DNA of 64,000 nt, from positions 1,240,001 to 1,304,000 of the forward strand of contig NZ_CP107904.1 in the NCBI RefSeq assembly GCF_036013975.1. The letters run 5' to 3'. The notes below the pieces were generated by a model. The model was not told the origin of the DNA. It ran no database searches and was given only the letters and a program-made list of their open reading frames with translations. The stretch is from Kitasatospora sp. NBC_00458 (GTDB taxonomy: Bacteria > Actinomycetota > Actinomycetes > Streptomycetales > Streptomycetaceae). Within the stretch, counting starts at the first letter, position 1. Every line of letters starts with the position of its first letter. Positions 1 to 64,000 of the stretch are shown here, piece after piece. A program made the translations under genes and the position numbers.

Positions 1-1951
1 CCAGCGACACCATCACGGCGAACAGCGCGGGCTGCACCACGTCGACCCGCTCCAGGTCCGGCGTGCCGGGCTCGCCGCGGAGCACCGCCCCGAGCGACCA
101 GTCGACGTGCGGCGCGAGGGCCTCCTCGCAGGCGGCGATCTTGGCGGCGAACACCGGTGCGGTGGCGAGGAGTTCACGGGCCATCGCGTCCCACTGGGTG
201 CCCTGGCCGGGGAAGACGAGCACGGTGCCGGTGCCACCGGGAGCCGGGCCGTCGGCGACGGCGCGCCCCTGGGACAGGCCGGCGGCCTGGCCGCCCTCGG
301 CGAGCGCGCCGAGGGCGGCGAGCAGACCGCCCCGGTCGGTGCCGGTGACGGCGGCGCGGTACTCGAAGGCGGTCCTGGTGGTGGCCAGCGCCCGACCCAG
401 CGCCACCGGGTCGGGCTCGGTCCGGTCGGCGAACTCCCGCAGCCGGACGGCCTGTTCGCGCAGGGCGGCCGGGGTGCGGGCGGAGAGCGGCCAGAGCAGC
501 GGGCCGGCGGCGGCCGGAGCGGCGCCGGGCAGGTCCGCCGCGTCCTCGTCGGGCGCGTCCTCGCGGGGCAGCTCCTCGTGCGCCCCGTCCGCCGGCGTCG
601 CGTCCGCCTGCGCCGCATCGGCGTCCGGTGCGTCACCGGACCCCGTCGGCGGGGCGGTCTCCGGGACGTCCGCCACCAGCACGTGCGCGTTGGTGCCGCC
701 CACGCCGAAGGAGCTGACGCCGGCGATCAGCCGGCCGTCGGCGTCCGGCCACGGCCCCGACCCGGTCCGGACCGCGATACCGAGCCGCTCGAACGGGATG
801 TCCGGGTTCGGCGTGTCGAAGTTGAGGCTCGCGGGGAGCCGGCGGTGGCGCACCGCCAGCACCGTCTTCAGCAGGCCGACGATCCCCGAAGCACCCTCCA
901 GGTGACCGACGTTGGTCTTCGCCGAGCCGACCAGCAGCGGCCGCTCGACCGGACGCCCGGCGCCCAGCGCCGCGCCCAGGCCGGCCGCCTCGACCGGGTC
1001 GCCGACCCGGGTGCCCGTCCCGTGCAGCTCGACGTACTGGACCAGCCCGGGGGCCACCCCGGCCCGGCGCGCGGCCTCGCGGACCACCGCCGCCTGGGCG
1101 TCCGCGCTGGGCACGGTCAGGCCCTCGGTCGCGCCGTCGCTGTTGACCGCGCTGCCGAGCAGCACCGCGTGGACGCGGTCGCCGTCCGCCACCGCGCGGG
1201 TCAGCGGCTTCAGCACCAGCAGCACGCCGCCCTCGCCCCGCACGTAGCCGTTGGCCCGGGCGTCGAAGGTGTGGCAGCGGTCGTCGGGCGAGAGTGCGCC
1301 GAACCGGTCGACGGTGAGCGTCGAGTCGGGCGACAGGTTGAGGTTGACGCCCGCCACCAGGGCGGTGTCCGACTCCCCGCCGCGCAGGCTCTCCAGGGCC
1401 AGGTGGACGGCGACCAGGGAGGAGGACTGCGCCGAGTCCACCGTGAGGCTGGGGCCGCGCAGGTCGAGGGCGTAGGAGACGCGGTTGGCGATGATGCCCC
1501 GGTTGAGGCCGGTGAGGCTGTGCCGGGTGATCGCGCCGGCCCCGGTGGTCAGGGTGGTGTAGTCGGCGGCGATGGCGCCGACGAAGACGCCGGTGCGGCC
1601 GCCGGCCAGGGTCCCGGGCAGGAGGCCCGCGTCCTCCAGCGCCTCCCAGGCGAGTTCGAGGACCAGCCGCTGCTGCGGGTCGGCCGCGGCCGCCTCGGCC
1701 GGGGAGAGGCCGAAGAACTCGGGGTCGAAGCGGTCGACGTGGTCAAGCCACCCGGCCGCCCGGGGCGGCTCGCCACCGGCGAAGCGCTCCGGCGGGACGG
1801 CGCCGACCGCGCTCGCACCGGTGTCGAGCAGCCGCCAGAACGCCTCCGGGTCCGCCGCTCCCGGCAGCCGGCAGGCGACGCCGACGACGGCCACCGCCTC
1901 GGGCGGGCCGGGCTGCGGTGCGGACGGGTCGAGGGGGTCCAGGCGCGCCAT
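1..1951 (-). CDS. Type I polyketide synthase, loading-type KSQ-AT N-terminus (3' end beyond window)
   Basis: First 650 residues of a modular polyketide synthase, cut by the left window edge. A ketosynthase begins about 20 residues in, with no docking helix or ACP before it. The active-site block reads VDSAQSSSL: glutamine 175 (codon 1427-1429) replaces the catalytic cysteine, while the histidine motifs HGTGT and KTNVGH are intact. This defines a KSQ domain, which by established knowledge decarboxylates an acyl-ACP to make the starter unit instead of condensing. A KS-AT linker and the start of an acyltransferase (GQGTQW) follow; the AT serine motif lies outside, so extender choice cannot be read. 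ATG 1951 has AGGAG 11 nt upstream. It is probably the first protein of its assembly line. The LAL regulator upstream on the same strand is the likely pathway activator. Confidence 0.93.
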   Translation of the reverse strand, partial: MARLDPLDPSAPQPGPPEAVAVVGVACRLPGAADPEAFWRLLDTGASAVGAVPPERFAGGEPPRAAGWLDHVDRFDPEFFGLSPAEAAAADPQQRLVLELAWEALEDAGLLPGTLAGGRTGVFVGAIAADYTTLTTGAGAITRHSLTGLNRGIIANRVSYALDLRGPSLTVDSAQSSSLVAVHLALESLRGGESDTALVAGVNLNLSPDSTLTVDRFGALSPDDRCHTFDARANGYVRGEGGVLLVLKPLTRAVADGDRVHAVLLGSAVNSDGATEGLTVPSADAQAAVVREAARRAGVAPGLVQYVELHGTGTRVGDPVEAAGLGAALGAGRPVERPLLVGSAKTNVGHLEGASGIVGLLKTVLAVRHRRLPASLNFDTPNPDIPFERLGIAVRTGSGPWPDADGRLIAGVSSFGVGGTNAHVLVADVPETAPPTGSGDAPDADAAQADATPADGAHEELPREDAPDEDAADLPGAAPAAAGPLLWPLSARTPAALREQAVRLREFADRTEPDPVALGRALATTRTAFEYRAAVTGTDRGGLLAALGALAEGGQAAGLSQGRAVADGPAPGGTGTVLVFPGQGTQWDAMARELLATAPVFAAKIAACEEALAPHVDWSLGAVLRGEPGTPDLERVDVVQPALFAVMVSL

Positions 1952-2022
1952 GGTGGGTTCCACTCCTGAGGGCCGGTTGCTCGGTGATGGCCCCAGAGTT
2001 CCGTCCGGGTCGCTCCGCGGGG

Positions 2023-2049
2023 CCCCTATGGAACCCCTGTCGAACCCCT
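2023..2049. promoter_or_regulatory. Three direct repeats at 11-bp spacing upstream of the PKS start
   Basis: The block CCCCT occurs at 2023, 2034 and 2045, exactly 11 bp apart; the last two copies share the longer core AACCCCT. The array ends 72 bp before the PKS ATG. Heptamer direct repeats at 11-bp spacing are typical of SARP activator sites, but no SARP gene is visible here; the LAL regulator or an unseen regulator could be the binder. Confidence 0.4.
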
Positions 2050-2180
2050 AAACGAGCTGATCGGACGGCCCGTCGGCGGCCCCGCGGCCCTGCGGCCGAC
2101 CACCGCTCCGGCCCCGGCCCCGGGCACCCGGCCACCGGTTCCCGGACCGCTCGCACCCGGACCACCCCTGCCCCGTCGGG

Positions 2181-2250
2181 CCCCGGTCCGCACCGGTTCG
2201 TACCGGTCCGTACTGATCTGTGCCGGTCGGCACCGGTCCGCGCCGGCCGG
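2181..2250. repeat. Seven-unit 10-bp tandem array in the PKS promoter region
   Basis: Seven consecutive decamers share the consensus YRCCGGTCCG: CCCCGGTCCG, CACCGGTTCG, TACCGGTCCG, TACTGATCTG, TGCCGGTCGG, CACCGGTCCG and CGCCGGCCGG. The period is exactly one near-helical turn, so every copy presents the same face. It may be a multi-site operator or a simple minisatellite; its place between regulator and PKS favours the former. Confidence 0.5.
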
Positions 2251-2405
2251 AGCTCGGGGCCGGGCCTCGAAGGCGTCCGCCCGCGCAGCCCCCGCCCTCA
2301 CCGCCCTCGCCTCTGGCGGGTCCGGCCGCCGCCGGCCACCGGGCGCCCCGTCCGGCCGCGGACCGGACCGGTAGGGGCGGGCGCGGGGAGCCTCCCCGAC
2401 GGGCC

Positions 2406-5400
2406 TCAGCCCGCGACGAGGGAGGCCGGCCGCCCCCTGCCCGCGAGCACCGCGACGTGCCCCTCCTCGGACGCGGCGGCCCCCGTGCCCGGGCCGACCA
2501 GCTTGGCGAGGTCGACCCGGCGCCGAACGCCCAACTTGCGGTAGACCCGCGTGAGGTGCTGCTCGACGGTGGAGACGGTGATGTACAGCTTGCGGGCGAT
2601 GTCCCGGTTGGACAGGCCCCGGGCGGCCAGTTCGGCGACCCGCCGCTCGGCCTCGGAGAGCCCGCCGGCGGGCGGCTCCGCGGCCGAGCCCTCGGCGGGC
2701 ACGACCGCCAGCGCCGGGCTGCGCCGGAGCCTGCGGTCGGTCTGCCGGGCGCGGCCGGGGTCGCCGTCGCTCTGGTGGGCCTCGCTGAGCTCGGAGAGCG
2801 TGGCCGAGAGCTCGGCCTCTGCGCCGGCCTCCTCCAGCAGGGCGACGGCCCGTTCCAGCAGCTCCGTCCGCTCGGACCGCTCGCCCGCCGCCGCCCTGAT
2901 CCGCAGCGCCAGGCCGCGGATCCGGGGGTGCCCGGACGGACCGAGCCGGGCGAGCTGCTGGTCGGCCAGGGCGGCCGCGGTGGGACGGCGGCCGAGGGCG
3001 AGGTGGGCGCGGGCCGCACCGAGCCGCCAGGGCGCGATCGCGGGCAGGTGGTCCAGGCCCCAGCGGGCCATCGCGTCACCGCAGGCGCGGTAGTCGGCGA
3101 GCGCCTCCTCGGCCCGGCCGAGGGCGAGCCGGTGGCCGGCCAGCGCGTACCGGTGGTGCAGCCCCGCGGGTGTGCGGGCCATCCCCTCCGGGGTGGGCAG
3201 CTCCAGGAAGTGGGCGGCGTCCTGGTGCAGGCCCGCCGCCGTCCGGGCGGCGGCCATGGTGGCCAGCGGCAGACCGGCCGCGACCCCCCAGGCCTCCGGC
3301 CGGACGTGGGCGAACGCCGCGCGGCCCGCCTCGTCGGCGCCGCGCAGGTCGCCCTGGCGCAGCGCGGTCTCGGCGCGCAGCGCGGCCAGCAGCGCGTGCC
3401 AGTTGGCGCCGCAGCGGACTCCGGCCCGCGCGGCGAGCGGACCGCACCAGTGGGCGGCGCGGTCGGCCCGGTCGGCGTAGAGCAGGACGGTCAGCGCGGC
3501 GGTCAGCGACTCGGTGCGGACTCCGCCGAGCCGGCCGGCGCGGAGGACGAGTTCGGCCTGGACGACGGCCGCCTCCGGGGTGACCGTTCCGGCCAGCAGC
3601 CCGGCGAGCAGCCGCATGCCGTCGCCCCGGTGGTCGGCCGCGGCCCCGGACCGGGCCGGCTGCGGGCGGGCCGGGTTGGGCAGCAGTCCCGGGTACCAGT
3701 AGGCGAGCCAGTACCGCAGGGCCTCGGCGGAGGCGGCGTTGCCGGGTGCGGCCTCGAACCGGGTGAGCGCGGCGACGCCCTGCTCGGTCCGGCCGTGCCA
3801 GAAGTGGTGGCGGACGGTCTTGAGTTCGTGCCGCAGCGCGGCGTCCGCGTCGGTGACCGTGCCGGGCAGGGTGGGGACGCACTCGACGGCGGCCGTACCG
3901 AAGGAGCCGAGCACGCCGACGGCGGGGCCGTGGCCCGCTTCGGGCCCGAACCCTCCGGTGCTGGCGGGTCCGCCGGGCCAGCCCGCCGGGCCGCCGGGAC
4001 CGCCGGTCGGAGCCTCGGACGGCTCGCTCAGGGAGCCGCCCGTCAGCCAGCCCGCGAGCCCGTCCGAGAACCCGTCCCTGAGTCCGGCCGCCGTTCCCGC
4101 GACGGGTCCGGGCTCCGGCACCGCCCAGGCGCCGCCGAAGCCGGCGGCGCTCCCGAGGGCGCTCCCGGCCATGCTGCCGACGGCGCTCACGGCGGCCCCG
4201 AAGCCCCCGGTGCTCCCGGCGCCGCCGAGGGCACCGTCCACGCGGGAACCGCCGGAGCCGCCGGAGCCGCCGGGACCGCCGGAAGCGTGCGAACCGCCGG
4301 AACCGTCGAGGCCCGGCGGCCAGCCGTACGTACCCGCCCCGGCTCCGGCCGCCGGGTCCGCACCGGGGCCCGAGCCCGGGCCCGCGCCCTGGCGGGGCAC
4401 CACGCTCTCCCCGGCCGACAGGGAGCTGCGCAGGTGCCCCTCCGCCACCCGGGCGTGCCCGTGCACCGTCGCGTCCGCCGCCCCGGCCGCCCGCAGCAGG
4501 CGGCCGGCCCGCTGGTGCAGGGCGGCCAGTTCGACCGGCCGCATCGCGGCGAGCAGGTCACCGGCCGCGGTCGGGTGGCGGAACCCGCCGTCCCGGAAGA
4601 GACCGGCCGCGTGCAGCAGGTAGAGCGCCCTGGGCAGCGAGTCCGGTGCGAGCAGGAGGAGTTCGGCGAGGAGCTCCGGGGTGGCGGACGGGCCGAGCAC
4701 GGCGACACCGCGCGCGTAGTGCAGGGCCAGCGGGTCGATCCGGTGCAGGCAGTGCATCAGCCCGCGCCGGTAGCCCTCGCCGACGACCAGCTCGTCCGGC
4801 ACGCCGGCGCTCTCCTGGTCGCCGATCAGGCTGTGCACGAGCAGCGGGTTGCCGCCGGTGAGGGCGTGCGCCTCGGCGGCCAGCCGGACGGACGCCGCGC
4901 CGAGCCGGGTCCGGAGGAGTTCGGCGACCAGCTCGGTGGAGAGCAGGTCGAGCCGGATGTGCTGGTGGTGCGGCTGGCGGGCCAGTTCGACCTCGAAGAA
5001 GGGGTTGGACGGGGTCATGGTCTCGCGTGAGCTGAGCACCGTGAGCACGCCGGCGCTGCGGGTGCGGCGGACCAGGTAGAGCAGGAACTCCAGCGACTGC
5101 GGGTCGGCGTCCTGCCGGTCGTCGACGGCGATCAGCACGGGGGCGCGCTCGGCCAGCCGCCGGACCAGCCGGAACAGGCCCTCCAGGGTGCGCTGGGTGA
5201 GCCGCCCCTGCGGGCCGTCCGACGGGGTCGGGCGGGAGCCCTCCGCGGCGCCGTCGGCGAGCAGCGTCTCCGCCGCCGCGGCCTCCTCCGGTTCGAGGTC
5301 GGCGCCCTGGAGCAGCTGCCGGGCCAGGCCGAGCGGGAACTCCCGCTCCAGCGGTGAGCCGGTGCCGACCAGGACGTGCGCTCCGCGCTCGGCGGCGGTG

Positions 5401-5582
5401 TCGGTGAAGGCGTAGAGCAGGTCGCTGCGGCCGCTGCCGACCGATCCGTGCAGCACGATCACGCTTCCGGCGCCGGCCGCGCACCGGTCGAACGCCTCGC
5501 GCAGCCTCCGGTACTCGGGCTCCCGGCCCACCGGGAGGGTTCTCGACAGGTCTCGGGGGGCGGGCGCGGGGAAGGTGGACAT
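2406..5582 (-). CDS. LAL-family (large ATP-binding LuxR) transcriptional regulator
   Basis: A 1058-residue regulator with an N-terminal ATPase module, a long helical-repeat region and a C-terminal LuxR helix-turn-helix. The P-loop at residues 46-53 reads GSVGSGRS, with arginine in place of the usual lysine; a Walker B-like LIAVDD follows. The C-terminal block around residues 970-1025 contains LSNRDIARKLYITVSTVEQH, the LuxR DNA-binding signature. Residues about 390-567 are an unusual glycine/proline/serine-rich stretch inside the helical region. I chose ATG 5582 because AGGAGA lies just upstream; an in-frame ATG at 5606 lacks a comparable site. LAL proteins commonly activate macrolide and polyene clusters, and this gene directly precedes the KSQ synthase in the same orientation, so it is most likely the pathway-specific activator. 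Confidence 0.9.
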   Translation of the reverse strand: MSTFPAPAPRDLSRTLPVGREPEYRRLREAFDRCAAGAGSVIVLHGSVGSGRSDLLYAFTDTAAERGAHVLVGTGSPLEREFPLGLARQLLQGADLEPEEAAAAETLLADGAAEGSRPTPSDGPQGRLTQRTLEGLFRLVRRLAERAPVLIAVDDRQDADPQSLEFLLYLVRRTRSAGVLTVLSSRETMTPSNPFFEVELARQPHHQHIRLDLLSTELVAELLRTRLGAASVRLAAEAHALTGGNPLLVHSLIGDQESAGVPDELVVGEGYRRGLMHCLHRIDPLALHYARGVAVLGPSATPELLAELLLLAPDSLPRALYLLHAAGLFRDGGFRHPTAAGDLLAAMRPVELAALHQRAGRLLRAAGAADATVHGHARVAEGHLRSSLSAGESVVPRQGAGPGSGPGADPAAGAGAGTYGWPPGLDGSGGSHASGGPGGSGGSGGSRVDGALGGAGSTGGFGAAVSAVGSMAGSALGSAAGFGGAWAVPEPGPVAGTAAGLRDGFSDGLAGWLTGGSLSEPSEAPTGGPGGPAGWPGGPASTGGFGPEAGHGPAVGVLGSFGTAAVECVPTLPGTVTDADAALRHELKTVRHHFWHGRTEQGVAALTRFEAAPGNAASAEALRYWLAYWYPGLLPNPARPQPARSGAAADHRGDGMRLLAGLLAGTVTPEAAVVQAELVLRAGRLGGVRTESLTAALTVLLYADRADRAAHWCGPLAARAGVRCGANWHALLAALRAETALRQGDLRGADEAGRAAFAHVRPEAWGVAAGLPLATMAAARTAAGLHQDAAHFLELPTPEGMARTPAGLHHRYALAGHRLALGRAEEALADYRACGDAMARWGLDHLPAIAPWRLGAARAHLALGRRPTAAALADQQLARLGPSGHPRIRGLALRIRAAAGERSERTELLERAVALLEEAGAEAELSATLSELSEAHQSDGDPGRARQTDRRLRRSPALAVVPAEGSAAEPPAGGLSEAERRVAELAARGLSNRDIARKLYITVSTVEQHLTRVYRKLGVRRRVDLAKLVGPGTGAAASEEGHVAVLAGRGRPASLVAG

Positions 5583-6219
5583 CCGTTCTCCTGGAGCAGT
5601 GCGCACGGGAGGACGGGCCGCTGGGCGCTCCTCCTCGCACGGGGCGTGGGCGAGGGAATCGGACGGACCGACCGGAACGGGCAGTGCTGCCCGGCCGGCC
5701 GACCGGCGTCAGCGACAGAGGGAGCTGGCGCGCCGCAGCAGGTCGACGTCGAGCCTGGCCACCAGCCTGAGGCTCGCGGCGTTGCGTCCGCCCGCCCGCT
5801 GTTCCACGACGTTCTCCATCCCCCGCGCCCTACCGGGCCATGACCGCGCTTGTGACGACGCGTCACCGGAACGCCACGTCACCCGGCTTATCCCCGGGGC
5901 ACCCCACCGCGGTGTGGGGGTTGCCAGTCAGCCGGCCGGGGCCTGTGGCTGACATTCTTCGCCGGTCCGAGTTTAGGAAGGCGCCGCCGATCCCGTCAAT
6001 TGCGGGAACCCTCGGCGGAACGCACGAATCCGCCGGTCCGGACCTCGTGCGCGGTCTCCCGAAACGGGGCGCAATGCGGACGCAACACCGTTGCCACACT
6101 GGGGCGGTGAGCGGACGCCGGGGTCCGGACCGGCGGTTCCGGTCTGACGGGTCGTCGGGCGTAGGGGGTCGGCAGGGGTCGGCCGGCGGGCCGTGCGCGA
6201 AGGGCCCGGGCGACCGCGC
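5583..6219. other. Intergenic region upstream of the LAL regulator
   Basis: This 637-base stretch has no gene I can support. It should contain the promoter of the LAL regulator and the 3' end of the rhodanese transcript. An inverted repeat GTGAC-N5-GTCAC lies at 5852-5866, and a short hairpin (CCCCAC / GTGGGG) at 5902-5919. Neither can be assigned to a regulator. Confidence 0.5.
5852..5866. promoter_or_regulatory. Inverted repeat GTGAC-N5-GTCAC
   Basis: A 15-bp interrupted palindrome about 270 bp upstream of the LAL start. It has the size of a regulator half-site pair, but it is short enough to occur by chance. Confidence 0.2.
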
Positions 6220-6684
6220 TCAGCAGGCGCAGGTGATGCCGGAGCGGGGTGCGGTCAGGTCGTCCACGGGGCGCTGTCCGGTGCCCCGGTCGGTGTCGTA
6301 GGCGAAGCCCTCGCGGGCCCAGTACTCGAAACCGCCGAGCATTTCCTTCACCCGGTAGCCGAGCCGGGCGAAGGCGAGCGCGGCGCGGGTGGCGCCGTTG
6401 CAGCCGGGGCCCCAGCAGTAGGTGACGACGGTCGCCGCGGGGTCGACGAGCGCGGGCGCCAGTTCGGGGATCCGCGCGGTCGGGATGTGCAGCGCGCCGG
6501 GGATCCGGCCCTGCGCCCAGGCCGCCTCGGCCCGGGAGTCGACGACCACCAGCCCGGGGACCCCGGCGGCCAGGTCGGCGCGGACGTCGGAGACGTCGGC
6601 CTCGAAGGCGAGCCGGGCCAGGTAGTGGGCGGCGGCGGCCTCGGGCGCGGCGGCGGGGACGGTGAGAACGGCACTGCCGGTCAT
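6220..6684 (-). CDS. Rhodanese-like domain protein
   Basis: A 154-residue single-domain rhodanese-like protein without a signal peptide, so cytoplasmic. The core has VVDSRAEAAWAQGRIPGALH, the typical strand and CH2A-like motif, then TYCWGPGCNGATRAA, where the first cysteine is the expected sulfur-carrying residue. A second cysteine sits five residues on in the loop. Such proteins transfer sulfane sulfur or act as thiol redox or signalling modules; the acceptor is unknown. ATG 6684 has AAGGAG about 9 nt upstream; a longer open frame to 6867 lacks a ribosome binding site and has a proline/arginine-rich composition typical of out-of-gene sequence. It stands alone between the LAL and XRE regulators. 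Confidence 0.85.
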   Translation of the reverse strand: MTGSAVLTVPAAAPEAAAAHYLARLAFEADVSDVRADLAAGVPGLVVVDSRAEAAWAQGRIPGALHIPTARIPELAPALVDPAATVVTYCWGPGCNGATRAALAFARLGYRVKEMLGGFEYWAREGFAYDTDRGTGQRPVDDLTAPRSGITCAC

Positions 6685-6940
6685 GGCGGGGGCTCCTTGC
6701 CTCGGTTGGGGCGGTGATCCGATCCTCGCCCGGGCGGGGCCGGGTGCGCGATCGGCGTGATCGCCTGCTCCCGCCAAGATCCCGCCACTCCCCGCCGGCA
6801 GCCACCGGCACCCGTCGGCACCACCGATCCCCGCCGGCTGCCCACCGGGCCTCACCGGGCTGCCCACCGGGCCGCATCGGGCCGCCCGCCGCGCCGCGGG
6901 GCGGCGGCACCGCGCCCGCGCGGGGCGGACGGCGCCCCCG

Positions 6941-8416
6941 CTACCCCGTCAGCCCGTGCTCCGTCAGCCGCGCCCGCAGTCCGGCCAGTTCGTGCCGCAC
7001 CAGGGCCGGCAGCCCCGCGACGCCACCGCCCGCCGTGAGCACCGGACCGAGCAGCTCCGCCGCCGCCCCGGGATCGCGCGCCACCAGCAGGCAGTCCGCC
7101 ACCCGGACGGTGAACAGCAGCCGGGCGGAGGGCAGTTGATCCGGGGCGAGGAGCGCCAGCGCCGTCTCCGCGGCGGCCACGGCGCGGCGGGCCAGCCGGA
7201 GGTCGTCGGCGGCGGCCGCCGCGTCGCGCAGCGCGGCGGCGGCGCCCGCCTCGACCCGCAGCCGCATCGAGGCGATGGAGAGCCAGGCCGCGTCCGCCTC
7301 GTCGTGGGCACTGATGTGGTCGAGGTGGAGCCGGGCGCGGGCGATGTGCCGGACGGTGGCGCGGACGTCGCCCGCGAGGCCGTAGGCCCGGGCCTGGCCG
7401 ATCTGGCTCATCGCGCCCGCCCAGTGCCGGTCGGGGGCCGCCCGGGCCATCTCGCGGGCGTAGCCGAGGGCGGCGGCGGGGTCGCCGTCGAGGCGGGCGA
7501 GGGCGCTCATGTCGCTGAGCGCGGCGACCTGGGTGGCGGGGTCGCCGGCCAGCTCGGACCAGCTGAGCGCGCGGTCGAAGCAGGCCATCGCGGTGGCGTT
7601 GCGGCCGTCCTGCATGCGCAGGGCGCCCGCGGCGTGGGCGTACTCGGCGGCGAGCCGGGCGAGCGGGCGGCGGGCCGGGCCGGTGGGCCGGGCGGTGAGG
7701 CGGCGCAGGATGACGCGGAGGGTCTCCTCGACCGCGGCGTTGCCCGGGCCGGTGGGGGCTTCCCCGGCGCGCAGGTGGGCGGCGAGCAGGCCGGTGAGGG
7801 CGTGCGCGGTGTCGGGGTCGAGGGGCGGGGCGGTCCCGGGGTCGGCGGCGCGGAAGGCCGCGTGCAGGGCGGTGAGGTCGGCGGGTTCGGGGACGGCGCA
7901 GCCGGCTGCGTCGTGCAGCGGGCAGAGCATCCCGTAGTCGGGCAGGCGCGCGGGCACCCAGACGGAGAGCCCGGGCGGGAGGGCCGGGCCGACGAGGGAG
8001 ACGGGCGGGTCGGGCAGCGGCGGCCGGGCCCAGTCGGCCGGGAGGGCGGCGGCGGCGTCCTCCGGTGCGCCGTCCTCGGCCCGGCGGCAGGCGGTGCGCA
8101 GTTCGCCCCCGGCGGCGAGGAGGTCGTCGAGGCGGTCGGCGAGGCGGGGGCTGGTGCGGCGGGTGCCGTGTTCGAGCTTGCTGACGGCGGTGTGGTCGTA
8201 GCCGATCTCGGCGCCGAGCTGGGCCTGGGTGAGGCCGGCCCGCCGGCGCCACTGCCGCAGGCGGATGCCGAAGGCACGCCAGCGCTCGTCCTCGGCGAAG
8301 GTCGCCGCGCCGCGGTTCCGGTGCAACGGGGCTGCCCTCCCGAGTGCGCTCCCGGGCCTTCCGGTGGGGAGGTCCGCTGAGGAGGACGGTACTGGACGGA
8401 GCGCCTCTCCGTACAT
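6941..8416 (-). CDS. XRE-family transcriptional regulator with helical-repeat C-terminus
   Basis: Up to 491 residues. A helix-turn-helix lies at roughly residues 50-105 (RLRQWRRRAGLTQAQLGAEI then HTAVSKLEHGTR), followed by about 380 alanine-rich residues that look like TPR-type helical repeats. This architecture is common in streptomycete XRE regulators, where the C-terminal part senses a partner or ligand. The start is uncertain: ATG 8416 gives the longest frame but has no clear Shine-Dalgarno, and the first 40 residues are unlike the rest; a TTG near 8327 preceded by GGGAGG is an alternative. Three copies of TGGTCTCAACC directly upstream suggest autoregulation, and possibly control of the divergent protease gene. 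Confidence 0.82.
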   Translation of the reverse strand: MYGEALRPVPSSSADLPTGRPGSALGRAAPLHRNRGAATFAEDERWRAFGIRLRQWRRRAGLTQAQLGAEIGYDHTAVSKLEHGTRRTSPRLADRLDDLLAAGGELRTACRRAEDGAPEDAAAALPADWARPPLPDPPVSLVGPALPPGLSVWVPARLPDYGMLCPLHDAAGCAVPEPADLTALHAAFRAADPGTAPPLDPDTAHALTGLLAAHLRAGEAPTGPGNAAVEETLRVILRRLTARPTGPARRPLARLAAEYAHAAGALRMQDGRNATAMACFDRALSWSELAGDPATQVAALSDMSALARLDGDPAAALGYAREMARAAPDRHWAGAMSQIGQARAYGLAGDVRATVRHIARARLHLDHISAHDEADAAWLSIASMRLRVEAGAAAALRDAAAAADDLRLARRAVAAAETALALLAPDQLPSARLLFTVRVADCLLVARDPGAAAELLGPVLTAGGGVAGLPALVRHELAGLRARLTEHGLTG

Positions 8417-8725
8417 GACGTGGTCTCAACCACTTTTCCCCTCTGGTCTCAACCTCTCCACTATGTGGTCTCAACCTCTGCACATGCCCTGGCCTCCCGT
8501 GCTGCCCTTTCGGACACCAACCCCGCTATCGGGACGGCGCCTTGACAGAACTTGCCAACCACTCGCCGTGCCCGCCGAACCCGTTGACCGTGGCATGACG
8601 GCGTGTGAGGGTTCCGGCACCCGAGCGCGGACGCCCGCAACGGCCGTCCCCCATGCGGCCCGCGGTGAGCGCCTTTCCGGCACGTCGTCCGCGGTCGAGC
8701 ACCCCCACGTTCGAGGAGCCTCGGA
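8417..8725. other. Divergent promoter region between XRE regulator and protease
   Basis: This 309-base gap separates two divergent genes. It holds three operator-like direct repeats (8421-8476) near the regulator start. A TTGACA hexamer at 8542-8547 could be a -35 for the protease, but I see no good -10 at the right distance. No small gene is supported. Confidence 0.5.
8421..8476. promoter_or_regulatory. Three direct repeats TGGTCTCAACC, 22-23 bp apart
   Basis: Identical 11-mers start at 8421, 8444 and 8466, so they are two helical turns apart and lie on one DNA face. They sit immediately upstream of the XRE start codon. Identity over three copies in a GC-rich genome argues for a real binding site, most simply for the adjacent XRE protein. 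Confidence 0.6.
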
Positions 8726-11700
8726 ATGAAACGCAGATTACTGACGGCGGGCACCACCCTGGCCGTCCTGGCCGGCATGCTCACCGCCACCGCGGTCGGG
8801 CAGGCCGCCGCCGACCCGGGCCCGACGGCCGTCGCGCCGCCGAGCGCGCTGACCGCCGCCGTCAACGCCGCCGACCAGGCGGCCGCGGCAGGCCTGGACG
8901 CCCTGGCCAAGGGGCCGGGCGAGTCGTACGAGCGGCAGTCCGTCACCCCCTGGCTCGCCGGCCTCTACTCGGTGGCCTACGAGCGCACCTACAAGGGCCT
9001 GCCGGTGGTCGGCGGAGACGCCGTCGTCATAGCCGACGGCCAGGGCAAGGTCCGCGGATCGCAGTCCGCGTCCTCCGCGCCGATCGGCGTGCCCACCACC
9101 CCCCTGGTCAGCGCCGCGAACGCGGAGAAGACCGCCCGCACCAAGCTGGCCACCGTCGACGGCGTGCAGTCGCGCCGGCTGGTCGTCCGGGTCAAGGACG
9201 GCGTCAGCCGCCTCGCCTGGGAGACCGTGCTCACCGGCCGCACCGCCACCGCGCCCAGCACCCTGCACGTCTTCGTCGACGCCCGCAGCGGCGAGGTCGT
9301 CGACAGCTACGACGACGTCCGGGCCGGCACGCTGAACAGCAAGTGGAACGGCCCGTCACCGGTCACCATCACCACCAGCGGCTCCGGCAGCTCCTACTCG
9401 CTGCGCGACGCCAGCCGGCCGGGCCTGACCTGTGCCGACTACTCCACCGGCCAGGTGTTCACCAAGTCCAGCGACTCCTGGGGCAACGGCACCTCCACCA
9501 GCAAGGAGACCTCCTGCGGCGACGTGATGTTCGCGGCGCAGAAGGAATGGGACATGCTCCGGGACTGGCTCGGGCGCAACGGCCACAACGGCAACGGCGG
9601 CAGCTGGCCGGTCAAGGTCGGCCTGAACGACGTCAACGCCTACTGGGACGGCTCCTCCGTCTCGATCGGCCACAACAACGCCAACGAGTGGATCGCCTCG
9701 ATCGACGTCGTCGGCCACGAGTTCGGCCACGGCATCGACCAGTTCACCCCCGGCGGCGCCAACAACGAGAACGGCCTGGGCGAGGGCACCGGCGACATCT
9801 TCGGCGCGCTGACCGAGGCCTACGCCAACGAGCCGTCCCCGTACGACAGCCCGGACTACACCGTCGGCGAGATGGTCAACCTGGTCGGGCGCGGCCCGAT
9901 CCGCAACATGGCCAACCCCTCGCTGGTCAACGGCGACCCGAACTGCTACTCCTCCTCGATCCCGAGCACCGAGGTCCACGCGGCCGCCGGCCCGCTGAAC
10001 CACTGGTTCTACCTGCTCGCCGAGGGCTCCAACCCGGGCGGCGGCAAGCCCACCAGCCCGACCTGCAACAGCTCCACGATCACCGGCGTCGGCATCAAGG
10101 ACGCGGGCCGGATCTTCTACGGCGGCATGCTGCTCAAGACCAGCGGCATGACCTACAAGAAGTACCGGACCACCACCCTGACCGCCGCCAAGAACCTCGA
10201 CCCGACCTGCAACCTGTTCAACCGCACCAAGGCGGCCTGGGACGCGGTCAGCCTGCCCGCCCAGAGCGGCGAGCCGACCTGCAACGTGACGGGCCCCGAG
10301 TTCAACATCACGCTCACCCCGAGCTCCGGCTCCGTCCAGCCCGGTTCGTCGACCAGCGCGACGATCAACACCTCGGTCGTCTCGGGCGGCGCGCAGACGC
10401 TCAACCTGACCGCCTCGGGCGCCCCGAGCGGTGCCACCGCGACGGTCACCCCGTCCTCGGTGCAGAGCGGCTCCTCCGCCACGCTGAACATCACGACGTC
10501 CTCGTCGACGGCGCCCGGCAGCTACGTCATCACCGTGACCGCCGCCGGTGCCACCACCCACACCACGCAGTACACGCTGACCGTGGGCAGCACCAACCCC
10601 AACCCGAACGCCCCTGACATCAGCGTCGCCAACGTCCAGGCGCACCTGAGCCAGTTCAACACCATCGCCTCGCAGAACGGCGGCAACCGCCGCACCGGCA
10701 CCGCCGGGTACAGCCAGTCGCTGGCCTACGTGAAGGCCAAGCTCCAGGCGGCCGGCTACACCGTCACCGAGCAGACCTGCTCCACCTGCACCTACACCGC
10801 CAACAACCTGATCGCCGACTGGCCGGGCGGCCCGGCCGACCAGGTGACCATGTTCGGCGCGCACCTGGACGGCGTCTCGGCCGGCCCGGGCATCAACGAC
10901 AACGGCTCCGGCTCCGCCGTGCTGCTGGAGACCGCGCTCGTCCTGGCGCAGCAGAACCCGACCATGAGCCGGCACGTCCGGTTCGCCTGGTGGACGGGCG
11001 AGGAGCAGGGCCTGCAGGGTTCGAAGCACTACGTGAACCAGCTGAGCTCCACCCAGCGCAGCGCCATCAAGGGCTACTACAACTTCGACATGGTCGGCTC
11101 GCCCAACGCCGGCTACTTCATCAACAACGTCAACTCCGCCACCTCGGCGCCGATGAAGGCGTACTGGGACTCGCTGAACCTCCAGCCGGAGGAGAACGTC
11201 GAGGGCCAGGGCCGCTCGGACGACGCCTCGTTCCAGTCGGCCGGCATCCCGACCTCGGGCTACGCGGCCGGCGCCAGCGCCACCAAGACCTCGGCGCAGG
11301 CCACCAAGTGGGGCGGCACCGCCAACCGGGCGTACGACTCCTGCTACCACTCGGCGTGCGACACCACCAGCAACATCAACGCCACCGTGCTGGACCGCAG
11401 CGCCGACGGCGTCGCCTACACCCTGTGGAAGACCTCGGTCGGCAGCGGGCCCATCCCGACCAACGACTTCTCGGTCGCGGTGAACCCGGGCAGCGGCACG
11501 GTCAAGCCCGGTGAGTCGACCAACGCGTCGGTCTCCACCCAGACCACCTCCGGCTCGGCCCAGACGGTGAACCTCACCGTCACCGGCGCCCCGTCCGGTG
11601 TGACGGCCTCGGTCAGCCCCTCCTCGGTGCAGTCCGGCGGCTCGGCCACGCTGAGCGTCTCGGTCGCCTCCTCGGTGGCGCCCGGCACCTACAACCTGAC

Positions 11701-11917
11701 CGTGACGGGCGCCGGCTCGGTCAGCCACTCCACCTCCTACTCGCTGGTGGTCGCCAACGACCCGGGGCCGGGCAACGGCACCTGGGCGGCGGGCACCACC
11801 TACAAGGCCGGTGACACCGTGACCTTCAACGGCGTCAGCTACCGGTGCCTCCAGGGCCACACGGCCCAGGTCGGTTGGGAGCCCCCGATCGTCCCGGCCC
11901 TCTGGCAGCAGATCTGA
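8726..11917 (+). CDS. Secreted multidomain protease: M4 metallopeptidase + M28 aminopeptidase + chitin-binding domain
   Basis: A 1063-residue secreted enzyme. After the signal peptide ([11 protein letters not shown], cleavage near AAADP) comes an FTP-type propeptide and an M4 (thermolysin) domain with HEFGH (His331, Glu332, His335) and [10 protein letters not shown] carrying the third zinc ligand. An Ig-like PSSGSVQPG domain links to an M28 peptidase with GAHLDG (His713), NDNGSG and [10 protein letters not shown] second Ig-like copy and a C-terminal carbohydrate-binding family 5/12 module ([20 protein letters not shown]) end the protein. Zinc endopeptidase and aminopeptidase in one chain would clip proteins and then trim peptides at a chitin- or cell-wall-bound site. 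GAGGAG precedes ATG 8726. Codon 5 is TTA (8738-8740), predicting bldA-dependent translation. A strong hairpin follows at 11950-11993. Confidence 0.92.
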
Positions 11918-11949
11918 GCGGACCGGATCTGTTCCGGGAACGGGACACA

Positions 11950-11993
11950 GGCGGTGCCGCGGTTCGTCGAGGGGGACGAACCGCGGCACCGCC
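11950..11993. terminator. Strong hairpin terminator after the protease
   Basis: A perfect 19-bp stem (11950-11968 with 11975-11993) closes over a six-base loop, 32 bases after the protease stop. There is no T-run, as usual for this GC range. Confidence 0.8.
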
Positions 11994-12064
11994 GCCGTCG
12001 TTCCGGGCTCCGGTCCGGACGGCGAAGGGCGGCCGGCGGGATCCCCGAGAGACCAACCCGGCCC

Positions 12065-12146
12065 CACCGGTCCGGCGTCCACCGCTCGGAGCGTCCACCG
12101 CTCCGGCGGCCACCGGTCGGAGCGCCCACCGGTCGGAGCGCCCACC
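12065..12146. repeat. Five-unit 15-16-bp tandem repeat upstream of the P450
   Basis: Units begin CACCGSTC at 12065, 12080, 12096, 12111 and 12127, with a truncated sixth at 12143. The last two units (CACCGGTCGGAGCGCC) are identical. It is an imperfect minisatellite ending about 65 bp before the P450 start; a regulatory role is possible but unproven. Confidence 0.6.
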
Positions 12147-12157
12147 ACCCCCTCCCG

Positions 12158-12174
12158 GCTGACGTAGAGTCAGC
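12158..12174. promoter_or_regulatory. Inverted repeat GCTGAC-N5-GTCAGC over a -10-like box
   Basis: A 17-bp interrupted palindrome ends 37 bp before the P450 GTG. The hexamer TAGAGT (12165-12170), a good -10, lies across its centre. A repressor bound here would block initiation; no candidate regulator is adjacent. Confidence 0.4.
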
Positions 12175-12211
12175 GCGGACCGGACGGCGGTCCCCGACCG
12201 AGGAGGCACCC

Positions 12212-13576
12212 GTGACCACCACCGCGCACCCCGGCCCCGGCCCCGACCGCGCCCCCTCCACCCCCTCCGCCGAGCCCTCGCCCGAGGCCCGGCCCGTACC
12301 CTCGCCCGTGCCGGAACTCCCCGCCGAGGCGGTCGAGGAGTGGCGCACCGAGGAGGCCGAGCTGGTCGACCTGCTGGCCCGCGCCCACCGCCGCCTCGGC
12401 GGCGTCGCCGCGTTCCGGATCGGCCCCCGCCCCACCGTCCTCGTCACCGACCCGGAGGCCGTCCAGCACGTGCTCGGCCGCCACCCCGAGCGGTACGTCA
12501 AGCGCTCCCACCGGGCCCGGATGCTCACCGGCGAGGGCGTCCTGTCCGCCACCGGCGAGGCCTGGAAGCGCCAGCGCCGCATGCTGCAGGCCCAGTTCAC
12601 CGGCACCGGGATGCGCCGCCACGAACAGCGGATCACCGCCGCCGCCCACCGCGCCGCCGACCGCTGGGCCGGGTACGCGCGCACCGGCGAGACCTTCGAC
12701 GTCGCCGACGAGATGCGGCACTTCGCCCTCGACACCATCTGGCGCGCCCTCACCGGCCACCCGCTCGACGAGGCCACCGAACACGAGCTCGACCGTATCG
12801 CCACCGTGGTCGCCGCCCTCCCCCAGCTGCCCTCGGACGGCGACCGGGCGCAGGAGGCCGTCGCCGCCGACCTCGCCAGGATCGACGCCGTCGCGCACGC
12901 CGCCATCGACACCGCCCGCCGCCGGGAGGACGGCCCCGACGGGCCCGGTGTGCTCCGCGTGCTGATCGACGCCGCCGAGCAGCACCCCGAGTACACCGAC
13001 CGGCTGATCCGCGACGAGCTCGTCACGCTGCTGGTCGCCGGCCACGAGACCACCGCCACCACCCTGACCTGGCTCTTCCTGCTCCTCGACCGCCACCCCG
13101 GCGCCCGCGAGTGGGCCCTCGCCGCCGGCCCCGCGGGCTCGCCCGAACGGCACGAGGCCGTCCAGGCGCTGGTCGCCGAGACGCTCCGGCTCTACCCGTC
13201 GGCCTGGATCCTGCCCCGGCACGCCCTCACCGACGACACGCTGGCCGGGCACCGCATCGAGGCCGGCACCGACCTGCTGGTCTGCCCCTACCTCACCCAC
13301 CGCGACCCGTCCCTCTGGCCCGATCCCGGGCACTTCGACCCGACCCGGTTCACCGCGGGCGGCACCCGCCCGGCGCACCTGGCCGCCTACCTCCCGTTCG
13401 GCCTGGGCGCCCGTGCCTGCCTGGGCACCCGGTTCGCCCTCCGCGAGTCCGTCGCCGTGCTCGAACTCCTCCTCCCGGCCCACCGGGTGGACTTCCTCAG
13501 CACTCCCGCCGGCGCCGCCTACAGCATCACCGTCCGCCCCGACGGCCCCACCCCGGCGGTCCTCACGACGCCGTGA
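12212..13576 (+). CDS. Cytochrome P450
   Basis: A 454-residue haem monooxygenase. The cysteine loop FGLGARACLG places the haem ligand at Cys403, the I-helix oxygen-activation motif is AGHETT (276-281), and the K-helix ExxR is ETLR (323-326). There is no membrane anchor, so it is a soluble bacterial enzyme that needs ferredoxin and reductase partners, neither of which is nearby. GTG 12212 is preceded by AGGAGG at 5 bp, a near-ideal start. The first 40 residues are a proline/alanine-rich tail. The substrate cannot be read; its I-helix and C-terminal layout resemble bacterial P450s that oxidise terpenes or fatty acids. It stands alone between two secreted-protein genes. Confidence 0.93.
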   Translation: MTTTAHPGPGPDRAPSTPSAEPSPEARPVPSPVPELPAEAVEEWRTEEAELVDLLARAHRRLGGVAAFRIGPRPTVLVTDPEAVQHVLGRHPERYVKRSHRARMLTGEGVLSATGEAWKRQRRMLQAQFTGTGMRRHEQRITAAAHRAADRWAGYARTGETFDVADEMRHFALDTIWRALTGHPLDEATEHELDRIATVVAALPQLPSDGDRAQEAVAADLARIDAVAHAAIDTARRREDGPDGPGVLRVLIDAAEQHPEYTDRLIRDELVTLLVAGHETTATTLTWLFLLLDRHPGAREWALAAGPAGSPERHEAVQALVAETLRLYPSAWILPRHALTDDTLAGHRIEAGTDLLVCPYLTHRDPSLWPDPGHFDPTRFTAGGTRPAHLAAYLPFGLGARACLGTRFALRESVAVLELLLPAHRVDFLSTPAGAAYSITVRPDGPTPAVLTTP

Positions 13577-13954
13577 GCACCGTCCGGGGCGGGCCGGTGC
13601 CGGGGACCGCCGGGACCGCCGGAGTGCCCCCGCCTCCCTGCCCGGCTCCCTGCCCGGCTCCCTGCCCGCCTCCCTGCCTGCCGCCCTACCCGCCTCCGGT
13701 GCCGTCGGTGACCTGCGCCGTTGTGGCGACGAAGGTATACGCCGCGTTCACGGAAACCCGATTGCCAGCCCGCATTCGCGCGCACTAACGTTCGACCGCG
13801 CACCGGTCGCCGGGGTGATGGAGACTCAGCTGGCGACCAGTCGGAATGCGCGCATCCCATCGGACGAATCCCCTCCCCCGCCGGCCGGACGTGACACGCC
13901 AGGCCCTCGGCCGCGGATCGCGGGGACACTGCTGCGAAGGCGAACTGACACATC
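13577..13954. other. Intergenic region between P450 and lectin
   Basis: This 378-base gap contains a 12-bp tandem repeat (13634-13697) and then an AT-richer stretch (13730-13800) that probably holds the lectin promoter. No gene is supported. Confidence 0.5.
13634..13697. repeat. 12-bp tandem repeat, about five units
   Basis: CTCCCTGCCCGG is repeated at 13634 and 13646, then in decaying form at 13658, 13670 and 13682. It is a C-rich minisatellite with no visible function. Confidence 0.6.
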
Positions 13955-15772
13955 ATGCGAGAATCCCGTGCCCCCCGATGGCTGAGGGGCCCGCTGACGA
14001 GAGGCCTTGCGCTCCTGTGCGCGGGCGGTTTCGTGCTGGCCGCACCCGGAGCCGCGTTCGCGGACGCCTCCGTGGCGGCGAAGCAGGCCGGATCGGCCCT
14101 GACGACCGCCGCGCGGGTGCCCGGTGACGTCGACCTCGACGGCGTCCCCGACTTCCTGGCCCCGGCCGCCGACGGCTCGCTGACCCTGTTCCGGGGCGGC
14201 AGCGCCGGCGGGGCCGGCCCCGAGACGGCCTCCACGGCGAGCAGGAGCCCCCGTGGGGACGACTGGAACAACTACCTGCTGGCCCACCGGGGCGCCGTCA
14301 TGGGCGGCGGCGACTCCCTGTTCGCCTACCACAAGGGCTACAAGCAGCTCTACCTCTACGCCAACGACGCGGACGCGTACCCGGACCCCGTCCCCGGGCA
14401 CTTCACCCGCACCTACAGCCTGGTGGGCAGCAGCGGCACACTCTGCGACCGGGGCGTCGACGGCACCTGGGACCACATCGCCCAGCTGACGGCCGTCCAG
14501 CGGGGCACCGGGGGGACCAACCTCGTCACCGTCGAGAACGGCCACCTGCGGTACTACCCCTTCAGCTACCTCGCCGGCTGCTACTTCGGCGCCGGTGTCG
14601 AGCTCGGCGCCGAGGGCGCCGACTGGAGCGGCTTCACCCTGCTGTCCCCCGGCGAGGTCGACGGCGTGCCGACGCTCTGGGTGCGGGACACCGCGACCGG
14701 CGCCGTCACCGCCCTGCCGCTGCCGCTGGACGCCGTGGGCAAGCCCGTGAGCGGCTTCACGCGCCTGACCCTGCCCGCCGGCCGGCCCCTGGTGTCCGCG
14801 ATCAAGGACACCGACGGCAAGGACCTGTGCGCCGACATCGACCACGCGTGGACGAGCAACGGCACCGCCTCCCTGCTGTGGAACTGCGCCGACCAGGGCG
14901 CGGCTCCCAACCAGCGGTTCACCCTCGGCACCGACGGCTCGCTGCACGTCCTCGGCAAGTGCCTCGACGTCACCGGCGGTGCGACCGCCGCCGGCTCACC
15001 CGTCAACCTGTGGGACTGCAACAACAGCCCGGCCCAGCAGTGGGTCACCGGCCCCTACCCGGGCACGCTGAAGAACCCGAACTCGGGCAAGTGCCTCGAC
15101 GCACCGGGTGCCGCCACCGCGGGCACCCGCCTGGCGATCGGGGAGTGCGACAGCGGGGCGGGCCGGCAGTGGACCGTCCCCGCCGCCCACGCCGTGCTCC
15201 CGATCGGCCTCGCCGCCGGTGCCTTCCCCGCCGTGGACTCGCCCGGTGACACCGACGCGGACGGCCGCCCCGACCTGGTCGTCACCGCGGCGGACGGCCG
15301 GGTCCTCCTGTACCCGAGCACCGCCCCGGCCGGGGGCCAGCCGCGCTTCGGCCAGCCGCGGCTGATCTCGGGGCCGCCCGTCGGGCAGAGCATCCGTTCC
15401 GTCCACAACCCGTCCCGCTGCCTCGACAACTACGGCGCCCCCGACAACGGCCCCCTGCGCCTCTACGGCTGCTGGGGCTCCGCGAGCCAGCGGTTCGCCT
15501 TCGCCCTCGACGGCACCCTGCGGACCGGGGAGCGCTGCGTCGCCGTCCAGGGCGACCGGACCGAGCCGGGTACGCCGGCCGTCATCGTGGACTGCCAGGG
15601 CACCGGCGGCCAGATCTGGAAGTACCGCGCCGACGGTTCGCTCTACAACCCCGCCTCCGACAGCTGCCTGGACCTGCCCGGTTGGAACGACGCCAACGGC
15701 ACGGCCCTGACCATCTGGTCGTGCAACGGCGGCACCAACCAGCGCTGGACCCTCACTCCCAACCCCGCCTGA
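13955..15772 (+). CDS. Secreted ricin-type lectin with FG-GAP/VCBS-like repeats
   Basis: A 605-residue exported protein. The signal peptide (GLALLCAGGFVLAAPGAAFA) is followed by a beta-propeller-type repeat region with calcium-loop signatures: DVDLDGVPDFL near residue 55 and DTDADGRPDLV near 432. Two ricin B-type lectin domains are recognised by repeated QxW-like motifs (NQRFTL, AQQWVT, GRQWTV; then SQRFAF, GQIWKY, NQRWTL). The two kinds of repeat alternate, so one lectin domain is inserted between propeller parts. No catalytic domain is visible, so it is probably a carbohydrate-binding or adhesion protein. ATG 13955 has only a weak upstream AAGG, but the signal peptide begins right after it. 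A convergent hairpin follows. Confidence 0.85.
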   Translation: MRESRAPRWLRGPLTRGLALLCAGGFVLAAPGAAFADASVAAKQAGSALTTAARVPGDVDLDGVPDFLAPAADGSLTLFRGGSAGGAGPETASTASRSPRGDDWNNYLLAHRGAVMGGGDSLFAYHKGYKQLYLYANDADAYPDPVPGHFTRTYSLVGSSGTLCDRGVDGTWDHIAQLTAVQRGTGGTNLVTVENGHLRYYPFSYLAGCYFGAGVELGAEGADWSGFTLLSPGEVDGVPTLWVRDTATGAVTALPLPLDAVGKPVSGFTRLTLPAGRPLVSAIKDTDGKDLCADIDHAWTSNGTASLLWNCADQGAAPNQRFTLGTDGSLHVLGKCLDVTGGATAAGSPVNLWDCNNSPAQQWVTGPYPGTLKNPNSGKCLDAPGAATAGTRLAIGECDSGAGRQWTVPAAHAVLPIGLAAGAFPAVDSPGDTDADGRPDLVVTAADGRVLLYPSTAPAGGQPRFGQPRLISGPPVGQSIRSVHNPSRCLDNYGAPDNGPLRLYGCWGSASQRFAFALDGTLRTGERCVAVQGDRTEPGTPAVIVDCQGTGGQIWKYRADGSLYNPASDSCLDLPGWNDANGTALTIWSCNGGTNQRWTLTPNPA

Positions 15773-15783
15773 CCGGCCCCCGG

Positions 15784-15828
15784 ACGAGCGGGGCCCGCGA
15801 CGCGCACCGCGACGCGGGCCCCGCTCGT
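15784..15828. terminator. Bidirectional hairpin terminator
   Basis: A 16-bp perfect stem (15784-15799 with 15813-15828) lies between the convergent lectin and PRC-barrel genes, so it can end both transcripts. Confidence 0.75.
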
Positions 15829-15849
15829 TCCCGCCCTTCGCGGCGGGCC

Positions 15850-16191
15850 CTACGCCAGCGGGCCGTAGTAGCCGCCGAGGAGCTGGAAGTAGGCCGGGTC
15901 CAGGGCGTTGAGGAACGGGGGCGCGGACCGGATCTCGGTCTTCGTGCGGCCGAGGTGGACGGTCCGCTCCGCCGGGTCGATCCTGATCACGGTGCCGGCG
16001 GGCAGCAGCACCTGGTGGCCGAAGAGCCAGCCGGTGTCGACCACCAGGTAGGCGGCGCTGACCTCGGCGGTGTGCCGGTCCACCTTGCCCACGTAGCCGT
16101 CGAGGGCGTGCACCGCGAAGCCGGTGAGGTCGAGGGCCGGCCGGTGGCCGGCCTCGTCGGTGTAGCGCCACAGGGTGTCGTCGTCGTTCAT
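15850..16191 (-). CDS. PRC-barrel domain protein
   Basis: A 113-residue soluble protein with a PRC-barrel fold signature: HALDGYVGKVDRHTAE followed by YLVVDTGWLFGHQVLLPAGT. PRC-barrels act as small adaptor or storage-type modules; in streptomycetes they often sit with general stress genes. ATG 16191 has a GAAGGAG-type site at a good distance, whereas the upstream in-frame ATG has none. It lies 51 bp downstream of the GlsB-like membrane protein on the same strand, so the two probably form a small stress operon. Its exact role is unknown. Confidence 0.8.
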   Translation of the reverse strand: MNDDDTLWRYTDEAGHRPALDLTGFAVHALDGYVGKVDRHTAEVSAAYLVVDTGWLFGHQVLLPAGTVIRIDPAERTVHLGRTKTEIRSAPPFLNALDPAYFQLLGGYYGPLA

Positions 16192-16242
16192 CGCAACTCC
16201 TTCTCCTTCCGGCGGGGTTCGGGCGTGCACGCTGCGCGCGGC

Positions 16243-16503
16243 TCAGCGGCGGCGGCCCACGCCGGCCGCGGTGGTGAAGGAGATGAGCGCGGCGGCGACG
16301 CCGACCTGGAGGAGGTGGCGGATCCAGTCGACGCCGCCGGTGTCCCGCACGCCGAGCGCGCCGGCGAGGGCGTTGCCGACCAGGGCGCCGACCAGTCCCA
16401 GCAGGATCGTCAGCCAGAGCGGCACGGGCTGGCGGCCCGGTAGGACGAGCTTGGCGAGCAGGCCGACGAGCAGCCCGACGACGAGTGCCCAGATCAGGGT
16501 CAT
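16243..16503 (-). CDS. GlsB/YeaQ/YmgE-family small membrane protein
   Basis: An 86-residue protein with three hydrophobic segments (IWALVVGLLVGLLAKLVL, LWLTILLGLVGALVGNAL and a C-terminal helix) and the family loop LPGRQPVP. The family is named after transglycosylase-associated proteins and is linked to envelope and stress responses, but no enzymatic activity is established. ATG 16503 has AGGAG 8 nt upstream. It is the first gene of a probable two-gene unit with the PRC-barrel gene. Confidence 0.85.
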   Translation of the reverse strand: MTLIWALVVGLLVGLLAKLVLPGRQPVPLWLTILLGLVGALVGNALAGALGVRDTGGVDWIRHLLQVGVAAALISFTTAAGVGRRR

Positions 16504-16689
16504 GAGTACGTCTCCTGTCGGCTCCGTGTGCCCCGGCCGGTCGGCCGGGGGCGTCCACCGTCTGCCCCGGACCGGCGGGTCCATTCCCCCCGTCGCGGGA
16601 CCGGCCGGCGCGGACCGCCCCGAGCCGGGCCTGACGGGCCGGTGACCCGGCCGGGTGGGGCCGGGTCACCGGGTCAGGCGGTCAGGCGG

Positions 16690-18927
16690 TCACGGGTAGG
16701 ACACCACCGTCGACGGCGTGGTGGAGGTGCCGGAGGTGGCGGCACCGGTGCCGTTGATCACGTGCTCGAACTGCCCGTTGCCGCCGAGCGACACCACCGA
16801 CAGGCCGTGGAACCGCACGCCCGGCCGGACCGGGGCCTCGAATCCGTGGTCCATCCGGATGGTCGGGTCGACGTTGAAGTAGCAGTAGCTGCCGAGGCCC
16901 CACCCTTCGTGGACGGCGACGCCGTCTCCCACCTTGTACGCGGCGAAGCCCTTGGTGGCGCCGTTCTGCACGGCGGCCTGGTTCGGGGCGTCGTAGGCGA
17001 TCTCGTTCTGGAAGAAGATCGTCCGGCCGCGTTCGCCGGTCCACTCGACGTCGTACTTCTTGAAGTGCTCGACGAAGAGGCCGGTGGCGAGCACGTCGTC
17101 CCCGCGGACCAGCAGGCCGTAGTCGGAGGGGTTGACGGTCCAGCCCACCCCGGCGCCGTGGTCCGCGCGCCAGATCCAGGTGTGGTCGATGACGACGTCG
17201 TCGCTGTTGACGACGATGCCGGCGGTCGCCGAACCGGGGCCCGCCCCGCCGACCCGGACGAAGACGTCCTGCAGCGTGGTCGGGTCGGCCGCGTGGTCGG
17301 CGGCGGCGCCGTCCGGGCCGACCTGCACCAGCGACGGCGAGGCGACCGGGCCCGCGTCGACCAGCAGCCCGGCCAGCCGGACGCCGTCCACGTCGGCGAC
17401 CCGGATCGCGGTCACCCCGTTGTCGGGGACCACGGTCGCCAGGCCGAGGCCGAGCACCACCGTGCCGGGCCGGGTCACCTCGATCGGCCGGTCGACGTGG
17501 TAGACGCCGGGGGTGAAGAGCAGGTCCAGGCCCTGGGCGAGCGCGGTGTTGACGGTGGCGGCGGTGGCACCGGGCTTGACCAGGTAGAACTGGGTGAGCG
17601 GCCGCGAGGTGCCCTGCGGGGCGCCGTCCCAGGAGACCCCGCGGGCGTCGGTCCGCTTGGCCGGGACGAAGACCCGGTACTCGTTGCCGTCCAGGTAGAG
17701 GAACGGCTTCTCGCGGGAGACCGGGGTGGTGTCGAGCGTGGTGTAGGGCGGGTTCGGGAAGCCCTGCGCGGGCGCGCCCTGGACGCCGGAGAACACCTGG
17801 TTCCAGACGCCGTTGGAGAAGCCGCCGATGGCGCTGTCCCGGGTGTACCACTGCTGCTGCGAGTAGTTGCCGACGCCGCCGTCGATCCGGCTGTCGGCGA
17901 TGTAGCCGCCGCTGGCCCAGCCGTAGCCGTTCGGGGCGAGGTCGAGTCCGCCGCGGACGTGCATCCGGCGGAACGGCGCGGCCTGGGCGACGGCCCAGCG
18001 GTCGGTGCCGCTGACGGGGTTGAGCGCGAGGTTCTCGGCGGAGCGCCAGAAGTTCTGCGTCGCGTTGCCGTTGAACCAGCCGGCGTCCACGGTGACGTCG
18101 CCGTCGATCGTGGTGTCGTCGGGCTTCAGGCCGAGGCCCGCGACCGAGGTGTAGAAGCCGAGTTGGACGTTGAGGTTCCGGTAGCCGCCCGGCTTGAAGA
18201 GCAGTGCGTACCGCTCGGGGCCGAACTGGTTGGCCTCCTGCTTGCGGAAGACCTCGTCGGCCTTGGCCTGGATGCCGGGCGTGGCGGGGTCGAAGACCAG
18301 GACGTTGGGTCCCAGGTCGCCGCCGCCCTGCACCGGGGGCACGCCCGGACCGTCCGTGGCCGCGACCCGGAACTCCCAGAGCGAGTAGCCGTATCCGGTG
18401 CCCCGGGCGAGGCCGGCGATCCGGACGTGGCGCCCGCTGCCGGACACCGTGAGGGTCTCGGTGCCGCCGGTGGCGTTCGCGGTGGAGTACAGCGTCCGCC
18501 AGGTGGTGCCGTCGTCCGAGGACTCGATCCGGTACGAGCGCCCGTACGCCGCCTCCCAGACGAGTTCGACGCGGCACAGCCGGCGGACGGAGCCGAGGTC
18601 GACCTGCAGCCACTGCGGATCGGCGAACGCCGAGGACCAGCGGGTCCCGGGGTCGCCGTCCACGGCGTTGGCGGCGGACAGACCGGCGTTCTCGACGGAG
18701 GAGGCGGTGGCGGGCCGCCCCCTGGCCGCGTCGGCGGCGCCGCACGCGGCCGCGGCGCCCTGCGGGGACGCCGCCCCTGCGGACACGGACACCGCACCGG
18801 CGGGGGCGGCCGGTCCGGCGAACGCGGCCGGCCCGGGCAGGGCGAGGGCGGCGGCCGCGAGCAGGGCCAGGCCGATCCGGGCGATCGGCGCCGGACGTGG
18901 ACGTGGACGTGCTGAGGTGAGCCTCAT
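16690..18927 (-). CDS. Secreted F5/8 type C domain protein with GH55-like beta-helix region
   Basis: A 745-residue exported protein. A basic leader and signal peptide (IGLALLAAAALALPGPAAFA) precede a discoidin/F5-8 type C module at about residues 55-185 (SSVENAGLSAANAVDGDPGT, WLQVDLG). The rest is a long repeat-rich region with PERYALLFKPGGY, FLYLDGNEYRVFVPAKR and VAVHEGWGLGSY, matching a streptomycete family often labelled coagulation factor or adenylyl cyclase. I read it as related to GH55 exo-beta-1,3-glucanases; the glutamate in HEGWG (about residue 672) is a candidate catalytic acid by inference only. ATG 18927 follows GGAGGAG. It is downstream of the ROK regulator on the same strand and opposite a sugar importer plus beta-glucosidase, which fits depolymerisation of beta-glucan outside the cell. 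Confidence 0.7.
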   Translation of the reverse strand: MRLTSARPRPRPAPIARIGLALLAAAALALPGPAAFAGPAAPAGAVSVSAGAASPQGAAAACGAADAARGRPATASSVENAGLSAANAVDGDPGTRWSSAFADPQWLQVDLGSVRRLCRVELVWEAAYGRSYRIESSDDGTTWRTLYSTANATGGTETLTVSGSGRHVRIAGLARGTGYGYSLWEFRVAATDGPGVPPVQGGGDLGPNVLVFDPATPGIQAKADEVFRKQEANQFGPERYALLFKPGGYRNLNVQLGFYTSVAGLGLKPDDTTIDGDVTVDAGWFNGNATQNFWRSAENLALNPVSGTDRWAVAQAAPFRRMHVRGGLDLAPNGYGWASGGYIADSRIDGGVGNYSQQQWYTRDSAIGGFSNGVWNQVFSGVQGAPAQGFPNPPYTTLDTTPVSREKPFLYLDGNEYRVFVPAKRTDARGVSWDGAPQGTSRPLTQFYLVKPGATAATVNTALAQGLDLLFTPGVYHVDRPIEVTRPGTVVLGLGLATVVPDNGVTAIRVADVDGVRLAGLLVDAGPVASPSLVQVGPDGAAADHAADPTTLQDVFVRVGGAGPGSATAGIVVNSDDVVIDHTWIWRADHGAGVGWTVNPSDYGLLVRGDDVLATGLFVEHFKKYDVEWTGERGRTIFFQNEIAYDAPNQAAVQNGATKGFAAYKVGDGVAVHEGWGLGSYCYFNVDPTIRMDHGFEAPVRPGVRFHGLSVVSLGGNGQFEHVINGTGAATSGTSTTPSTVVSYP

Positions 18928-18942
18928 ATGGGCTTCTCCTCC

Positions 18943-18967
18943 GGGTGGGGGTGGGTGGGTGTGGGGG
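18943..18967 (+). other. G-quadruplex-like tract just upstream of the GH55-like start
   Basis: Five G-runs of 3, 5, 3, 3 and 5 bases are separated by single T bases or TGT, a textbook quadruplex pattern. It lies on the template strand 16-40 bp before the start codon, within the probable 5' leader. Confidence 0.4.
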
Positions 18968-19109
18968 CGCACGCCCGTGCCCGGCCCGGTGCGGGCACCG
19001 GGCGGTGGGGTGACGACGGGGCGGCTCGGCGGCTCGGCGGGTCCGCGTGCCGCCGGGCCCGGGTGGGGCGGACCGGCAGCGCGGACCGCCGCGACGGGCG
19101 GTCACCGGG

Positions 19110-19145
19110 GACGTGCCGAACGACGTGCCGAAGGACGTGCCGGGG
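19110..19145. repeat. Three-unit 12-bp tandem repeat
   Basis: GACGTGCCGAAC, GACGTGCCGAAG and GACGTGCCGGGG follow each other without gaps. It is a minor minisatellite. Confidence 0.6.
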
Positions 19146-19233
19146 TGCCGTCGGCCCGCCGTCCGGGCCCGGGGAGCACCCCCTGACCGGGAGTCTCGGG
19201 GCTGCCGATCGGGGGTGTCAACCCTTCGCACCG

Positions 19234-19246
19234 GCTTTCCTCACAC
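19234..19246. promoter_or_regulatory. Element shared with the importer promoter
   Basis: GCTTTCCTCACAC matches GCTTTTCTCACAC at 20597-20609 at 12 of 13 positions, and the next bases (CGTGAA / GTTAAA) are also similar. It lies about 310 bp upstream of the GH55-like start. A common ROK-regulator site is a reasonable but untested explanation. Confidence 0.35.
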
Positions 19247-19290
19247 CGTGAACTAGCTTGTACCGCAACGATTTACGGCGTCCTCCGAGG

Positions 19291-20547
19291 TCAGGCCCGG
19301 ACCTCCGGGACCACCCGGGCCGGGTGCGCGGACCGGACCGGGAGCTCTCCCCCGGACTCCAGGAAGTCGGAGAGCGGCAGCGTCGCGGCGCCGAGTGTGA
19401 CCGCCTCGGGCCCGAGGGTCCCGAGCACGATCGAGGTCTGCTCGCGGGGGAAGCGCAGCGCGTACCGGGTGGCCGCCGCGCGGATCGCCGGCAGCAGCCG
19501 GGGGCCGAGCAGCAGGCCCGCCCAGCCGCCGATCACGATCCGCTCCGGGTTGAACAGGTTGACCAGGTCGGCGATGGCCGCGCCGAGGTACTCCGCGGCC
19601 TCCGCGAGCAGCGCACCGGCGGCCGGTTCGTCCGCCTCGGCGGCCGCGAGCAGGGCGGCCAGCCCCGCCTTCTCGCCGTCGCCGGGCGGCGCCGCACCCC
19701 ACCGCTCCACCAGCGCCTCGGCGCCGACGTAGGCCTCCAGGCAGCCGTGCGCGCCGCAGCGGCAGCGGCGTCCGCCGACGTGGACCTTGGTGTGGCCCCA
19801 TTCGCCCGCGCTGCTGGTGGCCCCCCGGAAGCGGGCGCCGTCGGCGATCACACAGGCCCCGACGCCGGAGCCGAACAGGGCGATCACCGCGTGCCGCAGG
19901 CCGCGCCCGGCGCCGAACCACATCTCGGCCTGGCCGAGCGTCTTGGCGCCGTTGTCGACGAAGAGCGGCAGGTCGGTGCCGGCCCGCAGGAGCCGGCCGA
20001 GCGGGACGGCGTCCCAGCCGACGGTCTGGCCGTGCACCACGATCCCGAGGCCGTCCGAGGCGGGGTCGCCCTGTTCGACGATGCCCGGCACGCCGATGCC
20101 GACGCCGAGCACGGTGGCCGGGTCGGTGCCGGTGCGCTCCAGCACCTCGGCCAGTCCGGCGAGGATCAGGTCGACCACGTGGTCGACGTCGTGGCCGCGG
20201 CCGGACAACGGGTGGTCGCTGGCGGCCAGTTCGGTCCGGGCCAGGTCGAACAGGGCGACCCTGACCTGGGTCTCCCCGACGTCCACACCCACCAGGTGGG
20301 CCCGGCCGGCGGCCACCCGGAGCAGGATCCGGGGGCGGCCGCCGTCCGACTCGACCGAGCCGCACTCCTCGATCAGCCCGTCGGCGAGCAGTTCGCCGGT
20401 GACGTTGCTGATCGAGCCGGCGCTGAGCCCGGTGACCGCTCCCAGCTCCTGGCGGCTCAGCGGCCCGTCGAAGTACAGCCGCCGCAGCAGCGTCGACCGG
20501 CTGCCTCTGCGCAGGTCACGCACCGTCTTCTTGCCTCGCGGGGTCAT
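19291..20547 (-). CDS. ROK-family transcriptional regulator
   Basis: A 418-residue sugar-responsive regulator. An N-terminal winged helix (about residues 15-70: LSRQELGAVTGLSAGSISNV) is fused to a ROK domain with GVDVGETQVRVALFD and the zinc-binding motif CRCGAHGCLE. The DNA-binding domain separates it from ROK kinases, although the DxGxT phosphate loop is kept. ATG 20547 is preceded by AGGAGGGAG; an earlier ATG at 20607 is inside the promoter region. It is divergent from the sugar importer and beta-glucosidase operon and upstream of the GH55-like gene, so it is the likely repressor of this locus. The ligand is probably a sugar or sugar phosphate from the imported oligosaccharide. Confidence 0.9.
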   Translation of the reverse strand: MTPRGKKTVRDLRRGSRSTLLRRLYFDGPLSRQELGAVTGLSAGSISNVTGELLADGLIEECGSVESDGGRPRILLRVAAGRAHLVGVDVGETQVRVALFDLARTELAASDHPLSGRGHDVDHVVDLILAGLAEVLERTGTDPATVLGVGIGVPGIVEQGDPASDGLGIVVHGQTVGWDAVPLGRLLRAGTDLPLFVDNGAKTLGQAEMWFGAGRGLRHAVIALFGSGVGACVIADGARFRGATSSAGEWGHTKVHVGGRRCRCGAHGCLEAYVGAEALVERWGAAPPGDGEKAGLAALLAAAEADEPAAGALLAEAAEYLGAAIADLVNLFNPERIVIGGWAGLLLGPRLLPAIRAAATRYALRFPREQTSIVLGTLGPEAVTLGAATLPLSDFLESGGELPVRSAHPARVVPEVRA

Positions 20548-20587
20548 GGGTCTCCCTCCTGATCCGAATCTATCGCTGTCCGAACCC

Positions 20588-20616
20588 TTGACGGAAGCTT
20601 TTCTCACACGTTAAAT
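20588..20616 (+). promoter_or_regulatory. Promoter of the beta-glucoside importer operon
   Basis: TTGACG (20588-20593) and TTAAAT (20611-20616) are separated by 17 bp, a good housekeeping promoter facing the importer. The shared element GCTTTTCTCACAC (20597-20609) lies in the spacer, where a bound repressor would block polymerase. Confidence 0.55.
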
Positions 20617-20634
20617 CACGGCCTGAAGTAAGCA

Positions 20635-20653
20635 GTGAAGCACGGTACTTCAC
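20635..20653. promoter_or_regulatory. Inverted repeat GTGAAG-N7-CTTCAC
   Basis: A 19-bp palindrome begins about 19 bp after the -10 box of the importer promoter. Position and symmetry fit an operator for the divergent ROK regulator. Confidence 0.5.
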
Positions 20654-20794
20654 CTCCACGGCAAACCCGCGCCGTGCCCCGCCGGGCAGCTCGCCACCCC
20701 GAGCCCCGCCCGCACCCCCGCCCGCACCCACCCTCCCGTCCCCCTGCCGGGACGCCCGCACCCACCACCCACACCCGAGAGGGGCAAATCCGCC

Positions 20795-22105
20795 ATGCCC
20801 ATCAGCCGTGCCGCCGCGGCAGCCGTCCTGGCCGCCACCCTGGTCCTCACCGCCACCGCCTGCGGCGGGGGTTCCCCGTCCGGCGGAGGGGGCGACGGCA
20901 CCCCCGGCACGCTCACCTACTGGGCCTCCAACCAGGGCACCAGCCTGGAGAACGACCGCCAGGTGCTGGAACCGGAGCTGAAGAGGTTCGAGCAGCAGAC
21001 CGGCATCAAAGTGAAGCTGGAGGTCATCCCCTGGTCCGACCTGCTCAACCGGATCCTCGCCGCCGCCACCTCCGGCCAGGGCCCCGACGTGCTCAACATC
21101 GGCAACACCTGGTCCGCCTCCCTCCAGGCCACCGGCGCCCTGCGCCCCTTCGACCAGGCCGCCTTCGAACGGATCGGCGGCAAGGAGCGCTTCCTGCCCG
21201 CCGCCCTGGGCTCGGCCGGCGCCGCGGGCAAGGACCCGGCCGCCGTCCCGCTCTACTCGATGGCCTACGGCCTCTACTACAACAGGAAGCTCTTCGCCGA
21301 GGCCGGCATCGAACGCCCCCCGGCCACCTGGGACGAACTGGTCGCCGACGGCCGCAAGCTCACCGCGGGCGGCCGTTACGGCCTCGCCCTGGAGGGCGGC
21401 AACGTCTCCGAGAACGTCCACCACGCCTTCACCCTCGCCAAGCAGCACGGCACCGACTTCTTCGCCGCCGGCAAGCCCGCCTTCGACAGCCCGGGCGCCG
21501 TCGCCGCCGTCAAGCAGTACGTCGACCTGCTCGGCACCGAGAAGATCGTCGCCCCCGGGAACGCCGAGTACGCCAACAACCAGTCCGTGACCGACTTCGC
21601 CACCGGCAAGGCCGCCATGCTGATGTGGCAGGCCGCCGGCGCCAACCTCGCCTCGCACGGCATGAAGCCCGAGGACTACGGCGTCGCGCCCGTCCCCGCA
21701 CCGGCCGGCGCCACCGGCGACCGCGCCACCACCTCCATGGTCGCCGGCATCAACCTCGCCGTCTTCCGGAACACCCGGAACACCGACGGGGCGCTCTCGT
21801 TCGTGAAGTTCATGACCGGCACCGAGGAGCAGATCCGCCTCAACAAGGCCTACGGCACGATCCCCCCGGCCAAGGACGCCCAGGCCGACCCGGCCTTCGC
21901 CACCCCCGAACTCGCCTCCCTCACCGCCGTCCTGTCCGGCAGCGCCCTGCCGCTCCCGCAGGTCGCCGACGAGAGCCAGTTCGAGACCCTGGTCGGCACC
22001 GCCGTCAAGAACCTGCTCGCCGCGGCCGCCGCCGGCAAACCCGCCACCGACGACTCCGTGAAGGCCGAACTCACCAAGGCCCAGCAGCAGATGCCGGCCA
22101 ACTGA
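20795..22105 (+). CDS. Sugar ABC transporter substrate-binding lipoprotein
   Basis: A 436-residue extracellular solute-binding protein of the family-1 type. The N-terminus has a signal peptide with lipobox LTATAC, so the protein is lipid-anchored outside the membrane. Family signatures include NQGTSLENDRQ, GQGPDVLNIGNTWSASLQATGAL and PLYSMAYGLYYNRKLFAEAG. ATG 20795 follows GAGAGGGG. It starts an operon with two permeases and a GH1 beta-glucosidase; no ATPase is encoded, so a shared multi-sugar ATPase (MsiK type) is expected elsewhere. With the GH1 and the GH55-like enzyme, a beta-glucan oligosaccharide is the most likely ligand. Confidence 0.9.
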   Translation: MPISRAAAAAVLAATLVLTATACGGGSPSGGGGDGTPGTLTYWASNQGTSLENDRQVLEPELKRFEQQTGIKVKLEVIPWSDLLNRILAAATSGQGPDVLNIGNTWSASLQATGALRPFDQAAFERIGGKERFLPAALGSAGAAGKDPAAVPLYSMAYGLYYNRKLFAEAGIERPPATWDELVADGRKLTAGGRYGLALEGGNVSENVHHAFTLAKQHGTDFFAAGKPAFDSPGAVAAVKQYVDLLGTEKIVAPGNAEYANNQSVTDFATGKAAMLMWQAAGANLASHGMKPEDYGVAPVPAPAGATGDRATTSMVAGINLAVFRNTRNTDGALSFVKFMTGTEEQIRLNKAYGTIPPAKDAQADPAFATPELASLTAVLSGSALPLPQVADESQFETLVGTAVKNLLAAAAAGKPATDDSVKAELTKAQQQMPAN

Positions 22106-22106
22106 A

Positions 22107-23036
22107 GTGATCCGCACCCGACTCGCCCGCCTCCGCCCGCCCCGCACCGCGCTCCCCTACCTGCTGCTGCTCCCCGCCCTGCTCCTCGAACTCGCCGTCC
22201 ACCTGCTCCCGATGGTCGTCGGAGCGGTGATGAGCCTCAAGCGGCTCACCCAGTTCTTCATCCGCGACTGGTCCGCCGCCCCCTGGGCCGGGCTCGCCAA
22301 CTACCGCACGGCGGTGGACTTCCACGCCCCGGTCGGCCGCGCCCTGCTGCACTCGTTCTGGGTCACCTGCGCGTTCACCGTCCTCGCCGTCGGCCTCTCC
22401 TGGCTGATCGGCACGGCCGCCGCCGTGCTGACCCAGGACTCCTTCCGCGGCCGCGGCCTGCTGCGCGCCCTGTTCCTGCTGCCCTACGCGCTGCCGGTCT
22501 ACGCGGCCGTCATCACCTGGTCGTTCATGTTCCAGCGCGACACCGGCCTGATCAACCACGTCCTGCACGACCAGCTCCACCTGGTCGACGACAAGCCGTT
22601 CTGGCTGATCGGCGACAACAGCTTCACCGCACTGGTCACCGTCTCGGTCTGGCGCAGCTGGCCGTTCGCCTTCCTCACCCTCACCGCCGGACTGCAGAAC
22701 ATCCCGCGCGAACTCTACGAGGCCGCGGCCCTGGACGGCGCCGGGACCTGGCAGCAGATCCGCCGGATCACCCTGCCCTCGCTGCGCCCGGTCAACCTGG
22801 TGCTGGTGCTGGTGCTCTTCCTCTGGACCTTCAACGACTTCAACACGCCGTACGTCCTGTTCGGCCGCTCGGCCCCGGAGGCCGCCGACCTCGTCTCCGT
22901 GCACATCTACCAGTCCTCCTTCGTCACCTGGAACTTCGGCGCGGGCTCGGCGATGTCCGTCCTGCTGCTGCTCTTCCTGCTCCTGGTGACCTCCGGCTAC
23001 CTCCTGCTCACCTCGCGCCGGAAGGACGCAGCATGA
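22107..23036 (+). CDS. Sugar ABC transporter permease (MalF type)
   Basis: A 309-residue inner-membrane protein with six hydrophobic segments and the EAA loop ([20 protein letters not shown]), the site that contacts the ATPase. It pairs with the next permease to form the translocation pore. The GTG start lies one base after the stop of the binding-protein gene, which indicates translational coupling, and the gene overlaps the next permease by 4 bp. Confidence 0.9.
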
Positions 23037-23875
23037 TCAACCCTCCCGCGTCCTTCCGCTGGACCCGCCGCATCGTCCTCGGCGCACTCGCCGTCTTCGC
23101 CCTCGTCCCCGTCCTGGTGATGCTGAGCAGCTCGCTCAAGCCGCTCCGGGACGTCCAGGGGCCGTTCCGCTGGATCCCCAGCACCGTGACCCTCCGGCCG
23201 TACCTGGACATCTGGCGGACCGTCCCGCTCGGCCGGTACCTGGTCAACTCCCTGATCGTGGCCGGCGGGGCGACGGTCTGCTCGGTGCTGGTCGCGATCC
23301 TCGCGGCGTACGCGGTCAGCCGCTACCGCTTCCGGGGGCGGCGGTTCTTCACCGTCACCGTGCTCTCCACCCAGATGTTCCCCGGCATCCTGTTCCTGCT
23401 GCCGCTCTTCCTGATCTTCGTCAACGTCGGCAACGCGACCGGCGTCGCGCTGTACGGCAGCCGCGGCGGCCTGATCCTCACCTACCTGACCTTCTCGCTG
23501 CCGTTCTCGATCTGGATGCTGGTCGGCTACTTCGACTCCATCCCCCGCGACCTCGACGAGGCCGCGCTGGTCGACGGCTGCGGACCGCTCCAGGCCCTGG
23601 TCCGGATCATCGTCCCGGCCGCGGTGCCCGGCATCGTCGCCGTCGCCGTGTACGCCTTCATGACGGCGTGGGGCGAGGTGCTGTTCGCCTCGGTCCTCAC
23701 CGACGACGAGACCCGCACGCTGGCCGTCGGACTCCAGGGCTACGCCACCCTCAACGACGTCTACTGGAACCAGGTGATGGCCGCCTCGCTCGTGGTGAGC
23801 GTGCCGGTGGTGGCCGGGTTCCTGCTCCTCCAGCGGTACCTGGTCGCCGGCCTCACCGCCGGAGCGGTCAAGTGA
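23033..23875 (+). CDS. Sugar ABC transporter permease (MalG type)
   Basis: A 280-residue membrane permease with the EAA loop ([20 protein letters not shown]) and the MalG-type C-terminal half. Its ATG overlaps the stop of the upstream permease (ATGA at 23033-23036), so the two are translated together. It completes the importer except for the ATPase. About 170 bases of proline/alanine-coding-like sequence without a gene separate it from the GH1 enzyme. Confidence 0.9.
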
Positions 23876-24045
23876 GCGCCGCCGCCGCTCCGCGAGCCCC
23901 CCGGTTCCCGGCCGCCCCGCCCCCGGCCGCCCCGCCCCCGGACTCCCCGCTCCCGGCCGCCCGCTCCGCCGGCTCCACCCGCGTCCGATCCGCCCGCGTC
24001 CGTGCCGACGGCGCCCCCGACCCGCAGACCCCCGAAAGGCACCCC

Positions 24046-25395
24046 GTGACCGACCTCAGCGTGCTGAGCTCCCTGCCCGACGACTTCCTCTGGGGCGCGG
24101 CCACCGCCGCCTACCAGATCGAGGGAGCCGTGGACGCCGACGGCCGCGCCCCCTCCATCTGGGACACCTTCGCGCACACCCCCGGCCGGGTCGCGGGCGG
24201 CGACACCGGCGACACCGCCTGCGACCACTACCGCCGCTGGCCCGAGGACATCGCCCTGATGCGACGGCTCGGCCTGGACGCCTACCGGTTCTCGATCGCC
24301 TGGCCGCGCGTCGTGCCCCGAGCCGACGACCGGGTCAACCAGGCCGGCCTCGACTTCTACGACCGCCTGGTGGACGCCCTGCTCGCCGCCGGCATCCGGC
24401 CCTTCCCCACCCTCTACCACTGGGACCTCCCGCAGGCCCAGCAGGACCGCGGCGGGTGGCCCGTCCGGGAGACCGCCGAACGCTTCGCCGAGTACACGGC
24501 CGTGGTCGCGGCCCGCCTCGGCGACCGGGTCACCGACTGGGCGACCCTCAACGAGCCGCTCTGCTCCGCCTGGATCGGCCACCTCGACGGCGCCATGGCC
24601 CCGGGCCTGACCGACCTCACCGCCGCCGTCCGCGCCTCCTACCACCTGCACCTCGGCCACGGCCTGGCCGTGCAGGTGCTGCGCGAGACCGTCCGCGACG
24701 CGCGGATCGGCATCGTCAACAACCTCAGCCCGATCGAGCCCGCCACCGCCTCCGAGGCCGACCGCGCCGCCGCCGACCGCGCCGACGGCCACGTCAACCG
24801 GTGGTGGCTGGACCCGGTCCTCGGCCACGGCTACCCCGAGGACATGCGCGAGGTCTACGGCGTCGACCTCCCCGAGCGCGACGGCGACCCGGAACTGATC
24901 GGCGCCCCGCTCGACTGGCTCGGCCTCAACTACTACTTCCGCCAGATCGTCGCCGACGACCCCACCGGGCCCGCCCCGTACGCCCGCCAGCTGCCCGGCC
25001 CCAACCCCGACCGGACCGCCATGCCCTGGGAGGTGCACGCCCCCGGCCTGGAGCAGCTGCTGCTCCGGCTCACCCACGAGTACGGCGTCGAGCGGATCCA
25101 CGTGACCGAGAACGGCGCCGCCTACCGCGACAGCGTCTCCGCCGACGGCACCGTCCACGACCCCGAGCGCACCGCCTACCTCGAACAGCACCTCGCCGCC
25201 TGCGCCCGCGCCGTCGCCCAGGGCGCCCCGCTGGCCGGCTACTTCGCCTGGTCGCTGCTGGACAACTTCGAGTGGGCGTACGGGTACGACAAGCGCTTCG
25301 GGCTCGTCCACGTCGACTACCCGACCCAGCGGCGCACCGTCAAGACCAGCGGCCTCCGGTACTCGGACCTGATCGCCGCCCACCGGCAGCGCTGA
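24046..25395 (+). CDS. GH1 beta-glucosidase
   Basis: A 449-residue glycoside hydrolase family 1 enzyme without a signal peptide, so it acts on imported sugar. The acid/base glutamate is in TLNEP (Glu170) and the nucleophile in VTENG (Glu355). The N-terminal [16 protein letters not shown] and C-terminal [20 protein letters not shown] motifs are canonical. GTG 24046 is preceded by AAAGG. By family it releases glucose from beta-linked disaccharides and short oligosaccharides. It is the last gene of the importer operon and is followed by a strong hairpin, so it probably processes the transported ligand. Confidence 0.94.
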
Positions 25396-25415
25396 GACCG
25401 CACGGGCGGGCGGGC

Positions 25416-25465
25416 GGCGGGGCAGGCGGGCGGGTCCGTCCGGGGCACCGCCCGCCTGCCCCGCC
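25416..25465. terminator. Hairpin terminator after the GH1 operon
   Basis: An 18-bp perfect stem (25416-25433 with 25448-25465) lies 20 bases after the beta-glucosidase stop. Confidence 0.7.
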
Positions 25466-25628
25466 CCCTCGTCCCCTTGTCTCGCTCGCCCCCTCGTCGC
25501 CCCGCTCCGCGTCCGGCGGCGGCCGACGAAAACCGGTGGTCCGGGCAGGCGGGCGGTACTACGCTCCGGACACCCGGCACGCGCCGGAGCCCTCCTCCCC
25601 CCCCTGCCCCGGAACCGGACCGCCCCCG

Positions 25629-26273
25629 ATGACCGACGCCCTCCTCTCCGGACTCCTCGCCGGTTACGGCATCGCCATGCCGGTCGGCGCGATCTCCGTC
25701 CTGATCGTCACCCTCGCCTCACGCGACTCCCTCGGCCGCGGCATGGCCGCCGCCCTGGGCGTGGCCACCGCCGACGGCCTCTACGCGCTGGCCGCGGTGC
25801 TCGGCGGAGCGACGCTCGCCCGGCTGATCACCCCGGCCGCGGGCTACCTGGAGCTCCTGGCCGCCGGGGTGCTCGCCGTCCTCGCCGTCCGCGGACTGCG
25901 CGGCGTCCTCCGCGCGTACCGGCGGGAGGGGGACGCCGCGGGACCGGGCGGCGGCGGGCCCTCCGCCCCCGCCGACGGCTCGCCGTGGCGGACCTACACG
26001 GCCCTGGTCGGCCTGACCCTGCTCAACCCGCTCACCGTGGTCTACTTCGGCGCCCTGGTGGTGGGCGGGCGGACCGGCCCCGACTCCTTCGGGCACGGCC
26101 TGGCGTTCGTCCTCGCCGCCTTCGCCGCCTCGGCCAGCTGGCAGGCCCTGCTCGCCTCCGGCGGCGCCCTCCTCCGCCGTGCCCTCACGGGCCCGCGCGG
26201 CCGCCTGGCCACCGGCCTGGTCGGCCACGCCGTCGTGCTCGGCCTCGCCGCCCGCCTCGTCTGGCCCGTCTGA
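25629..26273 (+). CDS. LysE-family translocator
   Basis: A 214-residue membrane protein with about six transmembrane helices. The N-terminal segment GYGIAMPVGAISVLIV and the mid-protein LTLLNPLTVVYFGALV are the conserved repeats of LysE/RhtB amino-acid exporters. A glycine-rich cytoplasmic loop (about residues 108-122) separates the two halves. ATG 25629 has no strong Shine-Dalgarno. The family exports basic or other amino acids and analogues; the substrate is not evident. It stands alone, after the GH1 operon terminator. Confidence 0.85.
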   Translation: MTDALLSGLLAGYGIAMPVGAISVLIVTLASRDSLGRGMAAALGVATADGLYALAAVLGGATLARLITPAAGYLELLAAGVLAVLAVRGLRGVLRAYRREGDAAGPGGGGPSAPADGSPWRTYTALVGLTLLNPLTVVYFGALVVGGRTGPDSFGHGLAFVLAAFAASASWQALLASGGALLRRALTGPRGRLATGLVGHAVVLGLAARLVWPV

Positions 26274-26323
26274 GCCGTGCGGCCCGCGTGAGCCGTCCGG
26301 TCCGCGTGAGCCGTCCGGTCCGC
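26270..26323. repeat. Three-unit 18-bp tandem repeat at the end of the LysE gene
   Basis: GTGAGCCGTCCGGTCCGC occurs at 26288-26305 and, nearly complete, at 26306-26323; an imperfect first unit spans the LysE stop codon. No function is evident. Confidence 0.5.
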
Positions 26324-26512
26324 CCGCTCCGGTACCCGACCGGCCGGCCACCCGCCCCGCCTGAAGCTGCCGGTGAAGCTGCCTCTCCTCCCCGTTCCGG
26401 CTGCCATAGCCTGACGCGCGGCGCTCAAGCAGCGCCCCGGCACACACCCGACGCCGCGTCAGAAGCGCGCCACCGCGCGCCTGCTACGTCCGGAAGGATC
26501 CGAAGCCCACCC

Positions 26513-27085
26513 ATGACCAGCATCCGCACCCGAGCGGCCGCCCTGGCCGCCATCGCCGCGATCGCGTTCGGCACCCTCACCGCAGGGTCCGCCCACGCCG
26601 CACCGCCGGCCCCGGCCGGCCCGTCGACCACCGGGACCGCCGCCGCCCCGGCCGCCGCCCCGGCCCCGCCCACCCGCATCCCGGCGAACAGCGTGCTCAA
26701 CCGCAACCAGGCCTGGTACTCGCCGAACGGCAAGGTCATGCTGGCCATGCAGGGCGACGGCAACGTCGTGCTGTACCGCGACGGCAAGGCGATCTGGGTG
26801 GCCAAGGGCGCCATGCCCAACGGCAACGTCCTGGTCATGCAGGGCGACGGCAACCTCGTCGTCTACGCCGCCGACAACACGCCGCTGTGGTCGAGCGGGA
26901 CGGGCGGCCGCCCGGGTGCCGAGCTGACCGTCTACAGCGAGGGCGCGATCGCGGTCGAGCTGAACGGCAAGGTCCTGTGGACCTCCGCGCCGCCCGCGCC
27001 GCTCCCGTCCTGCCCGCCGTGGGGTCCGCCCTACCCCGGCCAGGTCATCCCGCCGTGGTGCCCGACCTGGCCCTTCCCGGTCTAG
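26513..27085 (+). CDS. Secreted bulb-type (B-) lectin
   Basis: A 190-residue exported protein. The signal peptide ends near GSAHA and is followed by a proline/alanine-rich spacer to about residue 55. The mannose-binding lectin fold is shown by two consensus QxDxNxVxY motifs, QGDGNVVLY and QGDGNLVVY; a third copy (VYSEGAIAVEL) has lost the binding residues. The C-terminal tail is rich in proline, tryptophan and cysteine (two Cys). GNA-type lectins bind alpha-mannose; bacterial forms are often antimicrobial or adhesive. ATG 26513 is supported by the signal peptide. It is followed by a strong hairpin. Confidence 0.85.
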   Translation: MTSIRTRAAALAAIAAIAFGTLTAGSAHAAPPAPAGPSTTGTAAAPAAAPAPPTRIPANSVLNRNQAWYSPNGKVMLAMQGDGNVVLYRDGKAIWVAKGAMPNGNVLVMQGDGNLVVYAADNTPLWSSGTGGRPGAELTVYSEGAIAVELNGKVLWTSAPPAPLPSCPPWGPPYPGQVIPPWCPTWPFPV

Positions 27086-27105
27086 GGACTCCCCACCGGC
27101 GCACG

Positions 27106-27137
27106 CGGGCCGCACCGGCACCGTCCGGTGCGGCCCG
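27106..27137. terminator. Hairpin terminator after the B-lectin
   Basis: A perfect 13-bp stem (27106-27118 with 27125-27137) with a six-base loop, 21 bases after the lectin stop. Confidence 0.75.
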
Positions 27138-27360
27138 CCCGGCATGACCGGCACCGGAACCGATACCGGCACCGGCACCGGCACCGGCGACGTATCGACC
27201 CCGGCGACGGGCCGCGCGGTGGCCCCCCGGTGGCCGCACGGTGGCGGCGGACCGACGGACCGGCGAGGCCGTACGACGGGCCCACCCGCTGTCGCACCGT
27301 TGGGATATGGTGCCGTTCGCATGCGTCGAAACGCGGCGCGCAAAGGGGCCGGGGGGTCTG

Positions 27361-28845
27361 ATGGAACGTCGTACTGTCCTGCGCGGACTGGTGGGTGTGC
27401 CGATCGGGGCGCTGGGGGTGGCCGCCGCCACCGGGACCGCCCGGGCGGACGACTCCACCACGGTCGATCCGTCCGCCCAGTGGGGCACGTGGGAGGGCTG
27501 GGGCACCTCGCTGGCCTGGTGGGCCAACCAGCTCGGCCCCCAGGCGGACCTGGCCGACGTACTGTTCGGCCGGAACACCGTCTCGTTCCGCGGGCAGACA
27601 CTGCCCGGCCTGGGGATGAACGTGGTCCGGTACAACGCCGGCGGCTCGTCGACGAACAGCATCGGCGGCAGGACCATGCGGCCCGCGGGGCTGGACGGGT
27701 TCAAGCTCGTCGAGGGCTACCAGCTCGACTGGTTCTCGGCGGACCCGCAGTCGGCGAGCTGGAACTGGAACGCCGACGCCAACCAGCGCGACATGATGTG
27801 GCTGGCCCGGGACAGGGGCGCCGACCGGTTCGAGCTCTTCAGCAACTCGCCCATGTGGTGGATGCTGAAGAACGACGATCCGCGCGGCGCGACCGGCGAC
27901 GGCTACCTCTGCAACCTGCGGGACGACAACTTCGGTCGCCACGCGGCCTACCTCGCGACGGTGGCGCGGTACGCCCACGACCACTGGGGCATCGACTTCA
28001 CCTCGGTCTCCCCGGCCAACGAGCCCGGAGCCCACTGGAGCACGCCCGGGAGCCCCACGGACGGACAGGAGGGGTGCTACTACGACCGCCCCCGCCTGGC
28101 CGAGATCACCCGGCAGACCCGCGCCCAGCTGGACGCCCGGGGCCTGCACTGGATGATGGTGGCGGGCCTCGACGACTGGGGCGTCGGCACCGGCGTCTAC
28201 CACTGGTCGGACAACGCCGACTTCGACGCCGCCACCCGCGCGGCCGTGGGGCGGATCAACGTCCACGGCTACGACACCGACGGCGACCGCTACGCCCTCC
28301 ACCGGGCGGCGGCCGCGGACGGCAAGAACGTCTGGATGTCCGAGTACGGCGACGGCGACACCACCGGCATGCTGCTCGCCAAGAACCTCAACTACGACCT
28401 GCGCTGGCTGCACCCCACGGCCTGGGTGATCTGGCAGGTCCTCGACTGGGAGAACTTCGGGGCGATCACCCTCACCAGCGGGGTGATCGGCGCGGTCAAC
28501 GCGAAGTTCTTCGTCCTCGCCCAGTACATGCGGCACATCCGCCCCGGCATGACGATCATCGACGCGGGCCACCCCGACGCCGTGGCGGCCTACGACCCCG
28601 TCGGCCACAAGCTGGTCATCGTCGCCGTGAACTACGTGGGAGAGCAGACGATCAACTTCGACCTGTCCAGGTTCGGCGTACCGGGACAGGACGGCGCCCT
28701 GGTCCACCGCTGGGCCACCGGGACGAACCCCGGCGGTGAGCGCTACCGGTACTACGCGGACACCTACGTGCACGGCAACCGGTTCTGGTCCACCTTCAAC
28801 TCCCGTACCGTGCAGACCTTCGAGGTCTCCGACGTGTACCTGTAG
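27361..28845 (+). CDS. Secreted GH30-type glycosidase, probable endo-beta-1,6-galactanase
   Basis: A 494-residue exported enzyme. The leader MERRTVLRGLVGVPIGALG has twin arginines, suggesting Tat export, and ends near ARADD. The GH30 (beta/alpha)8 barrel is marked by WEGWGTSLAWWA, the acid/base in SPANEP (Glu221) and the nucleophile in WMSEYG (Glu328); a beta-sandwich follows. The pattern best fits the branch containing streptomycete endo-beta-1,6-galactanases that attack arabinogalactan side chains, but the subfamily is a recollection and not a computed result. ATG 27361 has a G-rich stretch upstream and no canonical Shine-Dalgarno. A convergent hairpin follows. Confidence 0.82.
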   Translation: MERRTVLRGLVGVPIGALGVAAATGTARADDSTTVDPSAQWGTWEGWGTSLAWWANQLGPQADLADVLFGRNTVSFRGQTLPGLGMNVVRYNAGGSSTNSIGGRTMRPAGLDGFKLVEGYQLDWFSADPQSASWNWNADANQRDMMWLARDRGADRFELFSNSPMWWMLKNDDPRGATGDGYLCNLRDDNFGRHAAYLATVARYAHDHWGIDFTSVSPANEPGAHWSTPGSPTDGQEGCYYDRPRLAEITRQTRAQLDARGLHWMMVAGLDDWGVGTGVYHWSDNADFDAATRAAVGRINVHGYDTDGDRYALHRAAAADGKNVWMSEYGDGDTTGMLLAKNLNYDLRWLHPTAWVIWQVLDWENFGAITLTSGVIGAVNAKFFVLAQYMRHIRPGMTIIDAGHPDAVAAYDPVGHKLVIVAVNYVGEQTINFDLSRFGVPGQDGALVHRWATGTNPGGERYRYYADTYVHGNRFWSTFNSRTVQTFEVSDVYL

Positions 28846-28861
28846 CCCGCCCCGGCCGACG

Positions 28862-28895
28862 CGCCTCCCCCGCCCCGCCCGGGGCGGGGGAGGCG
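28862..28895. terminator. Bidirectional hairpin terminator
   Basis: A 15-bp stem (28862-28876 with 28881-28895) with a four-base loop lies between the convergent GH30 and siderophore-interacting protein genes. Confidence 0.8.
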
Positions 28896-28907
28896 GCCCC
28901 GGCACGG

Positions 28908-29858
28908 TCAGGCCTCCTGGGCCCCCTCGGCCGGGGCCGACTCGTAGGCCGCCAGGGCCTCGGCGCGCAGGTCCTCCTCCGAGGCCCCGCGGCGCCAGTA
29001 GCCGGAGAACTCGATCCGGCGCCGGTCGACGCCGCGCTCGCCGACCAGGTGGCGGCGCAGCGCACGGACGGTCCCGGCCTCGCCCGCGAGCCAGGCGTAC
29101 ACCCGGTCCTCGCCGTCGACGGGGAACTCAGCGGCGCGGACCGCCCCGACCAGCAGGTCGGTGCCGACCAGCCAGCGCGTCCCGTCCGCGGCCCGGGCGG
29201 GCAGCTCCTGGACGTCCTCGGCGTGCGGGACCTGCAGGAACGCGTGCACGGTGACGTCCTCCGGGAGCCACTCCAGGATCGCGGCGGCCGCGGGCAGGGC
29301 GGTCTCGTCGGCGGCGACCAGCACGGTGCGGGTGCCGGCCGGCGGGCGGAAGCCCACGCTGCGGTTGTCCGCGACGGCCGGACCGAGCAGCAGGACGCGG
29401 TCGCCGGGCTCGGCCCGCGCGGCCCAGCGGGACGCCGGTCCGGTGTCGCCGTGCAGGGCGAAGTCGACGTCCAGTTCCGTGCCGCCGCCGGGGAGTTCGC
29501 GCTGGGAGCGCACGGTGTAGGAGCGCATGACGGCCCGTACGGACTCGTCGAGGGCGCGCCACTCGGCGAACCAGCCGGCCCCCGCCTCGACGGGGAGGAC
29601 CGGGGCGTCCTGGCCGGGGTGGGGCAGGAAGAGCGAGAAGCTCTGGTCCCGCCCGCCGCTCGCGAAGCCGTCCAGTCCCGGGCCGCCGAGGGTGATCCGG
29701 GTCATGGTCGGGCCGAGCCGGCGGCTGCGGACGACCTCGGCGGCGAAGAAGCCGAACTGCTCGACGGCCGCGGCCGCGTCCGCGTCGAGGTCGGCGGTGG
29801 CGGTCGCGTCCGTCGCGGAGGCCCCGGCGGGCGCGTCCGTGGCGTCCGTCGCGGTCAT
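28908..29858 (-). CDS. Siderophore-interacting protein (FAD-dependent ferric reductase)
   Basis: A 316-residue cytoplasmic flavoprotein of the SIP family. The FAD region has MRSYTVRSQRE and the NAD(P)-binding part has VLVAADETALPAAAAILEWL with a C-terminal EFSGYWRRG, both typical. It reduces ferric siderophores inside the cell and so releases iron. The N-terminal 30 residues are low-complexity alanine/threonine/aspartate. ATG 29858 overlaps the stop of the upstream binding-protein gene (ATGA), so the two are translationally coupled. Expression should follow iron status through the upstream iron box. Confidence 0.92.
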   Translation of the reverse strand: MTATDATDAPAGASATDATATADLDADAAAAVEQFGFFAAEVVRSRRLGPTMTRITLGGPGLDGFASGGRDQSFSLFLPHPGQDAPVLPVEAGAGWFAEWRALDESVRAVMRSYTVRSQRELPGGGTELDVDFALHGDTGPASRWAARAEPGDRVLLLGPAVADNRSVGFRPPAGTRTVLVAADETALPAAAAILEWLPEDVTVHAFLQVPHAEDVQELPARAADGTRWLVGTDLLVGAVRAAEFPVDGEDRVYAWLAGEAGTVRALRRHLVGERGVDRRRIEFSGYWRRGASEEDLRAEALAAYESAPAEGAQEA

Positions 29859-30892
29859 CCGAGCTTCCGTGCGCTCTGGACGGCCTTGGCCAGGTTCTCC
29901 ATCAGCGGGGCCGCACCCAGCCAGGAGAACCGCGGCACGGCGTCCCACGGCGTGACCTGGCCGGCCTTGACGGCGGGCAGCGCGGACCAGGAGGGCTTGG
30001 CCGCGAGGTCGGCGGGCTGGAGGGCGGTGGACCGGTTGTCGAGCAGGATCAGGTCGGCCTGGTACTTGGCGGCGTTCTCCCAGCTCAGGCCCTCGAAGTA
30101 GCCGGCCGGGTCGAGCGTGTCGGGGACCACGAACTCGACGCCCAGCTCGCGGAAGTACATCAGGTCGCTGCCGACCGCCGGGTTGGAGACGTAGAAGAGG
30201 TCGGCGCTGCCGGAGGCGGCCATCACCTTGAGGCCGCCGGCGGCCTTCGCGGCCCGGCGCAGCGTCTCGGCGGCGGCCTCGAAGCGGGCCTTGGCGTCGG
30301 TGACCTGCTTGGCGTTCAGGTCCGCGCCCAGCGAGGCGGCCAGTTCGGCGTACCGCTTGACGGGCTCGGGCAGCGGGACCCGGGCGGTGGTGATCGCGAC
30401 GCTGGGGGCGAGGGCGAGGATCTTGTCCTTGCTCTCGTCCGGCACGTACCAGAGGGCGTCCGGGTCGTACATGTGGGTGACCAGGAGGTCCGGGCGCAGG
30501 GCCGCGTACTTCTCGATGCCGAACTCGCCCCAGGCGTTGCCGACGATCGTGACCCGGTCGACGTCGAGGCTGCCGGCGGCCGGGTCGGCCTTGCCGTCCG
30601 CGCCCTTGGTCTCACCGAAGACGCCGACCAGCTGGGAGTCGAGCCCGAAGTCGTGGAGGGCGGCGGCGGTGCCGGTGAAGGCGACGACCCGCTTCGGGGT
30701 GCTCTTGGCGGTGACGGCCTTCTTCCGGTCGTCGGTGAAGGACCAGGCCTTGCCGTCGGCGGCGTCCTGACCGCCCGTCCCCTTCGATCCGCCGCCGCTG
30801 CCGCAGGCGGCGAGGGCGGCGCCGAGGCCGGCGACGCCGGCGGCGGTGAGCAGGGTGCGGCGGGTGGGGCGTGGGGGACGGGCAGTGGGCAT
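29855..30892 (-). CDS. Iron-siderophore ABC transporter substrate-binding lipoprotein
   Basis: A 345-residue cluster-type periplasmic-binding lipoprotein. A twin-arginine motif (TRRTLL) and lipobox LAAC (Cys30) show export and anchoring. Family motifs include KRVVAFTGTAAALHDFGL and EKYAALRPDLLVTHMYDPD. It delivers ferric siderophore to the FecCD permeases encoded divergently. It overlaps the SIP gene by 4 bp, making a two-gene operon under the iron box at 30959-30974. No siderophore biosynthesis genes are present, so the ligand may be a foreign or separately encoded siderophore. Confidence 0.92.
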   Translation of the reverse strand: MPTARPPRPTRRTLLTAAGVAGLGAALAACGSGGGSKGTGGQDAADGKAWSFTDDRKKAVTAKSTPKRVVAFTGTAAALHDFGLDSQLVGVFGETKGADGKADPAAGSLDVDRVTIVGNAWGEFGIEKYAALRPDLLVTHMYDPDALWYVPDESKDKILALAPSVAITTARVPLPEPVKRYAELAASLGADLNAKQVTDAKARFEAAAETLRRAAKAAGGLKVMAASGSADLFYVSNPAVGSDLMYFRELGVEFVVPDTLDPAGYFEGLSWENAAKYQADLILLDNRSTALQPADLAAKPSWSALPAVKAGQVTPWDAVPRFSWLGAAPLMENLAKAVQSARKLG

Positions 30893-30958
30893 GGGAGCGC
30901 CTTCGTTCGTGGTGGTGCAGGTGAGGGGGGTCGGGGCCGCGGCGACCCGGGATCGATC

Positions 30959-30974
30959 TTAGGTTAGCCTAACC
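30959..30974. promoter_or_regulatory. DmdR/IdeR-type iron box
   Basis: TTAGGTTAGCCTAACC contains the palindrome GGTTAG-C-CTAACC and matches the actinobacterial iron-box consensus (TTAGGTTAGSCTAACCTAA). It lies in the 141-bp divergent gap between the siderophore binding protein and the first permease, so one site can repress both operons when iron is sufficient. Confidence 0.9.
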
Positions 30975-31033
30975 ATTGTTTTTCGCCGCCGATCCCCCGG
31001 CGGCCCCCGTCCGCCGGCTCCCGGAGCACCACC

Positions 31034-32173
31034 ATGCACGACGTCATCCCCCGTTCGGGGCCGCCCGAGCGGGCCGAGCCGGCCGAAGGAGCCTGGCCGC
31101 CCGCCCCGACCGGCTCCGACCTCGCCGCCACCACCGCCACCGCCACCACCACCGCGGACGCGGACGCGACGGCCCGGTGGGGCGGCCGGAACCGCGTCCG
31201 CGCCCTCGGCCTGGTCGCCGCGCTGCTCGTGCTGGCCGCCGTCCTGGTGCTCAGCATCGCGGTGGGCGCCAAGGCGCTCTCCCCCGCCGAGGTCTGGCAG
31301 GGCCTCACCGACCCCGCCTCCCCCGCCTACACGGTCGTGAACCGGATGCGGCTGCCGCGCACCCTGCTCGGGCTGCTCGCCGGCACCGCCCTCGGACTGG
31401 CCGGCGCCGTCATGCAGGCCGTCACCCGCAACCCGCTCGCCGACCCCGGGCTCCTCGGCATCAACGCGGGCGCCTCCGCGGCGATCGCCTCCGCGATCGC
31501 CTTCCTCGGCGTCGGCGGCTTCACCGGCTACGTGTGGTTCGGCCTGCTCGGCGCCGCCGTCGTCTCCGTGCTGGTGTACGCGGTCGGCGGCGGCCGGCAG
31601 GCCACCCCCGCCCGGCTCGCCCTGTCCGGCGCCGCGCTGAACGCCGCGCTCTACTCGTACGTCAGCGCCGTGATGCTGCTGGACTCCGCCTCGCTGGACC
31701 GGATGCGCTTCTGGACGGTCGGCTCGCTCGCCTCCGCCGTGCCCTCGACCGTCGCCGCCGTCACGCCGTTCGTCCTGGTCGGCCTGGTGCTCGCGCTCGC
31801 CCTGGCCCGCCCGCTCAACGCGCTGGCCATGGGCGAGGACGCCGCGCAGTCGCTGGGCGCCCGGCCCGCCCGGGTCCGCGGCACGGCCATCGTCGCGGTC
31901 ACCCTGCTGTGCGGGGCGGCCACCGCCGCCTGCGGGCCGATCGTCTTCGTCGGCCTGACCGTGCCCCACCTGGTCCGCGCGCTCACCGGGCCGGACCTGC
32001 GCTGGATGCTGCCGTACTGCGCCGTCCTCGCGCCGGTGCTGCTGCTCGGCTCCGACGTGCTGGGCCGGGTGCTCGGCCGGCCCGGCGAGCTCCAGGTCGG
32101 CATCGTCACCGCCGTGCTCGGCGGCGTCTTCTTCCTGTTCTTCGTCCGTCGCGGAAAGGCGGCCCGGTCATGA
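31034..32173 (+). CDS. FecCD-family iron-siderophore permease
   Basis: A 379-residue membrane protein of the FecCD family, with hydrophobic segments throughout. Motifs RLPRTLLGLLAGTALGLAGAVMQAVTRNPLADPGLLGI and ARPLNALAMGEDAAQSLGARP are characteristic. The first 55 residues are a Thr/Ala/Asp-rich cytoplasmic tail encoded by a short repetitive stretch. It forms the channel together with the next permease, whose start overlaps its stop by 4 bp. It is divergent from the binding protein and SIP genes across the iron box. Confidence 0.9.
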   Translation: MHDVIPRSGPPERAEPAEGAWPPAPTGSDLAATTATATTTADADATARWGGRNRVRALGLVAALLVLAAVLVLSIAVGAKALSPAEVWQGLTDPASPAYTVVNRMRLPRTLLGLLAGTALGLAGAVMQAVTRNPLADPGLLGINAGASAAIASAIAFLGVGGFTGYVWFGLLGAAVVSVLVYAVGGGRQATPARLALSGAALNAALYSYVSAVMLLDSASLDRMRFWTVGSLASAVPSTVAAVTPFVLVGLVLALALARPLNALAMGEDAAQSLGARPARVRGTAIVAVTLLCGAATAACGPIVFVGLTVPHLVRALTGPDLRWMLPYCAVLAPVLLLGSDVLGRVLGRPGELQVGIVTAVLGGVFFLFFVRRGKAARS

Positions 32174-33294
32174 CCGCGACCACACCCACCGCCGGCCGCA
32201 CCGGGTCCGGGTCCGGCGCGACCGGGTCCGCCGCCCCCGGACCGGCCGCCCGGGCCACCGGCGGCACCCGCTCCGTCCGCACCGCCGGCGGTATCTCGCT
32301 GCGCTACAGCCCCCGCGCGGTGGTCGCCGTCACCGCCTGCCTGCTCGTCGCCCTCGTGCTCGCCGTGGTCACGCTCGGCCGCGGCGACTACCCGCTCGGA
32401 CCCGTCGAGGTGGTCCGCGCCCTCACCGGCGGCGGAGACCCGGCGGCCGACTTCGTCGTCAACGAGCTGCGGCTGCCGCGCGTGGCGACCGCGCTGCTCA
32501 CCGGCGCCGCGCTCGCGCTCTCCGGTGCCGTGCTCCAGGCCCTGGTGCGGAACCCGCTGGGCAGCCCCGACATCCTCGGCCTCACCCAGGGCGCCGCCAC
32601 GGGCGCGCTGCTCGTCGTGGCGGCCGGCGGCGGCAGCCTCGCCCTGGCCGGCGGCGCGGTCGCGGGCGGGGTCGGGGCGGGGCTGCTGATCTGGGCCCTC
32701 GCCTGGCGCCAGGGCGTGACCGGCCACCGCCTGGTGCTGGTCGGCATCGGCGCCGCCGCCGTACTCACCGGCGTCAACGGCTACCTGCTCACCCGGGTGA
32801 AGCTGATGGAGGCCGCCCGCGCCCTCCTCTGGCTCACCGGCAGCCTCGACGGCCGCGGCTGGGCGGACGCACTGCCGCTGCTGGCCGTCCTCGCCGTCCT
32901 GCTCCCCGTCGTGCTGCTCGGCTGCGGACCGGGCCTGCGGATGCTGGAGATGGGCGAGGACGCCGCCGTCGCGCTCGGCGTGCCGGTCGCGCGGATCCGC
33001 GTCGTCCTGCTGGCCTCCGCCGTCCTGCTCGCCTCGGTCGCGGCGGCGGCCGCCGGACCGGTCTCGTTCGTGGCGCTCACCGCCCCGCAGCTGGCCCGCC
33101 GGCTCACCCGGGCCCCCGGTCCCCACCTCCTCGCCTCGGCCGCCATGGGCTCCGCCCTGCTGGTCGCCGCCGACCTCGCCGCCCAGCACGCCTTCGGGGA
33201 CCGGCAACTGCCCGTCGGCGTGGTGACCGGCGTCCTCGGCGGCGGCTACCTGGTCTGGCTCCTCGCCGCCCAGCACCGCGCCGGACGCCTCTGA
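32170..33294 (+). CDS. FecCD-family iron-siderophore permease
   Basis: A 374-residue partner permease with LRLPRVATALLTGAALALSG, VRNPLGSPDILGLTQGAA and LEMGEDAAVALGVPV. The N-terminal 50 residues are a Thr/Gly/Ala-rich tail. Its ATG (32170) overlaps the previous stop. The operon ends here: the expected FecE-type ATPase is absent and the next gene is a convergent lipase, so the transporter must use an ATPase encoded elsewhere. Confidence 0.9.
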   Translation: MTATTPTAGRTGSGSGATGSAAPGPAARATGGTRSVRTAGGISLRYSPRAVVAVTACLLVALVLAVVTLGRGDYPLGPVEVVRALTGGGDPAADFVVNELRLPRVATALLTGAALALSGAVLQALVRNPLGSPDILGLTQGAATGALLVVAAGGGSLALAGGAVAGGVGAGLLIWALAWRQGVTGHRLVLVGIGAAAVLTGVNGYLLTRVKLMEAARALLWLTGSLDGRGWADALPLLAVLAVLLPVVLLGCGPGLRMLEMGEDAAVALGVPVARIRVVLLASAVLLASVAAAAAGPVSFVALTAPQLARRLTRAPGPHLLASAAMGSALLVAADLAAQHAFGDRQLPVGVVTGVLGGGYLVWLLAAQHRAGRL

Positions 33295-33305
33295 CCGGTC
33301 CGGTC

Positions 33306-33360
33306 GGCCGCGGCCGGCGGGCGCGGGAGCGCGGTAGACCGGGGGCGGCCGGCCGCGGCC
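33306..33360. terminator. Possible hairpin between convergent permease and lipase genes
   Basis: Arms GGCCGCGGCCGG (33306-33317) and its complement (33349-33360) could form a 12-bp stem with a 31-base loop. The long loop makes it a weaker candidate. Confidence 0.35.
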
Positions 33361-33380
33361 CGCCGGGCCCGTCAGGCCCG

Positions 33381-34205
33381 TCAGGCCCTGGCGAGGTTCC
33401 TCTCGAACGCGGCCAGGTAGTTGGGCAGGTGGTGGTCCTTGACCGCGTCGGTCTCGGGGGCGAACAGGTCGGCGCCCACGCCCTTGGCCCGGTCCTTCAG
33501 CCCTGCGACGAACGGCATGCGCTCGTGGAGCCCCCCGTCCGCGTCGAAGTAGCGCACCGCCTCGACGTGCGTGAAGACCGGCTCGGGCGGGAGCTGGGGG
33601 ACGATGTCGTTGTTGTTGACGAAGCGGTAGCAGCGGTCCCTGAAGGCCGCGTTGTGGGCGCCGGCGAGCAGCCGCTCACAGGTGCGGGGCTGGCCGAAGG
33701 TGTAGACGCCGGCGGGCAGCAGCCGCGGCTCCTCGAAGTACCAGCGGGCGCCGGCCAGCATGGCGAGCGCGCCGCCCAGGCTGTGGCCGGTGAACCAGAC
33801 GGTCTGGCCGCCGGTGCCCAACTCCCGGATGGTGTCGCGGACCTGCGGGTAGACGGACTGCAGGGCCTGGTGGAACCCGTAGTGGACGAAGCCCTTGTTC
33901 GCCGGCCCCGGGACGGGCGGGGTGCTGACGTCGGTGAGCCAGTCGCGGATCTTCAGCACCTCGGTGCCCCGGAACCCGGCCACGATCATGCGGTCGCCGG
34001 CCATCACGTAGGCCTGGGTGTCCTCGATCGGGAACGGCATCCGGTGCGTCGACTCGAAGTGCCGCACCTCGTCGAAGCCCCAGGAGCGGGCCTCCTCCTC
34101 GATGGCGGCGCGGTCGAGCGTGGCCAGCCCGGCGGCCCGCGCCATCCAGTAGGCGTGCGGGAGGGAGTAGCCGGTCGTCGAGTGGTCCAGGGCGGGGATG
34201 GCCAT
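33381..34205 (-). CDS. Class 3 lipase family protein
   Basis: A 274-residue alpha/beta hydrolase of the fungal-lipase-like class 3 family. The nucleophile elbow is GHSLGGA (Ser142); the aspartate is probably in NNNDIVPQLPP and the histidine near the C-terminus in DHHLPNYL. VAGFRGTE supplies the oxyanion region. No signal peptide is present, so it is cytoplasmic or exported by an unknown route. ATG 34205 is preceded by GGAGG. It likely hydrolyses acylglycerol or related esters; neighbours give no hint of substrate. Confidence 0.9.
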   Translation of the reverse strand: MAIPALDHSTTGYSLPHAYWMARAAGLATLDRAAIEEEARSWGFDEVRHFESTHRMPFPIEDTQAYVMAGDRMIVAGFRGTEVLKIRDWLTDVSTPPVPGPANKGFVHYGFHQALQSVYPQVRDTIRELGTGGQTVWFTGHSLGGALAMLAGARWYFEEPRLLPAGVYTFGQPRTCERLLAGAHNAAFRDRCYRFVNNNDIVPQLPPEPVFTHVEAVRYFDADGGLHERMPFVAGLKDRAKGVGADLFAPETDAVKDHHLPNYLAAFERNLARA

Positions 34206-34398
34206 CGGTGTCCTCCGGGGAGCGGGGCCGTAGCGGTTCACCGGGCAACGTAGTGCCGCACACGAACGACCGCGAACCGGCCGGGCCCGGAACCACTCGT
34301 TCGGCCCCGAAGGCGCCGCCGGAGCCTCCGGGCCGCGGACGGGCCGCTCCGGAGCTGCGGTTGCCTCCCGCCCGCGGGGCGTCGTGGCCGTGGTGCCG

Positions 34399-34977
34399 TC
34401 ACCCGTGCGGGGTCGCCCCGCCGGGCCAGGCGCCCCGGGCCGCCAGGCCGAGGACCAGGGCGGCGATGTTCCAGGCGTCGTCCTCGCCGCTGTGGTGGCG
34501 CCCCTCCAGCGGCAGGCCGGCGATCTGCAGGGCCTGGGCCATCCCGGGGCGCTTGCGCAGCCCGTGCGCCTCGGTGAAGACCGCCTTGGCGTTGGTGTGC
34601 CGGTGGCCGAACGGGTAGGCGGTGCCGGTGGCCCGGCACTGGCGGGTGAACTGGTTCCGGTCGTAGTCGCCCCAGCTGGCCCACGGGCGGGCCCCGGCCC
34701 GGTGCTCGGCGGCCAGCAGCCGGCAGGCCGCGGCGAAGTCGAGGCCGGTGTCGACCTCGGCCTGGGTCAGCCCGGTCAGCTCCGTGCAGAAGTCGCCGAC
34801 GGTGGACCGCGCGGGCCGGACCAGGATGCGGTGCCGTCCCACCCGCTCACCCGAGCTCAGGTCGACGACGGTCAGCCCGATCTCGATGATCTCGCTGACC
34901 GCCCCGGGCGGTGGTCGGCCGTCCCAGCACGTGGCCTCGACGTCCACGACGTTGAGCAGTCCCCCGGCGTCGTCCAT
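34399..34977 (-). CDS. DEDDh 3'-5' exonuclease domain protein
   Basis: A 192-residue exonuclease of the ERI-1/KapD-like type. The metal-binding residues are visible in order: VVDVEATCW (Asp-x-Glu), then WGDYDRNQF (Asp), and HHSGEDDAWNIAAL (His-x4-Asp). These proteins trim RNA or DNA 3' ends; bacterial members are often encoded alone and their substrates are unclear. The start at ATG 34977 lacks a strong Shine-Dalgarno; the frame stays open far upstream only because of base composition. It is transcribed away from the SDR gene's 3' end. Confidence 0.85.
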   Translation of the reverse strand: MDDAGGLLNVVDVEATCWDGRPPPGAVSEIIEIGLTVVDLSSGERVGRHRILVRPARSTVGDFCTELTGLTQAEVDTGLDFAAACRLLAAEHRAGARPWASWGDYDRNQFTRQCRATGTAYPFGHRHTNAKAVFTEAHGLRKRPGMAQALQIAGLPLEGRHHSGEDDAWNIAALVLGLAARGAWPGGATPHG

Positions 34978-35055
34978 GCCGCCGAGCGTAGGGCGGCGGC
35001 CCCCTCCGGTCACCCCGTTTTCCCGCCGGACCGGCCCGGCCCGGCGGAGGCCCCG

Positions 35056-35141
35056 GCCGGTGACGGGGCGGCGGCCGTCGACCGGGCCGCGGCCGGTGAC
35101 GGGGCCGTGGCCGTGGCCGTGGCCTCCGCCGGTGACGGGGC
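35056..35141. repeat. Three 14-bp repeats at exactly 36-bp spacing
   Basis: GCCGGTGACGGGGC occurs at 35056, 35092 and 35128, with GC-rich spacers of related sequence. It lies in the gap between the exonuclease and SDR genes. No function is evident. Confidence 0.6.
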
Positions 35142-35159
35142 TGCGGGCGGGACCGCCGG

Positions 35160-35909
35160 TCACCTCGCCTGGGCGAGACGGACGGCGTCGGGGCCGGCCG
35201 GGAAGCGCAGTTGGCCGGTCGTGTCGTGCACGGCCCGCCAGACCGTCTCGGCGACGTCGCTCTCCCTGGTGAACAGGTCCTGGCCCGCGAAGGCCTCCAT
35301 GGCCTTCCGCGCCCAGGGCGCGTAGGGCTCGGGGACCAGGTCGTCCGGCGAGCCGCCGTGCGTCGCCCGGCCCGCGAAGTTCGTGGTCAGGCAGGCGCCC
35401 GGCTCGACCGTCACCGCCCGCACGCCGAAGGGCTCCAGTTCGAGCGCGAGGGAGGCGGTGAACCCCTCGACGGCCATCTTGCTCGCCTTGTAGACGGCCG
35501 AGAGCGGCATGTGCCCCAGCACCACGCTGGAGGTCACGTTGACCACCACGCCCGATCCGCGCTCGCGGAACAGGGGCAGGACCGCCTGTGTCACGGCCAT
35601 CACGCCGAAGGTGTTGGTCTCGAAGACCTCCCGCACCCTGGCCATCGGGGTGCCCTCGAACACGCCGATCGACGGGACGCCCGCGTTGTTGACGAGGACG
35701 TCGACGGGCCCGGCGGCGGTGAGCGCGGCGTCGATGCTCCCGGGCCTGGTCACGTCGAGTCCGACGACGCGGAGCCGGTCCGAGTCGGGCAGGTCGCCCC
35801 GGTGCGGCGTCCGCATGGTGGCGATGACGTTCCACCCCCGCGCATGGAAGTGGCGGGCGGTCTCCCGCCCGTAGCCGGACGAGGTGCCGGTGATCAGTAC
35901 CGTCTGCAT
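35160..35909 (-). CDS. Short-chain dehydrogenase/reductase
   Basis: A 249-residue classical SDR oxidoreductase. The cofactor motif is TGTSSGYGRE (about residues 8-17), NNAG occurs mid-protein, and the catalytic set is Ser (VTSSV) with YKASK. The arginine after the second strand favours NADP(H). ATG 35909 follows AGGGGG. An AraC-type operator and promoter module lies 77-135 bp upstream (35986-36044), nearly identical to the one before the monooxygenase gene at 37117, so it belongs to the same regulon. The substrate is likely a carbonyl or alcohol compound that also induces the AraC regulator. Confidence 0.92.
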   Translation of the reverse strand: MQTVLITGTSSGYGRETARHFHARGWNVIATMRTPHRGDLPDSDRLRVVGLDVTRPGSIDAALTAAGPVDVLVNNAGVPSIGVFEGTPMARVREVFETNTFGVMAVTQAVLPLFRERGSGVVVNVTSSVVLGHMPLSAVYKASKMAVEGFTASLALELEPFGVRAVTVEPGACLTTNFAGRATHGGSPDDLVPEPYAPWARKAMEAFAGQDLFTRESDVAETVWRAVHDTTGQLRFPAGPDAVRLAQAR

Positions 35910-35985
35910 GCTGTGCCCCCTGCGAGGTGGTGGGATCGGCGGACGGACAGACACTTTCCTGCCCTGCGGGAGAACCCGTGATCCC

Positions 35986-36044
35986 ATTGAATCGCTCCGA
36001 CCTGCACGAACAGTAGAACGATCCTCGCTCTCGCTTGCACGATC
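35986..36044 (-). promoter_or_regulatory. AraC-type operator and -10 box for the SDR gene
   Basis: The 31-bp operator (36014-36044) is the inverted counterpart of 37014-37044 with only two mismatches. It contains CGATC at one end and GATCG at the other, around CTCGCTC. A -10-like TTCAAT on the minus strand lies at 35986-35991, 22 bp downstream of the operator, matching the geometry of the other copy. Confidence 0.75.
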
Positions 36045-36061
36045 GTGTCCGGCGCCGTCGC

Positions 36062-36967
36062 TCAGGACAGGGCACCCGCCGGGCCCCGTGCGGCGGTCCG
36101 CAGCCGGGCCGCGTCCCTGCTCGGCGGTTCGCCGAACTGGCGGCGGTACTCGCGGCTGAACTGCGAGGGGTTGTCGTAGCCGACGCGGTGGCCCACCCCG
36201 GTGACGTCGCCCGGGTGCGTGGCGAGCAGCAGCCGTGCCTCCTGGAGCCGGATCTGCTTCTGGAACTGGATGGGGCTCATCGCGGTCACCGCCTGGAAGT
36301 TGCGGTAGAACGCGGAGACGCTCATTCCGGACAGGCGGGCCACGTCCTCGACCCGGAAGGGTTCGGCGTAGTGCTCGCGGATCCAGCGGACGGCGCGGGA
36401 GACGTGGCTGAGGCCGCTGTCGGCGAGGCCGAGCTGACGCACCGTCGCGCCCTGGCTGCCGGTGATCAGCCGCCAGAGGATCTCGTGCTTGACCAGCGGC
36501 GCCAGAACGGCGCGGTCACGCGGTTCGTCGAGCAGTCGCAGCAGCCGGAGCACCGCTTCGAGCAGGGCGGGCGGGGCGTCGCTGACGGCGATCCCCGACG
36601 GCGTCCCGGCGCCGGCCCGCGGGGCGTCCCCGGCCCCGGCCCGCAGCAGCAGTTCGGCCACGGCGGACGGCTCCAGGACGAGGCCGAAGCCGAGCGCCGG
36701 CTCCTCGGGAGCGGCCCTCGTGAACTGGCCGGTGACGGGCATGTCGACGGAGGCCACCAGGTACTGCCCGGGCCCGTACTCGTAGACCCGGTCGCCGAGG
36801 GCGAGCCGCTTGGCGCCCTGGGCGATGACGGCGAGCACCGTGCCGGACATCGCGGGTTCCGGCGGGTCCGCCCGGTCCACCCGGGAGATGAGGACGCCGT
36901 CGACGGCGGTGGTCCAGTCGGGCCGGGCGTGCCGGGCGAGCAGGGTGCGGATCTCTTCGAGAGGCAT
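36062..36967 (-). CDS. AraC-family transcriptional regulator
   Basis: A 301-residue regulator. The N-terminal half is the AraC_N cupin-like ligand domain (LGDRVYEYGPGQYLVASVDMPVTGQ), and the C-terminal half has two helix-turn-helices (VEDVARLSGMSVSAFYRNFQ and VTGVGHRVGYDNPSQFSREY). ATG 36967 has a G-rich site upstream. Near-identical 31-bp sequences upstream of the SDR gene and between this gene and the divergent monooxygenase are almost certainly its binding sites. It probably activates both targets in response to a small molecule, perhaps an aldehyde or quinone. Confidence 0.9.
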   Translation of the reverse strand: MPLEEIRTLLARHARPDWTTAVDGVLISRVDRADPPEPAMSGTVLAVIAQGAKRLALGDRVYEYGPGQYLVASVDMPVTGQFTRAAPEEPALGFGLVLEPSAVAELLLRAGAGDAPRAGAGTPSGIAVSDAPPALLEAVLRLLRLLDEPRDRAVLAPLVKHEILWRLITGSQGATVRQLGLADSGLSHVSRAVRWIREHYAEPFRVEDVARLSGMSVSAFYRNFQAVTAMSPIQFQKQIRLQEARLLLATHPGDVTGVGHRVGYDNPSQFSREYRRQFGEPPSRDAARLRTAARGPAGALS

Positions 36968-37013
36968 GCCCCCATTGCAGCAGCAGTCGGCGGGGAGCTC
37001 TCGGAATCGCGAG

Positions 37014-37071
37014 GATCGTGCAAGCGGGAGCGAGAATCGTTCTACGTCTCCGCAGGTCAGACCGGTTGAAT
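37014..37071 (+). promoter_or_regulatory. AraC-type operator and -10 box for the monooxygenase operon
   Basis: The operator at 37014-37044 matches the one upstream of the SDR gene at 29 of 31 positions. The homology continues through CAGGTC to a -10-like TTGAAT (37066-37071), 21 bp downstream. It also lies 47 bp upstream of the divergent araC-type gene, so it could serve autoregulation. Confidence 0.75.
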
Positions 37072-37116
37072 GGAGGAACTCCGGCACACCGGCCCAGCAC
37101 TGCGGAAGAGGATCAC

Positions 37117-37434
37117 ATGATCGCCGACTACGGCTTCGCCGCCACCCTGACCGCCCGGCCCGGCCTGGGCGACCGACTGGTCGACCTGCTGCTGACCGGC
37201 CTGGACGAGGACGGCCCGGGCTCCAGCGAGCACTGCGTCGTCTACCTCGTCTCGCGCTCCGCCTCCGACCCCGACGTCGTCCACGTCATCGAGGGCTGGA
37301 CCAGCGAGGAGGAGCACCACCGGATCTTCGCCGACGCCGCGGCCCAGGCCATCGTGGCCCGGGTGGGCGAGCTGCTGACCGGCGAACCCCGGTACACCGA
37401 CTGCGTCCCGGTCCGCGGCAGGACCGCCTTCTGA
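37117..37434 (+). CDS. Antibiotic-biosynthesis-monooxygenase (ABM) domain protein
   Basis: A 105-residue ferredoxin-like dimeric alpha/beta barrel protein. Features are the N-terminal strand FAATLTARPGLGDRLVDLLL, the central VYLVSRSASDPDVVHVIEGWTSEEEH and a helix around FADAAAQAIVARV. ABM proteins include cofactor-free quinone-forming monooxygenases and many quinol- or electrophile-related enzymes. ATG 37117 follows GAAGAGG. It is the first gene of a unit with the alpha/beta hydrolase and lies directly behind the AraC operator module. Confidence 0.85.
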   Translation: MIADYGFAATLTARPGLGDRLVDLLLTGLDEDGPGSSEHCVVYLVSRSASDPDVVHVIEGWTSEEEHHRIFADAAAQAIVARVGELLTGEPRYTDCVPVRGRTAF

Positions 37435-37511
37435 CGTACCGAACCGAACCGGACCGGCGGCCCGCGCCGGTCGGCCCGCACAGCCCGACACCGTCCCGAG
37501 GAGAAATGACC

Positions 37512-38516
37512 ATGACCACCACCGGCCCCGCCCTCGACCCCGAACTGCGCGCTCTCCTGGCCGACCTGCCGCTGACCTCCGGGCTCGACCCCGACACGCT
37601 CGCCCTGCTGCGGCGGCTCCCCCCGACACCGGTCGACTCGCTGCCCACCCGCCGGCGGGTCGAGCGGCGCGACATCACCGTGCCCGCCGGGGACGGCACC
37701 CCGATCCCGCTGTCGGTCCTCAGCCCCGCGGACCCCGGCCCCGCCGCCGCGCCCTGCGTCTACTGGATGCACGGCGGCGGGATGATCATGGGCGACCGCT
37801 TCTCGCAGATCGACATCCCGCTGGAGTGGCTCGACGAGTTCGGCGCGGTCGTGGTCTCCGTCGACTACCGGCTGGCGCCCGAGGCCACCGGCGGCACCCT
37901 CGTCGACGACTGCTACCGGGGGCTGCTCCGGATCGCCGGACACGCCGCGGAGCTGGGCATCGACCCCGACCGGATCGTCGTCGCCGGTGCGAGCGCCGGC
38001 GGCGGCCTCGCGGCCGGCACCGCCCTGCTGGCCCGCGACCTCGGCGGTCCGGCGATCGCCGCGCAGGTGCTGATCGGCCCCATGCTCGACCACCGCAACG
38101 CCAGCACCTCCAGCCTCCAGCACTCCGGGGCGCCCGGCGTCTGGACCCACGAGAAGAACGAGTTCGGCTGGCGCGCCGTCCTCGGGGAGCCGCCCCACGA
38201 CGCGGTCTCCGCGTACGTCTCGCCCGCGCTGGCCGACGACCTGTCCGGCCTGCCGACCTGCTACGTCGACACCGGCTCCGCCGAGGTCTTCCGCGACGAG
38301 GCGACCGAGTACGCCACCCGCATCTGGGCGGCCGGCGGCCAGGCCGAACTCCACGTCTGGGCGGGCGGCTTCCACGGGTTCGACGCGCTGTACCCGCAGG
38401 CGCGCGTCTCGGCCTCCGCCCGTCGCACCCGGACCGACTGGCTCACCAGGGTCCTGGGCGCGGACCGGTCGTCATGCCCGCCCTCGACGGCGCTCCCGCT
38501 CCCGGCCACGCCGTGA
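37512..38516 (+). CDS. Alpha/beta hydrolase, HSL-type esterase
   Basis: A 334-residue serine hydrolase of the hormone-sensitive-lipase branch. The oxyanion motif is HGGG (residues 87-90), the nucleophile is Ser161 in GASAGG, the acid is probably in DTGSAEVFRDE and the histidine in GGFHGFD. It cleaves short-chain esters or lactones. ATG 37512 has GAGGAG at 9 bp; an in-frame ATG at 37506 is too close. It follows the ABM monooxygenase by 77 bp, so the pair may form a short oxidation-then-hydrolysis route for the same compound that the SDR handles. Confidence 0.92.
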   Translation: MTTTGPALDPELRALLADLPLTSGLDPDTLALLRRLPPTPVDSLPTRRRVERRDITVPAGDGTPIPLSVLSPADPGPAAAPCVYWMHGGGMIMGDRFSQIDIPLEWLDEFGAVVVSVDYRLAPEATGGTLVDDCYRGLLRIAGHAAELGIDPDRIVVAGASAGGGLAAGTALLARDLGGPAIAAQVLIGPMLDHRNASTSSLQHSGAPGVWTHEKNEFGWRAVLGEPPHDAVSAYVSPALADDLSGLPTCYVDTGSAEVFRDEATEYATRIWAAGGQAELHVWAGGFHGFDALYPQARVSASARRTRTDWLTRVLGADRSSCPPSTALPLPATP

Positions 38517-38613
38517 TCCGGAGCGCGACGCCGAACCGGAACCCGCCCGGCTTCGGGCCGGCGAGCAGCCGCGAGGCCCTGCCCGCCGGCCCGGGACCGG
38601 GGGTGCCGGGTGG

Positions 38614-39399
38614 TCAGTGGCGGTGGTGGTTGTCGGGCTGGGCGGGGTCGCCGGGGTGTTCGAGGCCGGGGACGAGGGTGAGGCGGGTGGCGCGGGCCCG
38701 GTCGAGCCAGCGGACGAAGGCGGCGCGGCGGGCGGCGTCCCGGACCGTCGCGGCGGGGTCGGGACGCGCGGGCGCGGCGGGGTCGGGACGCGCGGGCGCG
38801 GCGCCCGGGAGCCCCCGGCGGGCGGTCCGGCCGTCGGCGGTGACCCACTCGTCCGGGGCGGCCGCGCGGAGGGCCGCCGCCAGGGCGAGCGGGAGGGTGG
38901 CCGGGTCGGCCTCGCAGGTGCCGCCGTCGGGGAAGGCGAGGTGCCAGACGGCGGGAGCGGCGGCGGGCCCGGTCATGGTGCGGTAGTGGGCGACCTCCTC
39001 GGCCGTGGGGGTGACGGCGGCGGTGACGGCCTCGTAGACGGCCCGGACCGCCGCACTGCCCTCGTACGCGGCGGCGGTGACGGAGCCGAGTTCGACGGCC
39101 GCCTGCTGGTCGAGGCCGGCGGGGGCGGCCTCGCGGGGGACGGCCAGGCCGCGTTCGGCGGCGACCGTCTCGCAGAGCGCCTCCGTCAGCAGCACCTGGG
39201 CCACCCAGCGGGCCAGTTGGCGGTCCTCGCCGCTGCCGGGCAGCGGCAGGGCGGAGGCGCGCGGCCCGGCGCGGAGGGCGGCGAGGCGGCGGTCGAGGCC
39301 GGTGCGCGGGAGGGGGCGGCCGTCGAGCAGCCCGAGCACCGCGGCGTCGGCGGGCCCGGGCACAGGCCCGAGCACCGCGGCGTCGGCGGGCCCGGTCAC
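38614..39399 (-). CDS. Uncharacterised protein coupled to the GH38 mannosidase
   Basis: A 261-residue protein that I do not recognise with certainty. It is alanine-rich and mainly helical, without a signal peptide. The middle (LARWVAQVLLTEALCETVAAERGL, then PTAEEVAHYRTM) faintly recalls the helical N-domain of SurA/PrsA-type chaperones but has no isomerase domain. The C-terminus has a repeated PARPDPAA stretch and ends NHHRH. Its GTG (39399) overlaps the stop of the GH38 gene by 4 bp (GTGA), so it is translationally coupled. A 30-bp direct repeat (39330-39395) duplicates the first 12 codons and offers a second GTG at 39363. A role in glycan processing is inferred from position only. Confidence 0.75.
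   Translation of the reverse strand: MTGPADAAVLGPVPGPADAAVLGLLDGRPLPRTGLDRRLAALRAGPRASALPLPGSGEDRQLARWVAQVLLTEALCETVAAERGLAVPREAAPAGLDQQAAVELGSVTAAAYEGSAAVRAVYEAVTAAVTPTAEEVAHYRTMTGPAAAPAVWHLAFPDGGTCEADPATLPLALAAALRAAAPDEWVTADGRTARRGLPGAAPARPDPAAPARPDPAATVRDAARRAAFVRWLDRARATRLTLVPGLEHPGDPAQPDNHHRH
39330..39395. repeat. 30-bp perfect direct repeat at a gene start
   Basis: The same 30 bases occur at 39330-39359 and 39366-39395 with a 36-bp period. They duplicate the N-terminal codons of the uncharacterised protein, including the start-codon context (GTGACC / GTGCCC). Confidence 0.85.
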
Positions 39400-42300
39400 G
39401 GCTCGACCACCACGGCGACGGTGGGGGCGTACTGGCAGCGGCCGAACCACATCACCTTGGCGAGCGCCCAGTAGGCGCCGGGGTCGGCGTCCTCGGGGGC
39501 GGCGAGGGCGAACTCCTCGACCGACTCGGCACCGGCCGCCAGGGTGAAGCCGCGGACGGGCGCGCCGACCGTCTCCCAGGTGCCCCACGGCGAGACGAGC
39601 TGCAGCTCGCCGCGGACCTCGCCGCGGGTGCGGTTGGCCAGGCGGACGCCGAGGACGGCGCGGCCGCCGGGGGCGACCCGGACGGTCCCGGCGGTGGAGT
39701 CGACGGTCAGGCCGGTGTCGCGGCCCCCGCCGGAGCCGGTGCCCTGGGCCGCGGTCCAGTCCTCGGGGGCGTCGCCGGGGACGGGCAGCAGGTCCGGCAG
39801 GTCCCCGACGGCGACCGTGACCACGTCCTCCACCTCCTGGCCGTCGTACGCGATCCGGGCGGCGGCGAAGTACAGGCCGGGCGCGGCGCCGTCCGGCGGG
39901 GTGAGGGTGACCGGGAACCGGAGGTGTCCGCCGGCCTCCAGGCGGTAGGGGCGGGCCCCGAGGCTCGCCGTCCACCCGTCCGGCGGGAGGATCCGGGCGG
40001 TTCCCTCGACGGCGGCGTCCCGCAGCTGGGAGGAGAGCACGACCGACAGTGTGACCGGCTCGCCGGCCGTTCGCAGCAGGCCGGGCGAGGCGCCGATCGA
40101 GACCGGGAGGTAGCCGAGCGGCGCCGGTCCCCGGTTGTGCAGCCAGTAGCGCGCGTGCACGGGCTGGGCCGCCTCGGCGACCGGGCCGAGGACCGGGCCG
40201 GCGGCGGGCTCCGCCACGGCGGGCCGGGCCAGCACGGTGGCGGTCCGGAAGCCCGCGAGGTCCGGCTCCGCCGGGCCGGTCGGCCGTTCCAGCAGGTCGG
40301 CGGCGTGCAGGTCGGTCAGCCCGAGGGCGCCTCCGAGCGTGACGGCCGCGCCGAGGCCGGTGGACTCGACCAGGCGGACGGCGAGCCGGTCGCCGACCGG
40401 TGCGGCGGAGCCGTGGGCGATCGGGTTGCCGGCGGGCTTGAGGGCGCCGAGCAGGACCTTGCGGGCGGGTTCGACCCGCAGCCAGGACAGGGCGGCGGGC
40501 AGCGGTCCGTCCTGGGCGGGGGCGGTCCGGGCGTACAGCGGGTGGATGAACTCCTGTCCCTGGGCGGGGAGTTCCTGGGACCGCCAGTCCCCCGGCCCGC
40601 CGGTCAGCGCGTAGTGGAACTCGTGGGTCCAGTGCTGGAGCTGGAAGGAGGCGCCGTCGGGCAGGGTCCGCCGGGGCGGGTCGATCCAGACGCCCGAGGG
40701 CCAGCCGGTGCAGGAGCGCATCAGTGAGAGGTGCAGCGCGCCGGTGGCGTCGACGGCGAAGCCGGGCAGGCCGTTGCTGAGCAACGCCACGGTGTGGTCG
40801 GCGAGTTGTTCACCGGCGTGGACGGGCCCGGGGCAGCCGGCGGTGATCCGGGCGTCGGCGAGGTCGGCGGCGAGCGCGGCGGGGTCGGTCACGACCAGGG
40901 CGGGCAGGGCCCGCAGGTCCCGCAGGTCGGCGCCGGGCCGCCAGACCTCGGCGAGCGGGGTGAGCGCGGGCACCCAGACGGCGCCGTGCTCCTTCAGTGC
41001 GGCCCCGTACGGCGCACCGGCCCGCTCGATCAGCTCCTTGGTGGCGTCGTTGTCCTCCGGTCCGCCGAGGAGGATCCGGAGGTCCGGGAGGTTGGAGTCG
41101 ACGTCGAGCCAGCCGTACCGGGCCCAGTCGGCGCCGGAGGTGGTGGCGGTGACCCCGATCCGGGCCAGTGCCACGACCAGTTCCCGTGCGCCGGGGGCGG
41201 ATTCGAGGTCCGGGACGACCACCTCGGCGACGCCGAACGCGCGTTCGCCGAGCACCGCGCCGGACGCCGGGTCGGTGAGCGTCGCGCGGGCCGTGGAGCC
41301 GAGGCCGAACCAGGTGTTGGCGGGGTTGTCCAGGGTCCACGGCGCCTCGGCGGAGTCGACGTCGGGCAGGGCGAAGCCGCGGCCGACGACGGCCCCGGCG
41401 ACCTCGCTGACCGGCAGTCCGCCGGGCACGTCGACGGGGAAGCGGAGCCGCAGCAGCCGGTCGGCGCCCGTGTAGTCGACGACCCGGGTGCGGCAGTCCA
41501 CCCGGTCCAGTCCGCGCCACAGCGTGACGGTCTGCTCGTAGCGGAGGCCGCTCCCGCCCTCGCCGGCGCCCCCGTCGACGGTGCCGCCGATGACCAGGCG
41601 CTCGCCGAGCGGGCCGGTCTCCCGGCGGACCTCGGCCGGCCGCTCGCCGGAGCCGGTCACCGGTCCCTTCGGGACGAGGTGCCAGGGGCCCTCGCCGAAG
41701 TCGGGGTGCTGCGGGTACTCCTCGTAGACGCGCAGCTCGTTGCCGATCCGGCCGCCCTGGATCAACTCCCGCCCGTGCAAAAGGTCCTGGACGGAGGACA
41801 GGCCGCCGCCGCGGGCCGGGTCGGCGGTCACCCGGTACCGGTCGTTGGCGATGGTGCACCCCCCGGCCGCGGACCAGGCGGTGCCCTCGGACGCGACGGC
41901 GGCGGGCACCAGCCGCCACGTGCGCCAGCCGAGCGCGGGCACGCCCTCGGCCAGGAACCGCAGCGTGCCGCGGTCGACGGCGCTGGGCACCTCGGTGCCG
42001 CCGTCGTCCAGCACCCGCACCGGGGCACGGTTCCCCCGGGGCAGCCGGACGGCGACCAGGTCGCTCCGGTCGAAGGAGAGGGTGTTGGTGACGACGACGG
42101 CCTCGCCCTCGCCGGTCGTGTCGATCCGCGCCGCCAGGGCCTCCAGCGCCCGGTCGCGGACATCCGCCGCCAGGTCGTACGCCTCCCGCCAGCCGCCGAG
42201 CAGGTCCAGGTAGACCTGGTCGGACTCGGAGCCGGTGATCGCGTCGTGGTGCGCGCCGTAGGCGAGTTGGCGCCAGACCTTGTCCAGCGCGGCGGACGGG

Positions 42301-43631
42301 TACCGCCCGAGCCCCTGCACCACGGCGAGGGTGGCGAGCTTCTCGGCGTCGACGGCGGCGACCTCGGCCGCCCGCTGGGCCTGCTTGGTGTCGATGTAGG
42401 AGACGTCCTTGCCGGTGTAGACCGGGTTCATGTCCCGGGTCTGCGGGCTGGGCCGGCGGCCGCTCCCGGCCAGTTCGGCGCGGACGGCGTCGAGGAAGTC
42501 GCGCGGGGTCGCGCAGACGAACCGCGGCCACAGGTAGCGGCCCGCCCAGGAGCGGTGGATCTCGGTGACCCACTTGTTGGGCGGGGTGTAGTCGGTGCCG
42601 ACCGGCAGCAGCAGGTTCTTCGTCGCGCCGACCGGCTTGAGCTTGCGGTACAGCTCGTAGACGGCCTGTTCGGCGGTGGCGAGGTCGGCGGAGGAGTCCA
42701 TCCACCAGCCGGCCGAGTAGTGGTGCGGCATGTAGTGGGTGAGCACGCCGTCGCCGGAGGGTGCGATCCACTCGAACTCGCTGGGGAACTGCATGACCCG
42801 TGCGTCGTCCTTGGCCTCGCGGAAGTTCCTCTGGATCGGGCCCCACTGGTGGAACGGGCCGCGCGCCCAGGCGCTGCCGGTGAGCCCGGCGGCGGCGAGG
42901 TGGCCGGGGAACTGCGGGTCGTGCCCGAACACGTCGAGCTGCCAGGCGGTCTGCGGATCGCCGCCGAGGACGTCGCGCTGGTAGCCGATGCCGTACACGA
43001 TGTTGCGGATCGTCGTCTCGGCGCCGGTGAGGTTGGTGTTGGGCTCGTTGTAGGTGCCGCCGACGAGTTCGACCTGGCCGCGTTCCAGCAGCCGCCGCAG
43101 GGTCTCGCGGCGCTCCGGGTGCTGGTCGAAGTAGGGCTTCAGGTAGTCGACTTCGGCGAGTACGAACGTGTAGACCGGGTCCCGCAGGGCGAGCTCCAGG
43201 TGGGCGTCGACGAGGGCGAAGCCGTTGCGCTCCCAGAGCGGCCGGGTGGTGGCGTCGGCGGAGAGCAGCTCCCAGGGCGAGGTGTAGGCGGCCTGGGTGT
43301 TCCACCAGACCGGGTCGTAGTGGAAGTGCGAGACCAGGAACACGGTCCAGCCGGGTTCGGCGACCTCGACGGTGCCCTCGGCGCGCGCGCCGGAGGCCCC
43401 TGGTCCGTGGGCGGTGACGGTGACCGGCAGGCGGGCGCCGACCGCGGCTCCGGTGATCTCCAGGGGGACTTCGACCAGCCCCGTGCCGGACGTCCCGCCG
43501 TGCACGCCGGGACCGGTGACGGTGATCCGGGCGGGCGGGCCGTCGAGGGTGACCCGCAGCAGCTGGCGCGGGGCGTCCTCGGGTCCGGTGAACAGGTCCG
43601 TGCTCTCGACGGCGGTGATGGTGACCGGCAC
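39396..43631 (-). CDS. GH38 alpha-mannosidase, long form
   Basis: A 1411-residue alpha-mannosidase. The GH38 metal site is HFHYDPVW (His104, Asp106) plus AHHDAITG (His461), and the nucleophile is Asp233 in QLDVFGHD. About 95 residues of beta-sandwich precede the catalytic domain, and the C-terminal 500 residues hold further beta domains (LANRTRGEVRGELQLVSPWG), which makes it longer than the usual 900-1000. No signal peptide is present after GTG 43631 (AGGAAAGGA upstream), so it probably acts on imported glycan. It lies 32 bp downstream of the secreted GH85 enzyme and overlaps the next gene, within the LacI-controlled leftward operon. Confidence 0.93.
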   Translation of the reverse strand: MPVTITAVESTDLFTGPEDAPRQLLRVTLDGPPARITVTGPGVHGGTSGTGLVEVPLEITGAAVGARLPVTVTAHGPGASGARAEGTVEVAEPGWTVFLVSHFHYDPVWWNTQAAYTSPWELLSADATTRPLWERNGFALVDAHLELALRDPVYTFVLAEVDYLKPYFDQHPERRETLRRLLERGQVELVGGTYNEPNTNLTGAETTIRNIVYGIGYQRDVLGGDPQTAWQLDVFGHDPQFPGHLAAAGLTGSAWARGPFHQWGPIQRNFREAKDDARVMQFPSEFEWIAPSGDGVLTHYMPHHYSAGWWMDSSADLATAEQAVYELYRKLKPVGATKNLLLPVGTDYTPPNKWVTEIHRSWAGRYLWPRFVCATPRDFLDAVRAELAGSGRRPSPQTRDMNPVYTGKDVSYIDTKQAQRAAEVAAVDAEKLATLAVVQGLGRYPSAALDKVWRQLAYGAHHDAITGSESDQVYLDLLGGWREAYDLAADVRDRALEALAARIDTTGEGEAVVVTNTLSFDRSDLVAVRLPRGNRAPVRVLDDGGTEVPSAVDRGTLRFLAEGVPALGWRTWRLVPAAVASEGTAWSAAGGCTIANDRYRVTADPARGGGLSSVQDLLHGRELIQGGRIGNELRVYEEYPQHPDFGEGPWHLVPKGPVTGSGERPAEVRRETGPLGERLVIGGTVDGGAGEGGSGLRYEQTVTLWRGLDRVDCRTRVVDYTGADRLLRLRFPVDVPGGLPVSEVAGAVVGRGFALPDVDSAEAPWTLDNPANTWFGLGSTARATLTDPASGAVLGERAFGVAEVVVPDLESAPGARELVVALARIGVTATTSGADWARYGWLDVDSNLPDLRILLGGPEDNDATKELIERAGAPYGAALKEHGAVWVPALTPLAEVWRPGADLRDLRALPALVVTDPAALAADLADARITAGCPGPVHAGEQLADHTVALLSNGLPGFAVDATGALHLSLMRSCTGWPSGVWIDPPRRTLPDGASFQLQHWTHEFHYALTGGPGDWRSQELPAQGQEFIHPLYARTAPAQDGPLPAALSWLRVEPARKVLLGALKPAGNPIAHGSAAPVGDRLAVRLVESTGLGAAVTLGGALGLTDLHAADLLERPTGPAEPDLAGFRTATVLARPAVAEPAAGPVLGPVAEAAQPVHARYWLHNRGPAPLGYLPVSIGASPGLLRTAGEPVTLSVVLSSQLRDAAVEGTARILPPDGWTASLGARPYRLEAGGHLRFPVTLTPPDGAAPGLYFAAARIAYDGQEVEDVVTVAVGDLPDLLPVPGDAPEDWTAAQGTGSGGGRDTGLTVDSTAGTVRVAPGGRAVLGVRLANRTRGEVRGELQLVSPWGTWETVGAPVRGFTLAAGAESVEEFALAAPEDADPGAYWALAKVMWFGRCQYAPTVAVVVEP

Positions 43632-43663
43632 GGGGCGGGTCCTTTCCTCGTGGAGCGGAGGAG

Positions 43664-46126
43664 CTACGCGCCCCAGGCCTCGAACTCGTAGATGCGGGCG
43701 GCGGGGTCGGTGTTCTGGGTCGGCTTGGTGACCACCAGCCGGGCGTACCGGGCGGTCGCCGTCACCGGGTGGGTGGTGGTGCCCGCGGTGTTGCCGGTGA
43801 CGGTGGCGACGGTGGTCCACGGGTCGGTGTCGGACGCGCGCACCTGGACGGTGAAGTCGCGGGTGTTGTAGCTCGCGCTCTCGCCGCCGGCCTGGGCGTG
43901 CTTGACCACGAACTTCGACAGCGCCTTGGCCGAACCCAGGTCCACCTCCAGCCACTTGCCGCCGGTGGTGGTGCACCACTTGTCGCCGTTGCCGCCGTTG
44001 ACGGTGCCGTTGACGGCCTTCGCCGGGCCCTCATCGGTGTTGCACTGGCCGGAGGCGGTGGCCGGGCGGTTGAGCGCCAGGTTCCCGCCGGCCGGCGGGG
44101 TGCCGGTCCAGGGGACGGTGGTGGTGGCGGCGGTGGAGCGGCCGTACTCGGTGGAGACGGCCTCCACCTCGATCACGGTGTTCGCCTCGGTGCCGGCCCG
44201 GTCCAGCCGGTTGACGAAGTAGGCGTCGGACGGGGTGGCGCCCAGGTAGCCGCGGGTGCCGTCGGCGTTGCGCCGGTACAGCTCGTAGTGGTGCACGGCG
44301 CCGCTCGCCGAGGGCGTCCAGGAGAGCCGCAGCGACTGGCTCGCGCCGGCCACCACGTCGCTCGCGCCGAGCACGGTCAGCCCGCCCGGTGCCGCGGGTG
44401 CGTCCACCGTGCCGTCGTACACGGCGAGTTGGCCGATCCTGAGGTCGTAAGCGGGGTTGGATCCGGCGGCCTGGAAGCCGATCTGGGCGATGGTGCGGCC
44501 CGCATAGGCGGAGAGGTCGAGGGTCTTGCGCTCCCAGCCCGTCCCGGAGGTGGCGCCGAGGTCGAGGGTGGTGAACGCGGTCGGCGCGTCGGTGAAGGAG
44601 ACCGCCGCCTTCAGGCCGGTGGCCCCGGCGGTCGGGGACTTGACCACGACGGACAGCTTGCTGTCGGCGGCGACCGGCAGCCTGGTCTGGTACAGCCGCA
44701 GGGTGTTGACGGCGTTCAGGTTGCCGCTGAGGCGCAGCGAGGAGCCGCCCTCGTAGGCGTCGGTGAAGTCGACCGACGGGGTGAGCTCGGCGCCGGTCGA
44801 GGAGAGCAGCCAGTGGTAGGTGGGCGGGACGTCCTGGAGCGAGAGGTTGTTCCAGCCGCCGGTGGCGACCCGGGCGCCGGCCGCGTTGTAGAAGTCCCCC
44901 TCGCCGGAGGAGAAGTTGGTGACGAAGGGCTTGGCGGTGACCGGTGTCGACTCGGCGACGTAGCTCGCGAGGCCCTTCCAGCTCGACGAGGTCGAGGTGT
45001 CGGAGGGGTCGTTGTTGGCGCCCACCCAGTACCGGGCGTCCTTGGCCAGGTAGTCGGCGCGGCCGGTGGCGGACTTCCAGGTCCACTCGGGCCGGTAGAG
45101 GCCGAGCGAGGTGGTGTGCGGGGCGTTGGCGGGGAAGAGGCTGTTCCAGTCGACGCCCGTGTTGTAGCCGTTGGCCTCGGTGTCGATGCCGGAGTAGAGC
45201 TCGTACTCGCTGCGGCCGAGGCCGCGGGCCAGGGTCCGGGAGGAGTTCAGGCCGCCGGAGGACCAGTTGAAGTTGAGGAACATCGAGTCGGAGGTGCGCT
45301 TGGCGCCCTCCTGGAGGAACGCGTCGTTGGCGGAGGTCAGCGCGTTCTGCCAACTGACCGGTCCGGACTCGGTCATGGCGTCGTACCACATGAAGTCGGT
45401 GCCGCTCTGCGCCTTGGTGTACTGCATGAGGCTGCGGACCTCGCCGGCGAGCGCCGAATCGCCGCCGCCGGTCTCCTGGTTGATGAACCAGCCGTCGAAG
45501 CCGTAGTACTGGGCCGCCTGCACCAGCTTGTCGGCGACGGGGTAGCGGGAGCCGGACTTCTGGACGAAGTCGCGGACCCACTGGAGCTGTCCGCCGTACG
45601 CGGCGGGCGGGAAGAAGACGGTGCCGTAGACCTTGACGCCGTTGCGGTGGGCGGCGTCGATGACGGTCGGGTTGGGGGCGAGGATCAGGCCCTCGCCGGC
45701 CGAGCCGCCCCAGAAGACCAGCTTGTCGACGTACTGCCAGTAGCCGAAGGCGTAGTAGTTGGGGTCGGCGGAGCCCTGGGAGGGGTTGTCGGAGGTCGGG
45801 CCGAAGGAGACCAGGGAGGCGATCTTCCCTTCGCCCGCACGGGCGTTGGGGTTGGCCTTCAGTGCCGGGTCGCTGGTGCGCGGCTGGAGCGGGACGCGCG
45901 AGCGGTTGAACCGGGCGTCGGGGTCGGTGGCCGGGTCCCAGTTCAGGATGCTGTTCGGGTACCAGTAGGAGGCGTAGGGCTGGGTGCCGGCGGCGGCGCT
46001 CGCCGCGGCGGGGGCCGCCGGGGAGGGTGCGGCGGGGGTCGGGGCGGCCTGGGCGGCGGTGGGTGCGGTGCCCAGGAGGGCGGCTCCGAGGGCGGCGCTC
46101 AGCAGCAGGGGTATCCGTCGAGACAT
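43664..46126 (-). CDS. Secreted GH85 endo-beta-N-acetylglucosaminidase with F5/8 type C domain
   Basis: An 820-residue exported ENGase. The signal peptide ends near AAQAAP. The GH85 barrel has SYWYPNSILNWDP, YWQYVDKLVFWGG and the catalytic block GFDGWFINQETGG, with Asn216 and Glu218 as the oxazoline-stabilising residue and general acid by family knowledge. Beta-sandwich and fibronectin-like domains follow, and an F5/8 type C (CBM32-like) module ends the chain (NLALNRPATASGQC to YEFEAWGA). It cleaves the chitobiose core of N-glycans, leaving GlcNAc on the protein. ATG 46126 is first in an operon with GH38 and the coupled unknown gene; its promoter and LacI operator lie at 46374-46402, giving a leader of about 240 nt. 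Confidence 0.93.
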   Translation of the reverse strand: MSRRIPLLLSAALGAALLGTAPTAAQAAPTPAAPSPAAPAAASAAAGTQPYASYWYPNSILNWDPATDPDARFNRSRVPLQPRTSDPALKANPNARAGEGKIASLVSFGPTSDNPSQGSADPNYYAFGYWQYVDKLVFWGGSAGEGLILAPNPTVIDAAHRNGVKVYGTVFFPPAAYGGQLQWVRDFVQKSGSRYPVADKLVQAAQYYGFDGWFINQETGGGDSALAGEVRSLMQYTKAQSGTDFMWYDAMTESGPVSWQNALTSANDAFLQEGAKRTSDSMFLNFNWSSGGLNSSRTLARGLGRSEYELYSGIDTEANGYNTGVDWNSLFPANAPHTTSLGLYRPEWTWKSATGRADYLAKDARYWVGANNDPSDTSTSSSWKGLASYVAESTPVTAKPFVTNFSSGEGDFYNAAGARVATGGWNNLSLQDVPPTYHWLLSSTGAELTPSVDFTDAYEGGSSLRLSGNLNAVNTLRLYQTRLPVAADSKLSVVVKSPTAGATGLKAAVSFTDAPTAFTTLDLGATSGTGWERKTLDLSAYAGRTIAQIGFQAAGSNPAYDLRIGQLAVYDGTVDAPAAPGGLTVLGASDVVAGASQSLRLSWTPSASGAVHHYELYRRNADGTRGYLGATPSDAYFVNRLDRAGTEANTVIEVEAVSTEYGRSTAATTTVPWTGTPPAGGNLALNRPATASGQCNTDEGPAKAVNGTVNGGNGDKWCTTTGGKWLEVDLGSAKALSKFVVKHAQAGGESASYNTRDFTVQVRASDTDPWTTVATVTGNTAGTTTHPVTATARYARLVVTKPTQNTDPAARIYEFEAWGA

Positions 46127-46373
46127 GCGGTGGCTCCGATCGAGCGGAGGAGGGTGGGGGCGGACCGCCCGGAGTGCGACGGGTCCGGGGTGCATGTGTG
46201 CGTGGTGGTACCGGTGGTGCCGGTGGTTCCTGGGGCCGGACGGTGCGGCGCGCTGGGGGCGGCGTGGAACGGGCGCGCGGTTCCAGGTGCGTACGGACCG
46301 GCGGGGTGACCGCGGGCGGCTCGGGGAGGCCCGCCCACGGTGGCGCGCCGAGCGGGGGTCGCTCGGCGCAGCG

Positions 46374-46402
46374 AGGCTAAACCGGTTCAGGGGCGCTGTC
46401 AA
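46374..46402 (-). promoter_or_regulatory. GH85 operon promoter with LacI-type operator
   Basis: On the minus strand TTGACA (46402-46397) and TAGCCT (46379-46374) are 17 bp apart. The palindrome CTGAACCGGTTTAG (46390-46377) fills the spacer and overlaps the -10, a classical repression layout. The whole element lies in the last codons of lacI, and the palindrome includes its stop codon. Confidence 0.8.
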
Positions 46403-47525
46403 CGGTGCCCGCGGAGACCGCTCCGGGGGGTGAGACGGCCCCCGGCGCCGGACCGTCCCCCGCCGGCACGGCGGCCGTCCCGGCGGCTCCGGCCCCCGCC
46501 GGACCGTCCGCCGCGGGCGGCGAGGTGGACTCGCGGACGGTCAGCCGCGGGGTCGGCATCTGGAGGTCCCGGCCGGGCCCGGCGTCGTCGATCACCGCGA
46601 GCAGGCTGCGCGCGACCTGCTCGCCGAGCGCGAAGGTGTCCCGGCTGAGCGCGGTGAGCGGCGGGTGCACGATCCGGGCGAGCACCGAGTCGTCGAAGGA
46701 GACGATGGACAGCTCGCCGGGCACCGCGACGCCCATCTCCCCGGCCACTCCGAGGCCGGCCACCGCCATCACGTCGCTGTCGTAGACGATCGCGGTGGGG
46801 CGTCTGGGCCGGGAGAGCAGGGTGCGGGTGGCGGCGGCGCCCTCGGCGTCGCTGAAGTCGGTCGGGACGGACACCGCCTCCTCCAGGCCGAGCCGCCGGG
46901 AGGCGTCCCGCAGGGCGCGGATCCGCCGCTGGGTGTGCTGGAAGTGGGGCAGCCCGGCCAGGTGGGCGATCCGCCGGTGCCCGATGGCGGCCAGGTAGTC
47001 GACGATGGAGAGCATCGCCTCGCGGTCGTCGGCCCAGATCCGCAGCGGGCCGGCGCCCTTGCCGGGGCCGCCCAGGACGACGGCGGGCAGGCCGAGTTCC
47101 TCCAGCACCGCCAGCCGCGGGTCGCGCAGCTGGAGGTCGACCACGATGAAGCCGTCGACGCGGTGCTCGGAGGTCCAGCGCCGGTAGACCTCGATCTCGG
47201 CCGCGGTGTCCTCGACGACCATCAGGTGGAGGGCGACGGAGCGGGCGGAGAGCACGGCCTGGAGGCCGGAGAGCAGCTGGCTGAAGAACGGCTCGACGCC
47301 GATGGTCCGGGCCGGGCGGGCGATCACCAGCCCCACCGCGTCGGCCCTGGCACCGCCGAGGGCGCGGGCGGCGCTGTGCGGCCGCCAGTTCATCTCCTCG
47401 GCGACCCGGAGGATCCGGGCCCTGGTCGCCTCGCTCACCCCGGGGCGCCCGTTGAGCGCGAAGGACACCGCGCCCTTGGAGACACCGGCCTGTCGGGCGA
47501 TGTCGGCGATCGTCGGTCTGCCCAC
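46377..47525 (-). CDS. LacI-family transcriptional regulator
   Basis: A 382-residue repressor. The N-terminal helix-turn-helix is canonical (PTIADIARQAGVSKGAVSFA, then ALNGRPGVSE), with hinge and periplasmic-binding-like domain (DAVGLVIARP, DGFIVVDLQL, GELSIVSFDDSVLA). The last 45 residues are a Pro/Ala/Gly-rich tail. GTG 47525 with GAGGAG upstream gives the usual LacI N-terminus; the ATG at 47549 lacks a site. It sits between the GH85-GH38 operon and the divergent importer-GH operon, and both promoters carry the same palindrome, so it most likely represses the entire glycan locus until a mannose-containing sugar binds. Confidence 0.93.
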   Translation of the reverse strand: MGRPTIADIARQAGVSKGAVSFALNGRPGVSEATRARILRVAEEMNWRPHSAARALGGARADAVGLVIARPARTIGVEPFFSQLLSGLQAVLSARSVALHLMVVEDTAAEIEVYRRWTSEHRVDGFIVVDLQLRDPRLAVLEELGLPAVVLGGPGKGAGPLRIWADDREAMLSIVDYLAAIGHRRIAHLAGLPHFQHTQRRIRALRDASRRLGLEEAVSVPTDFSDAEGAAATRTLLSRPRRPTAIVYDSDVMAVAGLGVAGEMGVAVPGELSIVSFDDSVLARIVHPPLTALSRDTFALGEQVARSLLAVIDDAGPGRDLQMPTPRLTVRESTSPPAADGPAGAGAAGTAAVPAGDGPAPGAVSPPGAVSAGTVDSAPEPV

Positions 47526-47542
47526 GGGTTCCGACTCCTCTC

Positions 47543-47597
47543 TTGACATCCAAGTTTAGGCGGGAGCATAGTCCCTGCAACAGCTAGACCGGTTTAG
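47543..47597 (+). promoter_or_regulatory. Importer operon promoter with LacI-type operator
   Basis: TTGACA (47543-47548) and CATAGT (47567-47572) are 18 bp apart and face the importer operon. The palindrome CTAGACCGGTTTAG (47584-47597) starts about 11 bp after the -10, near the expected transcription start. It matches the GH85 operator at 12 of 14 positions, read on the plus strand as CTAAACCGGTTCAG. Confidence 0.8.
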
Positions 47598-47766
47598 TAA
47601 GACAGGTTCTGAAACTCGGCGCAATCCCCGAAGCACCCCCGGCGCACCACCCGAAACACCTCCGGCACCCCCGGGCGAGCACCCCCGAAAGCACCCCGAA
47701 CAAGCACCCCGAACAGCACCCCCGACGATGCATCCCCCACCCATTCCCCAGGACCGGGAGACCCTC

Positions 47767-49053
47767 ATGCGAAGAATCCGGGCGGCAGTGACGACGGCGG
47801 CGCTGGCCGCCACCGTGCTCACCGGCTGCGGACTCGGCTCCGACGGCAGGAGCGACGACGGCGCGGCGGGCGCCGCGGCGACCGGCGAGGTCAAGGGCAA
47901 GGTCTCGCTCCAGACCTGGTCGCTGAAGCCGAAGTTCACCGACTACGTGCAGGGCGTGATCGACGGCTTCGAGAAGCAGCACCCGGGCGTCGAGGTCGAG
48001 TGGCTGGACCAGCCGGGCGACGGCTACTCCGCCAAGGTGCTCAGCCAGGCCGCCGCCGGCACCCTGCCCGACGTGGTCAACCTCCCGCCGGACTTCGCCC
48101 TCCCGCTCGCCCGGCAGAACCTGCTGCTCGACGCCGCCAAGGCCGACCCGAAACTCGCCGACGAGTACGTGGCCGGCGGCGTCGACGCCTACCGGTTCGC
48201 CGGTCTGGACGGCACCTACGGCTACCCGTGGTACCTCAACACCGATGTGAACTACTGGAACTCGGAGCTGCTGGCCAAGTACGGGCTGGACCCGAAGAAC
48301 CTCCCCGGCAGCCTCGACGAACTGATCGCCCAGGCCCGGATCATGAAGGAGAGGTCCGGCGGCTCGACCTACCTGATGAGCCGCAAGCCGGGCCTCGGCG
48401 ACCTCGTCAACGCCGGCGTCAAGGTGATGTCGGACGACGGCAGGTCGTTCACCTTCAACACCCCCGAGGCCGCCGCGCTGCTGGACAAGTACCGCGCCGC
48501 GTTCAAGGACGGCCTGCTGCCGAACGACATCCTCACCAACACCTACGCCGGCAACTCCAAGCTCTTCAACGCGGGCACGGTGGCCTGGACCACCGGCGGC
48601 GGCAACCTCATCACCAGCCTCGCCGTCGACAACCCGACCCTGGCCCCGAAGATCGTCTCCTCCCCGGCGACGGGCACCCCGCCGCTCTACGTGCAGGGCC
48701 TGTCCATCCCGAAGAGCACCAAGAACCCGGCCGCCGCCGTGGCCCTGGCCCGCTGGGTCACCAGTGCCGAGAACCAGGCCGAGTTCGCACACCTGACCAG
48801 CATCTTCCCGTCCACCAGGGCCTCGTCCGGCGACCCGTTCTTCAGCAGGGGCGACGGCACCAACGCGGGCGACGCCAAGGTCGTCGCGTTCACCTCGCTC
48901 GCCAAGGCGAAGATCATCCAGCCCGTCCAGGTGGACGACGCGATGAGCACGATCATCAACCAGCAGTTCGCCCTGGCGATCAGCGGGGACACGAGTTCGA
49001 AGCAGGCCCTGGACACCGCCGTCGAGCGGTGCAACCGGCTGCTCAAGGGCTGA
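47767..49053 (+). CDS. Sugar ABC transporter substrate-binding lipoprotein (glycan locus)
   Basis: A 428-residue family-1 solute-binding protein. The signal peptide carries lipobox LTGC (Cys21). Motifs KVLSQAAAGTLPDVVNLPPD and YGYPWYLNTDVNYWNSELLAKYGL are typical of oligosaccharide binders. ATG 47767 is preceded by GGGAG. It opens the rightward operon. The context (ENGase, alpha- and beta-mannosidases) points to a ManN-GlcNAc oligosaccharide as ligand. The leader from 47630 contains short direct repeats of AGCACCCCGAAC without an obvious role. Confidence 0.9.
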   Translation: MRRIRAAVTTAALAATVLTGCGLGSDGRSDDGAAGAAATGEVKGKVSLQTWSLKPKFTDYVQGVIDGFEKQHPGVEVEWLDQPGDGYSAKVLSQAAAGTLPDVVNLPPDFALPLARQNLLLDAAKADPKLADEYVAGGVDAYRFAGLDGTYGYPWYLNTDVNYWNSELLAKYGLDPKNLPGSLDELIAQARIMKERSGGSTYLMSRKPGLGDLVNAGVKVMSDDGRSFTFNTPEAAALLDKYRAAFKDGLLPNDILTNTYAGNSKLFNAGTVAWTTGGGNLITSLAVDNPTLAPKIVSSPATGTPPLYVQGLSIPKSTKNPAAAVALARWVTSAENQAEFAHLTSIFPSTRASSGDPFFSRGDGTNAGDAKVVAFTSLAKAKIIQPVQVDDAMSTIINQQFALAISGDTSSKQALDTAVERCNRLLKG

Positions 49054-49152
49054 TCCCGCCCCCGGACCCACCGGTACCGACGGAGCGGCGGCACCCCCGC
49101 GCCGCCGCCCGCCGGGAACGACCCGCACCGCACGCCCCAGGAAGGCATCGGC

Positions 49153-50025
49153 ATGACCCACCGGCGTTGGTTCACCCCCTGGCTGCTCGCCGGGCCCGCG
49201 ATAGTCTGGCTGGCCGTCTTCAACCTCTGGCCGGCGATCAACACGGTGATCCTCTCGTTCACCAATGCCAAGCCCCTGGGCGGCGGGCACTTCACCGGCC
49301 TCGACAACTACGAACGGGCCTTCAGCGACGAGCAGTTGGCCGACGCCCTGCTCAACAGCACGGTCTACCTGCTGATCTGCCTGCCGCTGCTGACCCTGCT
49401 GCCGCTGCTGCTCGCCCTGCTGGTCCAGCGCAGGATCCCCGGCATCACCGTCTTCCGCACCGCCTTCTACTCCCCCGTCGTCGCCTCCGCCGTCGTGGTG
49501 GCCCTGATCTGGGGCTGGGTGCTGGACGACCGCGGCCTCGTCAACGGCCTGCTCCGGCAGACCGGACTGGCCGACTCCCCGGTCCCCTTCCTCACCGACC
49601 GCTGGCTGCTGCTGTTCAGCGCGATCGCCCTGACCACCTGGAAGGGCCTCGGCTACTACATGGTGATCTACCTGTCCGCGCTCGCCAACGTCGGACGCGA
49701 GCTGCACGAGGCCGCCGCCGTCGACGGCGCGAGCCCGCTGCGCCGGTTCTGGCACGTCACCCTGCCCGGCGTGCGGCCGACCATGGTGCTGGTCTCGGTG
49801 CTCGTCTCGGTCTCCGCGCTGCGGGTCTTCTCCGAGCTGTACGTGCTCTCCAACGGCACCGGCGGCCCCGGCGGGCGCGACATGTCGGTGGTCATGCTGA
49901 TCCAGATGTACAGCCGGGGCTTCACCGGGCACCTGGGCTACGCGTCGGCGCTCAGCCTGCTGCTCTTCTTCATCACCCTCGGCCCGATGCTGCTGCTGAC
50001 GCGCCTGAACCGGAAGGCGGCCTGA
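49153..50025 (+). CDS. Sugar ABC transporter permease (MalF type, glycan locus)
   Basis: A 290-residue membrane permease with six hydrophobic segments and the EAA loop HEAAAVDGASPLRRFWHVTL. ATG 49153 has AGGAAGG upstream. It forms the pore with the next permease, four bases downstream. No ATPase gene is present in the operon, so a shared MsiK-like ATPase is expected. Confidence 0.9.
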   Translation: MTHRRWFTPWLLAGPAIVWLAVFNLWPAINTVILSFTNAKPLGGGHFTGLDNYERAFSDEQLADALLNSTVYLLICLPLLTLLPLLLALLVQRRIPGITVFRTAFYSPVVASAVVVALIWGWVLDDRGLVNGLLRQTGLADSPVPFLTDRWLLLFSAIALTTWKGLGYYMVIYLSALANVGRELHEAAAVDGASPLRRFWHVTLPGVRPTMVLVSVLVSVSALRVFSELYVLSNGTGGPGGRDMSVVMLIQMYSRGFTGHLGYASALSLLLFFITLGPMLLLTRLNRKAA

Positions 50026-50029
50026 ACCC

Positions 50030-50971
50030 GTGACCCGCACCGCCGCCGCCGTCCCGCCGGCCGCGCCCTCCCCCGCCGGCACCGCCCCCCGCAGCGCCGG
50101 TCGCGGCGCCGGGACCGGCCGCACCCGACGGCCCCGCACCTTCGACAACCCCGGCCCGCTCCGGACGACGGGGCGCTACCTGCTCCTCGTCGCCGTCCTG
50201 CTGCTGGTCATCGGCCCGTTCCTCTGGCAGCTCTCGACCTCGCTCAAGGGCCCGGGCGAGGACGTCTACACCGCGACCCCCGGTTTCTTCCCGAAGGACC
50301 TCACCTTCTCCAACTACGGCAAGGTCGCGGACACCATCCCGGTCTGGACCTACGCCGCCAACTCGCTGGTCGTCGCCGCGATCGCGATCCTCGGCAACGT
50401 GGTCGGCTGCACCCTGGCCGGCTACGCGCTCGCCAAGCTGCGGTTCCGCGGCGCCAGGCTGCTCCTCGGCCTCCTCCTCGCCACCCTGATCCTGCCCGGC
50501 GAGGCCACCATCGTCTCCCAGTACGTCACCGTGCGGGGCCTCGGCCTGGCCGACACGCTCACCGGCGTCGCCCTGCCCGGCGCGATCGCGATGCTGAACG
50601 TGCTGCTGATGCGCACCGCCTTCGCCGCCGTGCCGCCCGAGCTGGACCAGGCCGCGCTGGTCGACGGCGCCAACGTCTGGCAGCGCCTGTGGCACGTCGG
50701 CCTGCCGAACGTGCGCGGCATGCTCAGCGTGATCGTGATCTTCACCTTCATCGGCGCCTGGGACGACTTCCTCTGGCCGCTGATCGTGCTCAACGACCCG
50801 CAGAAGTACACGCTGACCGTCGGACTGCAGTACCTGAACGGCACGTTCACCACCAACCCGCGGCTGATCGCCGCCGGCACCATGATCGCGTTCGTGCCGA
50901 TCGTCGTGGTCTTCGCCGTCTGCCAGCGGTTCTTCTTCAAGGGCGTGGAGGAGGGAGCCGTCAAGGGATAG
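50030..50971 (+). CDS. Sugar ABC transporter permease (MalG type, glycan locus)
   Basis: A 313-residue permease with EAA loop LDQAALVDGANVWQRLWHVG. The first 45 residues are a Pro/Ala/Arg-rich cytoplasmic tail. GTG 50030 lies four bases after the previous stop, indicating coupling. It completes the importer for the N-glycan-derived oligosaccharide. Confidence 0.9.
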   Translation: MTRTAAAVPPAAPSPAGTAPRSAGRGAGTGRTRRPRTFDNPGPLRTTGRYLLLVAVLLLVIGPFLWQLSTSLKGPGEDVYTATPGFFPKDLTFSNYGKVADTIPVWTYAANSLVVAAIAILGNVVGCTLAGYALAKLRFRGARLLLGLLLATLILPGEATIVSQYVTVRGLGLADTLTGVALPGAIAMLNVLLMRTAFAAVPPELDQAALVDGANVWQRLWHVGLPNVRGMLSVIVIFTFIGAWDDFLWPLIVLNDPQKYTLTVGLQYLNGTFTTNPRLIAAGTMIAFVPIVVVFAVCQRFFFKGVEEGAVKG

Positions 50972-51070
50972 CCCCGCCCGCCCGACCCGTCGCCGACCCG
51001 TCGCAGCCCGACCCCCGTCGCCGCCCCGACCGCCCCGCGACGGCCGCACCCACGAGGAAGCCCACCGAGC

Positions 51071-52369
51071 ATGACCGCCTCCCGGCCCGCCTCCCCGGCC
51101 ACCGCCCCCCTCCCCCGGCCCGCCGCCGCCCCGCGGTTCGGCGTCAACTACACGCCCACCGAGGGCTGGTTCCACCACTGGCTCGACTTCGACCTCGACG
51201 CCGTCCGCGCCGACCTCGACTCGATCGCCGCGCTCGGCCTGGACCACGTCCGGGTCTTCCCGATCTGGCCGGTCTTCCAGCCCAACCGCACGCTGATCCG
51301 CCCGCGCGCCGTCGAGCAGCTCACCGCCCTGGTGGACGCGGCCGCCGAGCGGGGCCTGGACGTCGCGGTGGACGGCCTCCAGGGCCACCTCTCCAGCTTC
51401 GACTTCCAGCCCTCGTGGACCCAGACCTGGCACCGGCGGAACGTCTTCACCGACCCGGACGTGCTCGACGGCCAGGCCGCGTACCTGCGCACCCTGGCCG
51501 CCGCCCTCGCCGACCGGCCCAACTTCCTGGGCATGACGGTCGGCAACGAGGTCAACCAGTTCTCCGGCGAGCCGCACCCCGACCCGGACCGGGCCACCCC
51601 CGCGCAGGTCGAGGCCTGGCTGCACCGGATGGTCGGCGCCTGCGAGGAGGGCGCGCCCGGCCGCCTCCACCTGCACGCCTCCTACGACGCCGCCTGGTAC
51701 CTGGACGAGCACCCGTTCACCCCGTGGCACTCGGCCCGGATCGGCGCCGCCACCGCCGTGCACTCCTGGGTGTTCAACGGCACCGCCCAGCGCTACGGCG
51801 CCCGCTCCACCGCCTCCGACCAGCACGCCGCCTACCTCGTCGAACTGTCGAAGGCCTGGGCGCGGGACCCGCACCGCCCGGTCTGGCTCCAGGAAGTCGG
51901 CGCGCCGGCCCCGCACATCACCGCCGGGGACGCCGCCCGGTTCACCGGCGCCACGGTCGCGGCCGTCCTGGACTGCCCCGACCTGTGGGGCGTCACCTGG
52001 TGGTGCTCGCACGACGTGGACCGCGCGCTGGCCGACTTCCCCGAGCTGGAGTACAGCCTGGGCCTGCTCACCACCGACCGGCGGGTCAAGCCGGCCGGCG
52101 CCAGGCTGGCCGCCGCCGTCGCCGCGCTGCGCGAGGACTGGCGGGCGCCGGCCCCGCGGACCACGGCGGTGGTGGTCGCCACCGGCGACGAGGTCACCGC
52201 GCCCAAGCGCTCGGTCTGCGGCCCGGGCGGCCCCGTCTTCGAGGCGTTCATGCGCCTCGCCGGGGCGGGCGCCCGCCCGACCGCGGTCCTCGCCGAGCAC
52301 GCCGAGGACCCCGCCCACCTGACCGCCCGGGGCATCACCGAGGTCGTCCACCCGGACGACGTACGCTGA
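51071..52369 (+). CDS. GH5-type beta-mannosidase-like enzyme (resembling GH5_18)
   Basis: A 432-residue (beta/alpha)8 glycosidase without signal peptide. The acid/base is in TVGNEVNQFSG (Glu160) and the nucleophile in WLQEVGAP (Glu275); FGVNYTPTEGWFHHWLDFD is a strong family signature. I assign it to the GH5 branch (GH5_18) in which a bifidobacterial member is known to split Man-beta-1,4-GlcNAc from the N-glycan core. That subfamily placement is from memory of the signature and context. The job fits exactly: after ENGase and alpha-mannosidases, Man-beta-1,4-GlcNAc is what remains. ATG 51071 follows GAGGAAG. It is preceded by the importer and followed at 50 bp by the second GH38. Confidence 0.82.
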   Translation: MTASRPASPATAPLPRPAAAPRFGVNYTPTEGWFHHWLDFDLDAVRADLDSIAALGLDHVRVFPIWPVFQPNRTLIRPRAVEQLTALVDAAAERGLDVAVDGLQGHLSSFDFQPSWTQTWHRRNVFTDPDVLDGQAAYLRTLAAALADRPNFLGMTVGNEVNQFSGEPHPDPDRATPAQVEAWLHRMVGACEEGAPGRLHLHASYDAAWYLDEHPFTPWHSARIGAATAVHSWVFNGTAQRYGARSTASDQHAAYLVELSKAWARDPHRPVWLQEVGAPAPHITAGDAARFTGATVAAVLDCPDLWGVTWWCSHDVDRALADFPELEYSLGLLTTDRRVKPAGARLAAAVAALREDWRAPAPRTTAVVVATGDEVTAPKRSVCGPGGPVFEAFMRLAGAGARPTAVLAEHAEDPAHLTARGITEVVHPDDVR

Positions 52370-52419
52370 CGCCACCTCCCACGTCCGTTCCCCTCAGTCG
52401 CACAACGGAGTCCGCTGAC

Positions 52420-55400
52420 ATGCACGATGACCGCAGCCTGGTCGAAGCCCGCCTCAAGCGCGTCCTGGAGGAGCGCATCCGTCCGGCGGTCCACCCCGAG
52501 TCCGTCCCGCTCTCGGTCTCGATCTGGACGGCTCCCGGCGAGCCCGTCCCGGTCGCCGAGGGGCTGGCCGCGCCCCGCACGCCGATCGCCGTCGGCGAGG
52601 CCTGGGGCGCGCCGTGGGGCACCAGCTGGATCACCGTGGCCGGCACCGTGCCGGAGGCCTGGGCCGGGCGGACGGTCGAGGCGCTGATCGACCTCGGCTT
52701 CGACGCCAACATGCCGGGCTTCCAGTGCGAGGGCCTGGTCTACCGGCCGGACGGCACCCCGGTGAAGGGCCTCAACCCGCAGAACCAGTGGGTGCGGATC
52801 GCCGCCCCGGCGGCCGGCGGCGAGCAGGTGCTGCTGCACGTCGAGGCCGCCTCCAACCCGGTCATCCTGGACTACCACCCCTTCCTTCCCACCGAGTTGG
52901 GCGACCGGGAGACCGCCGGGGCGGAGCCGCAGTACAAGCTGGAGCGGATGGACCTCGCCGTCTTCGACGAGACCGTCTGGCAGCTGGTGATGGACCTGGA
53001 GGTGCTCGGCGAGCTGATGGCCGAGCTGCCGGACGACGGCGCCCGCCGCTGGGAGATCCTGCGCGCCGTCGAGCGGGCGCTCGACGCGGTCGACCTCCAG
53101 GACGTCAACGGCACTGCGGCGGCGGCCCGTTCGCTGCTCACCGAGGTGCTGGCCGCGCCCGCCGCACCGTCCGCGCACCGGATCAGCGCGATCGGCCACG
53201 CCCACATCGACTCCGCCTGGCTCTGGCCGCTGCGCGAGACGGTCCGCAAGGTGGCCCGCACCACCGCCAACATGACCGCGCTGCTGGAGGACGAGCCGGA
53301 CTTCCTCTACACCATGTCCCAGGCGCAGCAGTTCGCCTGGATCAAGGAGCACCGCCCCGAGGTGTACGCCCGGGTGAAGAAGGCGGTCGCGGACGGCCGC
53401 TTCGTACCGGCCGGCGGCATGTGGGTGGAGTCGGACACCAACATGCCGTCCTCCGAGGCGATGGCCCGTCAGTTCGTGCACGGCAAGCGGTTCTTCCTGG
53501 AGGAGTTCGGGGTCGAGAACCAGGAGGCGTGGCTCCCGGACACCTTCGGCTTCACCGGCGGCCTGCCGCAGATCATCCGCAACGCGGGCTCCAAGTGGCT
53601 GCTCACGCAGAAGATCTCCTGGAGCCAGGTCAACAGGTTCCCGCACCACACCTTCCTCTGGGAGGGCATCGACGGGACCAGGGTCTTCACCCACTTCCCG
53701 CCCGTGGACACGTACAACTGCTCGATGAAGGGCAGCGAGATCGCCCACGCGGCGAGGAACTTCAAGGACAAGGGCGTCGCCCGGCACTCGCTCGCGCCGA
53801 CCGGCTGGGGCGACGGCGGCGGCGGCACCACCCGTGAGATGGTCGCCAAGGCGGCCCGGCTGCGCGACCTGGAGGGCTCGGCCACGGTGCGCTGGGAGCG
53901 GCCGGCCGAGTTCTTCGAGAAGGCCGAGGCCGAGTACCCGAAGCCGCCGGTCTGGGTGGGCGAGCTGTACCTGGAGCTGCACCGGGCCACCCTCACCAGC
54001 CAGGCGAGGACCAAGCAGGGCAACCGGCGCAGCGAGAACCTGCTGCGCGAGGCCGAACTCTGGTGCGCCACTGCGGCGTTGCGCAACGGCCACCCGTACC
54101 CGTACGAGCAGCTGGACCGGATCTGGAAGACCGTGCTGCTGCACCAGTTCCACGACATCCTGCCCGGCTCGTCGATCGCCTGGGTGCACCGCGAGGCCGA
54201 GGCCACCTACGCGGGTCTGGCCGCGGAGCTGGAGGCGCTGATCGGTGGGGCCCAGCAGGCGCTGGCCGGGGACCCGGCGGGCGGGCGCGAGCTGGCCTTC
54301 AACGGCGCGCCACACGGCCGTTCGGCGGTCCCGGCCGGCGGGGCCGCCCCGGTGGCGGCGGTCGGCGTGGACAGCGCGGTCGGCACCGACGGCGCGGACG
54401 GCGGCTGCACGGTGACGGCCCGCGACGGTGGCGGCTTCGTCCTGGACAACGGCCTGCTGTCGGTGGCCGTGGACGGCGACGGCCTGGTGGTCTCGGTGGT
54501 CGACGCGGCGAGCGGCCGGGAGACGGTCGCCCCCGGCGGCCGGGCCAACCTGCTCCAGCTGCACCCCGACTTCCCGAACATGTGGGACGCCTGGGACGTC
54601 GACCAGTTCTACCGCAACACCGTGACCGACCTGGTCGGGGCGGACGAGGTCGCGGTGGCCGCCGCCTCCCCCGGCGAGGCGGCGGTCCGGGTCGCCCGGT
54701 CCTTCGGTTCGTCCACGGTCGTCCAGACGCTGACCCTGCGGGCCGGTTCGCGGCGCCTGGACATCGACACCGAGGTCGACTGGCACGAGACCGAGAAGTT
54801 CCTCAAGGCGGCCTTCCCGCTGGACGTGCACACCGAGCGGTACGCGGCCGAGACCCAGTTCGGCCACCAGTTCCGCCCGACCCACACCAACACGAGCTGG
54901 GAGGCGGCCAAGTTCGAGGCCTGCAACCACCGCTTCGTCCACCTGGAGGAGCCGGGCTGGGGCGTCGCGCTGGTCACCCCTTCGACGTACGGCCACGACG
55001 TCACCCGGACGGTGCGCGAGGAGGACGGCGGGACCACCACCACGGTCCGGTTCTCGCTGCTGCGCGCACCGCGCTTCCCCGACCCGCGCACCGACCAGGG
55101 CGTGCACCGGTTCCGGCACGCGCTGGTGCCGGGCGCGGCGATCGCCGACGCGGTCCGCGAGGGGTACGCCGTCGGCCTCCCGGAGCGCCGGGTGACCGGC
55201 TCCGCGGAGGTGGTCCGGCCGCTGGTGGAGCTGGACGACGACGCGATCGTGGTCAGCGCCGTCAAGCTCGCCGACGACGGCAGCGGCGACCTGGTGGTGC
55301 GGGTCTACGAGGCGGTCGGCGGGCGTGCCCGGGGTCGGCTGGCCACCTCGTTCCCGCTGGCCGCCGCGGTGCCCTGCGACCTGCTGGAGCGCCCGTGGGA

Positions 55401-55497
55401 CGGGACGCGCGGCGAGGTCGCGGTGGACGGCGACGGCGTCGCGCTCGGCCTGCGGCCGTTCGAACTGGTGACCCTGAGGCTGACGCCCTCGGCCTGA
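52420..55497 (+). CDS. GH38 alpha-mannosidase (cytosolic type)
   Basis: A 1025-residue alpha-mannosidase of the Man2C1-like class. An N-terminal beta domain (about 1-250) leads to the catalytic domain with GHAHIDSAWLW (His262, Asp264), nucleophile Asp374 in WLPDTFGF and the third metal region HQFHDILPGSS. The C-terminal beta-sandwich (DAWDVDQFYRN, HTNTSWEAAKFE) is typical. No signal peptide. ATG 52420 has CGGAG at about 10 nt. Its sequence differs clearly from the long GH38 of this locus, suggesting that the two cut different alpha-mannosyl linkages. A hairpin at 55542-55568 follows. Confidence 0.95.
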   Translation: MHDDRSLVEARLKRVLEERIRPAVHPESVPLSVSIWTAPGEPVPVAEGLAAPRTPIAVGEAWGAPWGTSWITVAGTVPEAWAGRTVEALIDLGFDANMPGFQCEGLVYRPDGTPVKGLNPQNQWVRIAAPAAGGEQVLLHVEAASNPVILDYHPFLPTELGDRETAGAEPQYKLERMDLAVFDETVWQLVMDLEVLGELMAELPDDGARRWEILRAVERALDAVDLQDVNGTAAAARSLLTEVLAAPAAPSAHRISAIGHAHIDSAWLWPLRETVRKVARTTANMTALLEDEPDFLYTMSQAQQFAWIKEHRPEVYARVKKAVADGRFVPAGGMWVESDTNMPSSEAMARQFVHGKRFFLEEFGVENQEAWLPDTFGFTGGLPQIIRNAGSKWLLTQKISWSQVNRFPHHTFLWEGIDGTRVFTHFPPVDTYNCSMKGSEIAHAARNFKDKGVARHSLAPTGWGDGGGGTTREMVAKAARLRDLEGSATVRWERPAEFFEKAEAEYPKPPVWVGELYLELHRATLTSQARTKQGNRRSENLLREAELWCATAALRNGHPYPYEQLDRIWKTVLLHQFHDILPGSSIAWVHREAEATYAGLAAELEALIGGAQQALAGDPAGGRELAFNGAPHGRSAVPAGGAAPVAAVGVDSAVGTDGADGGCTVTARDGGGFVLDNGLLSVAVDGDGLVVSVVDAASGRETVAPGGRANLLQLHPDFPNMWDAWDVDQFYRNTVTDLVGADEVAVAAASPGEAAVRVARSFGSSTVVQTLTLRAGSRRLDIDTEVDWHETEKFLKAAFPLDVHTERYAAETQFGHQFRPTHTNTSWEAAKFEACNHRFVHLEEPGWGVALVTPSTYGHDVTRTVREEDGGTTTTVRFSLLRAPRFPDPRTDQGVHRFRHALVPGAAIADAVREGYAVGLPERRVTGSAEVVRPLVELDDDAIVVSAVKLADDGSGDLVVRVYEAVGGRARGRLATSFPLAAAVPCDLLERPWDGTRGEVAVDGDGVALGLRPFELVTLRLTPSA

Positions 55498-55541
55498 TCC
55501 TGTTTCCTGTCCCTGGCGTCCCTTCGCCGTCCTGATCGATC

Positions 55542-55568
55542 GCCCCCGCCCGCGACCCGGGCGGGGGC
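55542..55568 (+). terminator. Hairpin between GH38 and ROK kinase genes
   Basis: An 11-bp stem (55542-55552 with 55558-55568) with a five-base loop lies 44 bases after the GH38 stop. It may terminate part of the transcripts and lower expression of the two sugar-phosphate genes downstream. Confidence 0.5.
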
Positions 55569-55594
55569 CCGCGCCCCGCCCGGAGCCACCCGCC

Positions 55595-56620
55595 ATGACC
55601 GCCGCCACGCCGTCCGCCGCCACGCCGCCCCCCGCCACCGACGCGGCCACCGCGCCCGCACCGGACGCCGGACCGATCCCGGGCGACGCCGCCCCGGCCG
55701 CGGGACCGCTGTTCGCCGCGCTCGACATCGGCGGGACGAAGATCGCCGGTGCGCTCGTCGACCCGACCGGCGCGCTCACCCACCGGATCCAGCTCCCCAC
55801 TCCCGCACGGGAGTCCGGCGCCGCCGTGCTGGCCGTCGTGCACCGGGTGCTGGACCACCTGGCCGCCACGCCCGGGTGGGCCGCCGCCGTCGCCGTCGGG
55901 ATCGGCAGCGCGGGCCCGGTGGACCTCGTGCGGGGCACCGTCAGCCCGGTCAACATCCCCGGCTGGCGCGACTTCCCGCTCACCGCGGAGGTCGCCGCGC
56001 ACCCCGCCGTCGGACCGCGCTCCGTCGCCCTGGCCGGGGACGGCGTGGCGATGGCCGCCGCCGAGCACTGGCGCGGCGCGGCACGCGGCGCCGGCAACGC
56101 GCTCTGCCTGGTCGTCTCCACGGGCGTCGGCGCCGGGCTGGTGCTGGACGGCGCCGTCCGCCCCGGCCCCAGCGGCAACGCCGGCCACCTCGGCCACATC
56201 ACCGTCGACCTCGACGGCGAGCCCTGCCCCTGCGGCTCGCGCGGCTGCCTGGAGGGCATCGCCAGCGGTACCGCGATCGCCCGCCACGCCCTCGCCGCGG
56301 GCTGGCGGCCCGCCGGGGAGGACCGCTCCGCCCGCGCCGTCGCCGCCGACGCGCTGGCCGGCCACCCGGTCGCGGCGGCCGCGTTCGACCGGGCCGCGCA
56401 GGCACTGGCCGCCGGGATCGCCGCCACCGCCACCCTGGTGGACCTGCACCGGGTGGTGATCGGCGGCGGGGTCGCCGCCGCCGGCCCCGCCCTCTTCGAA
56501 CCGCTCGCCCGCCACCTGGACCGGTACGCCGTGCTGCCCTACGTTCGTGGTCTCGACGTCCGCCGCGCCGAACTCGGCACCGACGCGGGCCTGATCGGCG
56601 CCGCCGCGCTCTGCCGCTGA
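55595..56620 (+). CDS. ROK-family sugar kinase, probable mannokinase/glucokinase
   Basis: A 341-residue ROK kinase. The phosphate loop is ALDIGGTKIAGALVD (Asp44), the ROK signature STGVGAGLVLDG and the zinc motif CPCGSRGCLEG are intact, and there is no helix-turn-helix, so it is an enzyme and not a regulator. The first 38 residues are Pro/Ala-rich and dispensable-looking. It would phosphorylate mannose released by the mannosidases; glucose or GlcNAc are alternatives. The start ATG 55595 follows CGGAGCC. It is 21 bp upstream of the mannose-6-phosphate isomerase, supporting mannose as substrate. Confidence 0.88.
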   Translation: MTAATPSAATPPPATDAATAPAPDAGPIPGDAAPAAGPLFAALDIGGTKIAGALVDPTGALTHRIQLPTPARESGAAVLAVVHRVLDHLAATPGWAAAVAVGIGSAGPVDLVRGTVSPVNIPGWRDFPLTAEVAAHPAVGPRSVALAGDGVAMAAAEHWRGAARGAGNALCLVVSTGVGAGLVLDGAVRPGPSGNAGHLGHITVDLDGEPCPCGSRGCLEGIASGTAIARHALAAGWRPAGEDRSARAVAADALAGHPVAAAAFDRAAQALAAGIAATATLVDLHRVVIGGGVAAAGPALFEPLARHLDRYAVLPYVRGLDVRRAELGTDAGLIGAAALCR

Positions 56621-56641
56621 CCCGCCCCTGGGAGCATCCGC

Positions 56642-57988
56642 ATGCCCGTCCAGCCGTCACCCGGCCGCCCCTCCTCCGTGCCCGCCCCGGCCGCGCCGCG
56701 GCCGTCCGCCCTCGCACCGCCCGCCGTTCCCCCGTTCGTCCCGCTCGCCAACCCCGTGCGGGACTACGCGTGGGGCTCCACCACCGCCATCCCCGCGCTC
56801 ACCGGCACCCCGCCGACCGGCGCACCGCAGGCGGAGCTCTGGATGGGCGCCCACCCCTCGGCGCCCTCCCTGCTCGACACCGGCCGGGGCCCGCGCCCGC
56901 TGGACCGCCTGATCGCCGACGCCCCGGCCGAGTTGCTCGGGCCCGACACCGTCCGGCGGTTCGGCCCCCGGCTCCCCTTCCTGTTCAAGGTGCTGGCCGC
57001 CGACCGGGCGCTCTCCCTCCAGGTCCACCCCACCCGCGCGCAGGCCGAGGCCGGCTGGGACGCCGAGGAGTCCCGCGGGGTGCCGGCCGACGCCCCCGAG
57101 CGGGTCTTCAAGGACCGTGACCACAAGCCCGAACTGATCTGCGCACTGGGCGACTTCGAGGCACTCTGCGGGTTCCGCCCGGCCGGTGCCACGGCCGCGC
57201 TGTTCGACCGGCTGGCCGTGCCGCCGCTCGCCCCGTGGGCCGCCGCGCTCCGGGACCGGCCCGCGGCCGAGGTGCTGCCCGCACTGCTGCGGCACGTCCT
57301 GGCGGACGCCCGCCCCGGCCCGGCCGACCTCGCCGCCGTCACCGCCGCACTGCACCGGACCGCCGCGGAGGGCGGGCCGTTCGCCGAAGCCTGCGCCGGG
57401 TACGCGCGGGCCGCCGGCGACTACCCGGGGGACCCGGGGCTGATCGCCGCGCTGCTGCTGAACCACGTCCGGCTCCGGGCCGGCGAGGCGCTCGCTCTGG
57501 ACGCCGGGGTGCCGCACGCCTACCTGCGCGGCGTGGGCGTGGAGCTGATGGCCAACTCGGACAACGTGCTGCGGTGCGGCCTCACCGCCAAGCACATCGA
57601 CGTGGACGGCCTGCTGGCGGTGACCGCGTTCCGCACCGGCGAACCGCCCGTCCTGACCGCGCACGCCCCGGAGGGCAACGGTGCCGCGACCGGGGACCGC
57701 ACCGCGACCGGGATCGGGATCGGGATCGGGATCGAGGAGCAATTCCCCTCACCCGCCGCCGAGTTCCGTCTGTCGATGCTGCGGCCCACCGCCGCACCCG
57801 CCCGGATCGACCTGGCGGACGCCCCGCAGATCCTCCTCTGCACCGCCGGCCGCGCCCGTCTCCGCACCCCCGCCGGCCACGCCCTCGACCTCCCCCGGGG
57901 CCGAAGCGCCTACCTCCGCCCCGGCACCGACCCCGTCCATCTCACGGGCCCTGGCGCGGAGCTCTTCCGCGCCACCGTCGGCGACTGA
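56642..57988 (+). CDS. manA: Class I mannose-6-phosphate isomerase
   Basis: A 448-residue zinc cupin isomerase that converts mannose 6-phosphate to fructose 6-phosphate. Signatures: NPVRDYAWGSTTAIP, LSLQVHPTRAQAEAG (His ligand), DHKPELICALGDFEALCGFR (Glu ligand) and ALDAGVPHAYLRGVGVELMANSDNVLRCGLT (His and active-site region). A low-complexity loop encoded by GGGATC repeats (57709-57737) gives TGIGIGIGIEE. ATG 56642 has GGGAG at 7 bp. It ends the rightward operon and links the N-glycan route to glycolysis. A genome copy outside this locus may exist, so this one may be pathway-dedicated. Confidence 0.95.
   Translation: MPVQPSPGRPSSVPAPAAPRPSALAPPAVPPFVPLANPVRDYAWGSTTAIPALTGTPPTGAPQAELWMGAHPSAPSLLDTGRGPRPLDRLIADAPAELLGPDTVRRFGPRLPFLFKVLAADRALSLQVHPTRAQAEAGWDAEESRGVPADAPERVFKDRDHKPELICALGDFEALCGFRPAGATAALFDRLAVPPLAPWAAALRDRPAAEVLPALLRHVLADARPGPADLAAVTAALHRTAAEGGPFAEACAGYARAAGDYPGDPGLIAALLLNHVRLRAGEALALDAGVPHAYLRGVGVELMANSDNVLRCGLTAKHIDVDGLLAVTAFRTGEPPVLTAHAPEGNGAATGDRTATGIGIGIGIEEQFPSPAAEFRLSMLRPTAAPARIDLADAPQILLCTAGRARLRTPAGHALDLPRGRSAYLRPGTDPVHLTGPGAELFRATVGD
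57709..57737. repeat. GGGATC hexanucleotide repeat inside manA
   Basis: About four and a half copies of GGGATC encode alternating Gly-Ile in a variable loop of the isomerase. The period of six keeps the reading frame if the copy number changes. Confidence 0.75.
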
Positions 57989-58079
57989 GGGGCGGTACGC
58001 GCCGCACCCGCCGGCCCGGGCCCCAGGCCCCGGACCGCCCACCGCCCACGCCCGCTGCAGCCGCTGCGGACCACCCCTT

Positions 58080-58112
58080 GCACAGGAAGAAGCCCCAGTC
58101 GACTTCCTGTGC
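58080..58112. terminator. Bidirectional hairpin between manA and thioesterase genes
   Basis: GCACAGGAAG (58080-58089) pairs perfectly with CTTCCTGTGC (58103-58112) over a 13-base loop. It lies between two convergent genes. Confidence 0.6.
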
Positions 58113-58220
58113 CCGGCGTCGGCCCGCGCGGTGGCGCGGCACGTGCGGTGGCCCGGCCGCCCTACGACAGCCCGGACCGTGGAACGGCCCGGCCCGTGCG
58201 GCGGCTGGACGTGCGGCGGC

Positions 58221-58856
58221 TCAGCGCCCGCGGTGCCGGTACGACCCGACCGGGACGCTCCGGGTCAGCGCACCGAGGCCCGGCAGGCGCCGGCGGGGGC
58301 GGTGGTGGGTCGGCACGGGCGCGGCCACCGGACCGCGCGGCGACTTCACCGCGACCCTGGACGGCGGCGTCGGGCCCTCGCCCTTCGACCCGTCGGCGAT
58401 CGGACCCTCCGCCGTCGGCGTCCCCGGCTGGAACGCCGAGAGGAAGCGCCGCTCGGACGGGCTGAGCGTGCGGGACCGGCCGGACGCCTCGTCCCGCGCG
58501 ACCACCACCGTCCGCGCCCGCATATACGTCCGCGGGTCGCGGCACACATTCACCACGACGTGCGCGGAACTGCGCCCCAGTCGTTCGACGGTCAACCGGA
58601 CCAGCAATGGCTCCGGCTGGTGGTACAGCTGTTCCAGGTAATCGATCTCGTGCCGGGCGATCAGGAATCCGGACGGAAATAGCGATTCCCGGACGGCGAC
58701 CGCGTGGTGGCAGAAGAGGTCGTAAATTCCCTCCTGTACGTAGGAGACCAGCCGGGCGTTGTTGATGTGCCCGTTCTCGTCCACGTCGCTCCACCGGGTG
58801 GGGCAGGCCAGGACGTGCGCGTTGGCGTGCGCCGCGTGCGTGTGCGGCGCGCTCAC
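58221..58856 (-). CDS. Hot-dog fold acyl-CoA thioesterase
   Basis: A 211-residue protein whose first 130 residues are a 4HBT hot-dog domain: CPTRWSDVDENGHINNARLVSYVQEG carries the catalytic Asp region, followed by FLIARHEIDYLEQLYH and HVVVNVCRD. It hydrolyses acyl-CoA or related thioesters. The last 75 residues are a Pro/Arg/Gly-rich tail without domain signs. The GTG start (58856) overlaps the stop of the upstream small gene by 4 bp (GTGA), so the pair is translated together. Confidence 0.85.
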   Translation of the reverse strand: MSAPHTHAAHANAHVLACPTRWSDVDENGHINNARLVSYVQEGIYDLFCHHAVAVRESLFPSGFLIARHEIDYLEQLYHQPEPLLVRLTVERLGRSSAHVVVNVCRDPRTYMRARTVVVARDEASGRSRTLSPSERRFLSAFQPGTPTAEGPIADGSKGEGPTPPSRVAVKSPRGPVAAPVPTHHRPRRRLPGLGALTRSVPVGSYRHRGR

Positions 58857-59182
58857 CGCTGCTTCGGCCCGGCGTCGCCCCGACCGGTGGCGACAGCACC
58901 GGCGGGCAGCAGCGCCCGCTGCAACCTCGCGTAGTAGACGGCGTGTTCGGACGCCATCCGGGCGGCGGTCCACCCTTCCTCGGCGGCCTCGGCGGCCGCC
59001 TGGACGACCAGGCTGTCGAGCACCCCGTCGACGGCGCGGCAGAGCTCCGCCACCGCCGCGAGACGCTCGGGGACGTCGGCCCCGCAGGCCGCGTCACGGG
59101 CCGGGAACGCGGCGAGCGAGTCCACGGCGAGCCGCAGTTCGTCGACGGTGTCCGACCGGTTTTCCGAAAGGCAATTGCGCAC
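58853..59182 (-). CDS. Small helical protein of unknown function
   Basis: A 109-residue, mostly alpha-helical acidic protein (DELRLAVDSLAAFPARD, AAVAELCRAVDGVLDSLVVQ, AAEEGWTAARMASEHAVYYA). I do not recognise the family. I chose GTG 59182 because GGGAGA lies 7 bp upstream; an in-frame ATG at 59209 has no ribosome site. It is coupled to the thioesterase by a 4-bp overlap. The upstream region (59210-59415) is unusually AT-rich for the window and probably holds the promoter. Confidence 0.7.
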   Translation of the reverse strand: MRNCLSENRSDTVDELRLAVDSLAAFPARDAACGADVPERLAAVAELCRAVDGVLDSLVVQAAAEAAEEGWTAARMASEHAVYYARLQRALLPAGAVATGRGDAGPKQR

Positions 59183-59415
59183 GGTTTTCTCCCGAAACGG
59201 ATACGGCATTGTCTGATGTTCGAACCCAGTGAGTGGTTCGAGTCCCCCCGGCGCCATGGACGCTATCCCAGCCCGGGCACCTCGCGGATGGTTTCCGGAA
59301 CCACAGCGGAAACTGACCACCATTGGAGTAGTTTGCCGCTGCATAAAATCAGCCGCATCCACCGAATGCCAGCGCGGTCCCATAGTCCCACCGGTCACCG
59401 CTCCGGTCCCGCCGG

Positions 59416-60396
59416 TCATCCGCCGCTCCCCCAACTGGTCCACCAGCGCGCCTTGTAGAGCCAGGCGCCGGGCAACCTCCGGACGGCGTCCGGGTGGTGC
59501 AGCGAGAGCACCGAAGTGCACCAGGAACAAGGGCCCTCGTGGTCCGGGGCGGCTATGAGCAGCCGCCCCGAGCCGGGCTCGTCGCCGATGCTCTTGACGT
59601 CCCGTTCGGCCTGCCCGCCGCCCAGCCGGACCGGCGCGAACCGGTCCGTCGCCGGATCGAACCGCCACAGGTGCCCGGCCGTGCTCACCCAGAACCTCCC
59701 GGGCGTGGCGAGCACCGGAGCCAGGTCGTGCCCGCCCCGCTCCGGCAGCGGCAGCGCCCGCACGGCGGTCAGCGTCGGCGCCGCCGCCGTACCGCCCACC
59801 CGCAGCGCGGTGAGCGTGTCGTCCCCGAGCGCCCAGAGCAGCCCGGTCCGCCGGTCCCAGTGCACACCGTGCGCCCCCGGCAGCCTGAACTCGGCGTGCA
59901 CCGCGCTCCGCGGCCCCTGCGAGGCGGTGTAGAGCCGGACCCACCCGCCGGTGGAGGCGGCCACCGCGACGTTCCCGTCCGGCAGCAGCTCCGCACTGTG
60001 CGGATTGGCCTGCGGACCGGTGTCGACCGCCCACGCGGCGGCGCCGGTCACGGTGTCGACCACCGCCGCCAGACCGCCCGAGGCGGTCGTGACCAGGTAC
60101 CGCCGGCCGTGCCGCACACGACTCTTCGCCTCGTCCGGCTCGGACCAACTCCGTTCCGGCCGAAGGTCGTCGAGGTCCGGCGCGGTGTCCGCCGACCACG
60201 ACCAGACCACCGGCAGCCGCTCCGGCCCCCGGTACGCCATCAGGTCCTCGGCGCTCTGCAGCACCAGCACCCGCCGCGACGCCTGGTCGACCACGGCGAC
60301 CGCCCACCCGGGCCCCGCCGACGCCGGCGCGGTCGGCACCGCCGCCGCGGCCGCCGCCAGGACCGCCACACCCACCGCCACCCGCCTCGTCCGCAT
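59416..60396 (-). CDS. Secreted beta-propeller-like protein (DUF6528-like)
   Basis: A 326-residue exported protein. The signal peptide (VAVGVAVLAAAAAAVPTAPASA) is followed by repeated beta-strand blades: VAVVDQASRRVLVLQSAED, YLVTTASGGLAAVVDTVTGA, NPHSAELLPDGNVAVAASTG and FWVSTAGHLWRFDPATD. It resembles the streptomycete DUF6528 family; no activity is known. ATG 60396 is preceded by GGAGG. Two cysteines near the C-terminus (CSWC) could form a disulfide. It stands alone. Confidence 0.78.
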   Translation of the reverse strand: MRTRRVAVGVAVLAAAAAAVPTAPASAGPGWAVAVVDQASRRVLVLQSAEDLMAYRGPERLPVVWSWSADTAPDLDDLRPERSWSEPDEAKSRVRHGRRYLVTTASGGLAAVVDTVTGAAAWAVDTGPQANPHSAELLPDGNVAVAASTGGWVRLYTASQGPRSAVHAEFRLPGAHGVHWDRRTGLLWALGDDTLTALRVGGTAAAPTLTAVRALPLPERGGHDLAPVLATPGRFWVSTAGHLWRFDPATDRFAPVRLGGGQAERDVKSIGDEPGSGRLLIAAPDHEGPCSWCTSVLSLHHPDAVRRLPGAWLYKARWWTSWGSGG

Positions 60397-60711
60397 CCGC
60401 CTCACCTCCACCGTCCGCCAGGGCCGTTCCGTGTGGACCGGCGGCCGTGCGCCCGTGCGGCGGCCCGGGCTTCCAACGCCCGGGCCGCTCCACGGACAAA
60501 CGGCCCAGGACGCGTCGGCGAGGTCCCGCCCGGTCCGGCGGGACCTCGCCAACACGTCCTAGCGACCACCGTCCGGTCTCCTTCCCCGGGCCGCCAGCGG
60601 GCAGGCGCCGACCGGCCTATCCGCTCCCCCCGGGCCACCTCCGCGCCAGGGGCCCGCTACCGCCCTCCGGCGTACCCGGCCGGGCCGTCCGCCCCCGCGA
60701 TCGGCCATACT
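60397..60711. other. Divergent intergenic region with a large hairpin
   Basis: This 315-base gap separates two divergent genes and contains the strong hairpin at 60508-60559. No open frame in it looks like a gene. Confidence 0.5.
60508..60559. other. Strong hairpin in a divergent promoter region
   Basis: A perfect 14-bp stem (60517-60530 with 60537-60550) over a six-base loop is extended by an outer 5-bp arm pair (60508-60512 with 60555-60559). It lies upstream of both flanking genes, so it is not their terminator. It may end an unseen small RNA or act as a leader structure. Confidence 0.5.
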
Positions 60712-61179
60712 GTGACGGTGCTGCTCACCTTCATCGCAGAAGTCGCGGACGAACCACTGCTGCTGGACCCGGCCGACCGCCACGCGGAGACCGAGACCAA
60801 CACCTGGTGGCTCTCCACCGACGTCGAGGACCGCGCGGCGCTCTCGATTGAGGAGGTCGTCGCCGCCTTCGGCCGGACCGCCGACGCCCTGCGGGCCCGG
60901 GTCGCCGCCTCCGGCCACCGCGGCCCGGCGACGTTCTACGTCTGGCACGACGACGTGGCGGGCCAGCTGCGCTGCTCCACCGGCTCGGTGCCCCGCACCG
61001 GGCTGCCGTTCGGCGGCGCCCACGTGCCGACCGACGCGCTCGGGCCGATCGTCGCGGACTTCCTCGCGGACCGCGATCCGGGCGTGGTCCACTGCACGGA
61101 CGACGCGCCCGGCACCGACGACACCCCGCCCCCACCCTTCCCGGTCTGGGTCGCCGACCTCGGCACCCCCGAAGCCTGA
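60712..61179 (+). CDS. Uncharacterised soluble protein
   Basis: A 155-residue protein that I do not recognise. It is acidic, alpha/beta in appearance, with LLTFIAEVADEPLLLDPADR, NTWWLSTDVEDRAALSIEEVV, FYVWHDDVAGQLRCSTGSV and a Pro-rich segment near the end. No signal peptide or membrane helix. The start is GTG 60712 or GTG 60718; neither has a Shine-Dalgarno, so translation may be leaderless. Codon use fits a real gene. It ends 18 bp from the convergent FAD oxidoreductase. Confidence 0.7.
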   Translation: MTVLLTFIAEVADEPLLLDPADRHAETETNTWWLSTDVEDRAALSIEEVVAAFGRTADALRARVAASGHRGPATFYVWHDDVAGQLRCSTGSVPRTGLPFGGAHVPTDALGPIVADFLADRDPGVVHCTDDAPGTDDTPPPPFPVWVADLGTPEA

Positions 61180-61197
61180 CCCCCGGCCCGCTGCGCC

Positions 61198-62613
61198 CTA
61201 GCGGCCGGCGACCAGGTCGCCGAGGCGGGCCAGCGGGGAGGTGGTGGGGCGGCCGGCGGACTCCTGCCGGTCGGCGGCGTGGTAGACGGCGTAGAGGGCG
61301 TGCACGCCGAGCCAGCGGAGCGGCTCGGGCTCCCAGCGGCGGACGGTGTGGCCGACCCACGGCAGCCGGGTCAGCTCGGTGTCGTGGCCGAGGACGAGGT
61401 CGCGCAGGGTCCGCCCGGCCAGGTTGGCGGTGGTCACCCCGCTGCCGACGTACCCGCCGGCCCAGCCCAGACCGGTGCGCCGGTCCAGGTCGACGGTGGC
61501 GCACCAGTCCCGGGGCACGCCGAGCACGCCTGCCCAGGCGTGGTCGATCCGGGCGGCGCGCGCGGCGGGGAAGAAGGCGTGCAGGATCTCCCGGAGCTGC
61601 CGGACGGTCGCCTCCTGGGTGGTGCCGTCGGTGTCGGTCCGGGAGCCGAAGCGGTAGGGCACGCCCCGCCCGCCGAGCGCGATCCGGTCGTCGGCCGTGC
61701 GCTGCGCGTACATGTACGCGTGGGCGAAGTCCCCGAGCAGCTCGCGCCCCTCCCAGCCGGTCCCGGCCCAGAAGGACGGCGGCAGCGGCTCGGTGGCGAT
61801 CATCGCGGAGTTCATCGGCAGCCAGGTGCGCCGTTCCCCGGCGAGTCCGGCGGTGAAGCCCTCGGTGGCGCGCAGCACGTACTGGGCGGTGACGGTGCCG
61901 TGCGGGGTGGCCGCGCTCGGCCGGCCACCGGCCCGGCCACCGGCGCCGGTCCCGGCCCGGATCGCGGTGACCGGGGTCCCCTCGTACACCGCGACGCCCA
62001 GGCCCTCCACCGCCCGGGCCAGCCCGGCCGCCAGTGCGGCGGGCTGCACGCGCGCGCCGTACGGGCTCCACACCCCGCCGAGCACGCCCTCGACCCGCAG
62101 CCGCGCCCGGGTCTGCGCCGCGTCCAACTCCTCGACCCGGCCGGGCCCGTAGGTGCGCTCGGCCGCCGCGAACTCCTTCAGCCGGGCCAGCTGGGCCGGA
62201 GTCCGGGCCACCTCCAGCACGCCGCCCCGGACGAGGTCCGCGTCGATCCCCTCGGCGGCCAGCGTGTCGGCGACCTCGCCGACGGCGGCGTCCATCACCC
62301 GCTGCATCGCGGCGGCCCGCTCCCGGCCGTACCGCCGGGCGAAGGCCCCGCGTCCGGCGAACCCGTTGTACAGCCACCCGCCGTTGCGGCCGGACGCGCC
62401 GTACCCGCAGAACCGCGCCTCCAGCACGGCGATCCGCAGCCCGGGGTCGGCCTTCTTCAGGTGGTACGCCGTCCAGAGCCCGGTGTAGCCGCCGCCCACC
62501 ACGCACACGTCGACGTCGAGGTCCCCGGGCAGGGCCGGCCGCGCCTCGGGCAGTCCCCGCCGCCCCCACCAGAACGACACCCCGCCGTTCGCACCCGCAA
62601 CGCCAGACGACAC
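61198..62613 (-). CDS. FAD-dependent amine/amino-acid oxidoreductase
   Basis: A 471-residue DAO-family flavoenzyme. The Rossmann motif is VCVVGGGYTGLWTAYHLKK with the ribose-binding Glu in VLEA, and GYGASGRNGGWLYNG is the family's flavin-contact signature. The C-terminal GWAGGYVGSGVTTANLAGRTLRDL closes the FAD site. The closest characterised relatives oxidise secondary amines or putrescine derivatives (PuuB-like). I prefer GTG 62613, which has GGAGG at 8 bp, over GTG 62628. It stands alone, so the substrate is open. Confidence 0.88.
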   Translation of the reverse strand: MSSGVAGANGGVSFWWGRRGLPEARPALPGDLDVDVCVVGGGYTGLWTAYHLKKADPGLRIAVLEARFCGYGASGRNGGWLYNGFAGRGAFARRYGRERAAAMQRVMDAAVGEVADTLAAEGIDADLVRGGVLEVARTPAQLARLKEFAAAERTYGPGRVEELDAAQTRARLRVEGVLGGVWSPYGARVQPAALAAGLARAVEGLGVAVYEGTPVTAIRAGTGAGGRAGGRPSAATPHGTVTAQYVLRATEGFTAGLAGERRTWLPMNSAMIATEPLPPSFWAGTGWEGRELLGDFAHAYMYAQRTADDRIALGGRGVPYRFGSRTDTDGTTQEATVRQLREILHAFFPAARAARIDHAWAGVLGVPRDWCATVDLDRRTGLGWAGGYVGSGVTTANLAGRTLRDLVLGHDTELTRLPWVGHTVRRWEPEPLRWLGVHALYAVYHAADRQESAGRPTTSPLARLGDLVAGR

Positions 62614-62703
62614 GTCCCCGACCTCCACTCACGCCGATCCCGGATGCCCGGACGCTACGCCCGCCCGCGGCCCCGGACCACCGTCACCGTGCGAGGAAAC
62701 CGA

Positions 62704-62737
62704 CCGCCCGCCCCTGCACTCTGTCAGGGGCGGGCGG
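62704..62737. terminator. Hairpin terminator of the barwin/expansin-like gene
   Basis: A perfect 13-bp stem (62704-62716 with 62725-62737) with an eight-base loop lies 25 bases downstream of the minus-strand gene ending at 62763. Confidence 0.75.
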
Positions 62738-62762
62738 CCCGGGCGGGGGCCGGCGGGGCCGG

Positions 62763-63245
62763 TCAGCCGAGGGTGGAGGCGGTGACCGGCTCGGAGAGGG
62801 GGACGCTCCCGCCCGCGAGTCCGGCCTTGACGAACTGCCAGGTGAGGCCGTTGACGACGCCCTGGCCGAGCGGGGCGAGCTTGGCGAAGGCGGGCTGGCT
62901 GAGGTCGATGTGGGTGGCGTCGCAGGACGGACACTGGTCCTTGACGGGGACGGTCACGGTCTTGCCCTTGTAGGTGACCTTGACCGAGATGCCCTTGCAG
63001 ACCGGGTCGTTGTTGGGGTTGGCGGTGGTCCACCAGGTGTGCGAGACGGCGACCAGCATCTGGGTGGCGGCGTCGATCCGGGTGCCGCACGCACCGTAGC
63101 CCGCGTCGTTGTAGTAGGTGGCCTTGCCGGTCATCGGCTTGTTGACGGGTATCGCGGCGCTCGCGGCGCCGGCGCTCAGAGCGACGACCGCGGCGGCGGC
63201 CAGCGGGACGCCGGCCAGGATCCGGAGGTTCGGGACAACGCGCAT
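62763..63245 (-). CDS. Secreted barwin/expansin-like double-psi beta-barrel protein
   Basis: A 160-residue exported protein. The signal peptide ends near GAASA. The mature part has GKATYYNDAGYGACGT, VCKGISVKVTYKGKTVTVPV, DQCPSC and HIDLSQPAF, the four-cysteine and HxD pattern of expansin/barwin-like barrels. Streptomycete relatives are often labelled cysteine/serine endopeptidase inhibitors; expansin-type wall loosening is an alternative. It has no cellulose-binding domain. ATG 63245 is preceded by GGGAGG. Its own hairpin terminator follows. Confidence 0.82.
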   Translation of the reverse strand: MRVVPNLRILAGVPLAAAAVVALSAGAASAAIPVNKPMTGKATYYNDAGYGACGTRIDAATQMLVAVSHTWWTTANPNNDPVCKGISVKVTYKGKTVTVPVKDQCPSCDATHIDLSQPAFAKLAPLGQGVVNGLTWQFVKAGLAGGSVPLSEPVTASTLG

Positions 63246-63316
63246 GTGCACCCTCCCAGTTCGGTTCGGTGGGAGGACGGTAGGCAGGGGCGGGCGCAGT
63301 GGTACAGACATGTGAC

Positions 63317-63332
63317 GTGTTGTCATGAACAC
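63317..63332. promoter_or_regulatory. Inverted repeat GTGTT-N6-AACAC
   Basis: A 16-bp interrupted palindrome in the AT-richer divergent gap between the barwin-like gene and the small secreted peptide gene. It could be an operator serving either gene. Confidence 0.3.
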
Positions 63333-63437
63333 AAGTGAAGGAGCTTTACCTCAACGGCCGAAGGAGGGACGATACGTGACCGCACGACCTCCCCGCGCGT
63401 TCACCGGACACCCGTCCCCGCGCCCCTGGAGGCCTCC

Positions 63438-63665
63438 GTGCGCTCTGTTCCCCCCACCGCCCTCCCCACCGCCCTCGCCGCGCTGCTCGGCGCCGCCGCC
63501 CTGCTCGGGACGGCGACCGGCCACGCCGCAGCGGCAGCCGCCGCACCGGCTCCCCGGGAGGTCAACCAGGGCTACAGCATCCCGGTCGGTGCCGTGACCG
63601 ACCTCGGTGCGCTGCCCGTCCTCGGCAGCCTCGGGCTGGACTTCGCCCGCCTGCTCGGGGCGTGA
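63438..63665 (+). CDS. Small secreted peptide
   Basis: A 75-residue predicted exported peptide of unknown family. The first 30 residues are a signal peptide (LPTALAALLGAAALLGTATG then HAAA). The mature part of about 40 residues reads VNQGYSIPVGAVTDLGALPV and ends DFARLLGA: hydrophobic, glycine-rich and free of cysteine. GTG 63438 has GGAGG at 7 bp, which is strong support for so short a gene. Confidence 0.7.
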   Translation: MRSVPPTALPTALAALLGAAALLGTATGHAAAAAAAPAPREVNQGYSIPVGAVTDLGALPVLGSLGLDFARLLGA

Positions 63666-63722
63666 GGCACCCCGGGGAGAACCCGGTGTACAGCGCACGG
63701 AGGTCTTGACAGGATCACTGCC

Positions 63723-64000
63723 ATGCACACCTTCCCCGCTCCCGACGGCACCCTCCTCGCCTACCGCGTCGAGGGCGACGCCGACGGCGACCCCGTCGTC
63801 TGCCTGCCCGGCGGCCCCATGCAGGACTCCCGCTACCTCGGCGACCTCGGCGGGCTCGCCGCCCGCGCCGGCCGCCGCCTGGTCCTCCTCGACCTGCGCG
63901 GCACCGGCGCCTCCGCCGTGCCCGCCGACACCGGCACCTACCGCTGCGACCGCCTGGTCGACGACGTCGAGGCGCTCCGCGTCCACCTCGGCCTCGACCG
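63723..64000 (+). CDS. Alpha/beta hydrolase, N-terminal part (3' end beyond window)
   Basis: The first 92 residues of an alpha/beta hydrolase fold protein, cut by the right edge. MHTFPAPDGTLLAYRVEGDA is a typical first strand pair; CLPGGPMQDSRYL supplies the oxyanion region, with the GGP motif of proline iminopeptidase-like enzymes; LLDLRGTGAS is the classic third strand and turn. The nucleophile lies outside the window. The ATG follows AGGAT. The class (iminopeptidase or esterase) cannot be settled from this part. Confidence 0.8.
   Translation, partial: MHTFPAPDGTLLAYRVEGDADGDPVVCLPGGPMQDSRYLGDLGGLAARAGRRLVLLDLRGTGASAVPADTGTYRCDRLVDDVEALRVHLGLD

Follow-up and report, generated by a model that had tools for sequence, protein, structure and literature searches.

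A predicted locus for eating N-glycans, in which a protein of the DUF7158 family most likely helps an alpha-mannosidase (GH38a) to fold or mature, was identified in a 64,000-nucleotide stretch of Kitasatospora sp. NBC_00458 (NZ_CP107904.1, positions 1,240,001 to 1,304,000; hereafter the window). Read together, these two parts form an interpretation that we regard as quite probable. The N-glycan reading is well supported by the encoded sequences, yet loci of this type are already known from publications on actinobacteria of soil, on Bifidobacterium and on Cutibacterium. New in this locus is the DUF7158-GH38a unit, while the pathway is a further member of the published type, extending it to Kitasatospora with a defined LacI operator. 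The host genome is a single contig of 8.01 Mb, and the closest named relatives for the locus were Kitasatospora and Streptomyces.

All genes named in the first-pass annotation were detected where it had placed them; their catalytic motifs, the signal peptide, the lipobox and both lacI-type operators are intact. The minus-strand arm encodes a LacI-family regulator (46377-47549), a GH85 endo-beta-N-acetylglucosaminidase with GH85_C and F5/8-type-C (CBM32-like) domains (43664-46126) and GH38a, an alpha-mannosidase of 1411 aa with an NPCBM_assoc/NEW3 domain (39396-43631), all three recognized by Pfam. The plus-strand arm encodes a lipoprotein family 1 solute-binding protein (SBP) of an ABC importer (47767-49053; Pfam and lipobox), ABC permeases 1 and 2 (49153-50025 and 50030-50971; Pfam), a predicted cytoplasmic GH5_18 beta-mannosidase for Man-beta-1,4-GlcNAc (51071-52369; PDB matches), GH38b, a cytoplasmic alpha-mannosidase of the B. 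longum N-glycan type (52420-55497; Pfam and 7UFS), a ROK sugar kinase with mannose or GlcNAc as candidate substrates (55595-56620; family models) and manA, a type I mannose-6-phosphate isomerase (56642-57988; TIGR00218, 209.7 bits vs. a cut-off of 116.2). The two divergent arms were as described, with a correction to the arrangement around lacI: this gene opens the minus-strand arm, the divergent promoter separates it from the SBP gene, and the second operator falls between it and the GH85 gene. The word "complete" was also too strong, because the importer ATPase and the nag/GlcNAc genes are absent from 38614-57988, which holds all other components. Streptomyces sugar importers commonly share the single ATPase MsiK. 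GH125 was absent from the Kitasatospora locus. The left end of the range is occupied by an additional gene that had not been described, the last of the minus-strand arm, encoding the DUF7158 protein (38614-39399, minus strand; PF23716, 49.7 bits vs. a cut-off of 27).

The GH85 catalytic domain scored 284.5 bits against a Pfam cut-off of 22.2 and is the only one in the genome. Its translation starts with a signal for secretion, MSRRIPLLLSAALGAALLG...AQA, which together with the F5/8-type-C domain agrees with the secreted, CBM32-bearing enzyme proposed earlier. The catalytic N-x-E motif reads FINQE and aligned with the motif region of Endo-A. The closest solved relatives were 2VTF, 3FHQ and 3FHA, which we take to be Endo-A, followed by Endo-D. 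The GH5 gene had no Pfam match at all. Membership of its product in GH5_18 was one of the points on which the first-pass annotation had made its reading depend, and residues 15-431 of 432 aligned to ScGH5_18 (7LR7, E=1.5e-226), a full-length match that places the enzyme inside this subfamily. Further matches were BlGH5_18 (7LQX, E=4.4e-126), BlMan5B (6MP2, 4.2e-117) and the exo-beta-mannosidase of C. acnes (6GVB, E=2e-107), and the catalytic Glu pair is retained in VGNE and WLQE (vgnevnq and wlqevgap match 7LR7). Judged by this alignment, the product is beyond doubt a GH5_18 enzyme. We take 7LR7 and 7LQX, of S. cattleya and B. longum respectively, to be structures from Higgins et al. 2021.

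GH38b was closest, over its full length, to four alpha-mannosidases (7UFR-7UFU; 7UFS, E=1.4e-259), presumably the GH38 enzymes of B. longum. GH38a resembled solved GH38s in its catalytic half only. N, middle and C domains as well as metal and nucleophile residues were present in both, and the translations of these two dissimilar GH38s and of the GH5 enzyme start without a signal peptide, as had been claimed. The lipoprotein ABC importer was likewise recovered, with a lipobox in the SBP (LTGC in the translation) and two permeases in place, and family models confirmed the ROK kinase and manA. For the specificity of the ROK kinase, all NCBIfam models fell below their cut-offs and the best PDB matches were a mixture of glucokinase and NanK.

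Two near-identical palindromes flank lacI, CTAAACCGGTTCAG between lacI and the GH85 gene (46377-46390) and CTAGACCGGTTTAG in the divergent lacI-SBP promoter region (47584-47597), neither with an assigned strand. Allowing up to two mismatches from the palindrome CTAAACCGGTTTAG, these are the only two sites in the genome; this count is no proof, because a reversed control pattern yielded the same number of matches, and conservation and position were therefore used as evidence. Of 50 related loci, 43 had a match of at least 12 of 14 positions upstream of lacI; with 300 shuffled palindromes as controls, every one scored 0. The operators said to be shared by both arms are thus present and conserved across genera. 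None of the other operator-like genomic sites, ANACCGGTTNA (L144-L146), lies within two mismatches of the full palindrome. The equivalent gene set is rearranged in Planotetraspora, Nonomuraea and Salinispora, with the same operator motif, which precedes the GH5_18 arm and stays with lacI despite the changed gene order. These results indicate a predicted LacI-regulated operon pair, in which a conserved palindromic operator at both arms accompanies the regulator that would bind it. In the four Catenulispora loci (L105-L108), a divergently oriented lacI (70% identical) has GH38a-DUF7158 as its only partner, without GH85 or GH5_18, and three of these loci have a related operator-like palindrome about 47 bases ahead of GH38a. 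In this genus the regulator and GH38a travel as a pair.

The order of the proposed pathway (extracellular release, import, removal of alpha-mannose, cleavage of Man-beta-1,4-GlcNAc, phosphorylation of mannose and isomerization) follows established family activities (PMC10154615; PMC6160142). The secreted GH85 would cut glycoproteins within the chitobiose core, an activity expected from family knowledge. The resulting ManN-GlcNAc1 would be bound by the lipoprotein and probably imported via the two permeases with an ATPase encoded elsewhere, after which the cytoplasmic GH38b and GH38a would remove alpha-mannose. GH5_18 would split the leftover Man-beta-1,4-GlcNAc, an activity established for close homologues, and the ROK kinase, with mannose as its putative substrate, and ManA would convert mannose to fructose-6-phosphate. 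LacI would repress both arms via the two operators and be released by a mannose-containing intermediate as its presumed ligand.

Gut and soil actinobacterial N-glycan loci are the subject of Higgins et al. 2021 (ACS Chem Biol 16:701), according to its title as given in PMC12691653. The S. cattleya and B. longum loci share cytoplasmic GH38 and GH5_18 enzymes with that of Kitasatospora, and ScGH5_18 and BlGH5_18 were the best matches of its GH5_18. The high-mannose system of Bifidobacterium longum, in which three GH38 and a GH125 are encoded in one operon (PMC10154615), is similar in having no trimming before the ENGase, followed by import and cytoplasmic GH38 and GH5_18 (6MP2/6MOY, BlMan5B). 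It differs from the Kitasatospora locus, where GH125 is missing and the two GH38s belong to different classes, the second being of the mycobacterial type. Cutibacterium acnes also encodes adjacent cytoplasmic GH38 and GH5_18 with an SBP, permeases and a regulator; its locus, however, has GH20 and GH18 (PMC6160142), while that of Kitasatospora has a secreted GH85 and defined LacI operators.

The set of LacI, GH85, SBP, permeases, GH5_18, GH38 and ROK genes was syntenic in many Kitasatospora and Streptomyces. Among 150 relatives, GH5_18 was commoner (62 genomes) than GH85 (39), and DUF7158 was found in 58. In addition, six relatives' loci (L045, L046, L050, L065, L072 and L114) lack GH85 while keeping LacI, the transporter, GH5_18, GH38b and GH38a-DUF7158. 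Both observations would fit a locus that serves fungal or plant mannoproteins or alpha-mannan oligosaccharides of soil, with N-glycan cores as one substrate of several and GH85 as an ancillary enzyme. We consider this improbable. All but one of the 39 genomes with GH85 also encode GH5_18 (and 34 of them DUF7158), the loci without GH85 could rely on a GH18 ENGase encoded elsewhere, and GH85 enzymes have so far been active exclusively on N-glycans (PMC10154615).

A comparison of 80 GH38a loci from named genomes together with the relatives' loci indicated that GH38a is broadly distributed in actinobacteria, occurring in Kitasatospora, Streptosporangiaceae, Salinispora, Kribbella, Catenulispora, Nocardia and many Mycobacterium. 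Of 95 loci, 92-94 have kept the catalytic and metal-site motifs HFHYDPVWW, LDVFGHDPQF and GAHHDAITG. In Kribbella, many Nonomuraea and Mycobacterium, GH85 and GH5_18 were not seen nearby, and GH38a is followed by DUF7158 and usually then by ROK. By these comparisons GH38a is a separate actinobacterial class, located mostly outside N-glycan loci.

DUF7158 is closely tied to this class. In the window its GTG start and the GH38a stop share 4 nt, and a 4-nt RTGA overlap of the two genes was present in most loci. DUF7158 lies downstream of GH38a in 90 of the 92 loci with enough sequence (the tail in 88), a figure that is partly circular since the DUF7158 profile was built from those loci. An independent survey of 297 genomes across the phylum gave the same picture: all seven strong DUF7158 matches adjoin a GH38a, and seven of the eight GH38a genes above 45% identity have DUF7158. 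The loci and the alignment share ancestry, so these counts are not independent events. The partner has also been lost. Among 99 sampled mycobacteria, 11 of the 79 genomes with GH38a had no DUF7158 match, and in most of the DUF7158-less mycobacterial loci read, ROK directly follows GH38a. Two Kitasatospora loci (L043 and L044) also lack DUF7158 beside GH38a. The idea that GH38a universally requires DUF7158 was therefore rejected; the protein is not strictly required. In L044 an intact GH38a is adjoined by a DUF7158 remnant with an internal deletion, MTAVLGLLDGYPLLPTAPPDDHHRH (MTAVLGLLDG...PDDHHRH).

The Pfam model of DUF7158 covers 38 residues. Conservation peaked in the last 19 residues (0.86 vs. 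0.35-0.71 elsewhere, in an alignment of 59 members), a near-invariant C-terminal tail, GxEHPGDPxQPDNxHRH (GLEHPGDPAQPDNHHRH in the window), with G231, E233, H234, P235, D237, H245 and the C-terminal H247 invariant. The tail is predicted to be disordered. Two complete mycobacterial genomes (L157/G492 and L158/G520) encode an orphan DUF7158 without any GH38a, and in these the tail has decayed to RHSGDPRRPRRR and RHVGDPRRPRRR. This decay, observed in two related genomes, suggests that the tail sequence is maintained for the sake of GH38a.

Several comparisons related the body of DUF7158 to SurA. The family profile matched SurA in the PDB (E=3.8e-5), and divergent members matched Rotamase_2 (7.2e-15) and SurA_N_3 (1.9e-5). 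For the window protein, the AF2 model (pLDDT 91.5) had SurA as its best Foldseek match, a weak one (E=3.4e-3). The model of L140, the most complete divergent member (pLDDT 88.3), matched SurA, PEB4-type proteins and PrsA with E down to 2.4e-8. TM-scores of these matches were modest, as expected because multi-lobe chaperones are flexible. Unlike secreted SurA and PrsA, the window protein and typical members have no signal peptide. From profiles and models, DUF7158 is thus a predicted cytoplasmic SurA/PrsA-like protein with a SurA-type N-domain and a PpiC-type domain, and not a periplasmic SurA or PrsA. Within the Kitasatospora protein, conservation is lowest in the PPIase-like middle region, which makes isomerase activity doubtful.

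A client-specific folding factor would fit the translational coupling, the pairing with one GH38 class, the SurA-like body and the free, conserved tail. DUF7158 would bind nascent GH38a through its SurA-like body, its His/Asp tail docking on the enzyme, and would aid the folding or maturation of GH38a, as NifM does for NifH. Some NifH proteins depend on NifM, a cytoplasmic PpiC-type protein, and others have no NifM beside them (PMC12691677). The likeness is one of working mode: both are cytoplasmic and encoded beside one client, and in other lineages there are clients that do without the helper. It has limits, since the PpiC domain is the active part of NifM whereas the middle region of Kitasatospora DUF7158 is poorly conserved and its C-terminal tail conserved, and the client is different. 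The strict pairing and coupling would equally fit a stable regulatory or structural subunit bound 1:1 to GH38a; this reading is unlikely, though far from negligible, because a SurA/PrsA-like fold is typical of transient chaperones and the loss of DUF7158 from several lineages that kept GH38a suits a helper better. GH38 enzymes require a divalent metal, and the three invariant His of the tail, together with extra His-rich N-termini in at least five of 88 members (e.g. MSHGHGHGHGHGHGHG), could point to a metallochaperone loading the active-site metal of GH38a through His-rich ends. Such a role appears unlikely: the His-rich N-terminus is confined to a minority, and other GH38 classes mature without DUF7158.

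To our knowledge, no such maturation helper is known for any GH38-family glycoside hydrolase. Our literature search found no paper linking a parvulin with an alpha-mannosidase in actinobacteria, nor one discussing DUF7158. The broader proposal that DUF7158 is a dedicated maturation factor for the giant GH38 class of Actinomycetota, including the Rv0648 type, with a tail that docks or delivers metal and with "FabD2" as a mislabelled member, is put forward tentatively, at somewhat less than an even chance. If true, it would mean that a carbohydrate enzyme has its own client-specific folding factor, and it would explain a family of unknown function. It would also correct a likely misannotation of the mycobacterial "FabD2" and point to a helper required for expressing Rv0648-type mannosidases.

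The mycobacterial case rests on gene order. In M. persicum (L120, 10001-17102) the genes for an ABC1 kinase, GH38a, DUF7158, ROK, rplJ and rplL follow each other, those from GH38a to rplL in one direction, which we take to be the order of Rv0647c-Rv0652 in M. tuberculosis. This order therefore suggests that DUF7158 corresponds by position to Rv0649 ("FabD2"), which would then not be a transacylase. The Rv0648-type region differs from the Kitasatospora locus in having no GH85, GH5_18 or LacI. For Rv0648, alpha-mannosidase function was demonstrated and a role in envelope mannan turnover proposed, with nothing further since the first report (PMC8035080). Rv0649 has been named FabD2, a malonyl-CoA:ACP transacylase (PMC2651862), and DUF7158 might by this label be a FabD-like acyltransferase. 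We consider this extremely improbable and rejected it on family-model matches and the SurA-like fold: the meaningful matches of DUF7158 members were limited to the DUF7158, Rotamase_2, Rotamase and SurA_N models, and the M. persicum counterpart matched DUF7158 only.

Some further features were observed in the window around the locus. A DUF6528 protein is encoded just outside it (59416-60555, minus strand). On the other side, an AraC-family regulator gene (36062-36967) is divergent to two small genes, with a second noted interval at 37000-37070. Near-inverted repeats around CGAGGATCGTGCAAGCGAGAGCGAGAATCGTTCTAC flank this AraC-family gene at 35990-36045 and 37010-37050.
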